This document shows positions 1 to 64,000 of a stretch of DNA of 64,000 nucleotides, one piece after another (the first letter of the stretch is position 1; each line of letters begins with the position of its first letter). A model generated the notes under the pieces. The model made no database searches. It saw only the letters and a list, made by a program, of their open reading frames with translations, and had not been told where the DNA came from. A program made the position numbers and the translations under genes. Location of the stretch: contig NZ_JABAGR010000007.1 in the NCBI RefSeq assembly GCF_012844235.1, positions 1 to 64,000 on the forward strand, in the 5' to 3' direction. This stretch comes from Parafannyhessea umbonata. GTDB taxonomy: Bacteria > Actinomycetota > Coriobacteriia > Coriobacteriales > Atopobiaceae.

Positions 1-79
<79 letters not shown>

Positions 80-96
80 GGACTTTTCAGTTAGTG

Positions 97-135
97 CGTG
101 CGGAGCCGGTCTATGGTGCGAGCCGGCTCCGCACG
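97..135 (-). terminator. 13-bp perfect stem-loop downstream of the lipoprotein gene
   Basis: Bases 97-109 (CGTGCGGAGCCGG) pair perfectly with 123-135, leaving a 13-base loop. It lies about 25 bases after the stop codon of the leftward lipoprotein gene, so it probably ends or stabilises that transcript. There is no clear T-run after it, so intrinsic termination is uncertain. Confidence 0.5.
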
Positions 136-159
136 CGGATAGCGGGGTTGCGTCAGTCG

Positions 160-1005
160 CTACTTAGAGATCTTCTCGACGGAAAGCGTGATGGAGCTGA
201 TCGACTGGTTGATCGCCAGGTTCGAGTACTCCGTGCCGTCTTCGTCCTTCTCGTGCTCGAACGTGAGCTCGGTGTTGGGCTCCACGCTCTGGGCAGTCAC
301 CCTGTACTGGCTGAGGGATTTGCTGTCGGACACGTCCACGTAAGAGCCATCGCTCGCGTTGACGTCTAGCTGAACGTAGCTTCCGCCCACGTAGCCGTCG
401 ACAAACTTTCCGGTCAGCGACACGTATCCGCAATCGGCGAGGTTTCGACCCACGTAGTCTCGGATGTATGCCGTGGTGTTGTTGGGCGACGCCTTGATCT
501 TGGTCATGTCGGTCGAATTACCGCTCTTGCCAACCTCGTCCACGGCAAGCACGATCTCGTCGATGCTGTTCCATGTGGTCAGGTTGTCATACTCCGTGCC
601 GTCTTCGTCTTTGTCGAAGGTGGACTTGATCTTGGTGTTTGGCGCGACGTTTTGGTTCGACACCCTATACTTTCTCAGCAGCTTGGACTCGGAGTCGCTG
701 GAGTCTATGTGGGTGCCATCCGGGGTCACGAAGACGATTACGGGGTGAACGCCGTTTCCGTACTCATCGTGCCTTCTGCCGTCCATCGCCATGTAGCCAA
801 CGTTGGCGGCGTTCATGCCCACGTAGTTCTTAACGTAGTGGGTGTACTTGTCCGGCGACTTCTTTATCTGCACGGTCTTCGTCTGCTGTGCCGGCGCGCT
901 CGCCGTGGCCTTGCCCTGGCTTCCGGCTGGCGCATTGCCGCAGGCGCACAGCGCCACGAGGACGGCTCCGGTCGCAACCGCCGCCGTCAGTTTCGTCCTA
1001 AGCAT
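160..1005 (-). CDS. Lipoprotein with two PASTA-like repeats
   Basis: A 281-residue exported protein. The N-terminus has a short basic stretch, a hydrophobic helix and a lipobox (LCAC, lipid-modified Cys at about residue 22), followed by a Ser/Ala/Gln-rich linker. The rest is a tandem duplication: the first half carries YVGMNAANVGY and ends KDEDGTEYDNL, the second carries YVGRNLADCGY and ends KDEDGTEYSNL. The YVGxNxAxxGY segments resemble PASTA repeats, which in known families bind cell-wall muropeptides or act as spacers. It should be anchored to the outer face of the membrane. A GAAAGGAAAG ribosome site precedes the ATG. It follows the merR gene on the same strand after about 40 bases, so the two may be co-transcribed. 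The ligand is unknown. Confidence 0.75.
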   Translation of the reverse strand: MLRTKLTAAVATGAVLVALCACGNAPAGSQGKATASAPAQQTKTVQIKKSPDKYTHYVKNYVGMNAANVGYMAMDGRRHDEYGNGVHPVIVFVTPDGTHIDSSDSESKLLRKYRVSNQNVAPNTKIKSTFDKDEDGTEYDNLTTWNSIDEIVLAVDEVGKSGNSTDMTKIKASPNNTTAYIRDYVGRNLADCGYVSLTGKFVDGYVGGSYVQLDVNASDGSYVDVSDSKSLSQYRVTAQSVEPNTELTFEHEKDEDGTEYSNLAINQSISSITLSVEKISK

Positions 1006-1047
1006 TCGCTTTCCTTTCGCTCGTCTTCCCGCGTCGAAACGGACCTG

Positions 1048-1584
1048 CTACAGAAGTCCGCGTATGCCCTCGTAGCTGCCGGGTCCGTACATCAGCTCCA
1101 CCAGCAGCTCCATCTCGGGGAGGTCCAGCGCGGAGTCCGTCCCGGCGTCCTCCGCAAACGTCAGCTCGAACGCGACGATGTGCCTGAACAGCCGCTCCAG
1201 TGCGCGGCGGTCCTTCGCGTGGCCAAGCGCGAGCGCCTTGTGGTACCTGCTCACGCTCTTCTCGATCTCCTCGCGCAGGAGCTCGACCTGCTCGTCCAGA
1301 ATCGCGTCGACGTCCGAGTGCACCCTCTCGAACTCCCTCTTCACCTGGGGGAGGGTCTTGCCGCGCTCCCTCAGCAGGGACACCGCGTACAGCACCTTCA
1401 GGTCCTGCGCCGAGTACACGCGGTATCCCCACTTCGTCTCCTTTGGCGACAGAAGCCCAATGCCGCCTTCGCCCTGGTAGCAGACGCGCTGAATGTCCCT
1501 GCGGCTCAGCCCCGTCAGCCTCTCGACCTCAGAGATCTTCCAGCCGGCCTGACCCAGCTTCTTGCGTTGGCGCCTTGACTTCAT
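1048..1584 (-). CDS. MerR-family transcriptional regulator
   Basis: A 178-residue protein starting at the ATG at 1584, chosen because GGGGGAAAG lies just upstream; an in-frame extension to 1785 has no ribosome site. Residues about 13-80 form a MerR-type winged helix (WKISEVERLTGLSRRDIQRVCY, then a wing ending YRVYSAQDLKVL). A long helical region follows (about 85-150) that would form the antiparallel coiled-coil dimer interface. There is no Cys-rich metal site or large ligand domain at the C-terminus, so the inducer cannot be guessed. A perfect 8-bp dyad in its own promoter suggests autoregulation. The lipoprotein gene directly downstream is a likely target. Confidence 0.8.
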   Translation of the reverse strand: MKSRRQRKKLGQAGWKISEVERLTGLSRRDIQRVCYQGEGGIGLLSPKETKWGYRVYSAQDLKVLYAVSLLRERGKTLPQVKREFERVHSDVDAILDEQVELLREEIEKSVSRYHKALALGHAKDRRALERLFRHIVAFELTFAEDAGTDSALDLPEMELLVELMYGPGSYEGIRGLL

Positions 1585-1912
1585 GCTGCTTTCCCCCTGA
1601 GACCAATAAATCTGTTCAAGGGTTGAACAGCAATGCCCATTTGAATCGAATCTGCCCTTGGGGCCCTGTGCGTGGCTCATGCCAGCCTCCTCGCTCTTAG
1701 AAGCGACCGAACGCGCTTCTCCTATGAGGGGGCGTGTTTTTTTCGCGAGGTGGCGGACCGCATGGCGCCGCGGCAGACAGGGCAAAGGTATCGGCTCAAA
1801 TCCTCAGGTGACATGCGGTTTGCGCCGCCGCCCGAAAGACAGCTGAAAGAGAGCTCCGCTGCGCCGCCCTTCGCCTACCATGTGGAAAAGACTTCTGACA
1901 CAGGGGGTGCGC
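1585..1912. promoter_or_regulatory. Divergent intergenic region with MerR-type dyad operator
   Basis: This gap separates the leftward merR gene from the rightward capA-like gene. At 1612-1630 is a perfect dyad CTGTTCAA-GGG-TTGAACAG. On the minus strand it lies between TTGCTG and TATTGG, which are 19 bases apart, the long spacer typical of MerR-controlled promoters. The rest holds a small stem (AGAAGCG/CGCTTCT near 1698-1720) and a T7 run near 1737-1743, and no convincing gene. Confidence 0.55.
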
Positions 1913-3178
1913 ATGCGAGAAACGCAGGCCACGGGCACGGGGGCGGGCCATGGGCCCGGGCGCTACCCAAGCGTGCTTCTGCAGGCGGCCTGCGCCATCG
2001 TGATCGTGGTGGCGCTCGGAGCTGCGTCGATGGTGCTGCACGTGCTGGGTGCGCCGCGCAAGGTTTCCGTCGCGTCCGCGGCAGAGCTCGCGCCCCTGGG
2101 CACGGTGAGCGACCGGCCGTACGTGGCACAGCCCGGCGTGGACGTGGACCTGGTGATGGTGGGGGACGTCCTCATGCACGAGGGCGTGTACCAAAGCGGT
2201 GCCACCTCAGATGGCAACTACGACTTCGACCACGTGTTTGCGCACGTCAAGGGCGAGCTTAGCGGGGCGGACCTCAAGATCTTGAACCAAGAGACGCCCC
2301 TCGGCGGGGACGTCGCGCCCTTCTCGGGCTATCCGCAGTTCAACGGGCCGCAGCAGATGGGCGACGCGGAGGCGAAGGCCGGCTTCAACGTGGTGCTGAA
2401 GGCGTCGAACCACGCGATGGACGCGGGGTATCCCGCCATTGGGAGCGAGCTCAGCTTCTGGCACCGGCGCCATCCCGGCGTCGCCGTCGTGGGCATGCGC
2501 GACCCGGACGCGCCCGCGACGGACGTGCCAAACGGCGTGTACATATACGAGAAGGACGGCTTCCGCGTGGCGGTGCTCAACTTCACGTTCAGCCTGAACG
2601 GGCTTGCGGACCCTAAAGGTGCCGTCTCGATGCTTATGGAGGAGCACGTGCGCGATGCCATGGCGTACGCCCGCACGCACGCGGACATGCTGGTGGTGTG
2701 CCCGCACTGGGGCGCGGAGTACGTGAGCGAGCCCACCGCGTCGCAGCGGCAGTGGGCCCAGCTCCTTGCGGACGGCGGGGCGGACGTGATCGTGGGTGGG
2801 CACCCGCACGTGATAGGACCGGTGGAGACGTTCCAAACCGCCCGCGGCGGCACGGGCGTGTGCTTCTGGTCCGTGGGGAACTTCGTGTCCACGCAGCGCG
2901 ACGACCCCACGATGGTGGGCGGCATGGCCAAGGTCACGCTGCACAAGGACCCGGACGGCGGCTGTCGCGTGGTGCGCTACGCGCTCGAGCCCGTCGTCAC
3001 GCACAAGGGCAACGGGCACGACATGACCACGTATATGCTCCGCGACTACACGCCTGCCCTCGCGGCGACGTCGGGCAGCCCCGGCTGCACGCCACAGTGG
3101 GCTCAGGGCTACGTCGCCTGCGTGCTGGGACAGGGCTACGACCCGCTCACGAGCCGCCTTGCCGCAGAGCTTGGCTAG
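1913..3178 (+). CDS. CapA/PgsA-family protein (poly-gamma-glutamate synthesis type)
   Basis: A 421-residue membrane-anchored protein of the CapA family, which has a metallophosphoesterase-like fold and is associated with capsule or poly-gamma-glutamate export. A single N-terminal membrane helix (about 21-45) is followed by the extracytoplasmic domain with the family motifs in order: GDVLMH (84-89), NQETPL, ASNHAMD, PHWGAEY and GGHPHV. These supply the conserved Asp/His/Asn/Glu cluster. I start at ATG 1913, which has AGGGGGT seven bases upstream; an in-frame ATG at 1880 has no ribosome site. No capB/capC partner is nearby, so the actual polymer or role (the family also includes cell-wall hydrolase-like members) is not determined. 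Confidence 0.85.
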   Translation: MRETQATGTGAGHGPGRYPSVLLQAACAIVIVVALGAASMVLHVLGAPRKVSVASAAELAPLGTVSDRPYVAQPGVDVDLVMVGDVLMHEGVYQSGATSDGNYDFDHVFAHVKGELSGADLKILNQETPLGGDVAPFSGYPQFNGPQQMGDAEAKAGFNVVLKASNHAMDAGYPAIGSELSFWHRRHPGVAVVGMRDPDAPATDVPNGVYIYEKDGFRVAVLNFTFSLNGLADPKGAVSMLMEEHVRDAMAYARTHADMLVVCPHWGAEYVSEPTASQRQWAQLLADGGADVIVGGHPHVIGPVETFQTARGGTGVCFWSVGNFVSTQRDDPTMVGGMAKVTLHKDPDGGCRVVRYALEPVVTHKGNGHDMTTYMLRDYTPALAATSGSPGCTPQWAQGYVACVLGQGYDPLTSRLAAELG

Positions 3179-3240
3179 GCGCACCCCCGCCGGGGCGCAG
3201 GGGCGTCACCACGTGCGTCCCGCCGGTTTGGACCAGGAGG

Positions 3241-4470
3241 CTACCTGCTGCGGTAGCCAACCTCCTGCAGCGCATAGATCGACTTGTCCATGTTGAACAG
3301 GTACGCCACGGCGCACACCACAAAGAAGTGCGGCAGGTAGGCAAAGCCAAACACCTCCGCGCCTATGAACGTGGGCGCAAGCAGCGTGTTCGTGGCAGAG
3401 CCAAACACGGCGGCGTATCCCAGCGCCGCCACCAGCGGCACGGGAAGGCCCGTGAGGCCGCCCAGCACCACGCCGAGGCTCGCCCCGATGGAGAAGAGCG
3501 GCGTGACCTCGCCCCCCTGGAACCCCGCGGACAGCGTGAGCACCGTGAGCGCGAACTTGAGCGCCCAGTCCCACGGCCGGATGCCGGCGGCACCGTCCAC
3601 GAAGCTCGCGGAGATGAGGTTGGTGCCAAGCCCGGAGTAGCGACCCTGCCACAGCAGCAGGAACACGACGGAGAGCGCCGCGCCCATGATGGCGATGCGC
3701 TTGACGGGATGCTCGATGCGCGCGGCGGCGATCTTCTTGCCCCACTTCAGGCACCAGGCAAACAGGCCTCCCACCACGCCAAAGCACACACCCAGCACGG
3801 CGAGAAGGGCGAGCGTCCTTGGATCCAAGGTCGTGCTCACGGCCAGGGGTACCTCGAACTTCTCGAACCCAAGGGCGCCCGACGTGGCGCTTGCCGCGAT
3901 GGACGCCGTGAGCGCGGGGAAGAGTGCCTGCAGCTCCAGCCTGCCGGCCACCAGCACCTCGAGAGCAAACAGCGTCGCGGCGAGCGGCGTGCGGAACAGC
4001 CCCGCGAAGCCGGCGGCCATGCCCACCAGAAGGAAGGTGTTGCCGGGGTGCCTGAACGGCAGCTTGGAGCCGATCCAGTGCGAGAGCGTCGCACCGATCT
4101 GCACGGCGACGCCCTCTCGGCCGGCGCTGCCGCCAAACAGGTGCGTGATCCACGTGCCGCCCATGATGAGCGGGATGAGGCGCAGCGGTATCACGTTCTC
4201 GCGCCCGAGGCCCACGTCGAACACCAGGCTCATGCCACGGCCGGTGTTCTTGCCAAAGCGCAGGTAGGACCAGGCAATAAGCGCGCCCGCCGCCGCAAGG
4301 AACGGTATGAACCAGAACGGGTGCGCGTCGCGGATAGCTCCAATCGCTATGAGCACGCGGCCGAACACGGCGTCTATGGCGCCCACCGCAATACCGATGG
4401 GGATACCCACGGCACCCAGCACGATAACGCCCCCATAGCTTTGCCAAACCCTGCGAAGTCTCTCTTCCAT
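3241..4470 (-). CDS. CLC-type fluoride/proton antiporter (CLC-F)
   Basis: A 409-residue polytopic membrane protein of the voltage-gated chloride channel family. Visible motifs are NTGRGMSLV (about 75-83), GSAGREGVAVQIG (gating Glu at about 119) and GFQGGEVTPLF late in the protein. Met at the position normally occupied by the chloride-binding Ser of GSGIP is a known feature of the CLC-F branch, which exports fluoride in exchange for protons. The fluoride riboswitch directly upstream makes this assignment strong. I start at ATG 4470 (GGAAAG upstream). A reading frame continuing to 4746 would run through the riboswitch and is not real. It protects enolase and other enzymes from cytoplasmic fluoride. 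Confidence 0.9.
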   Translation of the reverse strand: MEERLRRVWQSYGGVIVLGAVGIPIGIAVGAIDAVFGRVLIAIGAIRDAHPFWFIPFLAAAGALIAWSYLRFGKNTGRGMSLVFDVGLGRENVIPLRLIPLIMGGTWITHLFGGSAGREGVAVQIGATLSHWIGSKLPFRHPGNTFLLVGMAAGFAGLFRTPLAATLFALEVLVAGRLELQALFPALTASIAASATSGALGFEKFEVPLAVSTTLDPRTLALLAVLGVCFGVVGGLFAWCLKWGKKIAAARIEHPVKRIAIMGAALSVVFLLLWQGRYSGLGTNLISASFVDGAAGIRPWDWALKFALTVLTLSAGFQGGEVTPLFSIGASLGVVLGGLTGLPVPLVAALGYAAVFGSATNTLLAPTFIGAEVFGFAYLPHFFVVCAVAYLFNMDKSIYALQEVGYRSR

Positions 4471-4530
4471 GCACGTTCGCTTTCCGTCGCGGCCGTCCGG
4501 CCCGGGCTCGGGCGGCCTTGTCCTCGCGGC

Positions 4531-4622
4531 AAAAGAAAAGACCTCTGCCGCCGTAACAGTGGCAGAGGTCATCATCCCGAAGGCGGTTTGGGGCTTCTGC
4601 CCCACGGAGAACCTCATTCCGC
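4531..4622 (-). promoter_or_regulatory. Fluoride riboswitch (crcB motif) with overlapping intrinsic terminator
   Basis: Read on the minus strand from 4620, the sequence contains GGAATGAGG, a paired GGGGCAGAAGCCCC, the conserved CAAACCGCCT, then GATGATGACCTCTGCC. These are the hallmarks of the fluoride (crcB) aptamer, including the pseudoknot and the 3' GATGA-CCTCT strand that pairs with ATGAGG. The same CCTCTGCC strand (4570-4561) can instead pair with GGCAGAGGTC (4549-4540), forming a 10-bp hairpin followed by TTTTCTTTT. Fluoride binding should therefore block termination and turn on the CLC gene, whose ATG is at 4470. Confidence 0.92.
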
Positions 4623-4669
4623 GCGGAACATGGTAGAGCAAAAGGCGCTGGCGTGCGAGTGAGACGCGG

Positions 4670-6451
4670 CTATTCACGTAAAGCGGGCATCGTGGTTGCA
4701 TAGCGCTCGCGTAGCCATGCCAAGGTCGACGGGGTAGTTTTCTCACTAAGGACCATGGTGATCGTCAGGTCTCCCTTGGAAGGAGAGGCGTAGCTCATAG
4801 AGAGGCTCAGGGCGGACTCATTCGGAACCGAGGTAATGCGAGCGGCACCGTTCTTGTTGATATCGGCGTCGAGCTTTTCCTGAAGGCTGGAGTAATCGGC
4901 TGACGAGACCCTGTACGACGTATCGGTGCTGTTGGAGGAGTCTTGGCAGTCCACGGACACCCATACCTCTTCCTTACCGGCGAGCATGCTGGAGACGGTT
5001 TGCCTCAGGTTGGCATCGAGGGCGCCCTTGGCTTTGAAGCGGCGCACCGCGATTGCTGCGTCGGTGTCCAGAATGGTTCCGTCTTCGGTGCAGGGCAACG
5101 AGTAGCTGCGGATGACGCTCGATCCATCCTTCATCTGGTATGCGATACCGAAGGAACTGTAGGCCTTCCACGTTGCGCCGTATGAGGATGTACGGGCCTC
5201 ATTGAGCTTTGCGTGCAGGTTGCGAAGGGACTTGATGGCGCTCTTGCTGGTGATTGGCATGGAGAGTTCGGACATGGTCGCGCTCTTTATCTCGCTGGCG
5301 GGAGGGATGTACGAGGCATTGCTCGTGCCTGCCCAACCCAGCGCGACGCTGGCGACGAGCGCGATGGATGCCGTTGCGGCAAGGACGGGGATGTGTCCGC
5401 GTACCGAGCGCACGCTCCTTTTCGCCACCGCCGTGACCGTTGCGTAGGAGAGTGCGGTGAACGCCGTCGTTACCAGACAGATTAGGGGTGCCGGGACGCC
5501 CGAGAGCTGCCATTTGGCCGCCCCTATCACCATGAAGAAGAGTACGCATGCGAGGCCTGCCCCCATCGCAAGGCTGAGCAGTGCGACTACCAGCTCCTGT
5601 GCCGCCAAGTACACGAAGCCGTCTCCGGCGCGCTCGAGGTCGCGCCGTCCGAACAGCCACGCCGCAACGCCCATGCAGAGCGTGCTCGCAAGGGCGTACA
5701 TACCAAGGGCGTGCCAAAGCTGCGACATCCATGGAACCTGGCTTTCAGCCGCGCCCGTAATGTGCAGGGAGAGCTGGTGCAGGCGCGCAAGTGGGCTCAG
5801 CCAGGTTGCGTTTGCGTGCACGCCCTGGAGAAAGAGCCCGAAGGTAGGGTCGACCAAGAAGTAGAGCGCATGTCCCAGCTGGCGCACGGCCTCGGCATAG
5901 ATTCCTACCATCATGAAGCAGAGGAACGCAGTCCCCGCGCGTCCGGCGGCTTGCGTGCACAGCACCGAAAGACCGCTGAACGTGACGACGAGAAGAAGCT
6001 GCACCCCCAGCCAAGGGACCATCGGGGCGACATTCGGGCCGAATCCAAGAATCGCGCAGGAAACGAGCCATGCCACCAACAGGCCGACAAGGGGAGCCGA
6101 GACCGAAGAGAGCAGCAGCGCGAGGAACTGGGTCCTCCTGCGTACGGGTAGCGCCCCGTAGAGATCTGTTGCCTGGCGGTCGAACGTCCACGAGAAGGCC
6201 GTCGCGACGCTGTAGAACGAGAGGAGCGCCGTTAGGGGAACGAGTGGGTGTATGGTGGCGCTGAGCGCGGTCTCGAGGTTGGCCATCGAGTCAGGCTTCG
6301 TTTCGGACAGCGCCAAGGGAACGAGAAGTACAAGGTAGACGAGCAGACTCCCGAGCATGACGTGTGGCATCCTCGGGCACGTGTCCGCGAAGAGCCCAAG
6401 GCCGCATGATGCGTGCGTGCGGCGGATGGTACCCGTGTCCTTAAGCCTCAT
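4670..6451 (-). CDS. ABC transporter permease with C-terminal extracytoplasmic domain
   Basis: A 593-residue membrane protein. The first half carries about ten predicted membrane segments in the ABC-2 style (for example HVMLGSLLVYLVLLVPLAL and VPLTALLSFYSVATAF). After a last helix near residue 370 a soluble domain of about 220 residues follows, rich in Ser/Thr and charged residues. I start at ATG 6451 because GGAGG lies eight bases upstream; ATG 6457 is in frame but too close to that site. The gene overlaps the end of the ATPase gene by 11 bases, so translation is coupled. With the GntR and ATPase genes it forms a YtrA-type self-regulated exporter operon, a class linked to cell-envelope stress. 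Substrate unknown. Confidence 0.8.
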   Translation of the reverse strand: MRLKDTGTIRRTHASCGLGLFADTCPRMPHVMLGSLLVYLVLLVPLALSETKPDSMANLETALSATIHPLVPLTALLSFYSVATAFSWTFDRQATDLYGALPVRRRTQFLALLLSSVSAPLVGLLVAWLVSCAILGFGPNVAPMVPWLGVQLLLVVTFSGLSVLCTQAAGRAGTAFLCFMMVGIYAEAVRQLGHALYFLVDPTFGLFLQGVHANATWLSPLARLHQLSLHITGAAESQVPWMSQLWHALGMYALASTLCMGVAAWLFGRRDLERAGDGFVYLAAQELVVALLSLAMGAGLACVLFFMVIGAAKWQLSGVPAPLICLVTTAFTALSYATVTAVAKRSVRSVRGHIPVLAATASIALVASVALGWAGTSNASYIPPASEIKSATMSELSMPITSKSAIKSLRNLHAKLNEARTSSYGATWKAYSSFGIAYQMKDGSSVIRSYSLPCTEDGTILDTDAAIAVRRFKAKGALDANLRQTVSSMLAGKEEVWVSVDCQDSSNSTDTSYRVSSADYSSLQEKLDADINKNGAARITSVPNESALSLSMSYASPSKGDLTITMVLSEKTTPSTLAWLRERYATTMPALRE

Positions 6452-7328
6452 GATCATCGCCTCCAAGCTCGCAGACGAACCTTTCCTCAAGAGATAGCGG
6501 CACGATATCGAGGTACGTTGGGTGGACGGCGTCTAGCTCTTCTCGCACCCCGCCCGCATTGCCGCGCACCAGGAGGGTGAGCAGCCTTCCCTCGGGTCTC
6601 GCGTGGACGACCTCGAGTCCTGTGGGCAGTTCGGCACCCTCCGGCAGCATGACCTGAACCTTCACGATATCTGATGCGGGCTCGTTGAGATCAGCCTCGT
6701 CCCGCACGACGCCCCTGTCCAGAATCGCAAGGTGGTCGCACACGCCTTCCAGCTCGCGCAGGTTGTGGGTGGCCGCGACGACGGTGAGCCCTCGCGATGA
6801 GACCTGGTCCAGCACGACGCTCCACATCCGTTTGCGGGCGATGGGGTCTACGAGGTCCATGGCCTCGTCCAGCAGGAGCAGGTCGGCGGTGCAGGAGAGG
6901 GCGAGCAGGAGCGCGGCCTTCGCACGGGCACCGCGACTGAGCTTCCTGAGCGGACGGGTGCGGTCGACCTCGAAGAGCGGTGCGAGCTCCAGGTAACGGT
7001 CCACGTCGAAGATCGGCAGCACGGAGCGGTAGAACCGTGCCATGCCGTCCGCGCTTTCCGGCTTGAGGAAGTAGGGGTTTCCGGACGCGAGGGCGATGCG
7101 GCCCTTGACCGCGGGGTCGTCAAGCGGGGGCCTGCCAAAGACGAGGGCCTCTCCCGAGGTTGGGCGTACGACACCGCGCACGATGGACAAAAGCGTCGTC
7201 TTTCCAGAGGCATTTGGCCCCACGAGGCCGTACACGGAGCCTGCGGGCACGGTGAGGCTCGCGCCGTCCAACGCTCTGACGTCGCCAAATGCCTTGCGGA
7301 GCTCGTGCACCTCGATTGCGTTCGTCAT
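6441..7328 (-). CDS. ABC transporter ATP-binding protein
   Basis: A 295-residue cytoplasmic ATPase. The Walker A motif is GPNASGKTT (about 37-45), the signature motif is the variant LSRGARAKAALLLAL, and Walker B is LLLLDEAMDLVD followed by the switch His (ATHNL). The signature's second residue is R rather than the usual G (LSxGQ), as in some BcrA/YtrB exporters. About 85 extra C-terminal residues could serve as a regulatory or dimer domain. Its ATG overlaps the gntR stop (ATGA at 7325-7328) and its end overlaps the permease start, a tight three-gene operon. Confidence 0.88.
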   Translation of the reverse strand: MTNAIEVHELRKAFGDVRALDGASLTVPAGSVYGLVGPNASGKTTLLSIVRGVVRPTSGEALVFGRPPLDDPAVKGRIALASGNPYFLKPESADGMARFYRSVLPIFDVDRYLELAPLFEVDRTRPLRKLSRGARAKAALLLALSCTADLLLLDEAMDLVDPIARKRMWSVVLDQVSSRGLTVVAATHNLRELEGVCDHLAILDRGVVRDEADLNEPASDIVKVQVMLPEGAELPTGLEVVHARPEGRLLTLLVRGNAGGVREELDAVHPTYLDIVPLSLEERFVCELGGDDHEA

Positions 7329-7684
7329 GTCGTGCCTCCCTCAAGTCTCTGGCGGAGCTGCTCGGGCGTGACGCCCAGAGCCTGCAGCTCCTGGACGAGC
7401 GAGTCGAACCGCCCGAGGAGCTCCGCCTGGTGCGCCCGAGCGGCGTCCGACGCGTCCGCCACGAAGCTACCCTTGCCCCGAACGGAGTAGACGCAGCCCT
7501 CTTGCTCCAGCTCGCGATACGCCCGCTGCACGGTGTTGGGGTTCACCGCAAGCCTTGTTGACAGCTCGCGGACCGAGGGCAGCTGGTCGCCAGGGCGTAG
7601 CACGCCCCCCAGGATCTGCCGCCTGAAGCCATCGTGAACCTGCTGGTAGATGGGGCGAGAGTCTTGGTAGTTGACCTGGATCAC
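7325..7684 (-). CDS. GntR-family (YtrA subfamily) regulator
   Basis: A 119-residue protein if started at the GTG at 7684, which has GGAG six bases upstream; an in-frame ATG at 7711 lacks a ribosome site. It begins with the YtrA-type lead-in DSRPIYQQVHDGFRRQILGG, followed by the winged helix LPSVRELSTRLAVNPNTVQR and wing YSVRGKGSFVA. A short helical tail of about 45 residues takes the place of a ligand domain, which defines the YtrA subfamily. It probably represses its own operon (gntR-ATPase-permease) through the two dyads just upstream. Confidence 0.85.
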   Translation of the reverse strand: MIQVNYQDSRPIYQQVHDGFRRQILGGVLRPGDQLPSVRELSTRLAVNPNTVQRAYRELEQEGCVYSVRGKGSFVADASDAARAHQAELLGRFDSLVQELQALGVTPEQLRQRLEGGTT

Positions 7685-7739
7685 GTCGTCTCCGATCCGA
7701 CGTCGTGGCATATGCCAAAGGTAGCCGTGCGTCTCTGCG

Positions 7740-7780
7740 TCTTAAGTGTACTAGTGAAACTAATACAGTTAAGACTGTAT
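7740..7780 (-). promoter_or_regulatory. Promoter with two dyad operators for the GntR-ABC operon
   Basis: On the minus strand TTAACT and TACACT are 16 bases apart and suit -35 and -10 boxes. Two dyads cover them: TACTAGT-GAA-ACTAATA at 7749-7765 (one mismatch) and the perfect TACAGT-TAAG-ACTGTA at 7764-7779. Their placement on the core promoter fits repression by the YtrA-type regulator. Confidence 0.6.
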
Positions 7781-7850
7781 GCGCTTCTCGCCCGCGAACG
7801 GGGCCAAGTGGGCGGTGGGAGGCGGGATGGGGGCGCCGCGCCCGGCGCTC

Positions 7851-9308
7851 CTAGAACTCCTTGGGGTTCAGGCGCACGCGCACGTACTGGAAGATCATGA
7901 GGCCCAGCAGCACGATCATCACCACCAGGTACGCCCACACTGCGCCATAGAAGCCCATCGTGCGCACGAGCACGATGGAGAGGATCGTGACCACGGCGAG
8001 CGCGATGCCGTAGGCGCTGGTGGCCTTCTCCTGCTGGCGCAGGACCGTCACGATCTGGTACAGGAAGTCGATGGCGGCGGTCATGCCGCCGGCCACGATC
8101 ATCATGTACTGCGCCGTGCGGTACGGCTCGAAGTCGAGCCCATAGAGGAAGCTGGTGATGGGGATGCCGATCCACGCGGCAAAGCCCAGGTACACCACGG
8201 TGACGAGCGCGGTGAGCGCCAGCACCGCCACGATGATGAGGTCAAAGCGCCTGCGGCGGCTGGGGTCCGACCAGATGTTTGCCAGCCGCACCAGCTGCGG
8301 CTTGTACACCAGGCCGATCACCATGAGGATGCTCTGCGCGGGAAAGTAGATCGCGTTGAAGTACAGCTGGCTCTGGTAGGCGAGCGTGCCCTCCATCACG
8401 AACTTGGGGATGGACTCCACCAGCGTGAAGATGAACTGGGCGAGAAACGCCGGGAGGCACTCCTGGAAGATCTCCTTCACCTCCTGCAGCTCCCAGCCGC
8501 GGGACTTTGGCGTCTCGAACAGGGCGAGCGGTATGGTGACGACGACGAGCGACGCCAGCGCGACCACGGCGAGCGCGATGGACGCCACGGGGATGGAGCG
8601 CGTCACAAACAGCACCACGGAAAACACCACCACGCCGGCGACGCAGCGCACTGCCTGCGATACGCCCGCAAGGTACAGCTTGTCCATCTGCTGAAGCCTG
8701 CCCTCGTACACGTCCGCGAACGCGTCTATCACCCTGAAGGCAAACGTTCCCCAGCAGATGGTGAGCATTTCTCCCGCATAGCCCCTGACCAGGCAGAACA
8801 GCCATCCGGCAAGAATCATGAGCACGCATGCGATCACGCGGTGGATCTGGTAGGCCAGAAACGACTCGGTCTCGTCGATGTCGGACACCTGGTAGGTGCG
8901 CACGCCGTAGTTGCCGATGAAGATGAGCAGGTTCGCGATCACGAACGCCATGGAGAACATGCCGGCCTGCTCCGCGCCGGCCAGGCGCGACGCCACGATG
9001 GTGAGGATGGGGAAGAGCGCGCCCCAGACGCCCATGCCGATGGAGTTCATGACGTAGTCGAGCCGCGAGTCGTGTGCCGCGTAGCGCGCGGTCTGGCTCG
9101 AGAGCGAGCCCGAGTACACGGCGCCGATGAGACGGTCCCACCAGTGGTCGACCACGCGGCGAAGGAACCCTGGCTCCTGCGAGCCTGCCTTCGCCTGAGA
9201 GGGGGCGGCCGCGCGCGCACGTGCGTCGCGGAGGCGGGTGGAGACGCCGTCCGGCTGGTCGGCCGGCTGCGGGGCGGGACGTCTGAGGTTGCGGATGGGG
9301 TTGGTCAT
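7851..9308 (-). CDS. Polysaccharide flippase (Wzx/MOP superfamily)
   Basis: A 485-residue protein with about twelve membrane segments after a basic, Pro/Ala-rich cytoplasmic N-terminus of about 60 residues. The arrangement and residues such as YVMNSIGMGVWGALFPILT and GNYGVRTYQVSDIDET are typical of lipid-linked oligosaccharide or teichoic acid-type flippases. I prefer ATG 9308 (GAAGG eight bases upstream) over an in-frame GTG at 9317. No glycosyltransferases accompany it, so its glycan is unknown; the CapA-like gene nearby is the only other surface-polymer gene in this part. Confidence 0.8.
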   Translation of the reverse strand: MTNPIRNLRRPAPQPADQPDGVSTRLRDARARAAAPSQAKAGSQEPGFLRRVVDHWWDRLIGAVYSGSLSSQTARYAAHDSRLDYVMNSIGMGVWGALFPILTIVASRLAGAEQAGMFSMAFVIANLLIFIGNYGVRTYQVSDIDETESFLAYQIHRVIACVLMILAGWLFCLVRGYAGEMLTICWGTFAFRVIDAFADVYEGRLQQMDKLYLAGVSQAVRCVAGVVVFSVVLFVTRSIPVASIALAVVALASLVVVTIPLALFETPKSRGWELQEVKEIFQECLPAFLAQFIFTLVESIPKFVMEGTLAYQSQLYFNAIYFPAQSILMVIGLVYKPQLVRLANIWSDPSRRRRFDLIIVAVLALTALVTVVYLGFAAWIGIPITSFLYGLDFEPYRTAQYMMIVAGGMTAAIDFLYQIVTVLRQQEKATSAYGIALAVVTILSIVLVRTMGFYGAVWAYLVVMIVLLGLMIFQYVRVRLNPKEF

Positions 9309-9671
9309 TGGTGGCACCTTCGTGTGGTGGTGGGCTGCTGTTGGCGGCGGGCATCTGCCTGGGGCGCGCGATCTTCTTGCCCGTGCGCCCGCGCCTGTCC
9401 GCGTGACACAAGCATAGCGGTTGCGGGGCGCTGCCGCGCGTCATGCGATAGTGGCTGAACTAGCGAGAAGGGCCGCCCATGTTGTCCAGAATTCGGCCAG
9501 AGGCGCGGTTTCTGCCTTGGGTGTCACGTATTTCTCGCCCGATAGGTGAATATTGAGTTTCGCGCGCGTGCCAAAGTGGTGGCGCGGGCCTCGCCGCGGT
9601 AATGTGTACTTGCAATATTCCTGCGAGCTAATGCGTTGGCGACTATCGTCGGACGGCAGAGGAGGAACGCA

Positions 9672-12545
9672 GTGTCAGAAGTCACGGGTGCAGGCGGCCA
9701 GGCGGCCGGCTGCGCGGGGGAGAAGGGCGCCGACCTCAAGAGCGCGGCCGAGGACTTTGCCCTGAAGAACCCCAAGACGATCGAGGAGCTCCTTAACTTC
9801 AAGCGCGAGGATCGCCCCACCATCTACCCGACGGCGGAGGAGGCGGCCGAGCTCGCGCAGGCGGCCACGATGCTCACCGGCGTGGACGTTCCCGATTCCA
9901 TCAGGGCGAACATGACGCTGTTCCTGCGTCTGGTGCGCAAGGTGCTGAAGGAGTACGACCCGAGCCTGCGCGACGAGTTCGACCACATCCTGCACGACTC
10001 GCTGATCGCGACGCGCAGCGAGACCGAGGGCGACGACGGCCAGGAGGGCAAGGACGCGTTCGACGACTGCGTGAGCACCATCGACGAGATGTCCCTCGAG
10101 GACGAGACCCTAATCGTGCGCGCGCTGACCGCCTACTTCCACCTTGCAAACATCTGCGAGGAGAACTACCGCGTGCACGCGCTGCGCGCCCGCGAGGCCA
10201 GCGTGGACACGCAGTCCCGCGAGGATCCCGTGAACGAGATCACCGTTGCCTACGACAGGCTGGTTGACGAGTGCGGCCGCGCGAAGGCCCACGCGCTGCT
10301 GGAGCGCCTGGAGTTCCATCCCGTGTTCACCGCCCACCCCACCGAGGCGCGCCGCAAGGCGACCGAGGGCAAGATCCGCCGCATCGCGGACCTGCTGGAG
10401 CAGCGCCCGTTCCTGGGGCCGACCGAGCGCGCGGAGAACGAGCGCCGCATGCTGCAGGAGATCGAGGCCCTGCTGCGCACCAGCCCCATCGCCATCAAGA
10501 AGCCGACGCCGGTCCAGGAGGCCGACACGGTCATCTCGATCTTCGACAACACGCTGTTTGACACCGTGCCCGACGTGTACCGCCGCTTCGACGACTGGGA
10601 GCTGGGCGACAAGGCCGGCACCGTGCCGCCCGTGTGCCCCGCGTTCTTCCACCCCGGCAGCTGGATCGGATCGGACCGCGACGGCAACCCCAACGTCACC
10701 GCGAAGGTGAGCCGCGAGGTGTCCGAGAAGTACCGCGTCCACGTGCTGGAGGCGCTGCGTGACCGCACCGCGTGGGTGGGCCGCAACCTCACGCTCGACG
10801 CGCGCACCACGAAGCCGTCGAAGGAGCTCATGAACCTCTGGAGCCACCAGGTGGAGATGAGCGAGGCGCTGTCTGCCTCCGCGCTGCGCGTGTCCGCGTC
10901 CGAGCTGCACCGCGCCGCCATGATCGTGATCTCCAACCGCCTGGACGCGACGATCCAGCGCACGGCCGACATCATGTACCAGACGGCGGAGGACTACATC
11001 CGCGACCTCAAGACCGTCCAGGCGTCCCTCGCGAAGGCCGGCGCCGTCCGCACGGCGTACGGCCCGGTCCAGAAGGTCATCTGGCAGGCCGAGACCTTTG
11101 GCTTCCACCTGGTCGAGATGGAGTTCCGTCAGCACTCGCTCGTGCACAGCCGTGCGCTCGAGGACATCCGCGAGCACGGCCGCTGGGGCGAGCGCGGCGA
11201 GCTGGCGCCCATGACCAAGGAGGTGCTTGACACCTTCCGCGCCATCGGCTCGATTCAGCGCCGCAATGGCGTGAAGGCCGCGCGCCGCTACATCATCAGC
11301 TTCACGAAGAGCGCCCAGAACGTGGCCGACGTGTACGAGCTCGCCCGCCTTGCCTTCGCGCACCAGGAGGACGTGCCCGTGCTCGACGTCATCCCCCTGT
11401 TCGAGCAGGTGGAGGACCTCGAGAACGCCGTCGACACCCTGAACCAGATGCTTGAGCTCCCCGACGTCCAGCGCCGCCTGTCCCAGACCGGCCGCAAGAT
11501 GGAGGTCATGCTGGGCTACTCCGACTCCTCTAAGGACGAGGGCCCGACCACCGCGACGTTCGTGCTGCACAAGGCGCAGGCGGCCATCGCGAAGTGGGCA
11601 AACGAGAACGACATCGACCTCACGCTGATGCACGGCCGTGGCGGCGCCGTCGGCCGCGGCGGCGGCCCGGCCAACCGTGCGGTCCTGGCGCAGCCCAAGG
11701 GCTCCGTGAACTGCCGCTTCAAGCTCACCGAGCAGGGAGAGGTCATCTTCGCGCGCTACGGCAACCAGACGCTGGCCCGTCGCCACATCGAGGAGGTCGC
11801 CGGCGCAACGCTGCTGCAGAGCGCGCCCTCGACCGAGCTCACCAACACGGAGTCGACCAAGGAGTACGAGGACGTCTCGGAGGCGCTGAGCGAGGCGAGC
11901 CGCGACCGCTACCTCGACCTGCTGAACACGGACGGCTTCGCGGAGTGGTTCAGCACCGTCACGCCGCTCACCGAGGTCGGCCTCATGCCCATCGGCAGCC
12001 GTCCCGCCAAGCGTGGCCTGGGCGCGAAGTCCCTGGACGACCTGCGCACCATCCCGTGGATCTTCTCGTGGTCGCAGGCGCGCATCAACCTGGCCGCCTG
12101 GTACGGCCTGGGCACGGCGTGCGAGAAGTTCAACAACCTGGAGCGACTGCAGAGTGCCTACCGCGAATGGCCGCTCTTCTCGACGTTCATCGACAACATC
12201 GAGATGTCGCTGTCGAAGACGGACGAGCGCATCGGCAAGCTGTACCTGTCGCTGGGCGACCGCGACGACCTGAGCCGGAAGGTCCTGGACGAGATGCGCC
12301 TGACGCGCAAGTGGGTGCTCGCGATCGTCGGCGACGACTGGCCGCTGCAGCACCGTCGCGTGCTTGGCCCCGTCATCCGAATGCGCCTGCCGTACGTGAA
12401 CGCGCTGTCCATCGCGCAGGTCATGTCGCTTGCGCGCATGAGGCTGCGTGGCCAGGTGCTCACCGCGGACGAGAAGGAGCGCCTGATCTACCTCATCCTT
12501 TGCACGGTGTCCGGAGTCTCTGCCGGCCTGCAGAACACGGGGTGA
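9672..12545 (+). CDS. ppc: Phosphoenolpyruvate carboxylase
   Basis: A 957-residue enzyme that carboxylates phosphoenolpyruvate with bicarbonate to oxaloacetate, refilling the C4 pool for the reductive branch to fumarate/succinate and amino acids. Diagnostic motifs are VFTAHPTEARRK (catalytic His), GSDRDGNPNVT, the Gly-rich loop HGRGGAVGRGGGPANRA, FSWSQARINLAAWYGLG and the family C-terminus QNTG. The start is GTG 9672, six bases after GGAGG; an in-frame TTG at 9636 has no ribosome site. Length is normal for the family. An intrinsic terminator follows. Confidence 0.97.
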   Translation: MSEVTGAGGQAAGCAGEKGADLKSAAEDFALKNPKTIEELLNFKREDRPTIYPTAEEAAELAQAATMLTGVDVPDSIRANMTLFLRLVRKVLKEYDPSLRDEFDHILHDSLIATRSETEGDDGQEGKDAFDDCVSTIDEMSLEDETLIVRALTAYFHLANICEENYRVHALRAREASVDTQSREDPVNEITVAYDRLVDECGRAKAHALLERLEFHPVFTAHPTEARRKATEGKIRRIADLLEQRPFLGPTERAENERRMLQEIEALLRTSPIAIKKPTPVQEADTVISIFDNTLFDTVPDVYRRFDDWELGDKAGTVPPVCPAFFHPGSWIGSDRDGNPNVTAKVSREVSEKYRVHVLEALRDRTAWVGRNLTLDARTTKPSKELMNLWSHQVEMSEALSASALRVSASELHRAAMIVISNRLDATIQRTADIMYQTAEDYIRDLKTVQASLAKAGAVRTAYGPVQKVIWQAETFGFHLVEMEFRQHSLVHSRALEDIREHGRWGERGELAPMTKEVLDTFRAIGSIQRRNGVKAARRYIISFTKSAQNVADVYELARLAFAHQEDVPVLDVIPLFEQVEDLENAVDTLNQMLELPDVQRRLSQTGRKMEVMLGYSDSSKDEGPTTATFVLHKAQAAIAKWANENDIDLTLMHGRGGAVGRGGGPANRAVLAQPKGSVNCRFKLTEQGEVIFARYGNQTLARRHIEEVAGATLLQSAPSTELTNTESTKEYEDVSEALSEASRDRYLDLLNTDGFAEWFSTVTPLTEVGLMPIGSRPAKRGLGAKSLDDLRTIPWIFSWSQARINLAAWYGLGTACEKFNNLERLQSAYREWPLFSTFIDNIEMSLSKTDERIGKLYLSLGDRDDLSRKVLDEMRLTRKWVLAIVGDDWPLQHRRVLGPVIRMRLPYVNALSIAQVMSLARMRLRGQVLTADEKERLIYLILCTVSGVSAGLQNTG

Positions 12546-12588
12546 TGCTCGTGCGCGCACGGTGGCGCACGTTGGTCTGACATGCACG

Positions 12589-12627
12589 AGGCCCGTCGCG
12601 GAATCGACCGCGGCGGGCCTTTTCTTT
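12589..12627 (+). terminator. Intrinsic terminator of ppc
   Basis: AGGCCCGTCGCGG at 12589-12601 pairs with CCGCGGCGGGCCT at 12608-12620 (one bulged or mismatched position), followed by TTTCTTT. It lies 43 bases after the ppc stop codon. Confidence 0.85.
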
Positions 12628-12683
12628 GGGCGCGCCCGCGGGGTCCAGGGCCTCGTTGGGTGGGATCTTGCGGACGCTCGTCC

Positions 12684-12697
12684 GATATTGCAATATC
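12684..12697. promoter_or_regulatory. Perfect 14-bp palindrome, likely TetR-family operator
   Basis: GATATTGCAATATC is a perfect palindrome 26 bases before the regulator's start codon, in the place expected for an autoregulatory operator. Related half-sites appear before ppc (GAATATTG at 9548 and CAATATTC at 9613). Confidence 0.55.
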
Positions 12698-12722
12698 CTA
12701 GGGTGGGGCGAGAGGGGTGAGC

Positions 12723-13319
12723 ATGCCAGACGACATTGACGAAAAGATTGAGGCGGCGGTCTTCAAGCTGATGGAGACGACCGACATTCCCGACATCCGG
12801 GTGGCAGACGTCATTAGGCTGGCCAAGGTCTCGCGGTCTACGTTCTACCGGCACTTCGACTCCGTGGACGACGTCGTGAAGCGCTTCGAGAGCGAGCTTC
12901 TGCAGAACATGCGGCGCATAAACAACATGGCGCTCAAGGCACGGTTTGGTATTTCCGAGCTTGACCCCACGATTTCGATGGTGAGTCGCATGGAGCTGCT
13001 GCGGGGAAACCGCGACAAGGTCGTGGCGCTGAACGGTCCGCATGGCGACCCCTCGTTCGTGCACAAGGCGACCATTTTCATGCATGACTACTTTCGTGAC
13101 AGGATAGCCTCGATCGGAGGGGACCCCGTTACGCGAGACCTGTATCTGTCCTTTGTGATTGCGGGTCACAACAACCTCATCCAGTACTGGCTCGAGGTGC
13201 ATCCCGAGATCGAGCCGCAGAAGATCGCGGCCGTACTGAACAGGCTCTACTATGCCCCGTTCTTCCTTTCCGAGGAGAGCGTACGCCAGACCCCGAAAGC
13301 GCCGCAGGGCTGGGACTAG
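12723..13319 (+). CDS. TetR/AcrR-family transcriptional regulator
   Basis: A 198-residue protein. Residues about 5-50 form the TetR DNA-binding domain (IPDIRVADVIRLAKVSRSTF followed by YRHF). A helical C-terminal domain of about 140 residues would hold a ligand and the dimer interface; the ligand is not recognisable. I use ATG 12723 with AGAGGGG five bases upstream rather than the in-frame GTG at 12717 that lies inside that ribosome site. It stands alone between the ppc terminator and the first repeat cluster, with a 14-bp palindrome in its promoter. Confidence 0.8.
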   Translation: MPDDIDEKIEAAVFKLMETTDIPDIRVADVIRLAKVSRSTFYRHFDSVDDVVKRFESELLQNMRRINNMALKARFGISELDPTISMVSRMELLRGNRDKVVALNGPHGDPSFVHKATIFMHDYFRDRIASIGGDPVTRDLYLSFVIAGHNNLIQYWLEVHPEIEPQKIAAVLNRLYYAPFFLSEESVRQTPKAPQGWD

Positions 13320-13444
13320 GCCAGCTTTAGCTGGCGGGCTCGAGCTCCATCTGACTTGCGCTCAAGTTCACGTTTGGGCCCGGGGCCGCGTGCGCAACCG
13401 TGGCTGATGACACCCGTTGACATGCCTGGAGCCTGTGTCTAGAA

Positions 13445-14090
13445 CGCGTGAGGGCGCGCTGCACACACCTTGGGCGACCTTGCGAGCATATGCAAACTGG
13501 GGTCGGGTGTGTATCCGTATCTGGGGCGCTGCCGCACACACCCGGCCTGACCTTGCAAGATGGTGCAAACTCATGGCCGGTGCGTACCTACGGAAGAGGT
13601 CGCACCGCACACACCAGGGGCGACCTTGCAAAATCGTGCAAACTCGTGGCGGTTGTGTTGCGCCAGAGGGCGTCCTGTGGCGGAAATCGCGAGGTGTGTA
13701 CCGGGCGCATAAATGATTTAGTATTATCGCTTAGCGTCTAGCTGCGATTATGTTTGATTGAATCAATAGGGCATGTCTCACACCCGGGGGTTTCTCTCAT
13801 TTTGCGCAACACACCTGAGACTTCTTGACACTGGGGCCTGGTTCTCGCAACACACCGTGGGTGAGTTTACGGTGCTCTGCAAACTGGGTCCGCATGTGTG
13901 CGGCGCCCCGTACGCACCTTGGGCGACCTTGCGAAATCGTGCAAGGTGGGCTTGGGTGTGTACCCGCGAGTGGAGTGGCGCCGTACACACCGGGGGCGAC
14001 TTTGCACAATCTCGCAAACATCTCTCGGGTGAGTGCCCGTGGGGCAAGATGGCTTCGCGCGCGCCTGCCTTGAGCTTGCAAGACCGTTGT
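13445..14090. repeat. Palindromic repeat cluster R1 with central core
   Basis: The gap 13320-14447 has no credible gene. It holds about six imperfect palindromes of roughly 55-60 bases, each opening with (C)CACACACC or GTACACACC, carrying an internal TTGCAA...TGCAAAC dyad and closing with GGTGTGTRCC. Units are visible near 13461, 13530, 13606, 13850, 13910 and 13980. Between the left and right groups is a core of about 150 bases with unique AT-rich sequence (13700-13770), then the conserved element CACACCCGGGGGTTTCTC at 13780 that recurs in all clusters. Frames reading through the units give Cys/Arg/Pro-rich repeats and are not genes. From 14205 to 14447 the sequence is AT-richer and probably holds the promoter of the thiolase operon. 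Confidence 0.8.
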
Positions 14091-14447
14091 TCCGTGGCTC
14101 CCTCGGTCCGCTGCGGCGGCTCGTCCCGTGGCGTCCGTTCGTGCGAGGCCGCATGGTCAAGGCAAGGTCGGTCGCATGCGAGGCCGGTGGGACTCTCTGT
14201 GGCCACTTCGTTTTGCAACATACCGCTCGCCTTGAATATCCTACCGCTCAGAAATGCTTCTTTTTATATCGACTGCCTGGAAAGCCGCATTGTGTTGAAT
14301 CGTCTACCTGCAGAGAGAAACAAATTTCTACAGTTTTGTCTCGCAGACTGAAACGCATGTTGCGCCGTTGTTCTTAAGCTCCCGAGGGGCCGTCCATACG
14401 ATACGTACTGTCAGGTGAAGGACAGCAAGCGCAAAGGACGTGAGCTA

Positions 14448-15734
14448 ATGGTCAAGCTGGGCAAGCAGGCACGCAGCGTCTCCATCGTCGGTGTGGGCTG
14501 CACACCGTTCAAGAACTTCGAGGACCATCCAGAGACGAAGGGCATGAGCGAGGGCGACGCCTTCGGCTACGCCGCGCTCGAGGCCATCAAGGACGCGGGC
14601 CTTCGGCCGCGCGACATCCAGTACTTCTACCATGGCGCGGCCAACCCGTTCATGATTGGCGACTCCCTCACGCCCAACATGCAGGTCGCAGATTGGTTCG
14701 GCGTCCGCGGCATCGGCTCCGTCCACCACTCCGAGGCGTGCTGCACCGGCTACGTCGCCCTGCAGGAGGCCGTCCAGGCCGTCGCATGCGGAACGTACGA
14801 CATCGTGCTCTCCGGTGCGGTCGACCTCGCGGCATCGCTTCCCGTCGTGGGCGCTCCCGGCTGCTACCGCCGCGACTTCCCGCTGGAGGAGATGCTTCCC
14901 TCCATCCCCATGGTGTACGACCGCGCCTACGGCCGTCCCCTGGATTCCGCCTTTGGCATCAGCTTCGACAACTGGATCAACAAGTACCGCTGGGAGTACG
15001 ACCTCACGGCCGAGCAGATCGACGCGGCGCTCAACGGCATGTCCAAGAGCCTTCGCAGGAACGCCGTGCTCAACCCGCTCGCGTTCTACGAGTCCGACTT
15101 CGACGACGCCGCGAAGGCGAACGGCATGAAGACCGCGGACGAGTTCCTCTCCTCCATGTTCAACCCCAAGGTCACCCAGTACCTGCGCGTGACCGGCTTC
15201 GAGACCAAGTGCGACGGTGCCGCCGCGCTCGTCGTCATGCCCACCGACATGGCCGTCGCCCGCGGGCTTGACCACAAGATCATCGACGTCCTTGGCACCG
15301 GTGCCGCCGCGTACGAGGGCGCGACCCCAGACAACGAGTACAACGGCACGAAGGACGGCGCCAAGCAGGTGTACGAGTGCACCGGCGTGAAGCCCGACGA
15401 GCTCGACCTGCTGTTCGTGAACGACTTCTTCCTGGCCGGCGACATCGTCAGCGCCGAGGAGGTCGGCTACATCCCGCGCGGCGAGGCTTGGCAGTACGCA
15501 ATCGACGGCCGCTGCGGCTTCGACGGCGACAAGCCCATCAACACCCACGGCGGACGCTGCAACTTTGGCCACGCCCACGGCGCGTCGGGCGTCGCGGACA
15601 TCTACGAGGCCGTCAAGCAGATGCGCGGCGAGGCGGGCGCGACGCAGATGCCCAAGGTCCCGAGGACCACGTTCCTCCGCGGCTTCGGCGGTGGCCAGAA
15701 CATCCGCTGCCAGATTCTGCGCACGCACGAGTAA
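14448..15734 (+). CDS. Thiolase-family enzyme (DUF35-partnered, SCP-x/Ltp-like)
   Basis: A 428-residue member of the thiolase superfamily of the non-biosynthetic branch that works with a DUF35 partner. Known relatives perform Claisen-type condensation or retro-aldol/retro-Claisen cleavage of acyl thioesters. The nucleophile region is HHSEACCTGYVAL (Cys 98 or 99), and NFGHAHGASG supplies the active-site His near residue 374. The usual C-terminal catalytic CxG loop is not evident, and GFGGGQNIR ends the protein, which favours a lyase/aldolase-like or carrier-dependent activity over a classical thiolase. The start is ATG 14448 after AAAGGA; an in-frame GTG at 14415 has no ribosome site. It is the first gene of a co-directional run with DUF35, acyl carrier protein, phosphotransacylase and kinase genes. 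Confidence 0.8.
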   Translation: MVKLGKQARSVSIVGVGCTPFKNFEDHPETKGMSEGDAFGYAALEAIKDAGLRPRDIQYFYHGAANPFMIGDSLTPNMQVADWFGVRGIGSVHHSEACCTGYVALQEAVQAVACGTYDIVLSGAVDLAASLPVVGAPGCYRRDFPLEEMLPSIPMVYDRAYGRPLDSAFGISFDNWINKYRWEYDLTAEQIDAALNGMSKSLRRNAVLNPLAFYESDFDDAAKANGMKTADEFLSSMFNPKVTQYLRVTGFETKCDGAAALVVMPTDMAVARGLDHKIIDVLGTGAAAYEGATPDNEYNGTKDGAKQVYECTGVKPDELDLLFVNDFFLAGDIVSAEEVGYIPRGEAWQYAIDGRCGFDGDKPINTHGGRCNFGHAHGASGVADIYEAVKQMRGEAGATQMPKVPRTTFLRGFGGGQNIRCQILRTHE

Positions 15735-15768
15735 CGTCACGAAGACTTCCACGAGGAGGAACCAGACA

Positions 15769-16236
15769 ATGCTTCTTGAAGACATGGAGCCGATCGTTAA
15801 GAAGTTCTACGACGGCGTCGCCCAGGGCAAGTACTACGGCCGCAAGTGCGTGGAGTGCGGCGCGATTGAGTTCCCGCCCCACCTGGGATGCAACACTTGC
15901 GGCTGCGCCGACACCGAGTGGGTCGAGCTCAGCGGCAAGGGCACCCTCGAGTCCTTTACCATTCCGGGCATCCAGAACGACAAGCCCTACCTCAAGGCCG
16001 TCGAGCCCTACGGCTACGGCAAGGTGAAGCTGGACGAGGGTCCGGAGTACACGTTCGTGATCTTCTGCGGCAAGAAGAAGGTCGTGAAGGGGCTGCAGGA
16101 GCGCCTGTACAAGAACCACGAGCAGATTCGCGTTCACGCCAAGCCCATCGAGCGCGTGACGCCGCTCAAGCCAGGCTCTGACAAGACCGTTACGTGGAGC
16201 GAGCTCTGCTTCGAGCTCGACGAGGTCGAGGCATAG
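15769..16236 (+). CDS. DUF35 Zn-ribbon/OB-fold thiolase partner
   Basis: A 155-residue protein. An N-terminal helix leads to a rubredoxin-like zinc ribbon (CVECG at 27-31 and CNTCG at 41-45), then an OB fold (GKGTLESFTIPG ... PYGYGKVKLDEGPEYTFVIF). In known complexes the OB domain guides the acyl-pantetheine arm into the thiolase active site. It starts 34 bases after the thiolase gene with GAGGAGGAA upstream, so the two surely form one complex. Residual C-terminal sequence is basic and could dock a carrier protein (inference). Confidence 0.88.
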   Translation: MLLEDMEPIVKKFYDGVAQGKYYGRKCVECGAIEFPPHLGCNTCGCADTEWVELSGKGTLESFTIPGIQNDKPYLKAVEPYGYGKVKLDEGPEYTFVIFCGKKKVVKGLQERLYKNHEQIRVHAKPIERVTPLKPGSDKTVTWSELCFELDEVEA

Positions 16237-16289
16237 CGCCCGGTCATAAAACAAGCAACTAGACAAGAGTTTGACGGAAAGGAACCACG

Positions 16290-16529
16290 ATGGATAACAA
16301 GGAGCTCTTCGACAAGCTTGCGGGGTTCGCAAAGACCGCCTACCAGTACAACGGCGACATCACCGCCGACACCACCTTCGACGAGCTGGGCAAGGAGTCC
16401 ATGAAGATGATCGCCCTCACCTCCCTCATCGAGGACGAGCTCGACGTCGAGGTCACGATCCACGAGGTCATGAAGATGAAGACCTTCGGCGAGCTCGTCG
16501 ACCGCGTCGCGGAGGAGTACGAGGAGTAG
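16290..16529 (+). CDS. Acyl carrier protein 1 of the island
   Basis: A 79-residue acidic helical protein with an acyl carrier fold. Ser37 in GKESMKM, followed by the helix II/III sequence IALTSLIEDELDVEV, is at the 4'-phosphopantetheine attachment site. The usual DSL triplet is ESM here, so it is a specialised carrier and not the housekeeping AcpP. AAGGAA lies upstream of the ATG. Its place between the thiolase/DUF35 genes and the phosphotransacylase gene suggests that the acyl group handled by the thiolase is held on this protein. Confidence 0.85.
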   Translation: MDNKELFDKLAGFAKTAYQYNGDITADTTFDELGKESMKMIALTSLIEDELDVEVTIHEVMKMKTFGELVDRVAEEYEE

Positions 16530-16645
16530 CCGGCCGAGAAGGACGGCCGTCCGCGGCCCATGCGCGTGCGGACGGCGGGTCCGCCTTGGCCCGTGCACGG
16601 GGAATGACCCCGCCCGCACGGACAGACAACGAGAGATCAGACCCA

Positions 16646-16678
16646 GGGACGGGGCGACCCGCGCGGTCGCCCCGTCCC
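16646..16678 (+). terminator. 14-bp perfect stem-loop between carrier and phosphotransacylase genes
   Basis: GGGACGGGGCGACC (16646-16659) pairs perfectly with 16665-16678 around a CGCGC loop. Only TT follows, so it may be an mRNA-stabilising or attenuating hairpin inside the operon rather than a full terminator. It starts 58 bases before the next ATG. Confidence 0.55.
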
Positions 16679-16703
16679 TTACCGAAGTGAGGGGAGAAAA
16701 GGC

Positions 16704-17711
16704 ATGGGCCTTATGGATGACGTGCGTCGCAAGGCGGCGCAGAACCCCCAGCGGGTTGCGTTCTACGAGGGCGAGAACCCAAAGATCCTGGAGGTGGCAG
16801 CAGAGCTCACGAAGGGTGGCCTCGCACGGTGCGCCATCGTCGGCGACGCGGAGGCCGTTCGCGCAAAGGCGAAGGAGGTGGGCGTCGACCTCGCCGGGGT
16901 CGAGCTCGTGGACATCACCGACGAGGAAGGCAACGAGTCCTTCTCGAAGCGCTTCGAGGTCATTCCCAACTGCCCGTACAAGTCCAAGGGGGTCCGCCGC
17001 CACGCGGCTCGTGCCATGGACCGCGCGTTCATGATGCAGCGCATCGGGGACGTGGACGTGAGCTTCGGCGGCATCGACTGCTCCACGGGCGACGTCATCC
17101 TCGCCGGTCAGAAGATCATCGGCCTGGCGGACGGCGTCACCACGGTGAGCTCCGCCGGCATCTTCGACATCCCCGGCTGGGAGGGGAGCGAGGGCAACCT
17201 GCTGGGGTTCGCGGACTCCGCCGTGTGCGTGAACCCGGACTCGCAGAAGCTCGCGCAGATCGCCGTCACCTCCGCGCGCACCGTTGCCGCGCTCACGGGC
17301 TGGGAGCCGCGCGTCGCGATGCTGAGCTACTCCACCGACGGCTCCGGCGAGGGCGAGATGGTCGATAAGGTGCGTGACGCCGTCAAGGCTGCCCACGAGC
17401 TCGCGCCCGAGCTCAAGATCGACGGCGAGTTCCAGCTCGACGCGGCCATCCGTCCGGACGTCGCCGCAAAGAAGGTGCACCGTCCCTCCGAGGTCGCGGG
17501 CCGCGCGAACGTTATCGTCTGGCCGGACATCAACGTGGGCAACATCGGCGTCAAGCTCGTGCAGAACTTCGGTCACGCGAACGCATATGGCCCGTTCCTC
17601 CAGGGCTTCAAGAAGATCGTGTGCGACTGCTCGCGCTCTTCTCCCGTTCCCGAGCTTGTCGGGAACGTCGTGATGAGCTGCGTCCGCGCGCAGGCGCTGA
17701 AGGAGGACTAG
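16704..17711 (+). CDS. Phosphate acyltransferase (Pta/Ptb family) 1
   Basis: A 335-residue enzyme of the phosphate acetyl/butyryltransferase family, which exchanges the thiol of an acyl thioester for phosphate to give an acyl phosphate. Family features are AFYEGENPKILEVAAEL at the N-terminus, the phosphate-binding SYSTDGSGEG near residue 212, and DGEFQLDAAI ... AGRANVIVWPDINVGNIGVK near the C-terminus. Substrate chain length cannot be read. GGGGAGAAAAGG precedes the ATG, and its stop is followed two bases later by the kinase ATG. Being in an operon with an acyl carrier protein raises the possibility of an ACP-bound substrate. Confidence 0.85.
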   Translation: MGLMDDVRRKAAQNPQRVAFYEGENPKILEVAAELTKGGLARCAIVGDAEAVRAKAKEVGVDLAGVELVDITDEEGNESFSKRFEVIPNCPYKSKGVRRHAARAMDRAFMMQRIGDVDVSFGGIDCSTGDVILAGQKIIGLADGVTTVSSAGIFDIPGWEGSEGNLLGFADSAVCVNPDSQKLAQIAVTSARTVAALTGWEPRVAMLSYSTDGSGEGEMVDKVRDAVKAAHELAPELKIDGEFQLDAAIRPDVAAKKVHRPSEVAGRANVIVWPDINVGNIGVKLVQNFGHANAYGPFLQGFKKIVCDCSRSSPVPELVGNVVMSCVRAQALKED

Positions 17712-17713
17712 GC

Positions 17714-18832
17714 ATGGCAGACAACGAGAAGAGGGACTACCGGATCCTCGTGATCAACCCCGGGTCCACTTCGACGAAGGTGGGCGTGTTCGAGGGCGAG
17801 CGCCCCCTCATGGAGAGGACCGTGGACCACGACGCCGCGACGCTCGCCGGCTTCGAGGGCGTGAGCGACCAGCTGCCGTACCGCCGCGAGACCATCATGG
17901 CGGCGCTCGGCGAGGCGGGCATAGACCCCGCGACGATGGACGCGTTCGTCGGCCGCGGCGGCGGGCTCATGCCCGTCGAGGGCGGCACGTACGAGGTGAA
18001 CGACGTCCTGCTGGACCACGCCCGCCGCGGCGCGAACGGCGTGCAGCATCCCGCGCAGCTCGGCCCGCAGCTCGCGGCGGCCCTGGCGCATGAGTGCGGA
18101 AGGCCCGCGTTCGTGGTGAACCCGCCCGACACCGACGAGCTCTGCGACCTCGCCCGCGTCACGGGCGTGAGGGGCGTCTACCGCCACGTGCACCTGCACG
18201 CGCTGAACCTGAAGGAGACGGCCATCCGCCACGCGGCGTCGATGGGGCGTCGCTACGAGGACCTCGACCTCGTGGTCTGCCACGTGGGCGGCGGCATCTC
18301 CGTGAGCGCGCACCACCTGGGCCGCATGGTCGACGGCTTCGACATCGTCGGCGGCGAGGGCATGATGGCCCCCACCCGCTGCGGGGCCCTTCCCGTGGCG
18401 GAGGTGCTCGACTACCTCGAGGCCGGCCACACCACGGCGGAGGTCCGCCGCCTGTGCATGAAGACGGGCGGCTTCGTGGACCTGCTGGGGACCTCCGACG
18501 CGCGCGAGGTCACGGCCCGCGCGAAGGCGGGGGACGCCGCGGCCGCGCGCGCGTGGGACGCGATGCTCTACCAGCTCACCAAGTGCGTCTGCGCCATGGC
18601 GGGCGTCCTCGGCGGCCACGTGGACGGTATCCTGCTCGGCGGCGGCATGGCCCACAGCGCCGAGCTCGTGGGCCACGTGAGGGAGACGTGCGGCTGGGTC
18701 GCGCCCGTCACGGCCTACCCCGGCGAGTTCGAGCTCGAGGCCATGGCCGCGGGCGCCCGCCGCGTGCTGTCCGGCCAGGAGCAGGCCAAGGTCTACACGG
18801 GCGTCCCCGTGTTCCAGGGCTTCGACGACTAG
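17714..18832 (+). CDS. Butyrate/branched-chain acyl kinase 1
   Basis: A 372-residue member of the acetate/butyrate kinase (ASKHA) family that makes ATP from an acyl phosphate. The N-terminal phosphate-1 motif is VINPGSTSTKVGVFEGE. The phosphate-2 region is VVCHVGGGISVSAHHLGRMVDG and the adenosine motif is DGILLGGGMAHS. It is about the usual butyrate kinase length and clearly closer to Buk than to AckA. The ATG lies two bases after the phosphotransacylase stop with AAGGAGG inside that gene's end. Together the pair would conserve energy by substrate-level phosphorylation. Confidence 0.88.
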   Translation: MADNEKRDYRILVINPGSTSTKVGVFEGERPLMERTVDHDAATLAGFEGVSDQLPYRRETIMAALGEAGIDPATMDAFVGRGGGLMPVEGGTYEVNDVLLDHARRGANGVQHPAQLGPQLAAALAHECGRPAFVVNPPDTDELCDLARVTGVRGVYRHVHLHALNLKETAIRHAASMGRRYEDLDLVVCHVGGGISVSAHHLGRMVDGFDIVGGEGMMAPTRCGALPVAEVLDYLEAGHTTAEVRRLCMKTGGFVDLLGTSDAREVTARAKAGDAAAARAWDAMLYQLTKCVCAMAGVLGGHVDGILLGGGMAHSAELVGHVRETCGWVAPVTAYPGEFELEAMAAGARRVLSGQEQAKVYTGVPVFQGFDD

Positions 18833-18854
18833 GTAATCGCTGCCAGCGGTATCA

Positions 18855-18884
18855 GGACGAGGGCGGGTCGCACGCCTCTCGTCC
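18855..18884 (+). terminator. Intercistronic stem-loop between kinase and transporter genes
   Basis: GGACGAG (18855-18861) pairs with CTCGTCC (18878-18884), with partial inner GCG/CGC pairing. No T-run follows, so it may tune expression of the transporter relative to the upstream enzymes. Confidence 0.4.
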
Positions 18885-18910
18885 GTGCGATGCGAAGAAA
18901 GGTGTGAATC

Positions 18911-20116
18911 ATGAACAAGACTCAGGTCAAGTACATCGTAGGCATATACTCCGCCGCGATGTGCATCATGGGGATGCTCGTTCCCGTGCCCATCCTGTCC
19001 TCTATCGCGAGGAGCTTTCCAGATGCCAACATCGCGGCGGTCCAGATGTGTATCGGCATCATTCCGCTGTGCATGGCGCTCTCGGCCATGTTCGTGTCGT
19101 CCGTGCTCGCGACGCGCGTGCAGAAGCGCTATACCGTGCTTGCGTGCCACGTGCTGATTATGGTCGCGGGTCTCTCCGTCGTGGCGTTCCATGCGGAGCT
19201 GTGGCAGGTGCTTGTGGCCTCCGTGTTCATCGGAATCGGCATCGGCGGCATCCAGAACGGGACGGATGCCCTGATTGCCGACTACTTCGAGGGCCAGCAG
19301 CGCGGCAGCATCATGGGCGTGTACTCCACGTTCGTCGCGCTGGGCGGCATCCTCTGGACCACGCTCTCTGGCATCCTTGGCGCGCACGAGTGGTACATGG
19401 CCTATGCCGCCTATGCCGCTGAGCTGCCGTTCATCATCATCGAGGCGATTTGCCTCCCCATGGGTCACCTTGAGCCAAAGCGCAAGAGCAACGTCTTCAA
19501 GAACATGCCCAAGGAGGTCGCGCTCATCACGCTGATCAGCTTCGTCTTCGTGCTGTGCTTCCAGCTCTTCTCGACCAACGTGTCACTGATCGTGTCCGAG
19601 CGCGGCTTTGGCGGAACGGGCGAGAGCGCCATGGCGTCCACCATCATGACCGTGGCGGGCATCTTCGCGGGGCTTCTGGTGGGGCCGCTGTTCAAGCGCT
19701 TCAAGAACCGCGCGATGCCGCTTGCCTGGTGCGTGACGATCGTCGGTCTCGCGCTCACGCTCGTGGCTCCGTCGCTTGGCGTACTGTGCGCCGCAGGCTT
19801 CGTCACCTCGCTCGGCAAGGAGACGTACGTGCCGCTGCAGGGCAACTTCGCGGCTGGCAACAGCGCGAACGAGGGACGTGCGTTCAACCTCGCCATCGGC
19901 ATGGCCGGGACCAACTTCGGCATGGCGTTGTCACCCTTGTTCTTCGAGGCGGCCACGGCACCGTTCGGTGCGCAGATAGGCCAGAAGTTCGTCCTGGGCA
20001 TCGTAATCATCGTGGCGCTGGTGGTGTTCGGCATGATTCACTACGCCAAGCTGACGCCCGCCCAGGAGGCGGAGGAGGCCGCTCGGGCTGTCGCACGCGA
20101 AGACGCCACAAGGTAG
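18911..20116 (+). CDS. MFS transporter 1
   Basis: A 401-residue major facilitator with twelve predicted membrane segments. The loop 2-3 region is degenerate (SSVLATRVQKRYT instead of the usual GxLaDrxGrr), while the central loop holds EPKRKSNVFKNMPKEVA. GAAAGGTG precedes the ATG. It is the downstream member of the thiolase-to-kinase gene run and likely imports the pathway substrate or exports its acid product. The substrate is unknown. Confidence 0.82.
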   Translation: MNKTQVKYIVGIYSAAMCIMGMLVPVPILSSIARSFPDANIAAVQMCIGIIPLCMALSAMFVSSVLATRVQKRYTVLACHVLIMVAGLSVVAFHAELWQVLVASVFIGIGIGGIQNGTDALIADYFEGQQRGSIMGVYSTFVALGGILWTTLSGILGAHEWYMAYAAYAAELPFIIIEAICLPMGHLEPKRKSNVFKNMPKEVALITLISFVFVLCFQLFSTNVSLIVSERGFGGTGESAMASTIMTVAGIFAGLLVGPLFKRFKNRAMPLAWCVTIVGLALTLVAPSLGVLCAAGFVTSLGKETYVPLQGNFAAGNSANEGRAFNLAIGMAGTNFGMALSPLFFEAATAPFGAQIGQKFVLGIVIIVALVVFGMIHYAKLTPAQEAEEAARAVAREDATR

Positions 20117-20241
20117 CAGGCGAACCGATGCGGCGCGACGCGCCTGTCGCAGCTGGTATGTTGTTGTAGTACATGCCCGGCGGGAGGGTGCGGGGAGCCC
20201 CGCCCCTCTCGCCGGCGCACGTTTGTGAACGGAGGCCACGG

Positions 20242-21606
20242 ATGAACGAGCGCATGCCGGCGCACGAGGACGCGGGCGAGAAGAGCGAGGCCCTTCGGCT
20301 GGAGGATGAGTGGTGGCAGGAGGATGCCGGCAAGCTCATAGTCAGGGCGCTCTTCTCGGACATGGGGCTCCAGCACATCGTGGACGTGGCCGCGCGGGTG
20401 CTGGGAAACCCCGTCGCCGTGATCGACGCGAACTATCGCTACGTGGCGCGCAAGATGGACGTGGCGCCGGACGACGACTCGGAGTTCGCCCGCGTGATGC
20501 GGGACGAGCTGCGCAGCGGCTTCGTGAGCGAGGAGGGCATCGCCTACATCCACGAGCGCGGGCTGGACGAGCGCCTTGCGCAGCGCGTGTGCCCGTGCGT
20601 GCACTTCAACGACCGGCTTCAGGCGAACACCCTGGTGGGCGCGGCCATGGTGCACGGCATCTGCATAGCCCACGTGATGCTGGTGGAGCGCGGCCGCGCC
20701 ATCACGCCCGAGGACGAGGGGTGCTTCGACCTGCTGGTGGGGATCGTGGCGCAGGAGCTGCAGAAGAACCCCGTGTACCTGAGCACGCGCGGGCAGATGG
20801 GGTCGTACTTCCTGGCGTCGCTCCTGGAGAACGACCATCCGGACGCCACCTCGCTGGAGCGTCGCGCCGCCGCCATCAACTTCAGGCCGTCCGCGCGCAT
20901 GCGCGTGGTGGTCGCCGTGCCCAGGAACCCCTTCGCGCAGGTGGGGAACATGCAGAACGTCGCGGGCCAGCTGCAGCCGCTCCTGGCGCACGGCCTGTAC
21001 ACCCTGCACAAGAACCAGCTTGTGATGCTGGTCTGCAAGGGCGAGGGGAAGGACGTGACGGACTTCGAGCTTGGGCGCATGCGCGACGTGGCCGAGCTGA
21101 ACGACCTCCTGCTTGGCATCTCGAACCGGTTCGACTCGCTTACGGGCGTGCACAGCAGCTACGAGCAGGCGCACGACGCCATACGCTACGGGCAGACGGT
21201 GTCGAACGCGCTTGAGGTGGGGCGCATCATGCGCTACGACTACCTGAGCTACGTGAAGCTGCTGGAGCGCACGAACCAGACGGACGACCTGCTGGACATC
21301 TGCCCGCCCACGCTGGTGGCGCTCATGGAGCACGACCGCACCCACGACTCGGACCTCATGAACACGCTGTTTGGCTACCTGCAGAACGGCCAGTCCACCG
21401 CGCGGGCCTCCGCGCAGCTGAGCCTGCACAAGAACACGCTGCTGTACCGCCTGGGCACCATCCGCAAGATCCTGGGCTGCGACCTGTCCAGCGGGGAGGA
21501 CGTGTTCCAGCTGCAGGTGGGGTTTCGCGTCCTGATGTACCTGGGGCTGTTCTGCCCGCGCTTTCGCCACACCCGCGAGCAGCTGCGCGAGCACCCGCGC
21601 GCGTAG
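20242..21606 (+). CDS. PucR/CdaR-type transcriptional regulator 1
   Basis: A 454-residue regulator. Residues about 40-170 form a GAF-like sensor region (DMGLQHIVDVAARVLGNPVAVIDANYRYVARK). A central domain follows, and at the C-terminus is the PucR-type helix-turn-helix (ARASAQLSLHKNTLLYRLGTIRKILG, about 397-422). Members of this family usually activate catabolic operons in response to pathway intermediates. GGAGG precedes ATG 20242. The gene lies between the thiolase-kinase operon and the flavodoxin-like gene and is one of two PucR-type regulators in the island. Confidence 0.85.
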   Translation: MNERMPAHEDAGEKSEALRLEDEWWQEDAGKLIVRALFSDMGLQHIVDVAARVLGNPVAVIDANYRYVARKMDVAPDDDSEFARVMRDELRSGFVSEEGIAYIHERGLDERLAQRVCPCVHFNDRLQANTLVGAAMVHGICIAHVMLVERGRAITPEDEGCFDLLVGIVAQELQKNPVYLSTRGQMGSYFLASLLENDHPDATSLERRAAAINFRPSARMRVVVAVPRNPFAQVGNMQNVAGQLQPLLAHGLYTLHKNQLVMLVCKGEGKDVTDFELGRMRDVAELNDLLLGISNRFDSLTGVHSSYEQAHDAIRYGQTVSNALEVGRIMRYDYLSYVKLLERTNQTDDLLDICPPTLVALMEHDRTHDSDLMNTLFGYLQNGQSTARASAQLSLHKNTLLYRLGTIRKILGCDLSSGEDVFQLQVGFRVLMYLGLFCPRFRHTREQLREHPRA

Positions 21607-21627
21607 GAGCGCCGCGCCGCCCGTGGC

Positions 21628-21718
21628 CATTGTGCGCGCCGCACGCCGTGGGGGATTGGCATTGTGCGCGCACACAAAGCCCCGCCGTGCCTGCGGCCCA
21701 GGCTTGTGTGCGCGCAGA
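21628..21718. promoter_or_regulatory. Operator-rich region before the flavodoxin-like gene 1
   Basis: CATTGTGCGCGC occurs twice as a direct repeat (21628-21639 and 21660-21671), exactly 32 bases apart. The second copy is part of the dyad TTGTGCGCGCACACAA (21662-21677), the best match to the TTGTGC-N4-GCACAA motif shared with other promoters of the island. Bases 21665-21681 can also pair with 21701-21716 to give a hairpin of about 16 bp with a 19-base loop. Confidence 0.6.
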
Positions 21719-21793
21719 TGGCGCCGCGTCGGCCAAAGCCCGATGATTTTCTCGACGAAAGGCGCAAGGGGCGCCTGTTGAGAGGAGCGAGCT

Positions 21794-22768
21794 ATGGCAG
21801 AAGAGACCGCACGCAAGCACAAGGTCATGGGCATCTGCGCGGGCATGCACAACGGCAACGGCGAGATAGCGCTGAAGGCGGCGCTCGCCCGCCTGCAGGA
21901 GAAGGGCGCGGACGTCGAGCTGGTGAACCTCTTCGACTACAACATCCTGCCGTGCACGGGCTGCGAGGGCTGCACCATGCAGATGGGCGCCATCGCGCAG
22001 GACCCCACGAAGGAGTACAAGGGCTGCGTCCTGAAGGACAAGGACGACGTGGACAGGCTCGTGGCCGAGATGCACACCTGCAACGGCGTAATCATCGCGG
22101 TGCCGAGCTACGACCTGCAGCCCAGCTCGCTGTACACCCGCTTTGCGCAGCGCTTCCTGGCGTACGAGCTCAGCTTCCTGCTGTCCATCGGCGTGGTGAA
22201 GGAGAACCCGCACACGGTGGCGGGCCTCATCGCGGTGGGCGGCTCGAAGCACGACTGGCAGACCCTCACGCTCGAGAGCCTGCAGGCCACGATGTTCACC
22301 ATGTCGCTCACGGTCGTGGACCGCTACATGATAACGCGCTCCGCGCGCCCCGGCTCCGTCCTCACGTTCCCGGATCAGATGGAGCGCGTGGTCAAGATGG
22401 CCGACAACGTGTGGCAGGCCATGGAGACGCCGGTGGAGGAGCGCACGTGGCTGGGCGACCCGGACGACGGCGTGTGCCCGAACTGCCACTCCAGCCTGGT
22501 GTACCCCGGCGACCCGCACTGGGACGGCGTCGAGTTCCCGTGGGAGTGCGCGGTGTGCGGCGCCGGCGGCGACCTGGTAACCGACGAGAACGGCAAGCCC
22601 CGCCTGAAGATCGCCGAGAACGGCCTCATCCGCGACCGCAACGACGACAAGGCGCGCGCCGAGCACCTGAACGAGATCATCAAGACCCGCATCGAGTTCA
22701 TGCAGAAGCGCGACTCCATCCAGGACGAGTACAAGCGCTACTGCAAGATGGAGTTCCCCACGGTGTAG
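21794..22768 (+). CDS. Flavodoxin-like FMN reductase with C-terminal zinc ribbon 1
   Basis: A 324-residue protein. Residues 1-190 match the NADPH-dependent FMN reductase/flavodoxin fold (VMGICAGMHNGNGEIALKAA, then CTGCEGCTMQMG, then a PSYDLQPSSLYTRFAQRF loop). The C-terminal part holds two CxxC pairs (CPNCHSSL and CAVCGAGG) spaced as in a zinc ribbon. The flavodoxin core with CxxCxxC is typical of iron-sulfur flavoproteins and quinone or azo reductases. A same-length relative with the same architecture lies at 32704, so the pair are paralogues within this system. GAGAGGAG precedes the ATG. Likely role: two-electron reduction of a pathway substrate. Confidence 0.75.
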   Translation: MAEETARKHKVMGICAGMHNGNGEIALKAALARLQEKGADVELVNLFDYNILPCTGCEGCTMQMGAIAQDPTKEYKGCVLKDKDDVDRLVAEMHTCNGVIIAVPSYDLQPSSLYTRFAQRFLAYELSFLLSIGVVKENPHTVAGLIAVGGSKHDWQTLTLESLQATMFTMSLTVVDRYMITRSARPGSVLTFPDQMERVVKMADNVWQAMETPVEERTWLGDPDDGVCPNCHSSLVYPGDPHWDGVEFPWECAVCGAGGDLVTDENGKPRLKIAENGLIRDRNDDKARAEHLNEIIKTRIEFMQKRDSIQDEYKRYCKMEFPTV

Positions 22769-22795
22769 CCCGGGCGACGCGGCGCGTGGCACGGC

Positions 22796-22827
22796 GTGCC
22801 GAGAAGGGCGGCGGTCCTTCTCGGCAC
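22796..22827 (+). terminator. 12-bp perfect stem-loop after flavodoxin-like gene 1
   Basis: GTGCCGAGAAGG (22796-22807) pairs perfectly with CCTTCTCGGCAC (22816-22827) around an 8-base loop. It carries the GAGAAGG core found in several other gene-end hairpins of the window, and abuts the candidate operator at 22828. Confidence 0.6.
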
Positions 22828-22843
22828 TTGCACTGGTGCACAA
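22828..22843. promoter_or_regulatory. PucR-type dyad before acyl carrier protein 2
   Basis: TTGCACTGGTGCACAA, on the minus strand TTGTGCACCAGTGCAA, matches the shared TTGTGC-N4-GCACAA motif with a perfect left half. It lies 106 bases before the carrier-protein ATG. Confidence 0.55.
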
Positions 22844-22949
22844 ACGGGCCCGCGCCCGCGGCTCCAGTTTTGAACCCGATGCCATGGCGGGCGCGGCTCG
22901 CATTGGCGAGACTCGTTCATGACGGAACAAACGTTGAAAGGGGTTCGTC

Positions 22950-23198
22950 ATGGACGAGGATCGTCAGGAAGTGTGGGACGCGCTCACCACGCGCGCAAGC
23001 CAGCTGTTTGGCAAGGACGCCTCCGAGTTTACGGAGGACACGAAGTTCGTGGACCTGGGAATCAAGAGCGTCCAGGTGTCTCAGCTGACCACCTACCTCG
23101 AGGACGAGCTTGACATCGAGGTGCCGTTTATGAAGTTCCGCCGTTGCGAGACGTTTGGCGCCGCGACGGACTTCGTGTGCGAGCTGCTGGACGAGTAG
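22950..23198 (+). CDS. Acyl carrier protein 2 of the island
   Basis: An 82-residue acyl carrier fold. Ser40 in LGIKSVQVSQL is the predicted phosphopantetheine site, followed by TTYLEDELDIEVPFMKF. As in the first carrier of the island the DSL triplet is altered (KSV). GAAAGGGG precedes the ATG. The stop is 11 bases before the CocE-type hydrolase ATG, so the carrier and hydrolase are translated from one message. A second dedicated carrier protein in a catabolic cluster is unusual. Confidence 0.85.
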   Translation: MDEDRQEVWDALTTRASQLFGKDASEFTEDTKFVDLGIKSVQVSQLTTYLEDELDIEVPFMKFRRCETFGAATDFVCELLDE

Positions 23199-23209
23199 GG
23201 GGTGCGAGG

Positions 23210-25129
23210 ATGTTCCTGGAGCCGAAGATTCCGGCCGAGTGGGTGCCGGTAAAGGACAAGAAGCTGCACGACCTGATCCAGATGAGCGGCGAGTGCGCGA
23301 GCTTTGACGAGGACGCGTGCCCCATCTACTGGGACCCGGACACGCAGGGATACATCTTCCTGCACCGCGAGAGCTTTGGCGAGGACGAGGTGATGGCCGC
23401 GTACCGCGTGGCGAGGCAGCCGAACGACAACCAGGCCGAGGTTGACCTGAGCGCGTCCGACGACCCGATGGCCCGCATGGGCCAGGGCTTCTGCCCGCCG
23501 TTCAACCCGCACACCTACGAGGCGGCCGACGGCGTGATCTGCATGCAGGACCAGGAGGTCGTCCTGCGCGACGGCACGAAGATCTACTGCGACATCTATC
23601 GCCCGAAGGACGTGGAGAAGGTCCCGACCATCGTGTCGTGGTCCTGGTTTGGCAAGCGCCCGGGCGACGGCATGAGCGAGTGGCAGATCATGGGCGTGCC
23701 GCCGATGACGGTTTCCAAGTGCGCGAAGTTCGAGAGCCCGGACCCGCTGTACTGGTGCTACCAGGGCTACGCCGTCGCCAACGTGGACGTGCGCGGCGCG
23801 GGCCACTCCGAGGGCTCCGTGCACATGTTCACGCACCAGGACCGCGAGGACGGCTACGACTTCGTGGAGTGGGTCGCGGCGCAGCCGTGGTCCAACGGCA
23901 AGGTGGGCATGAGCGGCAACTCCGGCGTCGCCATGCACCAGTGGGGCATCGCCGCCGAGCAGCCGCCCCACCTGGCGTGCATCGCCCCGTGGGAGTGCAC
24001 GACGGACCTGTACCGCGAGAGCTTCTTCGAGGGCGGCGTGCCCGCGCTTTCGTTCAACAAGTTCATCGCCGCGCAGGTGACGGGCCCGAACGGCGTGGAC
24101 GACCAGGTCGCCATGGCTAAGATGTACCCGGACATGAACGCGTACTGGAACGACAAGCGCGCGGACTTCCGCAAGGTGAAGGTGCCCGTGTACCAGACGG
24201 GCGGATGGTCCCACTTCCACCTGCCGGGGTCGATCAACGCGTGGCGCCGCTGCCGCAGCCACCAGAAGTGGCTGCGCATCCACCGCGACTTCGAGTGGCC
24301 TGACACGTACAACCCGTACAACCTGGACGAGCTGCGCCGCTACTACGACCGCTACCTGAAGGGCATCCACAACGGCTGGGAGATGATGCCGCGAGTGCGC
24401 CTGGACGTGATGGACGGCTATGACATCGACTACCAGGAGAAGCGCCCCGAGAAGGCATGGCCCATCAAGCGCACCGTGTACAAGAAGCTGTACCTGGATG
24501 CCTCGAGGGAGAAGGACTGCGTGGAGCTTGCGCACCCGGCGAAGTGCTTCGAGCTTAGCGAGGAGGCGCCCGAAAACGAGGCGAAGGCGTCGTACGACCC
24601 CGCGACCGAGGAGCTGGACTTCGACCTCACGCTGCCAGAGGACGTCGAGGTGACGGGCTACATGAGCCTGCACCTGTTCGTGAGCTGCGACGGCTACGAC
24701 GACATGGACCTCTTCGTGAACGTCCAGAAGGCGACCGAGGACGGCACGTGGGTGCCGTGGCTCACGCTCGACGAGCCGCACTCCGGCGCATGGGGCAAGT
24801 GCCGCGTTTCTCGCGCGACCGTGGACGCGGGCCTCACGAAGAAGCACACACCCGTCTACACCATGACGGACACGCACAAGCTGGAGGACGGAGAGGTGCG
24901 CGCCGTGGACATCGCCATCGTCCCGACCTCGCGCGTGTACCACAAGGGCGAGAGGTTCCGCGTGCAGGTATCTGGCCGCTACATCCGCGACGGCTGGTTC
25001 GAGCCGCTGTCGTGGGACACGGACAACCGCGGCACCCACAACGTCCACACGGGTGGCGAGCACGCCTCCTGGATCGAGATTCCGGTTGTTCCCCCTCGCT
25101 ACCAGGCGGGGAGCTACATCCACCGATAG
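23210..25129 (+). CDS. CocE/NonD-family hydrolase (X-Pro dipeptidyl-peptidase type)
   Basis: A 639-residue alpha/beta-hydrolase of the CocE/NonD family, which includes cocaine esterase, glutaryl-7-ACA acylase and X-Pro dipeptidyl peptidases. The entry into the domain is DGTKIYCDIYRP. The nucleophile elbow is KVGMSGNSGVAMHQW (Ser about 239), and the C-terminal half is the jelly-roll domain (FDLTLPEDVEVTGYMSLHLF ... DNRGTHNV). There is no signal peptide, so it acts in the cytoplasm. I start at ATG 23210 after GGGGGTGCGAGG; a longer frame to 23144 overlaps the carrier gene. In context it could hydrolyse an ester, amide or acyl-carrier thioester (inference). Confidence 0.82.
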   Translation: MFLEPKIPAEWVPVKDKKLHDLIQMSGECASFDEDACPIYWDPDTQGYIFLHRESFGEDEVMAAYRVARQPNDNQAEVDLSASDDPMARMGQGFCPPFNPHTYEAADGVICMQDQEVVLRDGTKIYCDIYRPKDVEKVPTIVSWSWFGKRPGDGMSEWQIMGVPPMTVSKCAKFESPDPLYWCYQGYAVANVDVRGAGHSEGSVHMFTHQDREDGYDFVEWVAAQPWSNGKVGMSGNSGVAMHQWGIAAEQPPHLACIAPWECTTDLYRESFFEGGVPALSFNKFIAAQVTGPNGVDDQVAMAKMYPDMNAYWNDKRADFRKVKVPVYQTGGWSHFHLPGSINAWRRCRSHQKWLRIHRDFEWPDTYNPYNLDELRRYYDRYLKGIHNGWEMMPRVRLDVMDGYDIDYQEKRPEKAWPIKRTVYKKLYLDASREKDCVELAHPAKCFELSEEAPENEAKASYDPATEELDFDLTLPEDVEVTGYMSLHLFVSCDGYDDMDLFVNVQKATEDGTWVPWLTLDEPHSGAWGKCRVSRATVDAGLTKKHTPVYTMTDTHKLEDGEVRAVDIAIVPTSRVYHKGERFRVQVSGRYIRDGWFEPLSWDTDNRGTHNVHTGGEHASWIEIPVVPPRYQAGSYIHR

Positions 25130-25166
25130 CACGTGGCGGGCACATGCTCGCCGGCCCCCAGGGGCC

Positions 25167-25200
25167 GCGAGGTGCGCGAAGGCTCGCTTGCGCACCTCGC
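25167..25200 (+). terminator. 11-bp perfect stem-loop after the CocE-type gene
   Basis: GCGAGGTGCGC (25167-25177) pairs with GCGCACCTCGC (25190-25200) around a 12-base loop. TTGCGCACCTCGCACAA at 25188-25204 is also a looser match (N5 spacer) to the island's dyad motif, so the element may be regulatory as well as terminating. Confidence 0.5.
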
Positions 25201-25295
25201 ACAACGCGGCTTTGGGCCGCAGAGCAGGCAATATGCGCAGGCCTTGCGTCTGTGCAGGTAAGCGGGAAGCTTAGCATCTAGAGAGAGGAAACATC

Positions 25296-25805
25296 ATGCC
25301 CATGAAGACATCCACGAGGTTCGCCAAGGCCGCGATCCTGAACCTCTTTACCGCACTCGTGCAGTGCGTCATGTGCGAGTGGCTGGCGCTCTACGTGTTC
25401 CACACGGCGGAGCTGCCTGCTGGTCAGTCTTGGGTCTGGCCGCTGTTCTTCATCAACTTCGTGTTCGCCTGGTGCGTCGCGACGATCATCGGCATGGTTC
25501 CCTCCCTCCCGGAGAAGAGCGTGAAGTGGGCCATGAAGCACGCGAAGCCGTCCGACGGCGTGAAGTTTGGCGCGCTTGTTAACGTGCCCATCAACACCGT
25601 GTACGCAGTCGTCCTGTGCTACTTGGTGGGGACGCTGGACGCGTGCGTGCTTGGCGGTGCCCCGCTCATCGCGTCCGTGTTTGGCTTCCTGCAGAACATC
25701 ATCCCGGTGTGGGTGGTGTGCTACATCGTGACGTTCATCCTGCAGGGGCCGATCGAGAACCTCGCGAGGAAGCTGACGAACGACCCGGCGCCCCAGATGG
25801 CGTAG
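25296..25805 (+). CDS. Small four-helix membrane protein (DUF2798-like)
   Basis: A 169-residue integral membrane protein with four predicted membrane helices (about 10-32, 45-67, 92-115 and 122-148) and short charged loops. The pattern resembles DUF2798-type proteins but the resemblance is by eye only. GAGAGAGG precedes the ATG. It lies between the hydrolase and the metallo-beta-lactamase-fold genes on the same strand and might serve as a small transporter or accessory subunit. No function is assigned. Confidence 0.65.
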   Translation: MPMKTSTRFAKAAILNLFTALVQCVMCEWLALYVFHTAELPAGQSWVWPLFFINFVFAWCVATIIGMVPSLPEKSVKWAMKHAKPSDGVKFGALVNVPINTVYAVVLCYLVGTLDACVLGGAPLIASVFGFLQNIIPVWVVCYIVTFILQGPIENLARKLTNDPAPQMA

Positions 25806-25888
25806 GGACCACGGGGACGGCCGCGAGTGTTGCTGGCTGCAGCCTGTTGAAGAGGTGCGCGCCGCGCCGCATGGCGGGCGCGCGGGAC

Positions 25889-25922
25889 GGGGCGACCACG
25901 CGTGATGGCGTGGCCGCCCCTT
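25889..25922 (+). terminator. Intrinsic terminator-like hairpin after the membrane protein gene
   Basis: GGGGCGACCACGC (25889-25901) pairs with GCGTGGCCGCCCC (25908-25920), 12 of 13 positions, around a short loop, and TT follows. Its GGGGCGACC arm resembles the hairpin at 16646. Confidence 0.55.
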
Positions 25923-25930
25923 GCATGAGC

Positions 25931-25946
25931 GGCGCACATGTGCGCC
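25931..25946. promoter_or_regulatory. Perfect 16-bp palindrome before the MBL-fold gene
   Basis: GGCGCACATGTGCGCC is a perfect palindrome ending 13 bases before the ATG at 25960, overlapping where a leader or ribosome-site region would be. It could be an operator or an RNA hairpin affecting translation. Confidence 0.45.
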
Positions 25947-25959
25947 GACGGGGAGGGAC

Positions 25960-26832
25960 ATGGAAGCAAGGATCGAATCGGCCCAGGTGAGGCCGCATAT
26001 CTGGAGGCTTGCCGACATCGCGGGAAACCGCTGCTACTTGGTGGTGGGAGACGAGCGCGCGGCACTGGTGGACACGATGGAGGGCGTGGGCGACCTGCGC
26101 GCCGAGGTCGAGCGCATCACGAGCCTGCCCGTGACCGTGCTGCTGACGCACCATCACCACGACCACGTGGGCGGCGCGTGCTCGTTCGAGTCGGTCGGCA
26201 TCAGCGCCGTCGACGACGGCTTCTGGGAGCGTGAGGAAGACGCTGAGGCAAGGATCCGTGAGCAGCTGAGGGAGGGCTTTGGGCTTCCCGAGGGCACGTT
26301 CTTCTCGACCGTGGAGGGCAGGAGGCCGACGACGTGGCACGTCGACGAGGGCTACGAGCTTGACCTGGGCGGAGAGACGGTGCGTGCGGTTGCGCTTCCG
26401 GGCCACACGCGCGGGTCGATGGGCTACGTGGTGTCGGGGGAGCGCGTGCTGCTGTCCGGGGACGCCGTCACGCCGTGCATGACGCTGTTCTACGACGACT
26501 CGACGACGGTGGACGAGTGGGTGGCGACGCTGGACAAGATGGCCGCGCTGCCCGTGGACGCCATCATGACCGGTCACTACGACCACGAGTTCGTGCCGGG
26601 AGACCTGGCCGGGTGGCGCGAGATGGCGCTGTGGTCCAAGGGCGACCGCGGCATGCGTTGGCAGAACATTAGCCTTCCCGAGCTGCGCGGATGCCTGCAC
26701 GTGATGAGCGACGACGGGGTCGACCCGGACTCGCCGGAGTTCAGGGCCCTGATCGAGAAGCCGAAGCCGCGTGTGAGGTCTGGCCGCGGCAGGCGCAGGC
26801 GCGGGCGGGACGTCGGTCCGGCGGAGGGCTGA
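25960..26832 (+). CDS. Metallo-beta-lactamase-fold hydrolase
   Basis: A 290-residue cytoplasmic hydrolase with the zinc-binding motif THHHHDHVGG (about 65-74), a distal GHTRGS (His about 149), GDAV Asp (about 168) and a late GHY. This set is complete for a two-metal MBL-fold enzyme. The C-terminal 20 residues are an Arg/Gly-rich basic tail (SGRGRRRRGRDV), uncommon in the family. GGGGAGGG precedes the ATG. Related enzymes hydrolyse thioesters, lactones and cyclic 1,3-diketones, which would suit a ring-opening or thioester-release step here, but that is inference. Confidence 0.82.
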   Translation: MEARIESAQVRPHIWRLADIAGNRCYLVVGDERAALVDTMEGVGDLRAEVERITSLPVTVLLTHHHHDHVGGACSFESVGISAVDDGFWEREEDAEARIREQLREGFGLPEGTFFSTVEGRRPTTWHVDEGYELDLGGETVRAVALPGHTRGSMGYVVSGERVLLSGDAVTPCMTLFYDDSTTVDEWVATLDKMAALPVDAIMTGHYDHEFVPGDLAGWREMALWSKGDRGMRWQNISLPELRGCLHVMSDDGVDPDSPEFRALIEKPKPRVRSGRGRRRRGRDVGPAEG

Positions 26833-26914
26833 GCGCAGGGGCGAGGTCCCGGGGTGGACGCGCGTGCCTGAGGCGGCCGCCGCGCCGCGCGGTCGGCGGG
26901 TACGCATGCGTGCC

Positions 26915-27262
26915 CAGATCGCACGATTTCGAAAGGTCGCGGCGGGTGTGTACCCGCCGCCGTACGCACCAGGGGTGAGTTTGCAGGACTTGGCAAACTC
27001 GCCCCTGGTGTGTTGCGATAGGTGGAACCCGCTGCCACGAAGCCGCGGGTGTGTTGCGCGATTTGCAAGAAACCCCCGGGTGTGTGACGTCTCCTTTTGG
27101 TTTCATTCCAAATGACCGCAGGTAGATGGGTTGTGGCATAAATCTGAAAACCAAATACGCGGTACGCACCTGGCGGTTCCTGACACGCGGCCCCTCCTGG
27201 CGCAACACACCCGACCCGACCTTGCGCGACTTCGCAACCTCGCCTTGGGTGTGTGACCCAAC
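26915..27262. repeat. Palindromic repeat cluster R2 between convergent genes
   Basis: The gap 26833-27389 between two convergent genes has no credible gene. It contains a palindromic unit at about 26938-27013, the conserved element whose minus strand is CACACCCGGGGGTTTCTT (27069-27086), then a core of about 75 bases in which TTTTGGTTTCA and TGAAAACCAAA form a long-range dyad around CGCAGGTAGATGGG. On the far side are TACGCACCTGGCGGTTCCTG and another palindrome ending GTGTGTGACC near 27255. The same modules, in the same order or reversed, appear in clusters R1, R3 and R4. Confidence 0.75.
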
Positions 27263-27389
27263 CCACGACGGCTCCGTGCCGATTCGCCCGCAGGGAGGCC
27301 CGTGCGGGGCCCGTACAAGAGGAAGGCGGCGAGCCCGTTTGGGGCGCGCCGCCTTCTGCAATGCATATGTGGCCGGGAGCGCCCTTACG

Positions 27390-28658
27390 CTATCCCCGCG
27401 CCTTGTGCGCGATGGCAAACAGCGCGGACGCCAGGCAGATCGCCATGCAGACGATGCCAAGCACGAACATGAGGGGGAACCCGCCCGCGGAGTCGATCAC
27501 CAGGCTCCAGAACACCGCGGCGACGGCGCTCATGAGCGAGCCAGCCATCGACACGCGCGAGTAGATGGCGGGGTAGTCCGCCGACCCAAACGCGTAGCGC
27601 ACCAGAAGCGGGGTCTGCACCACGGTCTGGGCGTACACGATGCCAAACAGGAACGCGCCCAAGAGCAGCAGCGCGAGCGAGGACGGCAGCAGCCACATCA
27701 CGAGCACGCCCGCGACGCCGCAGCCCATGCCCACGAACACGCCGGCGCGCAGCGACCGGTCGTTCACGATGCCCAGAAGGACCTTGCCGATCGCCTGCCC
27801 GGCCATCGCGGCAGACGCGACGACGCCGGACGCGGCCGCGACCTGGGGAAGGCTGGATGAGAAGGACTGGGCATAGCTGGGCAGGAACTGGTAGATGGTC
27901 TGGTTCAGGGTGATGATGCCGCAGAACACCACGAGCGCCCAGAACGCAGGCATGTGCATGGCCTTCGCGGCACTCACGCCGCCGGCCGCGGCAGCGGGCT
28001 CGGACCCGTCGGCGGCTTCGCCCGCGCCCAGGGGAAGGAGCCCCTTGTCCTCGGGCTTCGAGCGCACCACGAACAGCGTGAACGGCAGCGTTCCCACCAG
28101 GGTGATGACGCCGAAGACGGTGTATGCCAGGCGCCAGCCCTCGCTTCCGGACTGGATGAGGGCGGTGCCCACGGGGTTGAAGATGACGCCGCCGATGCCG
28201 GTGAACGCCATGCAGAGCCCCATGAAGAATCCGACGCGCTTTGCGCACCACGCGTTTATGAGCGTGGGGACGGCAAGGTAGATGAGCGGTTCCACGCCTA
28301 CGCCCATGACGGCGCCGCACAGGTAGAACTGCCACAGGGCGCCGCAGCGGCCCATGAGCACAAGGCCCGCGCCCGTCAGCGCGACGCTTGCGGAAAGGAC
28401 GACCCTCAGGTCGGATTTGCCCATGACCTTGCCGGCGACAGGCAGCGTGAGCATCATCGCGATGTTCAGTATCGAGAAGTACAGGGTGAACTGGGCGCGA
28501 GCCACTCCCAGGTACTCGCTCACCGGGGTGAAGAAGATGCCCGCGCAGCTGAGCGCGAGCGCGCACGGCAGGCACGTGATCATGATGCACGAGAGCACGA
28601 TGAGGTAGGCGTAGTGGAAGCCCCCGTTCCTCCTCTGCTCGCTTGTGGTGGCCGCCAT
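27390..28658 (-). CDS. MFS transporter 2 (OFA-type)
   Basis: A 422-residue major facilitator with twelve predicted membrane segments, resembling the oxalate:formate antiporter type (FTPVSEYLGVARAQFTLYFS in the first loop, PVAGKVMGKSDLR in loop 2-3). Its ATG directly follows the stop of the kinase gene (TAGATG), with GGAGGAG inside that gene's end, so translation is coupled. It ends a pta-buk-transporter operon and is likely a carboxylate carrier. Confidence 0.85.
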   Translation of the reverse strand: MAATTSEQRRNGGFHYAYLIVLSCIMITCLPCALALSCAGIFFTPVSEYLGVARAQFTLYFSILNIAMMLTLPVAGKVMGKSDLRVVLSASVALTGAGLVLMGRCGALWQFYLCGAVMGVGVEPLIYLAVPTLINAWCAKRVGFFMGLCMAFTGIGGVIFNPVGTALIQSGSEGWRLAYTVFGVITLVGTLPFTLFVVRSKPEDKGLLPLGAGEAADGSEPAAAAGGVSAAKAMHMPAFWALVVFCGIITLNQTIYQFLPSYAQSFSSSLPQVAAASGVVASAAMAGQAIGKVLLGIVNDRSLRAGVFVGMGCGVAGVLVMWLLPSSLALLLLGAFLFGIVYAQTVVQTPLLVRYAFGSADYPAIYSRVSMAGSLMSAVAAVFWSLVIDSAGGFPLMFVLGIVCMAICLASALFAIAHKARG

Positions 28659-29783
28659 CTACTCCTCCACATCCTTCGGTGCGCCGGAGAGCTTGAACCC
28701 GTTCCACGACGGCTCGCCGGTGTAGGTCATGACGGACTCGGTTCCGTCGAGCGCGCGGACGGCGCCTGCGGCGGCTCCCTCCATCTCGAAGTCGCCGGCG
28801 TACACGGCTACCGGCGCGATCCACTGCACGCGACGGCGCACGGCGTTCACGAAGATCGGGTCGTGCGAGACGCCGCCCGTGAGCACGATGCCGTCGACCG
28901 CGCCCTCGAGCGCGGCCGCGAAGCCGCCGATGGCCTTCGCGGTCTGGTAGGCCATCGCGTCGTACACGACGGTCGCCCATGGGTCGCCGTCCGCGATCAT
29001 CTGGTCGATTGCGCGGGCGTCGTCCGTGCCCAGAAGCCCCTTCAGGCCGCCGGTCTTGCCAATGCGTGCCATGGCCTCCGCCTTGGACTGCGCGCCGTCC
29101 GCCACGAGCGCCACGACGGGCTTCAGCGGAACGTCGCCGGAGCGGTTCGGTGCGAACGGGCCGGAGCCCTCCAGCACGTCGTTCGTGTCGACCATCCAGC
29201 CGTGGCGGTGCGCCGCGACGGAAAGCCCGCCGCCCACGTGGGCCACGATCACGTTCACCTCGTCGTACGCCTTGCCGATGCTCTGGGCAAAGCGGATGGC
29301 GCACTCCTTCTGGTTCAGGCAGTGCACGTGACTCTTGCGATACACGCCGGGGTACCCCGTGATGCGCGCGACGTCGTCCAGCTCGTCGGTGTCCGGCTGG
29401 TTCACGGCAAACGCCGGCTTGCCCGTGTCCTGCGCAAACCTGTACAGGATAGGCGCGCCAAGGATGGCGGGGTGGTTCATGCCGCAGTTCAGCACGTGGT
29501 CGCACACGGTCTGGTCGATCGCGAAGATGCCGCCGCGCGTGGGGCCCATGCCGCCGCAGTAGCCGCTGAACGCGTCCATGTCGCTGGGCGAGAAGTGCGC
29601 CTTGCCAAGCTCGTCGAGCACGGTCCGTACGCGGTAGTCAAGCTGGTCGACGGCCCGGTCGAAGCGGGCGAGCTCCTCCGCCGGATGCGTTACGTTCGCC
29701 CTCATGAGGCACTTCTCGCCCTCGAAGACCGCCACCTTCGTAGAGGTCGATCCGGGGGAGAGCGTAAGGATGCGATATGCCAT
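28659..29783 (-). CDS. Butyrate/branched-chain acyl kinase 2
   Basis: A 374-residue paralogue of the kinase at 17714. It carries LTLSPGSTSTKVAVFEGE, VIVAHVGGGLSVAAHRHGWMVD and DGIVLTGGVSHD, the three ASKHA nucleotide-binding elements. AGGGGAAA precedes ATG 29783. The upstream phosphotransacylase stop is 20 bases away. The two kinases of the window share the family core but differ widely elsewhere, which suggests different acyl groups. Confidence 0.88.
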   Translation of the reverse strand: MAYRILTLSPGSTSTKVAVFEGEKCLMRANVTHPAEELARFDRAVDQLDYRVRTVLDELGKAHFSPSDMDAFSGYCGGMGPTRGGIFAIDQTVCDHVLNCGMNHPAILGAPILYRFAQDTGKPAFAVNQPDTDELDDVARITGYPGVYRKSHVHCLNQKECAIRFAQSIGKAYDEVNVIVAHVGGGLSVAAHRHGWMVDTNDVLEGSGPFAPNRSGDVPLKPVVALVADGAQSKAEAMARIGKTGGLKGLLGTDDARAIDQMIADGDPWATVVYDAMAYQTAKAIGGFAAALEGAVDGIVLTGGVSHDPIFVNAVRRRVQWIAPVAVYAGDFEMEGAAAGAVRALDGTESVMTYTGEPSWNGFKLSGAPKDVEE

Positions 29784-29803
29784 GGTGATTTCCCCTCTCT
29801 TCG

Positions 29804-30817
29804 CTACTCTGTCGCCGCGAGCACGAGCATCGCGATGTCGCCGACTATCTCCTCGACGGACGCGCCGCGCGAGCTGTCCGCCACGGGACGGCGGAAGCCG
29901 CTGAGCGTGTGACCGTAGCCCTTGCCTCCCGCAAAGAGCTGGATGGTCTTGATCATGGTGTTCGCGCAGTTGAGGTCGGGCAGCACCAGCACGTTGGCGC
30001 GGCCGGCCACGTCGCTTGCGCGGTGGACCTTCTTCGCGGCCACGGCCGGCACGATGGCGGCGTCCAGCTGGAACTCGCCGTCCATGCTCAGGTCCGCGCG
30101 GCGTTCGCGCGCGATGTCGACGGCCTTGCGCACGCGCTCGATCGAGGGGCTCTTCGAGGGGCTCTCGCCGGAGCCGTCCGTGGAGTACGAAACGAACGCG
30201 GCCCGCGGCTCCCATCCCATGATCGACCTCACGTTGTCGCACGCGGCGATCGCGATGGAGGCGAGCTCCTCCTCCGTGGGCTCCGGGTTCAGCCCGCAGT
30301 CCGTGAGCGCGATGACGTCGCCCTCCGGGCCCTCGAAGCCGGGCACCTGCGCCAGCGCGAGGATGGACGGCACGTCCACGCCCTCGGCGAGGCCGATCAA
30401 CATCTGCGCGGCCATCAGCACGTCGCCCGTGGTGTTGACGTGGCCGCAGAACGTGCAGTCAACGTCGCCCAGGTCCTCCAGGACCATGGCGTAGTACAGC
30501 GGCTTCTTCACCTTGCGGCGCGCGCCCTTCGCAGAGACGAGCCTCTCGCGGCCCGCGTGCATGTAGCGCTCGGCGAGAGCGTCCGCCGCCTCCTCGTCGG
30601 AGGTGTCCACAAGATCCATGCCCTCGATGTCGACGCCGGCCTCCGCGGCCGCGGCGCGCACCTCGTCTGCCGGTCCAACGAGCACGGGGTGCGCGATGCC
30701 CTCGTCCAGCACGGTGCGGGCGGCGCGCAGCGTGTCCGCGTCCGTCGCCTCGGGCAGCGCCACGCGGCGCGGCGCCCCCTTCGCCTTTGCGATGAGCTCG
30801 TCAATGAGTCGTGCCAT
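29804..30817 (-). CDS. Phosphate acyltransferase (Pta/Ptb family) 2
   Basis: A 337-residue phosphotransacylase. Family features are VALPEATDADTLRAARTVLD, GHVNTTGDVLMAAQMLIG, the phosphate loop SYSTDGSGESPSKSPS, and DGEFQLDAAI ... AGRANVLVLPDLNCANTMIK. It has no N-terminal DRTGG domain, so it is the short form. GAGAGGAG precedes the ATG. It starts the leftward pta-buk-transporter operon, divergent from the second PucR gene with 166 bases between them. Confidence 0.87.
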   Translation of the reverse strand: MARLIDELIAKAKGAPRRVALPEATDADTLRAARTVLDEGIAHPVLVGPADEVRAAAAEAGVDIEGMDLVDTSDEEAADALAERYMHAGRERLVSAKGARRKVKKPLYYAMVLEDLGDVDCTFCGHVNTTGDVLMAAQMLIGLAEGVDVPSILALAQVPGFEGPEGDVIALTDCGLNPEPTEEELASIAIAACDNVRSIMGWEPRAAFVSYSTDGSGESPSKSPSIERVRKAVDIARERRADLSMDGEFQLDAAIVPAVAAKKVHRASDVAGRANVLVLPDLNCANTMIKTIQLFAGGKGYGHTLSGFRRPVADSSRGASVEEIVGDIAMLVLAATE

Positions 30818-30983
30818 GCGAATCTCCTCTCACTCGCAGGGGCGCGATGCGTGGGCGCCCCGTGAAATCCGTAGCAAAGCGTATGTTCGGCTCGCGACAA
30901 AACCCATGGCAGCAGCCCCAAAATGTGCGGAGCGCGCGCGTGTTAGACTTGTGCACGCGTACAACGGGAGAAGAACGGGATGC
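30818..30983. promoter_or_regulatory. Divergent promoter region with PucR-type dyad
   Basis: This gap drives the leftward pta-buk-transporter operon and the rightward pucR2. TTGTGCACGCGTACAA at 30949-30964 matches the shared TTGTGC-N4-GCACAA motif with one mismatch in twelve. It lies 131 bases from the pta start and 19 from the pucR2 start, suiting activation of one and autoregulation of the other. Confidence 0.6.
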
Positions 30984-32555
30984 ATGAAGCTGAGAACGGT
31001 GCTGAGCGAGTTGCCCATACGGGGCTTTGACGTTGCCGATGACGTCCAGCTGGGATGGGACATGGTCGTGTCTCCCGAGTGGGGCGTCGGAGAGCGCGCG
31101 GAGGGCGTCATCCGCCTGGGGTCCCGCGCCGACCTGGCCCAGGAGGGCGCCCCGGGCCAGGGCGAGGGCCTTCTCCTTGTGTACGCCCAGGGCGCCGAGG
31201 AAGACGCCATGGGCGCGGACGCGCGGGCGCCGCGGGAGCCCGGCGTCGTGTACTGCTGGGGCGACCTCGCGCCCAGCGAGTTCCAGGACGCGTTCCTGGG
31301 CCTCGTGCGCCGCAGCGGCGAGCTGGGCGCGCGGCGGAACCAGCTGTTCGACTGCTTCCTGGAGTCCTACGACATGCGGCAGTTTGCCCAGCGGGCGGCC
31401 GCGGTGCTCGAGAACCCGGTCATCATCTCGAACACGGAGCACAAGATCCTGGCGACGGCCGGCGCGCTGCCCACCTCGGACGACGTGCGTTCCTCTCTGG
31501 AGGCTGGCTACATCACGCCCGAGGTGGAGCGCCGCATGCGCGAGGACGGCGTCATCAGCTCGGTGCGCAACGCGCGCCACTCCGTCCTGTCGGAGCGCGC
31601 GGGCGAGAAGAACCGCGCCGTGACCTCGATAATCTACCATCACCGGCTCGAGATGGGCCGCTTCGACGTGTTCGAGGTCACGCACGCCATGACGGGCCTC
31701 GACCTGGAGCTCGTCGACTTCGCGAGCGACCTGGCGGGCATCATGATCGACAGGCTCGGCGCGGCGGGCGGGCGCCTTGGCAAGGGCTCGTCCATCCTGA
31801 AGGACGTGCTCGAGGGCACGTTCGTGAGCGAGGACGCGCTGCGCGCGCACCTGGACCTCCTGGGCCTTGCCGCGGACGACACCTACGTGCTGCTGTGCGT
31901 GCGCGGCCCCGCGGACGCGAACGAGGAGTACTACGCCCGCGCAGGCGCCATCGTTCAGAGGGGCATGCCGGGCGTCGTGTGGTGCGTCTCCGGCGATGCC
32001 CTCGTGCTGCTGGTGGCGGTGGGCTCCGCCGGCGAGGTGGGCTTCGATGCGTACGAGCGCTGCGAGCGGCGGCTCTCGCGCGACCGCGGCCTCACGCAGA
32101 TGCTTGCCAACAACGACATGCGCGCGTTCACGAGCGAGCCGTTTGACGACCTGCTGGACATGAGGCGCGCGCTGCGCGAGTGCCGCGAGCTGTCCGCGGC
32201 CGTGCATGCGCGCGGCAGCGCCAGGATCGTGTACCTGTGGCGGCACCGCTTCGAGGTCATCGCGCACAACGCGGAGCTAGCGGGCGTCCACGACATGCTG
32301 CTTGACAAGCGCGTCGTGGCGATGGAAGCCTACGACCGCGCCCACGGCACCTCGTACCTGCAGACGGCCGTGGCGTCCGTCCGCTTCCCGGGAAGCCCCG
32401 CAGACGCCGCGGAGGCCCTGTCGGTTCATCGCAACACGTACTTCTACCGCGTGAACAAGATCGACGAGCTGTTCCACCTCGACCTGAAGGACGGGGACGA
32501 CCGCCTTGCCGTGAGCTTCGCCTCCGCCGTCATGGAGGGGCTCTCCGGCATGTAG
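30984..32555 (+). CDS. PucR/CdaR-type transcriptional regulator 2
   Basis: A 523-residue regulator. The N-terminal 120 residues follow the purine-catabolism PucR_1-like pattern (VLSELPIRGFDVADDVQLGWDM). A central sensor region follows (QRAAAVLENPVIISNTEHKILATAG), then a GGDEF-like middle domain, and the C-terminal helix-turn-helix is DAAEALSVHRNTYFYRVNKI (about 478-497). It differs from the first PucR of the island in having the longer N-terminal domain. GGGA precedes the ATG. It probably senses an intermediate of the pathway and controls both divergent directions. Confidence 0.85.
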   Translation: MKLRTVLSELPIRGFDVADDVQLGWDMVVSPEWGVGERAEGVIRLGSRADLAQEGAPGQGEGLLLVYAQGAEEDAMGADARAPREPGVVYCWGDLAPSEFQDAFLGLVRRSGELGARRNQLFDCFLESYDMRQFAQRAAAVLENPVIISNTEHKILATAGALPTSDDVRSSLEAGYITPEVERRMREDGVISSVRNARHSVLSERAGEKNRAVTSIIYHHRLEMGRFDVFEVTHAMTGLDLELVDFASDLAGIMIDRLGAAGGRLGKGSSILKDVLEGTFVSEDALRAHLDLLGLAADDTYVLLCVRGPADANEEYYARAGAIVQRGMPGVVWCVSGDALVLLVAVGSAGEVGFDAYERCERRLSRDRGLTQMLANNDMRAFTSEPFDDLLDMRRALRECRELSAAVHARGSARIVYLWRHRFEVIAHNAELAGVHDMLLDKRVVAMEAYDRAHGTSYLQTAVASVRFPGSPADAAEALSVHRNTYFYRVNKIDELFHLDLKDGDDRLAVSFASAVMEGLSGM

Positions 32556-32580
32556 CGGCGCCTCCTGCGCTCTGGTACGT

Positions 32581-32630
32581 AGCACCAAAGCTAGGTTGTT
32601 GCGTCTTTCATCTTTGGTGCTATAGCACAA
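32581..32630. promoter_or_regulatory. Promoter dyads before flavodoxin-like gene 2
   Basis: A perfect 10-bp inverted repeat, AGCACCAAAG (32581-32590) and CTTTGGTGCT (32612-32621), flanks a TTGTTG that could be a -35 box. The right arm merges into TGGTGCTATAGCACAA (32615-32630). On the minus strand this reads TTGTGCTATAGCACCA, a one-mismatch copy of the island's dyad motif, 73 bases before the ATG. Confidence 0.6.
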
Positions 32631-32703
32631 CGCCTGTCAACCTACGCTATCCGCATAGGGTAGGGGCCGCCGGATGCGGCCCCATGTCGTGGGAAGGACC
32701 GGC

Positions 32704-33678
32704 ATGGCTAAGGTACTTGGAATCTCGTTTGGCACCAAGAACGGCAACAACGACTCCATCTGCAAGGAGGCGCTCATGGGCGCGGTGGAGGAGGGCTGCG
32801 AGGTGGAGTTCATCCGCGCGCAGGACCTCGACATCCGCCACTGCACCGGCTGCATCGCGTGCGTGAAGTCGCTCATGGGCGGCCGCGGCAACCGCTGCAT
32901 ACACAAGGACGACTTCGACTGGCTGTTCTTCAAGATGGCCGAGGCCGACGCCATCGTCATGTGCGACCCCATCTTCGAGACGGGCGCGTCCGGCCTGTTC
33001 CACACGATCATGGACCGCTTCGGGCCGCGCATGGACACGGGCAACAACGTGCTCTCCACCAGGATCGCCAAGGGCCTTGCCGCCGAGGGCAAGCCGTCCA
33101 AGGAGCCGGACCCGCGCGTGATCTGCCCGGGCAAGCCCGTGAGCTACATCGCGATCTGCGGCTCCGACTGGGGCACGCACGCCCAGTCCGACCACGCGAT
33201 CCAGTCCATGACGCCCACGTGGAAGGTCATCGACAACGAGTGGGTGCCCTGGAGCAAGCGCGCCCTGATGGACGACGCCGTTGTGTCCCGCGCCCACCAG
33301 ATCGGCGTTAACCTCGCCCGCGCCGCGAAGGACCCCGAGCACGCCGAGTACCAGGGCGAGAAGGGCGTGTGCCCCCACTGCAACGCCAACGACTTCTATC
33401 TGGTTCCCGGCACCGACAAGGCCATCTGCTCCGTGTGCGGCCTCGAGGGTCATGTGCACGTGAACGAAGGCAAGGTCGAGGTGGAGTACCGCGACGAGGA
33501 GTGCTACGACGAGCGCGGCCTGTTCCGCGCGCACGACACCGCCGAGGGCAAGCAGATCCACGGCGAGGACATCGCGCGCATGGAGGGCGAGCTCGCAAAG
33601 CTGCAGCGTGGCGACGAGTACAAGCAGCGCGTCGCGCGCTACAAGGAGTTCATCCAGCCGACGATGCCCGAGCGCTAG
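32704..33678 (+). CDS. Flavodoxin-like FMN reductase with C-terminal zinc ribbon 2
   Basis: A 324-residue paralogue of the protein at 21794. The flavodoxin-like core (VLGISFGTKNGNNDSICKEAL) leads to CTGCIACVKSLMGG and a DPIFETGASGLFHTIMDRF loop. Near residue 225 is the zinc-ribbon pair CPHCNAND ... CSVCGLEG. The C-terminus is helical and charged. GGAAGGA precedes the ATG. It lies between pucR2 and the three-gene redox operon, so it is a likely target of pucR2. Probable role: reduction of an organic substrate using FMN and possibly an iron-sulfur or zinc site. Confidence 0.75.
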   Translation: MAKVLGISFGTKNGNNDSICKEALMGAVEEGCEVEFIRAQDLDIRHCTGCIACVKSLMGGRGNRCIHKDDFDWLFFKMAEADAIVMCDPIFETGASGLFHTIMDRFGPRMDTGNNVLSTRIAKGLAAEGKPSKEPDPRVICPGKPVSYIAICGSDWGTHAQSDHAIQSMTPTWKVIDNEWVPWSKRALMDDAVVSRAHQIGVNLARAAKDPEHAEYQGEKGVCPHCNANDFYLVPGTDKAICSVCGLEGHVHVNEGKVEVEYRDEECYDERGLFRAHDTAEGKQIHGEDIARMEGELAKLQRGDEYKQRVARYKEFIQPTMPER

Positions 33679-33712
33679 GGGACGAGCGGCCCGCGCGCAA
33701 GGCGGACTCGAC

Positions 33713-33740
33713 GGGCGAGAAGGACGCGTCCTTCTCGCCC
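33713..33740. terminator. Perfect 28-bp palindrome after flavodoxin-like gene 2
   Basis: The sequence starting GGGCGAGAAGGACGC at 33713 is its own reverse complement over all 28 bases. It lies 35 bases past the stop codon and would form a 12- to 13-bp hairpin. The same 15-mer recurs at 48116. No T-run follows. Confidence 0.6.
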
Positions 33741-33797
33741 GCGGGCGCGTTCTGACTCCACGCCTGCACAGTGCGGGACGCCGCGGCGGGCCAAAAG

Positions 33798-33813
33798 TTG
33801 TTCGTTTGCACAT
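33798..33813. promoter_or_regulatory. PucR-type dyad before the redox operon
   Basis: TTGTTCGTTTGCACAT matches TTGTGC-N4-GCACAA at ten of twelve defined positions, 91 bases before the FAD reductase ATG. Confidence 0.45.
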
Positions 33814-33903
33814 ATGCGAGGCGTTGCCTCGCGAACAGAATGAGATAAGAATCTGACCGCGCCCGAGCGCGGGAAAGCAGGGTTTCGTCCGAGGAGGAGT
33901 CCC

Positions 33904-35427
33904 ATGGCACAAGAGCTCGAGACAGACGTCGTCGTAGTGGCCGCAGGCCTTTCCGGTCTGGCGGCATCCATCGCCGCAGCGGAGGGAGGCGCGCGCGTCA
34001 TCACGCTCGAGAAGGCGTCCAACACCGGCGGCGCGGCCAACATGGGCATGGGTCCCTGCGCGGCGGGCTCGCCCGTCCAGCGCGCCTCGATGATCGAGGT
34101 CACGCCCGGCGAGCTGTTCCGCCGCCACATGTTCTACACCCACTACCAGGTCGACCCGCGCCTCGTCCGCGCGTACTACTTCAAGAGCGGCGACACCATC
34201 AAGTGGCTGCAGGACATGGGCGTCGTGTTCAACTCCGTGCGCCCGGCGTTCCGCGCCCGCGAGCGCACCCGCGCCTACGCCGACGGCGAGTACACCTGGC
34301 ACGTGGTGCAGCCGGAGGACGGCTCCGAGCCGGGCCCGCGCGCCGCGACCACGATGATCAAGCGCATGACCGAGCGCGCGAACGACCTGGGCGTCGAGTT
34401 CATGTTCGAGTGCCCCGGCAAGAAGCTCCTGGTGAACGACGAGGGCGCCGTGTGCGGCGTCGTCGCCACGAACAAGGACGGCGAGGAGGTCACCATCTCG
34501 TGCCAGGAGGTCATTGTGGCCACCGGCGGCTTCGGCAACAACGCGAAGATGATCCACGACAAGATCGGCCTGGACTGGGGCAAGAACCTGTACTCCTTCG
34601 CGGTGCCCGGCATGGACGGCGACGGCTACAACATGTGCCACGAGGTTGGCGCCGGCCACACGCCCGTCACCATGGAGATGATGTACCAGCTGCCGGACAA
34701 CATGAACCACTTCTACGTGGAGGGCGCGTTCCGCCAGCCGTGCTACTGGTGCGACAAGACCGGCGAGCGCTTCATGCCCGAGGACGACATCTTCAACACC
34801 ACCTTCGTCGGCAACGCCATCAACCACCTGCCCGGCAAGGTCGCGTTCTCGATCTTCGACTCCAAGATGCTGCGCCACTGGAAGAAGGACGGACCCGACA
34901 TCGTGAGCCACGTCCACCCGCACGACCTGTACCAGGGCTTCGACGAGCAGTGGCAGCGCGATCTCGACACGTACATGGACGGCGCCGGCAACCACGTCAT
35001 CGCTCAGGCCGACACCCTGGAGGAGCTGGCCGAGAAGATCGGCATCGACCCCGAGGGCCTCGTCCAGAACGTCGAGCAGTACAACGAGATGTGCGCCGAG
35101 GGCTACGACGAGCTCTTCGAGAAGGAGCGCGAGTTCATGATGCCGCTCGAGGAGGGGCCGTTCTACGTGTGCCGCCAGTACGTGGGCGCCTACGGAACCC
35201 TGGGCGGAGTGCTCATCAACCACAACATGGAGGTCATGACCGACGACTACAAGGTCATCGACGGCCTGTACTGCGTGGGCACGGACGCCTGCACCATCTA
35301 CGGCGACTCCTACAACTACTCCATCCCCGGCAACACCATGGGCTTCTGCCTGAACTCCGGCCGCATCGCCGGCGAGAACGCCGCCGAGCGCGTTGCGGAG
35401 TCCGCGGGTGACGAGGACTGGGACTAG
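33904..35427 (+). CDS. FAD-dependent reductase (fumarate reductase flavoprotein-like)
   Basis: A 507-residue FAD_binding_2-family flavoprotein. The dinucleotide-binding site is VVVAAGLSGLAASIAAAEGG with LEKASNTGG after it; the first Gly of GxGxxG is Ala here. EVIVATGGFGNN and the C-terminal FAD loop (YNYSIPGNTMGFCLNSGRIAGENAA) complete the fold. There is no signal peptide, no covalent-flavin domain and no haem sites, so it is a soluble cytoplasmic enzyme, unlike most exported Coriobacteriia reductases of this family. Likely reaction: reduction of a C=C or C=O bond next to an electron-withdrawing group. It leads an operon with two electron-transfer proteins. GAGGAG precedes the ATG. Confidence 0.82.
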   Translation: MAQELETDVVVVAAGLSGLAASIAAAEGGARVITLEKASNTGGAANMGMGPCAAGSPVQRASMIEVTPGELFRRHMFYTHYQVDPRLVRAYYFKSGDTIKWLQDMGVVFNSVRPAFRARERTRAYADGEYTWHVVQPEDGSEPGPRAATTMIKRMTERANDLGVEFMFECPGKKLLVNDEGAVCGVVATNKDGEEVTISCQEVIVATGGFGNNAKMIHDKIGLDWGKNLYSFAVPGMDGDGYNMCHEVGAGHTPVTMEMMYQLPDNMNHFYVEGAFRQPCYWCDKTGERFMPEDDIFNTTFVGNAINHLPGKVAFSIFDSKMLRHWKKDGPDIVSHVHPHDLYQGFDEQWQRDLDTYMDGAGNHVIAQADTLEELAEKIGIDPEGLVQNVEQYNEMCAEGYDELFEKEREFMMPLEEGPFYVCRQYVGAYGTLGGVLINHNMEVMTDDYKVIDGLYCVGTDACTIYGDSYNYSIPGNTMGFCLNSGRIAGENAAERVAESAGDEDWD

Positions 35428-35529
35428 TGCCTAAGCGCTAGAACACTGACTGCCGCGGGGCCCTTCATGCGAGGGTCCCGCGGTCGTATGGATGATGGGC
35501 GCGCGTGCGCCCAGGCGAGAGGAACACAC

Positions 35530-37653
35530 GTGAAGCTAACGATTGACGGTACGGAGGTCGAGGCCCGCGAGGGGACGTCGGTGCTTGATGCCGCGCTCGA
35601 CGCGGGCGTCTTCATCCCGCACATCTGCAAGCACCCCGACCTCGAGGCCGTGGGCGGCTGCAGGCTCTGCTCCATCGTGGTCGACGGCGAGGGCCCCGCG
35701 GTCCCCGCGTGCAAGACCCCGGTGCGCGAGGGCATGGTGGTCGACTCCCACGCGAAGGCGGCGGAGGACGTGCGCCGCACGGCCATGGAGCTCATCCTGG
35801 CGACGCACCCGTCCGACTGCACGGGCTGCCCGAAGTACGGCGTGTGCGAGCTGCAGAGTATGTACCAGTACCTGGGCGTGTCCCCGGCGCGCTGGCGCTG
35901 CCGCGCCCGCACCGTCGCGACGGACGACTCCAACCCGCTCATCACGCACATGTTCACGCGCTGCATCCGCTGCGGCCGCTGCGTGCGCGCGTGCCGCGAG
36001 CTCCGCGGCGTGGGCGTACTGGACTACCAGCGCACGCCGGAGGGCATTCGCATCGGCATCGATGGCGGCGTCTCGCTCGAGGAGGCCGGCTGCCGCTTCT
36101 GCGGCGCGTGCGTCGAGGTGTGCCCCACGGGCTCGATCGTCGACACGCTGGGACTGGCGAAGGAGGGCCGCTCGCGCGAGGACAACGTGGTGCCCTGCAG
36201 GTCCGGCTGCCCGGCGCACATCGACATCCCGCGCTACCTGCGCCACGTCAAGAACGGAGAGTGGGAGAAGGCCACGGCCGTCGTCCGCGAGCGCGTGCCG
36301 TTCCCAGAGACGCTCGGCTCCATCTGCACCCATAACTGCCAGGGCGAGTGCAAGCGCAACCACCTGGAGGGGCCGCTGTCCATCTGCCGCCTGAAGCGCG
36401 CGGCAGCCGTGCGCGACACCGGCGAGTGGCGCCGGCGCACGCGCCACGACGCCCCGACCGGCAAGAGGGTGGCCATCCTGGGCGCCGGTCCCGCGGGCCT
36501 CACCGCTGCCTACTACCTGGCCGAGAAGGGCCACCACGTCGTCGTGTTCGAGGCGGAGCAGAAGGCCGGCGGCCAGCTGCGCTACGGCATCCCCGCGTAC
36601 CGACTTCCCGACGAGGTGCTCGACCGCGAGATCCAGGCGATCCTGGACGTGACGCAGGGCGACGACGCGGAGCCTCGCGTCGAGATCCGCTGCGGCGAGC
36701 GCGTGCGCGACCCGAAGGCACTCAAGTCCGAGTTCGACGCTGTCCTGGTGTCCGTGGGCACGTTCGACGGCACCGTCCTTCCCACCCCGGGCCACGAGCT
36801 CGAGGGCGTCATCCGCAACACTGACTTCCTGAAGGCGGCCCGCAAGGGCGAGCCGATGGACGTGCGCGGCCGCGTCGTCGTGCTTGGCGGCGGCAACGTC
36901 GCCTACGACTGCGCCCGCACGGCCGTCCGCCTGGGCGCCACGAGCGTCGACGTGTGCTGCCTCGAGGCCGAGGCGGTCATGACCTCAACGCCGGAGGAGC
37001 GCGAGGAGGCCGCTGAGGAGGGCGTCACGCTGCACGACGCCTACGCGTTCACCTCCATCGACGAGAGCGCGGACAGACCCGGCCACGTGGGTGCCATGAC
37101 CGTGCACAAGATCGCGAAGTTCTACTTCGACGAGCAGCACCGCCCGGTGACGGAGCTCGTCGAGGGCGGCGAGCTCACGATTCCGGCGGACTACGTGATC
37201 TTCGCCGTGGGCCAGAAGCCCGAGGACACGCGCGACATGGGCCTGGAGCTCACGCACGGCCCGTACGTGGTGGCCGACGCAGAGCACCGCACGAGCGAGG
37301 ACGGCGTGTTCGCGGCCGGCGACGCCGTGACGGGCACGAAGTCCGTCATCGGCGCGATCGAGGGCGGACGCGAGTCTGCGCAGGCGATTGACCGCTTCCT
37401 GGGCGGCGACGGCGACATCTCTGAGGTTCTTCTCGACGCGGACGCGCCGGTCCAGCGCATCGGCAAGGTGCCCGCGGGCTTCTACGACGGGCCGACGGAG
37501 CCCAAGATGGAGCCCGCGCAGGAGCGCAAGGCGGACTTCCGCCCGTACGAGTGCCCGTTCTCGGAGTCCGAGGCCGAGCACGAGGCGTCGCGCTGCCTGC
37601 AGTGCGACCTCAGGCTGACCCTGACGCGCCCGCGCCTGTGGAACGAGTACTAG
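35530..37653 (+). CDS. Multi-domain Fe-S/FAD/NAD(P) oxidoreductase (GltD/NfnB-like)
   Basis: A 707-residue electron-transfer protein starting at GTG 35530 with AGAGGA upstream. In order: a [2Fe-2S] domain (Cys 33, 44, 47, 61); a His-Cys [4Fe-4S] site (H93, C97, C100, C106); two [4Fe-4S] ferredoxin motifs (C145/148/151/155 and C188/191/194/198); a GltD-type Cys region (C223, C227, then CTHNCQGECKRN); an FAD site (GAGPAGLTAAYYLAEKG); an NAD(P) site (GGGNVAYDCARTAVRLG); and a terminal FAD motif. The front half resembles NuoG/HydA N-termini, the back half the small subunit of glutamate synthase. It would pass electrons between NAD(P)H and the neighbouring proteins. Confidence 0.85.
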   Translation: MKLTIDGTEVEAREGTSVLDAALDAGVFIPHICKHPDLEAVGGCRLCSIVVDGEGPAVPACKTPVREGMVVDSHAKAAEDVRRTAMELILATHPSDCTGCPKYGVCELQSMYQYLGVSPARWRCRARTVATDDSNPLITHMFTRCIRCGRCVRACRELRGVGVLDYQRTPEGIRIGIDGGVSLEEAGCRFCGACVEVCPTGSIVDTLGLAKEGRSREDNVVPCRSGCPAHIDIPRYLRHVKNGEWEKATAVVRERVPFPETLGSICTHNCQGECKRNHLEGPLSICRLKRAAAVRDTGEWRRRTRHDAPTGKRVAILGAGPAGLTAAYYLAEKGHHVVVFEAEQKAGGQLRYGIPAYRLPDEVLDREIQAILDVTQGDDAEPRVEIRCGERVRDPKALKSEFDAVLVSVGTFDGTVLPTPGHELEGVIRNTDFLKAARKGEPMDVRGRVVVLGGGNVAYDCARTAVRLGATSVDVCCLEAEAVMTSTPEEREEAAEEGVTLHDAYAFTSIDESADRPGHVGAMTVHKIAKFYFDEQHRPVTELVEGGELTIPADYVIFAVGQKPEDTRDMGLELTHGPYVVADAEHRTSEDGVFAAGDAVTGTKSVIGAIEGGRESAQAIDRFLGGDGDISEVLLDADAPVQRIGKVPAGFYDGPTEPKMEPAQERKADFRPYECPFSESEAEHEASRCLQCDLRLTLTRPRLWNEY

Positions 37654-37664
37654 GAGGGACCCCC

Positions 37665-38735
37665 ATGGCATTGACTATCAACTTCATGCCCGCGTACGCG
37701 CAGGCACCCGCGGCGCTCGCGGCCCTGAGGGCCGACGTGGACGCGGCCGTCGCGAAGGCGGCGGCCGAGGGGGCCCGCGTGGTCCTTCCGGCGGGCGAGC
37801 CCGAGCTCTGTGACGCGTTCGAGGCGGCGGGCGTCGCCGTTGCGCGCGCCGACGCGTCGTTTGGCTACGTGTACGGCAACGACACCGCCGCCGCCCGCCT
37901 GTTTGCGGGCGAGAAGCCCATCCCCTCGGCCGTGACCGGCTCGGCCGCGGACGCGCTGGTGGGCGGCGAGGCGTGGCTTCGCGGCAAGGACGCGCCGAAG
38001 CTCGTGTACGTGAACGGCGCGACCGAGCCGGTGGAGCTGCCGGCGAAGGTGAGCGTGGCCGAGCTGGCCAAGGCAGCCGGCATCGAGGACGCCAAGGCCG
38101 TGCACCTGGGATTTCCGCAGGGTGACATGGTCGCGGCCTCTAGCGAGGGGGACGTTCTTCTCGCCAGCGACGTGGTGCGCGTGTTTGGCGCGGACTGCTG
38201 CATGGCCGACGAGCTGCTGAGGATCTGCCGCGAGTACCGCCACGAGACGTGCGGGCGCTGCGTGTTTGGCCACGAGGGCTCGTACCAGATGGCCACGATC
38301 CTGGAGGACGTCTGCCACAAGCGCGGCAAGTCCGGCGACCTGGAGCTTCTGCAGGACCTTGCCCCGATGATGGAGGAGCAGTCGCTGTGCGAGGTTGGTC
38401 GCGTGCTGGCGAAGACGGTGCGCGAGACCTGCGCGCTGTTTGGCGACGAGATCTCTGCCCACTATGCGCGCAAGGTGTGCCCGGCCGGCGCGTGCGACGC
38501 GTACAAGACGTTCCACATCCTGGTGTCCAAGTGCACCGGCTGCGGCGACTGCCTGGACGCGTGCGAGGACGGCGCCATCATGGGCAAGGCGAACTTTGTG
38601 CACGTGATCGACCAGCGCAAGTGCACGCAGTGCGGCCGCTGCCTGGACGCGTGCGGCGAGGGCGCCGTCGTGAAGGCCGGCGCGAAGAAGCCGAAGACGC
38701 CGCCGCGGCCCATTCCCGTGCGCAGGAAGAAGTAG
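37665..38735 (+). CDS. NuoF-like protein with two ferredoxin [4Fe-4S] sites
   Basis: A 356-residue protein eleven bases after the previous stop, with AGGAGGG in front. Residues 190-260 match the iron-sulfur region of NuoF (ETCGRCVFGHEGSYQMATIL; C196, C199, C242), but one Cys of the usual SCGxCxPCRxG motif is replaced. The C-terminus has two [4Fe-4S] motifs (C290/293/296/300 and C320/323/326/330) and a basic tail. The N-terminal 180 residues lack the FMN- and NADH-binding glycine loops of true NuoF. It is thus probably an electron relay and not an NADH dehydrogenase by itself. With the two upstream genes it could form a ferredoxin/NAD(P)-linked reductase. Confidence 0.8.
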   Translation: MALTINFMPAYAQAPAALAALRADVDAAVAKAAAEGARVVLPAGEPELCDAFEAAGVAVARADASFGYVYGNDTAAARLFAGEKPIPSAVTGSAADALVGGEAWLRGKDAPKLVYVNGATEPVELPAKVSVAELAKAAGIEDAKAVHLGFPQGDMVAASSEGDVLLASDVVRVFGADCCMADELLRICREYRHETCGRCVFGHEGSYQMATILEDVCHKRGKSGDLELLQDLAPMMEEQSLCEVGRVLAKTVRETCALFGDEISAHYARKVCPAGACDAYKTFHILVSKCTGCGDCLDACEDGAIMGKANFVHVIDQRKCTQCGRCLDACGEGAVVKAGAKKPKTPPRPIPVRRKK

Positions 38736-38803
38736 GCGTGCTTCCGAGTGTGCGTTGCGATTGCGGTAGGTGCCGCGATTGCGGGCGATAGCGATTCGGG
38801 CTG

Positions 38804-38844
38804 AAGACGGGCGAGGGGAGTGGTTCCTCTTGCCCGTCTTTTTT
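38804..38844 (+). terminator. Intrinsic terminator of the redox operon
   Basis: AAGACGGGCGAGG (38804-38816) pairs with CCTCTTGCCCGTCTT (38826-38840) with a small bulge, followed by TTTT after two stem T's. It is a strong terminator 69 bases after the last gene. Confidence 0.9.
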
Positions 38845-38880
38845 GTGCGTGTACGGGCGGCGTGGGTACGGGTGGCGCGG

Positions 38881-38940
38881 TGGTGTTGTGGCGTGAGCGG
38901 TGGCGTTGTGGCGTGAGCGGTGGCGTTGTGGCGTGAGCGG
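38881..38940. repeat. Three tandem 20-bp repeats
   Basis: The unit TGGCGTTGTGGCGTGAGCGG occurs three times head to tail (38881-38900, 38901-38920, 38921-38940); the first copy has T for C at position 4. The copy number could vary between strains. Confidence 0.9.
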
Positions 38941-38989
38941 TGCCCACCTTGGGCTGCGGGACACGTTAGGAAGGCAGCGGAAAGCTGGA

Positions 38990-39761
38990 CCGTGCGGGCT
39001 GGCGGCACACGTTGGCCACGGTTCGCACGATCTTGCAAGCTCGGTCCCGGTGTGTGCAGGGGCGCTAGTAGTGCGGGTACACACCCGGCCCCAGTTCGCA
39101 CGACCCTGCAAGGTCGTGGCGGGTGCGTACCCGCCGCCGCACACACCCGGCCTCAGTTTGCGCGACCCCGCAATCTCGACCCCGGTGCGTTGCGCAAAGA
39201 GGGGTCCCGTGCCACGAAGTCGCGGGTGCGCTTCGCGAAATGCGAGAATCCCCCGGGTGTGCTACGCGCGCGCTTGGTTCGATAACACATGATCGCAGGT
39301 AGGTTGGCCGAGCCATAACTCGTTTAACCATCATGGGGTCACACACCACGGGGTTCCTGCCACGGCGGCCCCAGGGGCGCAACGCGCCCGGCCTGAGCTT
39401 GCACGATTCCGCAAGGTCGGCCCGGGTGTGTGCGGGCGGAGCCGGGCCCCGGGCACGCACCCGCGCCGAGTTTGCACGCCCGCACGAAACTCGGGCCGGA
39501 CGAGTGCCGGGAGGCGGCCATGCCGGTACACTCCTGCCGCGAGTTTGCACGCCCGCACGAAACTCGGGGCAGGTGAGTGCCGGGGGGGCGCCCCCGCGGT
39601 ACACGCCTGCCCCCAGTTCGCGGGCGGCCTGCAAACTCGGGCCTCACGTGTACGGGGGGCACGCCCCGCCGGTACACGTGTGGCAGAAACGTACGGGGTC
39701 CCGCAAACTCGCGGCCGACGTGTGCCATAAGAATTCTTACCATGGCAGGAACCCGCTGATG
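38990..39761. repeat. Palindromic repeat cluster R3, left part
   Basis: This stretch has no credible gene of its own. It holds about eight imperfect palindromes of 55-60 bases (for example from 39092, 39465, 39531 and 39600) with GGTACACnCCTGnCCCGAGT arms and a TTTGCACGCCCGCACGAAA centre. It also has the conserved element (minus strand CACACCCGGGGGATTCTC) near 39250 and a core with CGCAGGTAGGTTGGCC near 39296. From end to end it is nearly the same as R4 (61160-61945), apart from internal unit differences. The right half continues after the IS at 41401. Confidence 0.8.
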
Positions 39762-39788
39762 GGGAGTGCGGCAGCAATCCTGTACCTG

Positions 39789-40559
39789 TTACGCAACGAT
39801 ACCACAGCGCTCCGGCGGCACCGCGACCCCGAGGCGGCGCCTCCTGGCCGCCGGCGCCTCGTAGCGCGTGCGCCCGCCCTGGCGGAAGCCCTTCGGCCTG
39901 CCCCGGACGTACCAGCGCATGTAGTCGTCGAGCTGGGCGCAGAACTCGTCGCGCGTGACGCCCGCCCACTCGCGGGAGTAGAGGAACTCCTGCTTGAGGG
40001 TGCCGAAGAAGCCCTCGGCGCGCGCGTTGTCCGGGCACGTCCCCTTGCGCGACATCGACCTCGTGGCGCCCGCCGCGTCGCAGAGCCCCCTCCACGCGCC
40101 CGAGCGGTAGCAGGCGCCGCCGTCGGTGTGGACGACGGGCCGGGCGCCCTCGGGCTCGAGCGCGAGGGCGGCGGCGAGCGAGGAGTCGCAGAGCTCCTGG
40201 TCGGGGTGGGGGGAGATCGACCAGGAGGCCGGGCAGCCGTCCCAGCAGTCGATCACGGGGCTCAGGTAGACCCTGAACCCGTTCAGCCTGATCTCGGTGA
40301 CGTCGGTGACGAGCAGGGCGCCGGGGCGGTCGGCGGAGAAGTCGTGCGCGAGCCTGTAGTCCTCGCCCGACGCCCTCCTGGCCCTGGCGCGCTCCCTGGG
40401 GACGTTGGCCGGCCTGTCGCCGACCTCGCCGGCGTAGGAGCTGTACGCGCGGCGCGGCCTCCTGCCCCTGCGGGCGCGCAGCCCCTGCCTCCGCATGGAC
40501 TCGCGCACGCGCCTCTCGGGGGCGGGGCCGGCCTCGACGCCGTCGGCGCCGTCCCTCAT
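39789..40559 (-). CDS. IS3-family transposase orfB (DDE integrase domain)
   Basis: A 256-residue frame with an HTH_21-like start (SMRRQGLRARRGRRPRRAY) and a retroviral integrase-type core. The DDE residues are in LVTDVTEIR, VVHTDGGACYRS (the usual HSDxG is HTDGG) and PDNARAEGFFGTLKQEF. The reading frame is open upstream of this ATG to the end of orfA at about 40640. It is probably expressed as an extension of orfA rather than from ATG 40559. It cuts and joins DNA ends during transposition. Confidence 0.88.
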   Translation of the reverse strand: MRDGADGVEAGPAPERRVRESMRRQGLRARRGRRPRRAYSSYAGEVGDRPANVPRERARARRASGEDYRLAHDFSADRPGALLVTDVTEIRLNGFRVYLSPVIDCWDGCPASWSISPHPDQELCDSSLAAALALEPEGARPVVHTDGGACYRSGAWRGLCDAAGATRSMSRKGTCPDNARAEGFFGTLKQEFLYSREWAGVTRDEFCAQLDDYMRWYVRGRPKGFRQGGRTRYEAPAARRRRLGVAVPPERCGIVA

Positions 40560-40635
40560 GCACGCGGCGACCCTCCTGTAGCCCGCGGTGCCCCTGAGGA
40601 GCTCGAACGCGGCCCTGACGCGCGCGTCGAAGGCC

Positions 40636-41346
40636 TCATCGTCCCCCCCTCGGCCTCGCGAGAGCGCGCCTCGCGTACTCGTAGGAGCTCTTCGATATCC
40701 GAAAGTAGGTCAGGATCCATCGGAGGGGGAACCCGTAGTCCCGCCGCAACCTCTCTCCCAACTCGGCCTTCCGCCTGTTCGAGAGTCTCGCCGGGTCTCC
40801 TGCTTTTGGGTCGCTGAGCATCTCCCTCAGCGTCGCCACCTCGAGCCTGAGCCTGTCGAGCTCGCCGGGGGCGGCCCCGGCCCCCTCGGGCGCGCCCGCC
40901 CCCGCGGGCGCCCCGCCCCTCCGCGCTCGCGTCCTCTTCCCCGCTGGCATCTTCCTCCCGCCCCCGTCCCCGGCGTCCGCGGCCATGCTAGCGCGCTCGC
41001 GCTCCTCCCGCGCCCAGCGGCCCACGAGCGAGCCGTTCGGGAGCCCCAGCGAGCGCGCGACCTCCCCGCTGCGCCTGCCGAGCCGCAGCAGCCTGAGCGC
41101 CTCCTCCCTGGTGTCCGCCGGGTAGCGCTTGTGCGGGAGGTGCCTGCCCGCGCAGGAGTGCGGGACGCGCACCGGCTCGACCTCGAGCGCGCCCTCCCTC
41201 GCCTCGCGCTGCCGCCTCGTCAGCGTGTGCCTGTTCGGGTGGTTCCCCCAGAGCCTGGCGGCGGTCGCCGGCACGAGCCCCTCCGCCCACATCGTCCTCA
41301 GGTAGTGCGCCCTCTCCTCGTCGGTGTACCTCGGCGTCCCGTCCAT
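40636..41346 (-). CDS. IS3-family transposase orfA (helix-turn-helix)
   Basis: A 236-residue DNA-binding protein. Start ATG 41346 has GGAGG five bases upstream. It has two HTH-like segments (ERAHYLRTMWAEGLVPATAARLWG and TREEALRLLRLGRRSGEVARSLG) and an Ala/Gly-rich linker. A leucine-patterned helix (LDRLRLEVATLREML) near 170 should form the multimerisation zipper. It ends at a run of seven G's where orfB begins in the +1 frame. It is longer than the common ~100-residue orfA, as in the IS150-type branch. Confidence 0.82.
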   Translation of the reverse strand: MDGTPRYTDEERAHYLRTMWAEGLVPATAARLWGNHPNRHTLTRRQREAREGALEVEPVRVPHSCAGRHLPHKRYPADTREEALRLLRLGRRSGEVARSLGLPNGSLVGRWAREERERASMAADAGDGGGRKMPAGKRTRARRGGAPAGAGAPEGAGAAPGELDRLRLEVATLREMLSDPKAGDPARLSNRRKAELGERLRRDYGFPLRWILTYFRISKSSYEYARRALARPRGGR

Positions 41347-41400
41347 GGCGGCCTCCGTCCCGACCGCGCCCCGCGCGGTCCAACTTTCTGCCGCATTTCC

Positions 41401-41790
41401 GATGTGTACCGGAAAATGCAAACTCGGGTCAGACGTGTACCATGTGAAATTAGTCTAATTCCACATAGCATGAGGTAGATGAGCTGCGCGATCAAAGTCT
41501 TAACGAACGACCCGGTACACGTCTGACAGTTCCTGACATGGCTCGACTTTCGATGGTACTCGCCTGACCCGAGTTTACGGCCTCTTGCCAAAAGCGCGCC
41601 CATGTGTACAGACCCGGTACACGTCTGACGCAAGCTTGCGCGCCCCCCCTGCAAACTGGGCTTCGAAGTGTACCCGGCCCGGTACACGTCTGACGCGAGC
41701 TTGCGCGGACCCGCGAAACTCGGCCTCGACGTGTACGGGCGCGACAACTCGGGGCTCACGTGTACCGACGACCGGGGTGTGACGGCAGTC
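41401..41790. repeat. Palindromic repeat cluster R3, right part
   Basis: Together with 41791-41959 this fills the gap before feoA. It begins GTGTACCGGAAAATGCAAAC and contains a core with a perfect small dyad region (GTGAAATT-AGTCT-AATTCCAC, one mismatch here, perfect in R4), then CATGAGGTAGATGAG. GGTACACGTCTGACAGTTCC follows, and then palindromic units near 41625 and 41690 with GGTACACGTCTGACGCGAGC and GACGTGTAC arms. No credible gene. The last part (41791-41880) is ordinary sequence. Confidence 0.75.
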
Positions 41791-41881
41791 GCAATCGGAT
41801 GTCGCATGAGTGGGGTGCCGTCTTTCCAGGGCATTGGCCGGTGGGTTGGGCTGGTGGTCCAATTCGCAAAAAGCTAGCAAA

Positions 41882-41911
41882 TTGGGTTTACAAAGTTAAC
41901 CTGTGTATACT
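41882..41911 (+). promoter_or_regulatory. feo promoter with candidate DtxR-type operator
   Basis: TTGGGT (41882) and the extended -10 TGTGTATACT (box TATACT at 41906) are 18 bases apart. AAAGTTAACCTGTG (41892-41905) sits in the spacer and resembles half to three-quarters of the DtxR/IdeR consensus core AGGTTAACCT. Iron-dependent repression is therefore plausible. Confidence 0.5.
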
Positions 41912-41959
41912 ATTCTTCACTAGGTAAGTTCACTGCGGTTAACAATTGGAGATGGGGCT

Positions 41960-42247
41960 ATGGAGGGCGTCATGGGGTACCGACGCGTGGCCGGCGCGAG
42001 CTCTGCCGCGTCGAAGTTGAGGTCTGGCTCCCAGCTGCCGCTCGCGATGGTGGGCGAGGGGCAGACGGTGACGGTCGCGCGCGTGCGTGGAGCGCAGGAC
42101 CTGCGTCAGCACATGTCCGAGATGGGCTTCGTGCAGGGGGCAGAGGTAAAGGTGGTCTCGCGCGTCAACGGCGACGTGGTCGTGAGCGTCAAGGGCGCGA
42201 CGCTCGCGCTGAACCGCGACATGGCGATGAGGATCGTGACCTGCTAG
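41960..42247 (+). CDS. feoA: FeoA domain protein 1
   Basis: A 95-residue protein with an SH3-like FeoA domain (LPLAMVGEGQTVTVARV ... LRQHMSEMGFVQGAEVKVVSRVNGDVVVSVKGATLALNRDMAMRI). FeoA proteins assist the FeoB ferrous iron permease at the cytoplasmic side. The first 25 residues are extra and may be partly untranslated: ATG 41972 with GGAGGG upstream is an equally good start. It begins the feoA-feoA-feoB operon. Confidence 0.88.
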   Translation: MEGVMGYRRVAGASSAASKLRSGSQLPLAMVGEGQTVTVARVRGAQDLRQHMSEMGFVQGAEVKVVSRVNGDVVVSVKGATLALNRDMAMRIVTC

Positions 42248-42370
42248 GGAAGACCGCGGAAGGCAGCCTGCCAAAGGCGGCGCGCCACCATGACAACGCG
42301 ACGTCACGTGCACAGACCGAGGGCGCCGGGGCGCGACGCAACTTGGCAAAACGATACGGAGGAGAAGAGC

Positions 42371-42607
42371 ATGGCAACTTTGAGGGACGTGAAGGTGGGG
42401 CAGGAGTGCACCGTCGAGAAGCTCACCGGCGCGGGCGCGGTCAAGCGCCGCATCATGGACATGGGAGTGACGAAGAACACTCGGGTCCTGGTGCACAAGG
42501 TGGCGCCGCTGGGAGACCCCATCGAGGTCACGGTCCGCGGGTACGAGCTGACGCTTCGCAAAGACGAGGCGCAGTGCATCGAGGTCGCGGACATCGTCAC
42601 GGCATAG
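42371..42607 (+). CDS. feoA: FeoA domain protein 2
   Basis: A 78-residue FeoA domain (VGQECTVEKLTGAGAVKRRIMDMGVTKNTRVLVHKVAPLGDPIEVTVRGYELTLRKDEA). GGAGAAGAGC precedes the ATG. The two FeoA proteins are only distantly similar, so they are not a recent duplication. Coriobacteriia and Clostridia often have such pairs before feoB. Confidence 0.92.
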   Translation: MATLRDVKVGQECTVEKLTGAGAVKRRIMDMGVTKNTRVLVHKVAPLGDPIEVTVRGYELTLRKDEAQCIEVADIVTA

Positions 42608-42723
42608 CTCCATCGCATTTTTTTGCGCAAGAAGTTAAGTATGGCTAACAATAGCGGCGGAGCGGCGAGAAGGCCGCGCAGGCGGCCACGGCGCGTCCGC
42701 GCGAACGAGAGCAGGGAAGGCAC

Positions 42724-45384
42724 ATGGCAGAAACGACGTACATTGCGCTCGCAGGCAACCCAAACTGCGGCAAGACGACGCTCTTCAACGAGCTGACCGG
42801 GTCAAACGGCTACGTGGGCAACTGGCCCGGCGTCACGGTCGAGAAGAAGCAGGCCCCGTGGAAGAAGGACCGGGACGTTGAGCTCGTGGACCTTCCGGGC
42901 ATCTACTCGCTCTCCCCGTACTCGCCGGAGGAGGTCGTGTCCCGCGACTTCCTCGTGAACGACAGGCCGGACGCCGTGGTCGATCTCATCGACGTCACGA
43001 ATCTCGAGCGCAACCTCTACCTCACCACGCAGGTGCTGGAGGCCGGTCGCCCCGTGGCCGTCGGCCTCAACATGTGCGACCTGCTGAAGGAGCGCGGCGA
43101 CGTCATCGACGCGAAGAAGCTCTCCTCCATGCTCGGCGCGCCCGTCGTCGAGGTCTCGGCGCTGCGCAGCAGGAACCTTGACAAGCTCATGCAGCAGACC
43201 GTGGACGCGGCCAGGGACGGGGTCGCGACCAAGGGCGTCAGGTGCTTCTCGCCCGAGGTGGAGTCCGCCCTGCAGAAGGTGCAGGCCATCGTGGGTGACA
43301 CCGCGCCCGCAGACCTTGCCCGCTGGTACGCGATCAAGGTGTTCGAGCGCGACGCGGACGCGATCGAGCCGCTGGGCCTCTCGACGGAGCAGCTCGACGC
43401 GGCGGAGGAGGTCATCGCGGCAGTCGAGAAGAGCCGCGACGATGACGCCGAGTCCATCGTCACGGGCGAGCGCTACGACTGGATCGCGACCGTTATGGAC
43501 GCGTGCGTGAAGAAGGCGCCCAGGCAGCTGACCACCTCGCAGAAGATCGATCGCGTCGTGACGAACCGCGTGCTTGGCCTTCCCATCTTCGCGGCCGTCA
43601 TGATCGCCGTGTACTGGGTGGCGCTCGTGGCGGTGGGCACGCCTGCGACTGACTGGGTGAACGACAACCTGTTCTCGGACGGCTTCTTCGTGAACTCCGC
43701 CTCGCAGCAGAAGTACGACGCCGACACGGCAGCCTATGAGGACGGACACTACGCGGACAAGATCGACGGCTTCCTGGCGGCGGCGGACGAGAAGGGCATA
43801 GATACCTCGGCCGCGAGCAAGGCGCTGGCGGCAGACGATCGCAGCGCCGCGGACGAGCGCGCCATCAAGGCGTTCGAGGCGGAGGCGGCAGGCGTCGTCG
43901 CGCGGGACGTGCCGCAGCACGACGGCGACGGCAACCTTACCCACGACGGCGGAAAGGTCGTGACGAAGCTCGACTCCAACGGCAACGCGATCCTCTCGTC
44001 CGGGCAGAAGCTCGACGTCGTGAAGACCGTCACCCTGGCAGACTTCAAGAAAGCCGTCAACGCGCAGGAGCCTAACCCGCACGACTACGCTGGCTTCGTG
44101 GACTCCGTGCCAAGCGCCGTCACCGGCTGGCTCCAGGGCGCCGGCGCGTCTGACGCGGTGGTGTCGCTCGTGGTCGACGGCGTCATCGGCGGCGTGGGCT
44201 CCGTGCTCGGCTTCATCCCGCAGATCTTCGTGCTGTTCGTCCTGCTGTGCTTCCTGGAGGACTGCGGCTACATGAGTCGCGTTGCGTTCGTGATGGACCG
44301 CGTGTTCCGTCGCTTCGGGCTCTCCGGCAAGTCGTTCATCCCCATGATCGTCTCCTCCGGCTGCGGCGTCCCCGGCGTGCTCGCCACCAAGACGATCGAG
44401 AACGAGCGCGACCGTCGCATGACGGCCATGCTCACCACCATGATCCCGTGCTCCGCCAAGCTGCCGATCATCTCGCTCGTGATGGGCGTCCTCATCGGCG
44501 CGGACAACGGCGCGTGGTGGGTCGCCCCCATGTTCTACTTCCTCGGCATCGTCGCCATCGTGGTCTCGGCCGTCATGCTCAAGAAGACCAAGCCGTTCCA
44601 GGGCGAGCCCATGCCGTTCGTGATGGAGCTTCCCGACTACCACTTCCCCAGCATCCGCTCGTGGGCGCTGCACGTGTGGGAGCGCGTCGCCTCCTACATC
44701 AGGAAGGCCGGTACCATCATCTTCGCGGCCGCGGTCGCCATCTGGTTCCTCTCCAACTTCGGCATCGCCGGCTGGAAGGGCGGCGACGGCTCCTTCGGCT
44801 TCCTGCAGGGCATGGCCGGCGCGCCCGACACCTACATGGACTACTCCATCCTCGCCGGCGTCGGCGGCGCGCTGAGCTTCGTCTTCATGCCCCTCGGCTT
44901 CGGCAACTGGCAGGCGACCGCCTCCACGATTTCCGCGCTCATCGCAAAGGAGAACCTCGTCTCCACGTTCGGCGTCCTCTACGGCCTCGGCGGCGCAACG
45001 GAGAACTCCGTCTCCATGTGGCAGGGCTTCGCCGGCATGTTCACGGTTGCTGGCACGCTCCACGTTGGCGCCATGTGCGCGTTCGTCGCGTTCAACATGC
45101 TGTGCGCGCCGTGCTTCGCGGCCATGGGCACCATCCGCAGGCAGATGGACGACCCCAAGTGGTTCTGGTTCGCCATCGGCTACGAGTGCGGCTTCGGCTG
45201 GGTCGTGGGACTCCTCATCAACCAGCTGTACGAGCTCATCGCCTTCGGCAGCTTCGGGTTCTGGACCGTCGTGGCGTTCGCGCTGTTCGCGGCCATCCTC
45301 TTCCAGCTCTTCCGTCCCATGCCCAAGTGGGACGAGAAGGACGACCACATCCTCCAGAGCCTCTCGGAGGAGCCGGTCGCATAG
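42724..45384 (+). CDS. feoB: Ferrous iron transporter FeoB, long form
   Basis: An 886-residue iron(II) permease. The N-terminal G domain has G1 GNPNCGKTT (11-19), a switch region YVGNWPGVTVE, G3 DLPG (56-59) and G4-like LNMCD. The membrane part has the gate motifs SSGCGVPGVLATKTI and IPCSAKLP. It is over 100 residues longer than typical FeoB because of an insert at about 321-458, between the first and second membrane segments, rich in Asp, Ala and Lys. The insert would be outside the membrane. GGGAAGG precedes the ATG. Confidence 0.95.
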   Translation: MAETTYIALAGNPNCGKTTLFNELTGSNGYVGNWPGVTVEKKQAPWKKDRDVELVDLPGIYSLSPYSPEEVVSRDFLVNDRPDAVVDLIDVTNLERNLYLTTQVLEAGRPVAVGLNMCDLLKERGDVIDAKKLSSMLGAPVVEVSALRSRNLDKLMQQTVDAARDGVATKGVRCFSPEVESALQKVQAIVGDTAPADLARWYAIKVFERDADAIEPLGLSTEQLDAAEEVIAAVEKSRDDDAESIVTGERYDWIATVMDACVKKAPRQLTTSQKIDRVVTNRVLGLPIFAAVMIAVYWVALVAVGTPATDWVNDNLFSDGFFVNSASQQKYDADTAAYEDGHYADKIDGFLAAADEKGIDTSAASKALAADDRSAADERAIKAFEAEAAGVVARDVPQHDGDGNLTHDGGKVVTKLDSNGNAILSSGQKLDVVKTVTLADFKKAVNAQEPNPHDYAGFVDSVPSAVTGWLQGAGASDAVVSLVVDGVIGGVGSVLGFIPQIFVLFVLLCFLEDCGYMSRVAFVMDRVFRRFGLSGKSFIPMIVSSGCGVPGVLATKTIENERDRRMTAMLTTMIPCSAKLPIISLVMGVLIGADNGAWWVAPMFYFLGIVAIVVSAVMLKKTKPFQGEPMPFVMELPDYHFPSIRSWALHVWERVASYIRKAGTIIFAAAVAIWFLSNFGIAGWKGGDGSFGFLQGMAGAPDTYMDYSILAGVGGALSFVFMPLGFGNWQATASTISALIAKENLVSTFGVLYGLGGATENSVSMWQGFAGMFTVAGTLHVGAMCAFVAFNMLCAPCFAAMGTIRRQMDDPKWFWFAIGYECGFGWVVGLLINQLYELIAFGSFGFWTVVAFALFAAILFQLFRPMPKWDEKDDHILQSLSEEPVA

Positions 45385-45410
45385 CAGGGTTCGATCCCCG
45401 CGGCCCGCAG

Positions 45411-45446
45411 GCGGTCTCGCCCCGACCCCCAACGGGGCGGGACCGC
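45411..45446 (+). terminator. Stem-loop after feoB
   Basis: GCGGTCTCGCCCCG (45411-45424) pairs with CGGGGCGGGACCGC (45433-45446), with one G-T-type mismatch, around an 8-base loop. It separates feoB from the small gene at 45501. There is no T-run. Confidence 0.55.
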
Positions 45447-45500
45447 AGGGTCGCCCGGCAACGGACGCAGGCTCTTCTCGCCACCGAAAGGGGTGATCAC

Positions 45501-45599
45501 ATGGATGTTGGCTCGATGGCCGCCGCCGTACTCCTCTCCGCGGCCGTGGCCGGATCCTGCGTCGAGGTGCGGCATGCGTGCAGGGGAAAGTCTTTCTAG
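45501..45599 (+). CDS. Small membrane protein downstream of feoB
   Basis: A 32-residue frame with one hydrophobic helix (MAAAVLLSAAVAGSC) and a short basic tail with a second Cys (HACRGKSF). A GAAAGGGG ribosome site lies seven bases before the ATG. Its place after feoB and its Cys residues suggest a reduced version of the FeoB-associated Cys-rich membrane protein, but it is too short for a firm family call. Confidence 0.5.
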   Translation: MDVGSMAAAVLLSAAVAGSCVEVRHACRGKSF

Positions 45600-45636
45600 C
45601 TGCGGCGAAGGTCGCGCTTCCTTGGGAGCCAGGGGC

Positions 45637-46032
45637 CTACTCGGCCGCCTGGCTCTTTTTCTGGCACGAGGGGCAGATGCCGTAAAATATCGTGCTCGCG
45701 CGGACGTCGGTAAAGCCCCACGTGCGCTCCACCTCGTGCTCGCCGGCGCTCACGTCTGGCGCCGGCACGTCCGTCACGCTGCCGCACTCCGTGCACACCA
45801 GGTGCGCGTGGCAGTCGCTCCTCCGGTCGAAGCGCTCGCCGCCAAACGCCTTTACAGAGATGATGTCGCCGGACTCCACCAGTATGTGCAGGTTGCGGTA
45901 CACCGTGCCGCGGCTCACGTGCCCGTCCTTCTCGCGCACGCGAAGGTACACCTCGTCGGCAGTGGGGTGGTCGTCCAGCTCCCGCACCGCGTCGAGCACC
46001 AGCTGGCGCTGGCGCGTGTTGCGTCTCTCCAT
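45637..46032 (-). CDS. Fur-family regulator (Fur/Zur/PerR type)
   Basis: A 131-residue Fur-family repressor. The winged helix is RQRQLVLDAVRELDDHPTAD through SRGTVYRNLHILVESG. The metal and dimer domain has HAHLVCTECG and a second pair CPSC, making the structural Cys4 zinc site. The start is ATG 46032 with GGGAGG just upstream; a longer frame to 46068 lacks one. It is divergent from the ZIP transporter gene, with a dyad in the gap, so it probably controls that gene. Zinc, iron and peroxide types cannot be separated by eye. Confidence 0.88.
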   Translation of the reverse strand: MERRNTRQRQLVLDAVRELDDHPTADEVYLRVREKDGHVSRGTVYRNLHILVESGDIISVKAFGGERFDRRSDCHAHLVCTECGSVTDVPAPDVSAGEHEVERTWGFTDVRASTIFYGICPSCQKKSQAAE

Positions 46033-46106
46033 GGGACCTCCCTTCTGCGCCGCCTTTTCGTGCGTCACCCGTCGTGCAATGCGAGTGCGCTCCCATGCAG
46101 ATTATA

Positions 46107-46122
46107 TCCTATATTATTAGGA
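46107..46122. promoter_or_regulatory. Dyad in the Fur-family/ZIP divergent gap
   Basis: TCCTA-TATTAT-TAGGA is a perfect inverted repeat in an AT-rich stretch (46101-46135) that probably holds both divergent promoters. It is a candidate binding site for the Fur-family protein. Confidence 0.5.
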
Positions 46123-46237
46123 CAATGTATTGCTAACATGATGTGGCGCAGGGTAGAATCTGTGCTGGCAACCACTCGGCGGGCCCGATGCCCGCTGACG
46201 TCGAACTGTATACACAAAAGAGAGAGGGGAGGTCCCC

Positions 46238-47035
46238 TTGGACGCATCCGTCACACGCACGATCATCGGCCTTGCGATACCACTCGCGGGCACCACGGCC
46301 GGCGCGGCCATGGTTTTCCTCATGCGCGGCCGGCTCAACCACGCCGTCGACCGCGCGCTCACGGGGTTTGCCGCCGGCGTGATGGTCGCGGCATCCGTCT
46401 GGAGCCTCATCGTCCCGGCGATAGAGGAGTCTTCCGCCATGGGGCGCCTGGCCTGGGTCCCGGCGTTCGTGGGCTTCTGGCTGGGAATCCTGTTCCTGCT
46501 GCTGCTGGATAGCCTGCTGCCCCACCTCCACCTGGGCGAGAAGGACACGCATCCCGAGGGCCTGAGGTCAAACCTCCAGCGCAAGACGCTCATGCTCCTG
46601 GCCGTGACCATCCACAACATTCCCGAGGGCATGGCCGTGGGAGTGGTGTACGCGGGTCTGCTCTCTGGTGGCACGGGGCTCACGGCGGCCGGCGCCCTCG
46701 CGCTGTCCGTGGGCATCGCGATCCAGAACTTCCCAGAGGGTGCGATCATATCCATGCCGCTTCGCGCAGAGGGGTCAAGCCGCAGGCGCGCGTTTCTCGG
46801 CGGCTTCCTTTCCGGCGTGGTGGAGCCCGTGGGCGCCGTCCTCACGATCCTGGCCGCGCGCCAGCTGGTGCCGCTCATGCCGTACCTGTTGAGCTTCGCC
46901 GCCGGCGCCATGGTCTACGTGGTGGTAGAGGAGCTCATCCCCGAGATGAGCGAAGGGGAGCACTCCAACGTGGGCGTGCTCGCGTTCGCGCTCGGCTTCA
47001 CGCTCATGATGGCGCTCGACGTGGGCCTGGGCTAG
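46238..47035 (+). CDS. ZIP-family metal transporter
   Basis: A 265-residue membrane protein with eight predicted helices, using a TTG start at 46238 five bases after GGGGAGG. The transport-site motifs are HNIPEG (helix 4) and QNFPEG (helix 5), with VVEELIPEMSEGEHSN near the end. ZIP proteins import zinc or iron; the related GufA-type bacterial members prefer zinc. Divergent to a Fur-family regulator. Confidence 0.9.
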   Translation: MDASVTRTIIGLAIPLAGTTAGAAMVFLMRGRLNHAVDRALTGFAAGVMVAASVWSLIVPAIEESSAMGRLAWVPAFVGFWLGILFLLLLDSLLPHLHLGEKDTHPEGLRSNLQRKTLMLLAVTIHNIPEGMAVGVVYAGLLSGGTGLTAAGALALSVGIAIQNFPEGAIISMPLRAEGSSRRRAFLGGFLSGVVEPVGAVLTILAARQLVPLMPYLLSFAAGAMVYVVVEELIPEMSEGEHSNVGVLAFALGFTLMMALDVGLG

Positions 47036-47091
47036 GACTGCCGGCGCGCACGGTATAGGTCCACGCGCACGAAATCACGGTCGCACAAGAA

Positions 47092-47126
47092 GGGCCCCGC
47101 GCGCACCGGTGTGCGACGCGGGGCCC
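47092..47126. terminator. Bidirectional terminator between ZIP and gpmA genes
   Basis: GGGCCCCGC (47092-47100) pairs with GCGGGGCCC (47118-47126), with further inner pairing of GCGCAC and GTGCG. It lies between the convergent ends of the ZIP and phosphoglycerate mutase genes. Confidence 0.75.
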
Positions 47127-47148
47127 CGTCATGCCATGTGGGGTGTGG

Positions 47149-47910
47149 CTACTTCTTGGCCTTGCCCTGGTTGGCGACGGCGTTGATCTTCTTCTCGATC
47201 GTCTCGGGGTCGCCGATGTAGTGCTTGTCGATGATGTTCCAGTCCTTGTCGAAGGTGTAGGAGCAGGGGACGCCGGTGGGGATGTTGACCTTCAGGATCT
47301 CCTCCGGGGTCAGGTGCTCAAGCTGCATCACCAGGGCGCGCAGGCTGTTGCCGTGTGCGGCGATGAGCACGCGCTTGCCGGCCTCCATCTGCGGCTTGAT
47401 CTCCTTCTCGAAGTACGGCCACGCGCGGGCGATGGTGTCCTTCAGGCACTCGGTGTACGGCAGGTCCTCCTGCGGCACGTCGCGGAACTGGTCCTGGATG
47501 TGCGGGTCGCGGGGGTCGCCGGGCTTCAGTGCGGGCGGCTGCACGTCAAAGGAGCGACGCCAGATGAGGACCTGCTCCTCGCCGTGCTCCGCGGCGGCGT
47601 CGGCCTTGTTCAGGCCCTGCAGCGCGCCGTAGTGGCGCTCGTTCAGGCGCCACGTCTTGTGGACGGGCAGCCACGCGCGGTCCATCTGGTCCAGAACGAT
47701 GTTCAGGGTGTGGATGGCGCGCTTCAAAAGCGACGTGTAGCAGACGTCGAAGTCATAGCCCTGCTCCTTGAGGGCCTTGCCACCCGCGGCGGCCTCCGCG
47801 CGGCCGGTGTCCGTCAGGTCGACGTCGGTCCAACCGGTGAAGAGGTTCTTCAGGTTCCACTCGGACTCACCGTGACGGATGATGACGAGCTTCATCGTGT
47901 CTTCTGCCAT
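47149..47910 (-). CDS. gpmA: 2,3-bisphosphoglycerate-dependent phosphoglycerate mutase
   Basis: A 253-residue glycolytic enzyme that interconverts 3- and 2-phosphoglycerate. The catalytic phosphohistidine motif is VIIRHGESEWNLKNLFTGW, followed by SLLKRAIHTLN, RLNERHYGALQGLNK and LIAAHGNSLRAL (second His). Length and motifs are standard. AAAGGAA precedes ATG 47910. Confidence 0.96.
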   Translation of the reverse strand: MAEDTMKLVIIRHGESEWNLKNLFTGWTDVDLTDTGRAEAAAGGKALKEQGYDFDVCYTSLLKRAIHTLNIVLDQMDRAWLPVHKTWRLNERHYGALQGLNKADAAAEHGEEQVLIWRRSFDVQPPALKPGDPRDPHIQDQFRDVPQEDLPYTECLKDTIARAWPYFEKEIKPQMEAGKRVLIAAHGNSLRALVMQLEHLTPEEILKVNIPTGVPCSYTFDKDWNIIDKHYIGDPETIEKKINAVANQGKAKK

Positions 47911-48136
47911 GCCAGTTCCTTTCCGTAGAAACGCCTGCATACCACACAAACAAACTGTCCCTATTCTACGGCAGGTGCGTGCGTCGCATGTGGAGGAACT
48001 TGCCCGTGCGCCCGTCCGTGCCAACTTGACGGCGAATCGTGGCCAATTCGCGCCGCGGCGCCGTGCGTCTGCCCTGCCCGGCACGCGCACAGCCGCTCTC
48101 CGGCATCCGCGCGCCGGGCGAGAAGGACGCGGCGCA

Positions 48137-49357
48137 TTAGTCCGCGGCGTCCACGTCCAGCGTGACGCTCACCTTGTAGTCGGGGTAGGCCGCCTGAACC
48201 TCGCCCACGATCTGACGGTAGGTGGCCTGGCGGTCGGGGAGGGCGAAGTCCAGGATCACGTCGAAGTCCAGCAGGCGGTTCTTCTCGTCCACGTGGAAGC
48301 CGTGCATCTGGATGACGCCGTCGTGCGCCATGACCATGCGCGTTACCTCGGAGCGCATGCGCATGGCAACGTCGTCGGAGGTGTTGCGCGAGTAGATGCC
48401 CACGGCGGCCAGGATGACCCTGCCGTTCGTGCCCGCGTACACGGCGTGCTGGATGCGGCGGGTCATCTCGTCTATGCAGTCCGCGCGCAGGGTGTCCGCG
48501 ACCTCCGTGTGGACGGAGCCCACGAGCTGCTCGGGGCCATAGGAGTGAAGCACCAGGTCATATGCGCCGTTTGCGTCTGGGTCCGCGCTGACTATGCGGC
48601 GCACCTCCTGCGCGAGGTCCGCGTCCGCGCGCTCGCCCAGGATCTGGCTCAGGGTATCGCGCAGCATGTCCAGGCCGCTCTTCACGATCACGACGCTGAT
48701 GGCGGCGCCCACCCACGCCTCGATGGCAAATCCGGTCGTGATGAACACGGCCGCGGCCGCGAGGGTCGAGGCGGAGAGCACCGCGTCGAACAGGGCATCC
48801 GCGCCGGAGGCCACGAGGGAGTCCGATCCCACGCGCTCGCCCGTCGCCTTCACGTGGCGGCCCAGGACGAGCTTCACGACGACGGCCGCGGCGATGATCG
48901 CGAGCGACGTGGGCGTGTAGCTGGGCGTCTGCGGGGACACGATGCCCTTTACGGACTCGATGAGCGAAGAGACGCCCGCGTACAGCACGATGACCGATAT
49001 GACGGTGGCCGAGAGGTACTCCACGCGACCGTAGCCGAGCGGGTGGTTCCTGTCCGGCGCCTTGCCGGCAAGCTTCGTGCCCACGATGGTGATGACGGAG
49101 CTCATGGCGTCGGACAGGTTGTTCACGGCGTCCATCGTGACGGCGATGGAGTGGGTCAGCATACCCACGACCGCCTTGAAGGCGGCGAGAAGGACGTTCG
49201 CCCCGATGCCGAGGACGCTCGTCCTCACGATGGTGGCCTCGCGACTGCGGGTGCCTGGGTCCGCGCCCGCAGCCGTGGCCACCGGGGCCGCGTCCTTCTC
49301 GCCTGTGGGCGCCTGCTGGCGCGCCTGCGTCTGATGCTCGTCGTCGCGTGTTGACAT
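48137..49357 (-). CDS. Cation diffusion facilitator (CDF) metal exporter
   Basis: A 406-residue exporter with six predicted membrane segments. A hydrophilic Gln/Asp/Ala N-terminus of about 45 residues leads to the metal-site helix VTMDAVNNLSDAMSSVITI. NHPLGYGRVEYLSA and VASGADALFDAVLSAST (second metal site) follow, then a cytoplasmic ferredoxin-like C-terminal domain of about 170 residues, longer than usual. The DxxxD rather than HxxxD metal pairs point to manganese, iron or cobalt more than zinc. ATG 49357 is chosen for GAGGGA upstream; ATG 49378 is possible. No signal of an operon partner. Confidence 0.87.
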   Translation of the reverse strand: MSTRDDEHQTQARQQAPTGEKDAAPVATAAGADPGTRSREATIVRTSVLGIGANVLLAAFKAVVGMLTHSIAVTMDAVNNLSDAMSSVITIVGTKLAGKAPDRNHPLGYGRVEYLSATVISVIVLYAGVSSLIESVKGIVSPQTPSYTPTSLAIIAAAVVVKLVLGRHVKATGERVGSDSLVASGADALFDAVLSASTLAAAAVFITTGFAIEAWVGAAISVVIVKSGLDMLRDTLSQILGERADADLAQEVRRIVSADPDANGAYDLVLHSYGPEQLVGSVHTEVADTLRADCIDEMTRRIQHAVYAGTNGRVILAAVGIYSRNTSDDVAMRMRSEVTRMVMAHDGVIQMHGFHVDEKNRLLDFDVILDFALPDRQATYRQIVGEVQAAYPDYKVSVTLDVDAAD

Positions 49358-49493
49358 GATGTCTGATCCCTCTTCCATGCTCTGCGTACCTGCGACAAGG
49401 GCGTGCCGGCAGGTGCGGGCTTCCGCGGCCTGCCGGCACGTGCGTACATGCATTGTGGCCCTTTCGGGGCGGCGCCGCAACGCGGCGGCCGGG

Positions 49494-50036
49494 CTACAGC
49501 TGCTGGGCCACGGCCTTCTCGACCTCGGCCATGTCGACCGTCGGCTCGAAGCGCTCCACGAGGTTGCCCTCGCGGTCCACCAGGAACTTGGTGAAGTTCC
49601 ACATGATGTAGGCCTTGTCGCCGAACTTCTTGTTGTTGGCGTCCGCGAACTTCTTGAGCGCGAGGGCCTTCACCGTGCGGCCGAAGCCCTGGAACGGCTT
49701 CTCGGTCGCGAGGTCGGCAAACAGCGGGTCCGCGTTGTCGCCGTTGACGTCGATCTTCTTGAACTGCGGGAACTCGGTGCCAAACTTCATGGTGCAGAAG
49801 CTATGGATATCGTCGTCGGACTCGGGTGCCTGGCCGGCAAACTGGTTGCACGGGAAGTCGAGCACCTCGAAGCCTTGGTCGCGGTACTTCTTGTAGATGG
49901 CCTCCAGGTCGTCGTACTGGGGCGTGAATCCGCAGCCGGTTGCGGTGTTCACGATCAGGAGCACCTTGCCGGCGTACTGCCTGAGATTCGTGGTGCTGCC
50001 GTCCCTGTTGGTGACGGTGTAGTCAAAGTAACTCAT
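49494..50036 (-). CDS. Glutathione peroxidase-family thiol peroxidase
   Basis: A 180-residue peroxidase. The peroxidatic Cys is C35 in NTATGCGFTPQY. FPCNQFAGQAPESDDDI gives the catalytic Gln and the likely resolving Cys, and WNFTKFLVDREG carries the Trp/Asn. It uses Cys, not selenocysteine, and probably takes electrons from thioredoxin as bacterial homologues do. GGAAAGG precedes the ATG. Confidence 0.93.
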   Translation of the reverse strand: MSYFDYTVTNRDGSTTNLRQYAGKVLLIVNTATGCGFTPQYDDLEAIYKKYRDQGFEVLDFPCNQFAGQAPESDDDIHSFCTMKFGTEFPQFKKIDVNGDNADPLFADLATEKPFQGFGRTVKALALKKFADANNKKFGDKAYIMWNFTKFLVDREGNLVERFEPTVDMAEVEKAVAQQL

Positions 50037-50335
50037 GGACTGTCCTTTCCACGTGGTGCGGAGGGCCCGCGCCTTCCTGTCAAGCAATATAGTAGACAAC
50101 AAAATAGCGCACGATTAAAAATACACGCGAGAAACACGTCGCGTTCCGGTCGCGGCCCCCTCGGCACGCCGGCGCCGTCGCTTGCGGCGCGTGCCCGGGA
50201 GCGCGTGCCCGGGGGCGCGTCATGCGGGGGCGAGGCGTGACCGTGGGCGTGGTGTGTAGACGCCGCCAGGATGGGTACGAATTGAGTTAGCCATGGGTTA
50301 CATTTGTGACGTACGATACGACATGGAGGTACATC

Positions 50336-50542
50336 ATGCTCGACTTCATCATCGTGGCGGCCGTCGCCGTTGCGTTTGCGCTTTGCGTCCGCAGCCTGCG
50401 GAAGGGCTCCGGCGAATGCTCCGGGTGCGCCCAGGAGGCAACGTGCGCCGCCCACGCCACCGGGGCGGGGAAGTGCCCCGTGGCGCAGGACATGGTCGCG
50501 AAGGCAAACGAGGCGCTCGGGGATCCAACAAGCCGCGGATAG
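50336..50542 (+). CDS. FeoB-associated Cys-rich membrane protein-like
   Basis: A 68-residue protein with one N-terminal membrane helix (MLDFIIVAAVAVAFALCVRSLRKG) followed by a short domain with four further Cys (CSGC, C and C). This is the plan of the FeoB-associated Cys-rich membrane proteins, yet it lies 5 kb from feoB. I start at ATG 50336, six bases after GGAGG; an upstream in-frame extension to 50306 is weaker. Possible role: iron or redox sensing at the membrane. Function not established. Confidence 0.65.
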   Translation: MLDFIIVAAVAVAFALCVRSLRKGSGECSGCAQEATCAAHATGAGKCPVAQDMVAKANEALGDPTSRG

Positions 50543-50732
50543 CGCGCCCGGCGCACGTGGGAGAGCGCATCGTGCAAGACGCGTGGCGACCCGCGCGCAG
50601 CGACACATATATGTGTGGTGCTGGCGCATGGCGCTGCGCGGCTGCGGCCGATGTATTAGTATTCTAACGGCTTACGACACCCTCGACCGCTTGCGAGCGC
50701 AAGGCGGCGACTCGGCGGGCGTACCTGCTTAC

Positions 50733-50748
50733 GAAACACTTGCGTAAC
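50733..50748 (+). promoter_or_regulatory. Candidate GlnR box upstream of glnA
   Basis: GAAAC-ACTTGC-GTAAC consists of two correctly spaced half-sites (N6) of the actinobacterial GlnR type, whose consensus alternates GTnAC and GAAAC every eleven bases. It lies 71 bases before the glnA ATG. Confidence 0.45.
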
Positions 50749-50818
50749 CTCGGTATGCCACAGTAAGACCGATATGTGCGCAGGTACGCCGCCTTGCATC
50801 GCGATGGAAGGATCTGAC

Positions 50819-52156
50819 ATGAGTGATAGGAATGTCGACTTTGTCCTAAGGACGGTAGAGAAGCGTGACATCCGCTTCGTGCGTCTTTGGTTCACGGACG
50901 TCATGGGCAAGCTCAAGAGCTTCTCGATCTCCTCCGAGGACCTGGAGGAGGCGTTCGAGGAGGGCGTCGGCTTCGACGGCTCGTCCGTGGAGGGCTTCGT
51001 CTCGTCCGAGGAGTCGGACATGCTTGCCTTCCCGGACCCTGCAACCTTCCAGATCCTGCCGTGGAGGCCACAGCAGAAGGGCGTCGCGCGCGTGTTCTGC
51101 GACATCAAGACGCCCTCGCGCGAGCCGTTCGAGGGCGACTCGCGCTCCTGCCTCGAGCGCGTCTTCCGCGCGGCGGACGCGAAGGGCTACGTCCTGAACG
51201 TCGGCCCGCGCATCGAGTACTTCTACTTCGACAACGACCTCAACCCCATCCCGCAGGACCAGGGCGGCTACTTCGAGCTCACGACGTCGGACGTCGCGAC
51301 GGACCTCCGCCGCTCCACCACGCTCATGCTCGAGCGTATGTCCATTCCCGTCACGTACTCCTTCCACTCCTCGTCCCCGTCGCAGAACGCGGTCGAGCTG
51401 CGCTACACGGAGGCTCGCAGCTGCGCGGACAACATCATGACTGCGCGCGTGGTGATAAGGCAGGAGGCGTACCAGAACGGCCTGTTCGCGTCGTTCATGC
51501 CAAAGCCCATCAACGGCTGCCTCGGGTCGGGAATGTTCCTGTACGAGTCCCTGTTCGACCACGAGGGCAACAACCTGTTCTGGGCGCCTAAGACCCAGAA
51601 CGAGGCGCACCTGAGCGAGCTCGCGCAGCACTACATGGCCGGCCTCCTGAAGTACGCGCCGGAGATGTCCCTCGTCTCGAACCCCACGGTGAACTCCTAC
51701 AAGCGGCTCGTCGAGAACGGCGAGGTCCCCATCTACACCACGTGGGGCCGCAAGAACCGCTCCACGCTCGTCCGCGTTCCCACGCACAAGCCCGGCAAGC
51801 ACCAGTCCACCCGCATCGAGCTGCGCAACCCCGATCCCACGGCGAACCCGTACCTCACGATCGCGCTCACCCTCGCAGCGGGCATCCGCGGCATCGAGGA
51901 GGGGCTCACGCTCCCGCCGGAGTCGACGGTCGATCCCACGAGCCTCTCGGATGCGGAGCGCAAGGAAAGCGGCATCGAGCGCCTTCCGCGCAACCTCGGC
52001 GAGGCCATCGAGCTCTTCGAGTCGAGCTCGTTCGTGCGCGAGGTGCTTGGCGAGCACATCGCGGACTTCTATGCGAAGGAGAAGCGCAAGGAGTGGGACG
52101 AGTACTGCTCTACCGTGACCGACTGGGAGCGTGCGAAGTACTACGCGGGCGTCTAG
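50819..52156 (+). CDS. glnA: Glutamine synthetase, type I alpha
   Basis: A 445-residue enzyme that makes glutamine from glutamate, ammonia and ATP. Motifs are FDGSSVEGF in the N-terminal beta-grasp domain, the ATP/Mg region NAVELRYTEARSCADNI, and the glutamate-binding loop RIELRNPDPTANPYL. The NLYxLP adenylylation site of the beta subtype is missing, so it is the alpha type, controlled by feedback or transcription rather than by GlnE. GGAAGGA precedes the ATG. It is followed by a terminator and the glutamine-type transporter genes. Confidence 0.96.
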   Translation: MSDRNVDFVLRTVEKRDIRFVRLWFTDVMGKLKSFSISSEDLEEAFEEGVGFDGSSVEGFVSSEESDMLAFPDPATFQILPWRPQQKGVARVFCDIKTPSREPFEGDSRSCLERVFRAADAKGYVLNVGPRIEYFYFDNDLNPIPQDQGGYFELTTSDVATDLRRSTTLMLERMSIPVTYSFHSSSPSQNAVELRYTEARSCADNIMTARVVIRQEAYQNGLFASFMPKPINGCLGSGMFLYESLFDHEGNNLFWAPKTQNEAHLSELAQHYMAGLLKYAPEMSLVSNPTVNSYKRLVENGEVPIYTTWGRKNRSTLVRVPTHKPGKHQSTRIELRNPDPTANPYLTIALTLAAGIRGIEEGLTLPPESTVDPTSLSDAERKESGIERLPRNLGEAIELFESSSFVREVLGEHIADFYAKEKRKEWDEYCSTVTDWERAKYYAGV

Positions 52157-52229
52157 CAATGACCCGCTTCGGTAATATGGCATAAACGCACCCGTAATAT
52201 TTATGCTGGATACTGTTCACAGGTACAAG

Positions 52230-52261
52230 GCGACCGTTCGCGTAATGCGACGGTCGCTTTT
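52230..52261 (+). terminator. Intrinsic terminator of glnA
   Basis: GCGACCG (52230-52236) pairs with CGGTCGC (52251-52257), with inner TCGC/GCGA pairing, followed by TTTT. Confidence 0.88.
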
Positions 52262-52502
52262 GTACGTCTTGCTTCACCAGTTGGGTAAGGTTAATCACGT
52301 CTGGCAGATATTTGACAACTTCATTTCCATATTCGAAATTACGATATATAGAACTTTCATATTCACAAATCAACAGTATTATGGTTTGCAATCTCCATGT
52401 GGCCGCGACCGACGGGTCCGTGGGGTGGGCGTGTTCGTGCGTTGGGACGACGGCGTGCGCCGCGCCCGTGGACTTCAGCGGAAGCTTGAAGGGGAGATAG
52501 GA
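52262..52502 (+). promoter_or_regulatory. AT-rich leader of the amino-acid transporter operon
   Basis: The full gap 52157-52502 holds the glnA terminator and then a low-GC stretch (52300-52390) unlike its surroundings. TTGACA at 52312 is a good -35 box, but no well-spaced -10 is clear; TATATA occurs about 25 bases later. A 62-codon frame here is not supported. The rest is unassigned leader sequence. Confidence 0.45.
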
Positions 52503-54719
52503 ATGAAGAAGAACAACTGCGTCCGATTGCGTAGGCTGCCGGCCATCCTGGTGGCGTCCATCGTGCTCGTGCTGGCGCTCGGCATCTCCGGATGCGGCAC
52601 GTCGGCGAGCGGAGGCTCTGCCAAGAAGGCCGAGTCCCAGAAGATGACCCTCGTGCACAAGGGCAAGCTCACGGTCGTTTCCGACCTCGCGAACCCGCCG
52701 TTCGACTACATGGAGGGCCAGACGAAGAAGGGCTTCGAGGTCGAGCTCATGCAGGAGCTCGCCAAGAAGATGGGGCTGGAGTGCGAGTATCTCAACCCCA
52801 TGAAGTTCGACTCCATCATCCCCACCATCAAGCAGGGCGGCAAGGCCGACGTCGGCGCCTCCAACTTCACCATCACGGAGGAGCGCCAGAAGGAGATTGA
52901 CTTCACCAACGCGTACATCGACTCCAACCAGGGGCTCGTCACCGCGAAGGGAGCGGCCGACCAGGTTGGCGCCGACACCAAGACGCTCGACAACGCCAGC
53001 TCAACGATCGCGGTCCAGGCGGGCACCACGGGCGAGTCCTGGGTGAAGGAGAACCTGCCCAACGCCACGGTCGTCGCGCTCGACGACCCGATCGCCGCGC
53101 TGTCCGGCGTGTCGACGGGTCTGTACAAGGCCGCCGTCGCAGACCTGCCCGTCATGCAGTACGAGTGCAAGAACTCCTACACGGACCTCGCGGTCGCGAA
53201 GGAGATTCCCACCGGCGAGCAGTACGGCATCGTCGTGAGCAAGGAGAATCCCGCGCTCACGAAGGCCCTGAACAAGGCGCTGAAGCAGTGCCGCAAGGAC
53301 GGCACGCTCTCGAAGCTCGAGCTGAAGTGGTTCGGCGTCGACTACGAGGAGAAGAGCGCGACCACCTCGACCGCAAGCGTGTCCTCGCTCTCCGGCGACG
53401 CCGGCTCCGTGAGCGTGAGCAAGGCGACCGCGCGTCCTAACGAGGACGGCGGCGACAAGGTCATCGGCGGCATCAACACCCGCCTCACCTGGGAGGCGAC
53501 CACCAAGGTGAAGGACGGCGTCTCGTCCGTCACCCTGAAGCTCCCCAAGGGCGCGAGCTTTGACGGCTCCACGACGAAGGTCACCGTGCTCGAGGGCCTC
53601 AAGCGCGTCAGCATCGACGGCTCCGCTAAGGCGAGCGGCAACACCATCACCGTCAAGTTCGAGACCCCGATTCCCACGGGCTCGCTCCTCCGCCTCGAGA
53701 TCACGGACATGAAGTTCCCCAGCGAGGGCGGCAAGAACAAGGTCACCGGCAGCTACACCACCGCGGCTGGCGTCAAGGGCAACCTGCCCGCGTCGCCGTC
53801 CATCAAGACCAGCGCCAACACCCCCGTGCAGCAGATCGTCATGTGGCTCGACGGCCAGGCATGGGTGAGCGCATGGAACTCCGTGCCGTTCCTCAACATG
53901 TTCTTCAAGCCGCAGCTCCTCGTGACCTCGTTCGTCTCGCTGTTCGGTGGCTGGCTTCTCTGCCTGCTCATCGTGGTCGTCGCGTACCCGTTCGCCATCG
54001 CGCTCGGCCTGCTGTTCGCCATGATGAGGATCTCCAAGTTCAGGGTGCTTCGGGGCATCGCCTCGGTCTACATCAACATCCTGCGCGGCACGCCGCTCTT
54101 CCTGCAGATCTACATCATGTTCTTCGGCCTGCCCATGGTCGGCATCAACATCGACAACAACATCCTGGGCATAATCGTGATGGCCATCAACTCCTCCGCC
54201 TACCAGGCCGAGATTTACCGCGCCGGCATCCAGTCCATCCCGAGGGGCCAGTACGAGGCTGCATCCTCCCTCGGCATGAACGGCAGGCAGACCATGTTCA
54301 CGGTCATCCTGCCCCAGATGGTCCGCCGCGTCATCCCCACCGTCACGAGCGACTTCATCACCTCCTACAAGGACACCTCGCTCCTGTCCTCCGTCGGCGT
54401 CATGGAGCTCATGATGTTCTCGAAGAACCTCACCACCGTCTCCGGCAACATCACCCCGTACATGGCCGCGGCCATCTACTACCTCATCGTCACGCTGCCG
54501 CTCATCAAGGTCGTCGGCATCGTCGAGATGCGCCTCGCCGACGCGGAGAACGGCGGAGGCCCCAGGCCTGGCGGCAAGAGGGCCACGAAGTCCGCGGAGG
54601 GCGCCGAGGAAGGCGAGAAGAACTTCTCGGCCGACGGCAAGGCATCCGCTGGCAAGAGCTTCAGCGCGCTTGACGCGCTTGCCGCCCCGTTCAGGTCCCA
54701 CGCAGGTCAGGAGGCATAG
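52503..54719 (+). CDS. Fused amino-acid binding protein and ABC permease (GlnHP-type)
   Basis: A 738-residue fusion. It starts with a lipoprotein signal (LGISGC, lipid Cys at 31). Next is a substrate-binding domain (about 45-290; LTVVSDLANPPFDYMEGQTK, EIDFTNAYIDSNQGLV), typical of polar amino-acid binders. A beta-rich domain of about 130 residues follows (300-435; LTWEATTKVKDGVSSVTLKL), which looks like an immunoglobulin-type spacer. Then comes a HisM/GlnP permease (about 445-680) with the EAA loop YEAASSLGMNGRQTMFTVILPQ. The tail is charged. Fusing binder and permease is known in Gram-positives; the spacer between them is unusual. ATG 52503 follows AAGGGGAGA. Confidence 0.9.
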   Translation: MKKNNCVRLRRLPAILVASIVLVLALGISGCGTSASGGSAKKAESQKMTLVHKGKLTVVSDLANPPFDYMEGQTKKGFEVELMQELAKKMGLECEYLNPMKFDSIIPTIKQGGKADVGASNFTITEERQKEIDFTNAYIDSNQGLVTAKGAADQVGADTKTLDNASSTIAVQAGTTGESWVKENLPNATVVALDDPIAALSGVSTGLYKAAVADLPVMQYECKNSYTDLAVAKEIPTGEQYGIVVSKENPALTKALNKALKQCRKDGTLSKLELKWFGVDYEEKSATTSTASVSSLSGDAGSVSVSKATARPNEDGGDKVIGGINTRLTWEATTKVKDGVSSVTLKLPKGASFDGSTTKVTVLEGLKRVSIDGSAKASGNTITVKFETPIPTGSLLRLEITDMKFPSEGGKNKVTGSYTTAAGVKGNLPASPSIKTSANTPVQQIVMWLDGQAWVSAWNSVPFLNMFFKPQLLVTSFVSLFGGWLLCLLIVVVAYPFAIALGLLFAMMRISKFRVLRGIASVYINILRGTPLFLQIYIMFFGLPMVGINIDNNILGIIVMAINSSAYQAEIYRAGIQSIPRGQYEAASSLGMNGRQTMFTVILPQMVRRVIPTVTSDFITSYKDTSLLSSVGVMELMMFSKNLTTVSGNITPYMAAAIYYLIVTLPLIKVVGIVEMRLADAENGGGPRPGGKRATKSAEGAEEGEKNFSADGKASAGKSFSALDALAAPFRSHAGQEA

Positions 54720-54722
54720 CCG

Positions 54723-55586
54723 ATGTTTGGAAAGAACGGACACAGGATCGACGCCGTCGAGGTGCCTCCCGCGATGGACGCACAGGAGGCCGCCCGCGTT
54801 GCCTACGAGCGCGACAAGAACCTGACGAGGCACCACTTCAAGAAGGGCGAGCACCCGATCGTCCGCATCGAGCACCTGAACAAGACGTTCACGGACACGC
54901 CGGTCCTGCGCGACGTGAACCTGGACGTGTGGAACGGCGAGATCGTCGTGGTGCTGGGACCGTCCGGCTCTGGCAAGTCAACGATGCTGCGCTGCATCAA
55001 CCTGCTCGAGACGCCGACCGCCGGCCACATCCTCATCGAGGACAAGGAGATCACCGGCACGAAAAAGACCGACGTGAACATGCTGCGCCGCGACCTTGGC
55101 ATGGTGTTCCAGGGCTTCAACCTCTTCCCGCACATGACCGCGCTCGAGAACGTGATGGTGGGCCAGGTGAAGGTCCTGAAGAAGCCGAAGGAGGAGGCCC
55201 GCGTCGAGGCCATGAAGCAGCTGGAGGCTGTGGGGCTCGCGGACCGCGCGGACTACAAGCCGCCCCAGCTTTCCGGCGGCCAGCAGCAGCGCGTCGCCAT
55301 CGCGCGCGCCGTCGCCATGCACCCGAAGGTCATCCTCTTTGACGAGCCGACCTCCGCGCTCGACCCCGAGCTGGTGCGCGACGTCCTGAACGTCATGAGG
55401 GACCTCGCCCTGCACAGCGGCATGACCATGATCGTGGTCACGCACGAGATGGGCTTCGCCCGCGACGTCGCGGACCGCGTCGTGTTCATGGAGGGCGGAG
55501 TCGTGGTTGAGCAGGGCCTGCCCGAGGAGGTGTTCGACCACCCGAAGACGCAGCGCACGAAGGAGTTCCTGGGCAACATACGATAG
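54723..55586 (+). CDS. glnQ: Polar amino-acid ABC transporter ATPase (GlnQ-type)
   Basis: A 287-residue ATPase, three bases after the permease stop. Walker A is GPSGSGKST, the signature [14 protein letters not shown], Walker [13 protein letters not shown] and the switch VTHEM. An N-terminal extension of about 45 residues precedes the core fold, longer than usual for GlnQ. With the fused binder/permease it makes a complete importer, most likely for glutamine or another polar amino acid given the flanking glnA and GlnR-like genes. Confidence 0.92.
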
Positions 55587-55626
55587 GCGTACGTGCCTTG
55601 ATAGGCTCTCGTAGCTTCTGGCAGGC

Positions 55627-55642
55627 GTTACGTACGTGAAAA
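55627..55642 (+). promoter_or_regulatory. Candidate GlnR box before the GlnR-like gene
   Basis: GTTAC-GTACGT-GAAAA matches the GlnR consensus GTnAC-N6-GaAAC at nine of ten defined positions counting the lower-case one. It lies about 30 bases upstream of the -35 box at 55671. Confidence 0.45.
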
Positions 55643-55670
55643 TGCAGATTTTTGCTTCAGCGCACGAGAG

Positions 55671-55736
55671 TTTACATTGCAACTTGTAATGTATGATAAT
55701 GTAAGCCGAGAGCACCTTAGGGTGCCCTCGGTTTTT
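55671..55736 (+). promoter_or_regulatory. Promoter with internal dyad followed at once by a terminator
   Basis: TTTACA (55671) and GATAAT (55695) are 18 bases apart and form a good promoter. The dyad TACATT-N9-AATGTA (55673-55693) fills the spacer. The glnQ terminator, CCGAGAGCACC paired with GGTGCCCTCGG and then TTTTT, spans 55706-55736, so transcription from this promoter would start right at the hairpin. Confidence 0.6.
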
Positions 55737-55768
55737 GCGTGGCGAGCATTGTGGGTTGGGGGCCGTGG

Positions 55769-56443
55769 ATGCACCACAAGAACATCCTGTTAGTCGCAAA
55801 GACCTCTCGCTACATCGAGCGTATGCGAGAGCTAAAGCATGCCCTGGACGTGTCGATCCTACCGACGACGCCCGAGACCTTCTCGCAGGCGATTTCCTCT
55901 GGGCACGACTTCGACCTGGTGGTGCTTGACTCCAACGGGCTCGAGCAGGACACGCTCAACGCCGTCGACTCCTACGTCACTGACAACGGGTTTATCCCCA
56001 CGCTCGTCATCCAGGATGAGTCGAAGCTCGGCTCGCTCCACCTTCCCGCGCAGGGCAGGAACGACTTCATCACCTCCACGGCGAGCGAGGCGGAGTTCGA
56101 GGTGCGCTGCGCGCTGCTCTTGTGGCCCGGCGAGGAGAGCGCCCCGGCGGACATCGTCACCGTGGACAACATGACCATCAACCTTGCGACCTACCAGGTC
56201 TACATCGACGAGAAGCCCGTCGACCTGACGCTGATGGAGTACTCGCTCCTCTCGTTTCTGGCGACGCACCCCTCGCGCGCGTACTCGCGCGAGACGCTGC
56301 TGCACCGCGTGTGGGGCTTCGAGTACTGTGGCGGCACCCGCACGGTCGACGTGCACATCAGGCGCGTCCGCTCGAAGGTGGGCCCGCAGGTGGCGTCGCA
56401 CATCGTGACGGTGCGCGGCGTTGGCTACCTGTTCAAGATCTAG
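55769..56443 (+). CDS. GlnR-like orphan OmpR-family response regulator
   Basis: A 224-residue regulator. The receiver-like domain (1-115) keeps the aspartate at the phosphorylation position (D54 in DLVVLDSNG) but lacks the acidic pair at the N-terminus (ILLVAKTS where active receivers have DD). This atypical pattern is that of actinobacterial GlnR, which dimerises without phosphorylation. The winged-helix domain is complete (MEYSLLSFLATHPSRAYSRE ... RTVDVHIRRVRSKVG ... VRGVGYLF). No histidine kinase is adjacent. Start ATG 55769 follows a GGGGG; a GTG at 55739 lies inside the terminator. Its neighbours glnA and the glutamine-type importer support a nitrogen role. Confidence 0.75.
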   Translation: MHHKNILLVAKTSRYIERMRELKHALDVSILPTTPETFSQAISSGHDFDLVVLDSNGLEQDTLNAVDSYVTDNGFIPTLVIQDESKLGSLHLPAQGRNDFITSTASEAEFEVRCALLLWPGEESAPADIVTVDNMTINLATYQVYIDEKPVDLTLMEYSLLSFLATHPSRAYSRETLLHRVWGFEYCGGTRTVDVHIRRVRSKVGPQVASHIVTVRGVGYLFKI

Positions 56444-56473
56444 GCGACATCGTCAGGCCGCACGCCAGATTGC

Positions 56474-56502
56474 AGACCGAGCCCTCGCGGGTCGGTCTTT
56501 TT
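56474..56502 (+). terminator. Intrinsic terminator of the GlnR-like gene
   Basis: AGACCGAGCCC pairs with GGGTCGGTCT around a four-base loop (one bulge), followed by TTTTT counting the stem's last T's. Confidence 0.88.
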
Positions 56503-56649
56503 GTTACTCAGACTTTCAGCTAACCAAAAGCGTTGTTCTGGTGACGTGTCAAGGGCGAGAAGAGCGTCTGCCGCGACATGCGACGGGTACAGTGAGGGTG
56601 TACACAGAGGTCGGACGGGTGCGAGGCGCCCGACGGAAGAGGGGTCATC

Positions 56650-58110
56650 ATGAGCGAGAACGACAACGGCCGTCCACCCATTCCGGGCGTGGACCAGACG
56701 GTTGCGCAGCCCACGGTCAGCGTGAGCCCGGCGCAGCCTGGCGCGCAGGGCGCGCAGGGTCAGACGGGCGCGAACGGTGCAGGTGCGCCGGATGCGGGCA
56801 AGGGGCCGGACGGCGGCAAGCGCCACGGCGGCCATACGCTCAGGAACGCGCTGGTGGGGCTGTGCGGCGGCATCGTCGGTGCGCTGCTCGTGACGCTTGC
56901 GCTGTTTGGCACGGGCTACCTGGGAGGTGCGGCGGCGTCGTCCTCCGCCACCACCTCGCAGTCGACCGCAGGCAAGACCATCAAGATCGACAACACCGAC
57001 GAGGCGACGACGGCCCAGGCGGCCGCGGCTAAGTCGCTCCCGTCCGTCGTGGTGGTGAACGTCACGACGAGCGACGGCTCTGGCCTGGGCTCCGGCGTCG
57101 TGTACGACAAGAAGGGCGACATCATCACGAACTACCACGTGATTGACGGCGCGACTTCCATCTCCGTCACCATCAACAACAAGAGCTACGACGCGAAGGT
57201 CGTGGGCTCGGATGCCTCGAGCGACATCGCGGTAATCAAGGCGGACATCGGCGACGACGAGGTGACGCCAATCGAGGTGGGCAACTCCGACAAGCTCGTC
57301 GTGGGCGACTGGGTCATGTCCGTGGGCAGCCCGTTTGGCCTGGACCAGTCCGTCTCGGCCGGCATCGTGAGCTCGCTTTCGCGCAACCAGACGATGCAGT
57401 CGTCCTCCGGCGAGACCATCTACACGAACCTCATCCAGACGGACGCGGCCATCAACCCGGGCAACTCCGGTGGCGCCCTCGTGAACTCCAAGGGCAAGCT
57501 CGTTGGCATCTGCACGCTCTTCTCGTCTGACACGGAGTCCTTCGCGGGCATAGGGTTTGCGATCCCGGGCAACTACGCAACGAAGATCGCGGACACCATC
57601 ATCGCGGGCAAGACGGTCACGCACGCCTACATAGGCCTGACGATGCAGACGGTGAACGCCCAGAATGCCACGGCGAACGGGCTTTCCGTGAAGCAGGGGG
57701 CCTACGTGGCCGACGTCACGAGCGGCAGCCCCGCCGACAAGGCCGGCATCAAGAAGGGCGACATCATCGTGGCGGTGGACGGCGACGAGATCACGTCGGC
57801 CGATGGCATGATCCTGGCGGTGCGCTCGCACGAGATTGGCGACAAGGTCAAGGTGACGTTCATGCGCGGCGACTCGAAGAAGACCGTCGAGGTGACGCTG
57901 GGCGACGACGCAGAGCTCCAGAAGCAGCTGAAGGAGCAGAGCCAGCAGCAGAACACGCAGCAGAACAACGGCCTGGGCGACGGCTACGGCAACGGGTCTG
58001 GCAGCGGCTCGTCCCAGGAGGACCTGATGCAGGAGATCTATAACTACCTCAACCAGAACCACGGCGGCTCGTACTCGGACGGGACGTCCGGAAGCTCGAA
58101 CCAGAGCTAG
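56650..58110 (+). CDS. HtrA/DegP-family membrane serine protease
   Basis: A 486-residue protein. A Pro/Gln/Gly-rich cytoplasmic head (1-62) leads to one membrane helix (about 64-90), a Ser/Thr linker, then a trypsin-like domain with the triad His163 (TNYHVID), Asp192 (SSDIAVI) and Ser273 (NPGNSGGAL). One PDZ domain follows (about 320-420; GAYVADVTSGSPADKAGIKKGD). The C-terminus is low-complexity Gln/Asn/Gly/Ser. It would degrade misfolded proteins outside the membrane. Its own transcription unit follows the terminator at 56474. Confidence 0.93.
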   Translation: MSENDNGRPPIPGVDQTVAQPTVSVSPAQPGAQGAQGQTGANGAGAPDAGKGPDGGKRHGGHTLRNALVGLCGGIVGALLVTLALFGTGYLGGAAASSSATTSQSTAGKTIKIDNTDEATTAQAAAAKSLPSVVVVNVTTSDGSGLGSGVVYDKKGDIITNYHVIDGATSISVTINNKSYDAKVVGSDASSDIAVIKADIGDDEVTPIEVGNSDKLVVGDWVMSVGSPFGLDQSVSAGIVSSLSRNQTMQSSSGETIYTNLIQTDAAINPGNSGGALVNSKGKLVGICTLFSSDTESFAGIGFAIPGNYATKIADTIIAGKTVTHAYIGLTMQTVNAQNATANGLSVKQGAYVADVTSGSPADKAGIKKGDIIVAVDGDEITSADGMILAVRSHEIGDKVKVTFMRGDSKKTVEVTLGDDAELQKQLKEQSQQQNTQQNNGLGDGYGNGSGSGSSQEDLMQEIYNYLNQNHGGSYSDGTSGSSNQS

Positions 58111-58305
58111 GGACCGTGGGGCCGCATGGCGCGGCGCCCGCGTGAGGGATACAATCCAGAGTCAGGCACTTCTCGCCCGCGTCGGCCTCACGGCTTGGCG
58201 CGGGCGAGCGCGCACGGGCGCACCGCGAGAGCGCGCGGCGCGTTGCGCGGCCTGGGCTTTGGTTCGAAGGCCTATGTGCGCCGATGGCGCGGGAGGGATG
58301 CGCGC

Positions 58306-58815
58306 ATGGAATACGCAAGCGACCCGGCGTTCTGCCACGTGTGCGGGACGAGGCTCGTGCTGAGGGAGCAGCCGGAGGACGGACCGGAGCCGTGGTGCCC
58401 GACCTGCGGGGCGTGGCGCTACCCCGGCTTCAGCGTGGGGTGCAGCATGATCGTGTACCACCCGGACGGCACGCGCATCCTGACGATCGACCAGTACGGC
58501 AAGCGCGGGATCCTGGTGGCGGGCTACGTCGCGCGCGGGGAGGACCTGGAGTCGACCGTGCGGCGCGAGGTGCGCGAGGAGACGGGGCTCGAGCTGGATT
58601 CCGTGGCGTTCAACGCGAGCAGGTTCTATGGGCCCTCGAACACGCTGATGGCGAACTTCGTGTGCCACGCTACGGGGGAGGAGGCCCGCGCGAGACCCGG
58701 CGAGGTGGACCGCCTGAGGTGGGTTCCCGTCGAGGACGTGCTGGGACGGATGCCGGAGGGGTCCCTTGCGCAGTGGTTCGTGCGGCACCACCTGGAGTCC
58801 GTGGGGCTGGCATAG
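58306..58815 (+). CDS. Nudix hydrolase with N-terminal zinc ribbon
   Basis: A 169-residue protein. Two CxxC pairs (CHVCG and CPTCG, residues 10-35) form a zinc ribbon as in NudC-type NADH pyrophosphatases. The Nudix box is complete (GYVARGEDLESTVRREVREE then TGLEL, about 72-96). The SQPWPFPxS motif that marks NudC is not present, so the substrate may be another nucleotide sugar or dinucleotide. ATG 58306 follows GGGAGG. Confidence 0.85.
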   Translation: MEYASDPAFCHVCGTRLVLREQPEDGPEPWCPTCGAWRYPGFSVGCSMIVYHPDGTRILTIDQYGKRGILVAGYVARGEDLESTVRREVREETGLELDSVAFNASRFYGPSNTLMANFVCHATGEEARARPGEVDRLRWVPVEDVLGRMPEGSLAQWFVRHHLESVGLA

Positions 58816-58876
58816 CGCCGGCGGTGCGGGGGCGTGCCTCTTTTGCGGCTTTCCGCCCCGGCCGCGCGCGCCGTGA

Positions 58877-61138
<2,262 letters not shown>

Positions 61139-61159
61139 CGAGCTGCGGGCGCCTCGCGC

Positions 61160-62150
61160 CATGCGGGCTGGCGGCACACGTCGGCCGCGAGTTTACAAGA
61201 TTTTGCAAGGTCATCCGCGGGTGTGTGCGGGTGCGTACCCGCCGCCGCACGCACCCGGCCCCAGTTCGCGCGAACCCGCAATCTCGGCCCCGGTGCGTTG
61301 CGCAAAGCGGGGCCCCGTGCCACGAAGTCGCGGGTGTGCTTCGCGAGATGCGAGAATCCCCCGGGTGTGCTACGTGCGCGCTTGGCTCGATAACGCATGG
61401 TCGCAGGTAGGCTGCCCGAGCCATGGCTCGTTTAACCATCGCGGGGTCACACACCGCGGGGTTCCCGCCACGGCGGCCCCAGGGGCGCAACGCACCCGGC
61501 CCGAGCTTGCACGACTCCGCAATGTCGGCCCGGGTGAGTGCGGGCGCGGCCGAGGCCTGGGTACGCACCCGGCCCGAGTTTGCACGATCTTGCAAGCTCG
61601 CCCCTGGTGCGCGCCGGGTGCCGACGCCGTGGGTACACACCCGCGCCGAGTTCGCAGCGGGTCCGTAAACTCGGGCCCCACGAGTACGGACAATGCTTTG
61701 CGCCGGTACACACCTGGACCGAGCTTGCACGCCCGCACGAAACTCGGGCCAGGTGTGTACCGGGAGGCGCCCCCGCGGTACACGCCTGCCCCCAGTTCGC
61801 GGGCGGCCTGCAAACTCGGCCCTCATGTGTGCCGAGGGCACGCCCCGTCGGTACACGTGGGGCCGGAACGTACGGGATCCCGCAAACTCGCGGCCGACGT
61901 GTGCCATAAGAATTCCAACCGTGTTAGGAACTCGCTGACGTGTACCGGAAAATGCAAACTCGGGCCAGACGCGTACCATGTGGAATTAGTCCAATTCCAC
62001 ATAGCATGAGGTAGACGACCTGCTCGATCAAAGTCTTAACGAACGACCCGGTACACGTCTGACGGTTCCTGACATGGCTCGACTTTCGATGGTACTCGCC
62101 TGACCCGAGTTCACGGGTTCGTGTCAAAAGCGCCCATGTGTACCGGTGCC
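61160..62150. repeat. Palindromic repeat cluster R4 (uninterrupted near-copy of R3)
   Basis: The gap 61139-62416 has no credible gene. R4 follows R3 module by module: left palindromes, conserved element (minus strand CACACCCGGGGGATTCTC near 61360), core CGCAGGTAGGCTGCCC at 61401, then more palindromes. A representative unit is 61705-61761, where 20 of 22 arm positions pair (GGTACACACCTGG ... CCAGGTGTGTACC). The second core (61978-62040) holds the perfect hairpin TGTGGAATT-AGTCC-AATTCCACA. At about 61937-61945 it has the empty IS target CTGACGTGTACC. From 62150 to 62416 the sequence is AT-richer and probably carries the promoter of the next gene. Confidence 0.82.
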
Positions 62151-62416
62151 GTATAGCGACCATGATCGCAATCGCGCATGGTCATGTGGTGCGAAGGGCG
62201 GCTTGGCCTTGCTTTGCGTGATGAGGCCGGGCGAAGGTAGGCCTGCGGTCAAATGGCTCCCAGAATTGCAATAAATACTGTGTCAAATGCATAAATTACG
62301 TCTTTGCTACAAAAGCGCATCAATTCAGTTCACAGTTCATACACGACGGGCCTGTGCTGCGTCGGCGTCTCTAGAATCGTGGCGTACGCAGTCAAGAGTG
62401 CAAGGGGTGATTCGCT

Positions 62417-62626
62417 ATGGAGGAATCCGAGAAGCGTTTCGGTCGCGTCTTGGCATGGCTGGACGACGACGAGAAGACCGTTGAGTTCAAGCGCGAGAGG
62501 CCGCAGACGTGGCTCGAGGAGCTCGGCGAGCTGAACGAGGAGGGCAAGCTCGAGTCCGTTTCCAGGACCCTGAGGTTCCCGCGTTCGAAGGAGGAGTACG
62601 AGAGCGACGACGTTGCCTGGCTATAG
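62417..62626 (+). CDS. Small acidic protein of unknown function
   Basis: A 69-residue frame with AAGGGG about nine bases before the ATG. The protein is highly charged (about 40% Glu, Asp, Lys, Arg) and probably helical, with no membrane segment, signal or Cys. I do not recognise a family. Codon use (GAG, AAG, GAC, CTC) matches its neighbours, which supports a real gene. It is monocistronic between cluster R4 and a hairpin at 62735. Confidence 0.6.
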   Translation: MEESEKRFGRVLAWLDDDEKTVEFKRERPQTWLEELGELNEEGKLESVSRTLRFPRSKEEYESDDVAWL

Positions 62627-62734
62627 GGCGAAAGCTCGTCAGATTTCCGTTCGGATGCCGCGGTCTGTGGGTTTGCAAGAGTTTCGCCGCGACGTCCTTC
62701 TCGGCGCTATCCTTTCAGAATGAATTGGAGTCAT

Positions 62735-62763
62735 GGCCCCTCGCACCAGCTGCGAGGGGCCTT
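62735..62763 (+). terminator. Perfect 11-bp stem-loop terminator
   Basis: GGCCCCTCGCA (62735-62745) pairs perfectly with TGCGAGGGGCC (62751-62761) around CCAGC, followed by TT. It separates the small gene from the antiporter gene, whose GTG is only 20 bases further on, so it may also act as a leader hairpin. Confidence 0.7.
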
Positions 62764-62781
62764 CCTGTGGGGAGTCCCGTC

Positions 62782-64000
62782 GTGGCGGAAATCTACTACT
62801 CTCTCGTGACCATCCTTCTGGTGACTGTGGTGTCGCCGTTCGTGGCGAGCCTCATCCCGGGCCGCGCGGTGCCCGAGGTCGTGTTCCTCGTGTTTGGCGG
62901 CGCCATCTGCGGAAAGTTCGGGCTGGCCGGCATAAACCCCGACCTCGAGCCGGTCAAGCTCCTCGCCGACCTTGGCATGGGCTTCCTCTTCCTGAAGGCC
63001 GGCTATGAGATCGACACCCGCGACCTTCTGGGACGCACGGGCGCCTATGCCGCCGGCTCGTGGCTGGTGTCTCTTGGGCTGGGGTTCGCCGTCGTGGCGC
63101 TCGTCTTCTCGAGGCTCGGCTTCAACCAGTCGTCGTGGGTGGCGCTCGCCATCTGCATGACGACCACCGCGTACGGCACGCTTGCGCCCATCATGCACGA
63201 CCGTCGCCTGCAGGGCACGCGCGTGGGCAAGGCCGTCGACGTATACGGCTCGCTGGGAGAGATTCTGCCCGTCCTCGCGATGGCGTTCCTCCTGTCCTCG
63301 CGCTCGCTCGCGCGCACCGGGGCGCTGCTGCTGGCGTTCGTGCTCGTGTGCCTCGCCGTCTACCTGCTGTCCTCGAAGGTGCGCGACGGAGGCCGTCGCT
63401 TCCGCCGCTTCCTCGTGGAGAACGCCGGAGGCTCCAGCCAGCCCCTCATGAGACTCGTCATCCTCCTTCTGGTGTTCCTGCTGTTTGCGACCACGATGTT
63501 CGAGTTCGATGCGGCACTCGGCGCGTTCGCGGCCGGCTTCATCCTGAGGGCGCTCTTCCCCAACGGCAGCGAGCCCCTGGAGCAGAAGATCGATGTCATA
63601 TCCAACAGCTTCTTCCAGCCGGTGTTCTTCGTCGTGTCCGGCGCGAGCCTCGACCTCGCCGCCGCAACGCGCGACCTGCCGCTCCTTTTGGGCTTCATCC
63701 TCGCGCTCGTCGTCGTTCGCGGGTTCGTGGTCGCGGCGTCGCTCAAGGCGGACCCGTCCACCCGCGACATGGACTGGCACGAGGTCTTCTCCACGTCCGC
63801 GTACTGCACCATGGCGCTTCCGCTCGTCGTGGCGATCACGTCGCTCGCGCGTGACGGCGGCCTGCTGTCCGCCACGGCCGCGTCCGTGCTCGTCACGTCC
63901 GCGGCGCTCACCGTGCTCATCGTTCCCACGGTCACGTCGTTCGTCCGCGTTGTCGAGGAGGTGGCGCCCGCGAGCGCCGCCCACCAGATCGCGCGCCACG
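62782..64000 (+). CDS. Cation:proton antiporter (CPA2-type), 3' end outside the window
   Basis: An open frame of 406 residues that runs off the window without a stop. The GTG start at 62782 has GGGGAG about nine bases upstream. It has about eleven membrane segments in the Na+/H+ or K+/H+ exchanger plan, for example LLADLGMGFLFLKAGYEID in the position of the family's LGLLLLMFLIGLE, ICMTTTAYGTLAPIMHD (helix 4), and FEFDAALGAFAAGFILRALF. It probably exchanges Na+ or K+ for protons. Whether a C-terminal TrkA-N or USP domain follows cannot be seen. Confidence 0.85.
   Translation, partial: MAEIYYSLVTILLVTVVSPFVASLIPGRAVPEVVFLVFGGAICGKFGLAGINPDLEPVKLLADLGMGFLFLKAGYEIDTRDLLGRTGAYAAGSWLVSLGLGFAVVALVFSRLGFNQSSWVALAICMTTTAYGTLAPIMHDRRLQGTRVGKAVDVYGSLGEILPVLAMAFLLSSRSLARTGALLLAFVLVCLAVYLLSSKVRDGGRRFRRFLVENAGGSSQPLMRLVILLLVFLLFATTMFEFDAALGAFAAGFILRALFPNGSEPLEQKIDVISNSFFQPVFFVVSGASLDLAAATRDLPLLLGFILALVVVRGFVVAASLKADPSTRDMDWHEVFSTSAYCTMALPLVVAITSLARDGGLLSATAASVLVTSAALTVLIVPTVTSFVRVVEEVAPASAAHQIARH

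Follow-up and report, generated by a model that had tools for sequence, protein, structure and literature searches.

Described Systems Comparable to the Locus

Several described enzyme systems resemble parts of the locus analyzed here, whose core block, or cassette, encodes a thiolase, a DUF35 protein, an acyl carrier protein (ACP), a phosphotransacylase (Pta) and a butyrate-kinase-like kinase (Buk). One of them, PhlABC, is to our knowledge not linked to an ACP, a Pta or a kinase. In PhlABC/PpATase, the Friedel-Crafts acyltransferase of 2,4-diacetylphloroglucinol, a thiolase-fold Cys subunit is paired with a DUF35 protein, as in the cassette; unlike the cassette, the enzyme is biosynthetic and includes PhlA, a KAS III-like third subunit. 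PhlABC/PpATase moves acyl groups onto and off acylphloroglucinols without CoA, and PhlC, which does so through a Cys, belongs to the same superfamily as the cassette thiolase (PMC6392133). Benzoylsuccinyl-CoA thiolase (BbsAB) and the archaeal acetoacetyl-CoA thiolase/HMGCS complex also pair a thiolase with a DUF35 protein and share the fold, but they use CoA thioesters and a dedicated ACP link is not known for them.

The remainder of the cassette recalls the Pta-AckA and Ptb-Buk pairs, since an acyl thioester would be converted to acyl phosphate and then to ATP, and since its kinase falls in the butyrate-kinase family. However, the known pairs use CoA, whereas the cassette has lost the CoA-contact residues and includes an ACP gene. 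PlsX produces acyl phosphate from acyl-ACP, which resembles the step proposed here, but it serves lipid synthesis and not ATP formation. Finally, the flavonoid pathway of Flavonifractor and Eubacterium (FLR, CHI, Fcr/EnoR, phloretin hydrolase) has a counterpart in an FLR homolog of the island; it differs in that phloretin hydrolase is undetectable here, and in that the proposed C-C cleavage is a thiolysis that loads ACP and yields ATP. In the open-access literature, we found nothing relevant on the combination of thiolase, DUF35, ACP and kinase or on ACP-linked substrate-level phosphorylation, and no previous description of the cassette.

Gene Content of the Window

The window is the whole stretch of DNA that was analyzed, i.e., 64,000 nt of Parafannyhessea umbonata (GCF_012844235.1, contig NZ_JABAGR010000007.1, positions 1-64,000, forward strand). 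All island genes are intact and lie in high-GC coding frames, and they were assigned with Pfam/NCBIfam profiles (Table 1). A first-pass annotation had described a candidate 24-kb catabolic island with a thiolase-DUF35 pair, two ACPs, two phosphotransacylase/acyl-kinase pairs, carriers, reductases, hydrolases and regulators; every item was recovered with these profiles, and the gene list stands with amended coordinates for the thiolase, DUF35, Buk1 and CocE genes. The TetR gene sits slightly beyond the range first delimited. The five-gene cassette proved to be a conserved unit, but the 24 kb as a whole did not: the genes for FLR, CocE, the FAD reductase, the MBL-fold hydrolase and the second Pta and Buk are present around it in some loci and missing from others. 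Rfam and tRNA scans of the 64,000-nt window gave no match, and a promoter/terminator scan gave a signal no better than chance.

TABLE 1. Genes annotated in the window, with the evidence for each assignment.
Feature	Coordinates	Strand	Evidence
TetR-family regulator	12717..13319	+	Pfam TetR_N/TetR_C_8; upstream of thiolase in many relatives
Thiolase-fold subunit	14448..15734	+	Pfam/NCBIfam; Cys98 and His375
DUF35 partner (Zn-ribbon/OB)	15769..16236	+	DUF35/OB_ChsH2
ACP1, acyl carrier protein, phosphopantetheine Ser37	16290..16529	+	PF00550 above cutoff
Pta-like phosphotransacylase 1 (Pta1)	16704..17711	+	PTA_PTB; lacks CoA-phosphate-binding arginines
Butyrate-kinase-family acyl kinase 1 (Buk1)	17714..18832	+	TIGR02707 above cutoff
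MFS carrier 1	18911..20116	+	PF07690
PucR-type regulator 1	20242..21606	+	HTH_30 and GGDEF_2
Distant FLR-family flavoprotein	21794..22768	+	FMN_red; 27% to FLR; 7D38 E 4e-15
ACP2, second carrier protein	22950..23198	+	PF00550
CocE/NonD-type hydrolase (CocE/S15)	23210..25129	+	TIGR00976 above cutoff; adjoins ACP2 in relatives
Small membrane protein	25296..25805	+	No family match
MBL-fold hydrolase	25960..26832	+	PF00753
MFS carrier 2	27390..28658	-	PF07690
Butyrate-kinase-family acyl kinase 2 (Buk2)	28659..29783	-	TIGR02707 above cutoff
Pta-like phosphotransacylase 2 (Pta2)	29804..30817	-	PTA_PTB; CoA arginines also absent
PucR-type regulator 2	30984..32555	+	Profile match; start position selected
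Flavone reductase (FLR) homolog, putative	32704..33678	+	FMN_red; 7D38 E 1e-108
FAD ene-reductase, fumarate/urocanate/vinylphenol-reductase superfamily	33904..35427	+	FAD_binding_2
2Fe-2S/4Fe-4S plus GltD-like NAD(P)H oxidoreductase subunit (GltD/NuoG-like)	35467..37653	+	Profile matches
NuoF-like/ferredoxin Fe-S subunit	37551..38735	+	Profile matches

Conservation of the Five-Gene Cassette

Co-conservation of the five genes, which the first-pass annotation had proposed as a check, was confirmed in other genomes: among the homologous loci with enough flanking sequence (n = 52), an ACP gene is present in 50/52 and both Pta and Buk in 45/52. Thus, the genes are not unlinked elsewhere, which would have counted against the first-pass reading. 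Carriers of the cassette belong to Coriobacteriia, Anaerolineales, Streptococcus, Erysipelotrichaceae and Micrarchaeota. Pairwise distances among its five proteins correlate (Spearman 0.73-0.87). The block retained in relatives across phyla, together with these correlated distances, indicates that the genes are linked more than by chance. Because gene prediction in GC-rich flanking sequence was rough and picked up some antisense ORFs, the conclusions are built on homology searches. Pta occurs in about 4% of the sampled Micrarchaeota, and 9 of the 11 Pta-bearing members have a contiguous thiolase-DUF35-ACP-AcpS-Buk-Pta block.

The Thiolase-DUF35 Pair

In the thiolase, the nucleophile Cys98 and the active-site His375 are invariant in 26 homologs. 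Ltp2 lacks the nucleophilic Cys, and an Ltp2-type aldolase was set aside because this residue is invariant in cassette thiolases. Canonical CoA thiolases carry a second catalytic Cys in a C-terminal CxGGG motif; this Cys is absent from all 26 homologs, which have a GFGG/NHGYG-type sequence instead. The predicted model (pLDDT 85) is not nearer to PhlC (Z 43.5) than to CoA-using relatives (Z 46, to 7yvy). The adjoining gene encodes a DUF35 protein with an OB_ChsH2_C domain above cutoff and a Cys4 zinc ribbon (C27, C30, C41, C44) that is invariant in 17 sequences. By fold, by Cys and His, and by the adjacent ribbon/OB partner, the pair belongs to the thiolase-DUF35 superfamily, and a KAS III-like third subunit of the PhlABC/HMGCS type is absent among the island genes and in the conserved block.

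Dedicated Carrier Proteins

ACP1 and ACP2 match PF00550 (PP-binding) with 39.7 and 37.3 bits, and the phosphopantetheine Ser is invariant in 19 sequences. The housekeeping ACPs of the P. umbonata genome, including that of fatty-acid synthesis, lie apart from the island in Fab, plsX-rnc and dlt-like contexts; the island carriers do not stand with fatty-acid genes, an arrangement that would have spoken against the first-pass reading. No phosphopantetheinyl transferase (PPTase) gene was found within the 64,000-nt window, and the second PPTase of the genome is on another contig; across the homologous loci, a PPTase gene stands beside the cassette in 25/52, Pfam-confirmed in six lineages. The cassette ACP is the sole ACP of the genome in the three Micrarchaeota checked, and the cassette AcpS is the single PPTase-family member in the five checked; two sampled Micrarchaeota without Pta also lack a PPTase. 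In Collinsella phocaeensis, there is a second ACP-Pta-Buk set without a thiolase, and the Pta2 ortholog of this species follows an ACP gene. Judged from sequence, the ACP is dedicated to the cassette.

Phosphotransacylases and Kinases

The two phosphotransacylases are Pta-like and not Ptb-like by score (238 vs 66 and 241 vs 87 bits), and they fall below both curated cutoffs: 237.9 and 241.4 against 311.2 for the Pta equivalog TIGR00651, and 65.8 and 86.8 against 410.5 for phosphate butyryltransferase TIGR02706. Buk1 and Buk2 pass the butyrate kinase cutoff (TIGR02707, 289.1) with 368.7 and 359.7. In the reference enzyme of M. thermophila (MtPta), R87 and R133 contact the 3'- and beta-phosphates of CoA. 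The window Ptas carry P/L and G/M at these sites, against R/R in the housekeeping Pta encoded by P. umbonata. Every cassette Pta has another residue in place of the beta-phosphate Arg (R133), which canonical Ptas of the same genomes retain, while an Arg near position 87 persists in archaeal and HGW-Actinobacteria cassette Ptas; the catalytic Ser309-Arg310 is kept across the aligned Pta members. This loss is not decisive, because the single distant Ptb-like row of the alignment lacks the arginines too and Ptb enzymes use CoA esters. In P. gingivalis Pta, mutation of these two arginines removes just 58% and 21% of activity. In the Pta tree, canonical Ptas form a branch separate from the cassette Ptas (support 100/99), and the cassette Pta is the sole Pta of the genome in the three Micrarchaeota checked.

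The hypothesis that acyl groups are handled on a carrier protein is thus well supported, though unproven, by the conserved block, the PPTases, the sole ACP, Pta and AcpS of Micrarchaeota, the separate Pta branch, the CoA-arginine loss and the location of the fatty-acid ACP elsewhere. The ACP is probably the true acyl partner.

Possible Link to Flavonoid Degradation

Two genes had been annotated as flavodoxin-like reductases; both do encode flavoproteins (FMN_red), but the homology of one of them to flavone reductase had been overlooked. Its product is 56% identical to F. plautii FLR over 308 residues (threshold for membership: 30% identity or more across 80% or more of FLR, plus the pocket residues) and keeps W72, I89, E91, D103, G106, S147, W149, H271, I275, T305 and P307 of the pocket, which identifies it as a FLR homolog and putative flavone reductase. 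The cassette is present in 24 of the 26 FLR-bearing Coriobacteriia; co-occurrence counts, which ignore relatedness, are 24/7/2/265 of 298 genomes and 11/2/0/112 by genus. Phloretin hydrolase (PF18089) has no match in the P. umbonata genome, which is listed as 99.9% complete. As to a chalcone isomerase or flavanone-cleaving reductase, long OYE-type genes occur elsewhere in the genome.

Quercetin degradation has been reported for a relative, Olsenella scatoligenes, as loss of the compound, with neither products nor genes given (PMC8269047). In the genome of O. scatoligenes SK9K4, the cassette and FLR are present and phloretin hydrolase is undetectable. In several carriers (Collinsella aerofaciens, Streptococcus, Micrarchaeota), no FLR gene lies near the cassette, which is therefore not flavonoid-specific.

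Proposed Mechanism and Alternative Readings

We propose, with a probability of about 0.5, that the five core genes encode a Pta-kinase route to ATP that runs on a carrier protein and acts, in this island, on a flavonoid-type ketone. Cys98 of the thiolase-DUF35 complex would attack the ketone and break a C-C bond, and the acyl group would pass to the ACP1 phosphopantetheine. From acyl-ACP and phosphate, the Pta-like enzyme would then form acyl phosphate, which the Buk-like kinase would use to make ATP and the free acid. The likeliest source of the ketone would be a plant flavonoid or a comparable enone. FLR would reduce a flavone or flavonol; subsequent reduction and ring opening would fall to the FAD/Fe-S reductase system, perhaps with the OYE-type enzymes; and the thiolase complex, in place of phloretin hydrolase, would remove an arylpropionyl-type side chain and conserve the bond energy in ATP. 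The gene block, its conservation, the dedication of the ACP, the loss of CoA contacts, the FLR homology and the undetected phloretin hydrolase are read from sequence; from them we infer the direction, the acyl transfer to ACP, the ATP formation and the substrate. Cleavage with ATP gain is slightly favored, and a flavonoid-type substrate in P. umbonata stands at a little under even odds. The interpretation offered by the first-pass annotation is partly supported.

In an ACP-linked catabolic variant, the substrate could be other than an acylphloroglucinol: a cyclic 1,3-dione or, with the cassette taking the place of TAL, a linear 3,5-diketo acid, for example triacetate. A Pta-like phosphotransacylase suits an acetyl group, and the Anaerolineales cluster contains an SDR and a cyclase-family gene, both from families with a role in phloroglucinol degradation; however, neither a DPGC-family cyclase nor BKACE is detectable in the P. 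umbonata genome, for which the DPGC/TAL phloroglucinol route was set aside, and this variant is unlikely.

The same genes could run in the biosynthetic direction, with Buk and Pta spending ATP to load a free acid on ACP and the thiolase-DUF35 pair joining the acyl group to a second molecule, by Claisen or Friedel-Crafts chemistry, to give a ketone. All steps are reversible, PhlABC and MucABC of the same superfamily are acyltransferases, and the Micrarchaeota cassette has no obvious catabolic neighbor genes. Nevertheless, the window neighbors are carriers, reductases and hydrolases, PKS, NRPS and tailoring genes are absent from the window, the cassette co-occurs with FLR, and the block holds no PhlA/HMGCS-type third subunit, all of which makes synthesis unlikely.

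An ordinary CoA-dependent thiolase and Pta-Buk pathway, with a separate role for the ACP, would agree with the predicted fold, nearest to CoA-using archaeal thiolases, and with the Ptb-type enzymes, whose arginine sites also differ although their substrates are CoA esters. Against it stand the near-constant ACP of the loci, the sole ACP of three Micrarchaeota, the dedicated PPTases, the separate Pta branch and the thiolase-free set of C. phocaeensis, and we consider it improbable. Supply of acetoacetyl-ACP for isoprenoid (mevalonate) synthesis in Micrarchaeota, suggested by archaeal thiolase-DUF35 complexes that serve this route (6esq), is very improbable and was set aside, as HMG-CoA reductase was found in 14/15 archaeal genomes tested, cassette present or not, and Pta in so few of the sampled Micrarchaeota.

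Biological Significance

Cleavage of a ketone C-C bond onto a dedicated carrier, with ATP formed from acyl-ACP, may tentatively be viewed as a mode of energy conservation common to flavonoid-degrading gut bacteria and Micrarchaeota, where it would be a self-contained six-gene unit. If this is true, it would explain how a gut species reported to degrade quercetin might manage with no phloretin hydrolase and gain energy in doing so, and it would give the single ACP found in some of the smallest archaea a testable metabolic role. More generally, acyl carrier proteins, known mainly from biosynthesis, would also serve ATP-making fermentation.

Gene Content and Conservation of the Island

Gene calls and Pfam/NCBIfam profiles recovered in the window every gene listed for this island by the first-pass annotation. 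The Parafannyhessea umbonata genome that carries it measures 2.3 Mb (estimated completeness 99.9%), and its closest named relatives in a thiolase search are Olsenella and Tractidigestivibacter. An rve (integrase-core) transposase gene, probably an insertion element, adjoins the island (39789-41421, minus strand). A repeat of roughly 63 nt, frequently with a 73-nt spacing, lies between genes at 13450-14034, 26980-27014, and 61579-61613; its core has 23 genomic sites, against 0 for a reversed control pattern.

Features of the island in the window
Feature	Position	Strand	Remark
Thiolase	14448-15734	+	core
DUF35	15769-16236	+	core
Acyl carrier protein ACP1	16290-16529	+	core
Pta-like phosphotransacylase	16704-17711	+	core
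Buk-like kinase	17714-18832	+	core
Second reductase, remote FLR relative	21794-22768	+	27% identity
ACP2 and adjoining CocE-type hydrolase	22950-25129	+	3' of core
Second Buk/Pta pair	28659-30817	-	3' of core
FLR-matching reductase	32704-33678	+	match to 7D38

The thiolase is present in 38 of 298 Coriobacteriia genomes (E 1e-20), with close orthologs in 31 of the 38. Beyond this class, a collection scan identified homologs in Streptococcus ovis, S. moroccensis, Erysipelotrichaceae, Lachnospiraceae, Anaerolineales, an actinobacterial MAG, and archaea. The co-conservation of the five core genes, which the first-pass annotation proposed as a check, was borne out in the 52 loci whose downstream sequence exceeds 4.5 kb: within 9 kb were DUF35 (51/52), ACP (50/52), and both Pta and Buk (45/52), as well as a phosphopantetheinyl transferase (PPTase) in 25, six of them Pfam-confirmed. 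Pta and Buk were not within reach of the thiolase in some rumen Atopobiaceae MAGs. For the five proteins, pairwise distances correlate with one another, which simple joint descent would also produce. One Lachnospiraceae locus (L083, 2653-11984) has two genes each for thiolase, DUF35, and Pta, plus one for Buk and one for an ACP-like protein, next to a putative anion carrier.

Of 245 Micrarchaeota genomes sampled, 11 contain any Pta, and nine of these have a contiguous thiolase–DUF35–ACP–AcpS–Buk–Pta block; the remaining two (L136 and L143) showed Pta–Buk without thiolase or ACP within the stretch seen. In three cassette-bearing genomes the ACP and Pta are each the sole family member, so the only carrier protein there belongs to the block. 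AcpS is the sole PPTase in five cassette-bearing genomes, and no PPTase was found in two sampled genomes without Pta.

Carrier Proteins and Acyl Transfer

Association of the carriers with fatty-acid genes, named earlier as evidence against a catabolic role, was not observed, since the other P. umbonata ACPs lie elsewhere: the fatty-acid ACP is in a separate Fab/Acc operon, one is in plsX–acp–rnc, and one neighbors a ligase gene and an MBOAT-like gene (neighbors named by eye from translations). Both PPTases of this genome lie outside the window. An ACP gene lies ahead of the second Pta–Buk pair in Collinsella phocaeensis, which suggests a possible second carrier-linked module. An ACP–Pta–Buk–MFS operon without thiolase occupies 17888-20503 (minus strand) of locus L062 in this species.

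In Porphyromonas gingivalis Pta, Arg89 and Lys92 hold the 3'-phosphate of acetyl-CoA and Arg135 the beta-phosphate; Arg89 and Arg135 correspond to R87 and R133 of M. thermophila Pta (PMC6461089). R133 is replaced in all cassette Ptas aligned. R87 is also missing in the bacterial ones, except in the HGW actinobacterium, and archaeal cassette Ptas keep an Arg near position 87. Both residues are kept by the housekeeping Ptas of P. umbonata, T. scatoligenes, two Collinsella, and S. ovis, and all five solved Ptas among the matches listed carry an arginine at the site equivalent to R133. The canonical enzymes branch separately (support 100/99), and their 1.5-kb flanks contain no ACP. However, Ptb-type enzymes also differ at these sites, yet use CoA, and mutations of these two arginines in P. 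gingivalis Pta only lowered activity, by 58% and 21% (PMC6461089).

PhlC, the thiolase-fold subunit of the PhlABC acyltransferase, performs Cys-mediated, CoA-free acyl transfer between phloroglucinols (PMC6392133). The window thiolase shares its superfamily and fold and keeps Cys and His, but it shows no specific closeness to PhlC; it lacks the second thiolase Cys. On the basis of this CoA-free precedent and the conserved residues and fold, we infer that the thiolase would cleave a ketone and transfer the acyl group onto ACP1, that acyl-ACP1 would be converted to acyl phosphate, and that the latter would yield ATP; either direction is conceivable.

Flavonoids as Candidate Substrates

The FLR-matching reductase is 56% identical (E 1e-108) to FLR, the flavone reductase of F. 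plautii, and mostly keeps its FMN- and substrate-contacting residues. All 11 further FLR homologs assayed converted apigenin (PMC7862272). A second F. plautii paralog was reported as inactive on apigenin, and a survey noted FLR homologs in Olsenella MAGs (PMC8398226). Across the 298 Coriobacteriia genomes, 24 have FLR and cassette, seven the cassette only, two FLR only, and 265 neither (Fisher p 5e-27, ignoring relatedness); per genus, the respective counts are 11, 2, 0, and 112 (p 4e-14, likewise ignoring relatedness). Linkage alone does not account for this co-occurrence, because FLR and cassette are widely separated in some genomes.

Phloretin hydrolase, DPGC-family cyclase, and BKACE were all undetected in the P. 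umbonata genome. Quercetin was degraded by five of 94 gut species, including Olsenella scatoligenes, with products and genes not identified in that study (PMC8269047). The strain SK9K4 genome (L036, equated with G254 through identical thiolase coordinates) contains cassette and FLR, and phloretin hydrolase was undetected in it. A Lachnospiraceae relative with thiolase–DUF35–ACP and reductases has seven phloretin-hydrolase-family genes, and cyclase-family, SDR, FMN reductase, and FAD/Fe-S reductase genes accompany the Anaerolineales block. In two Tractidigestivibacter-group genomes, the island includes a BaiCD-like OYE reductase (L039, 15990-18122; similar in L038), possibly for a flavanone-reducing step. 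Cassette carriers without a nearby FLR must use substrates other than a flavonoid.
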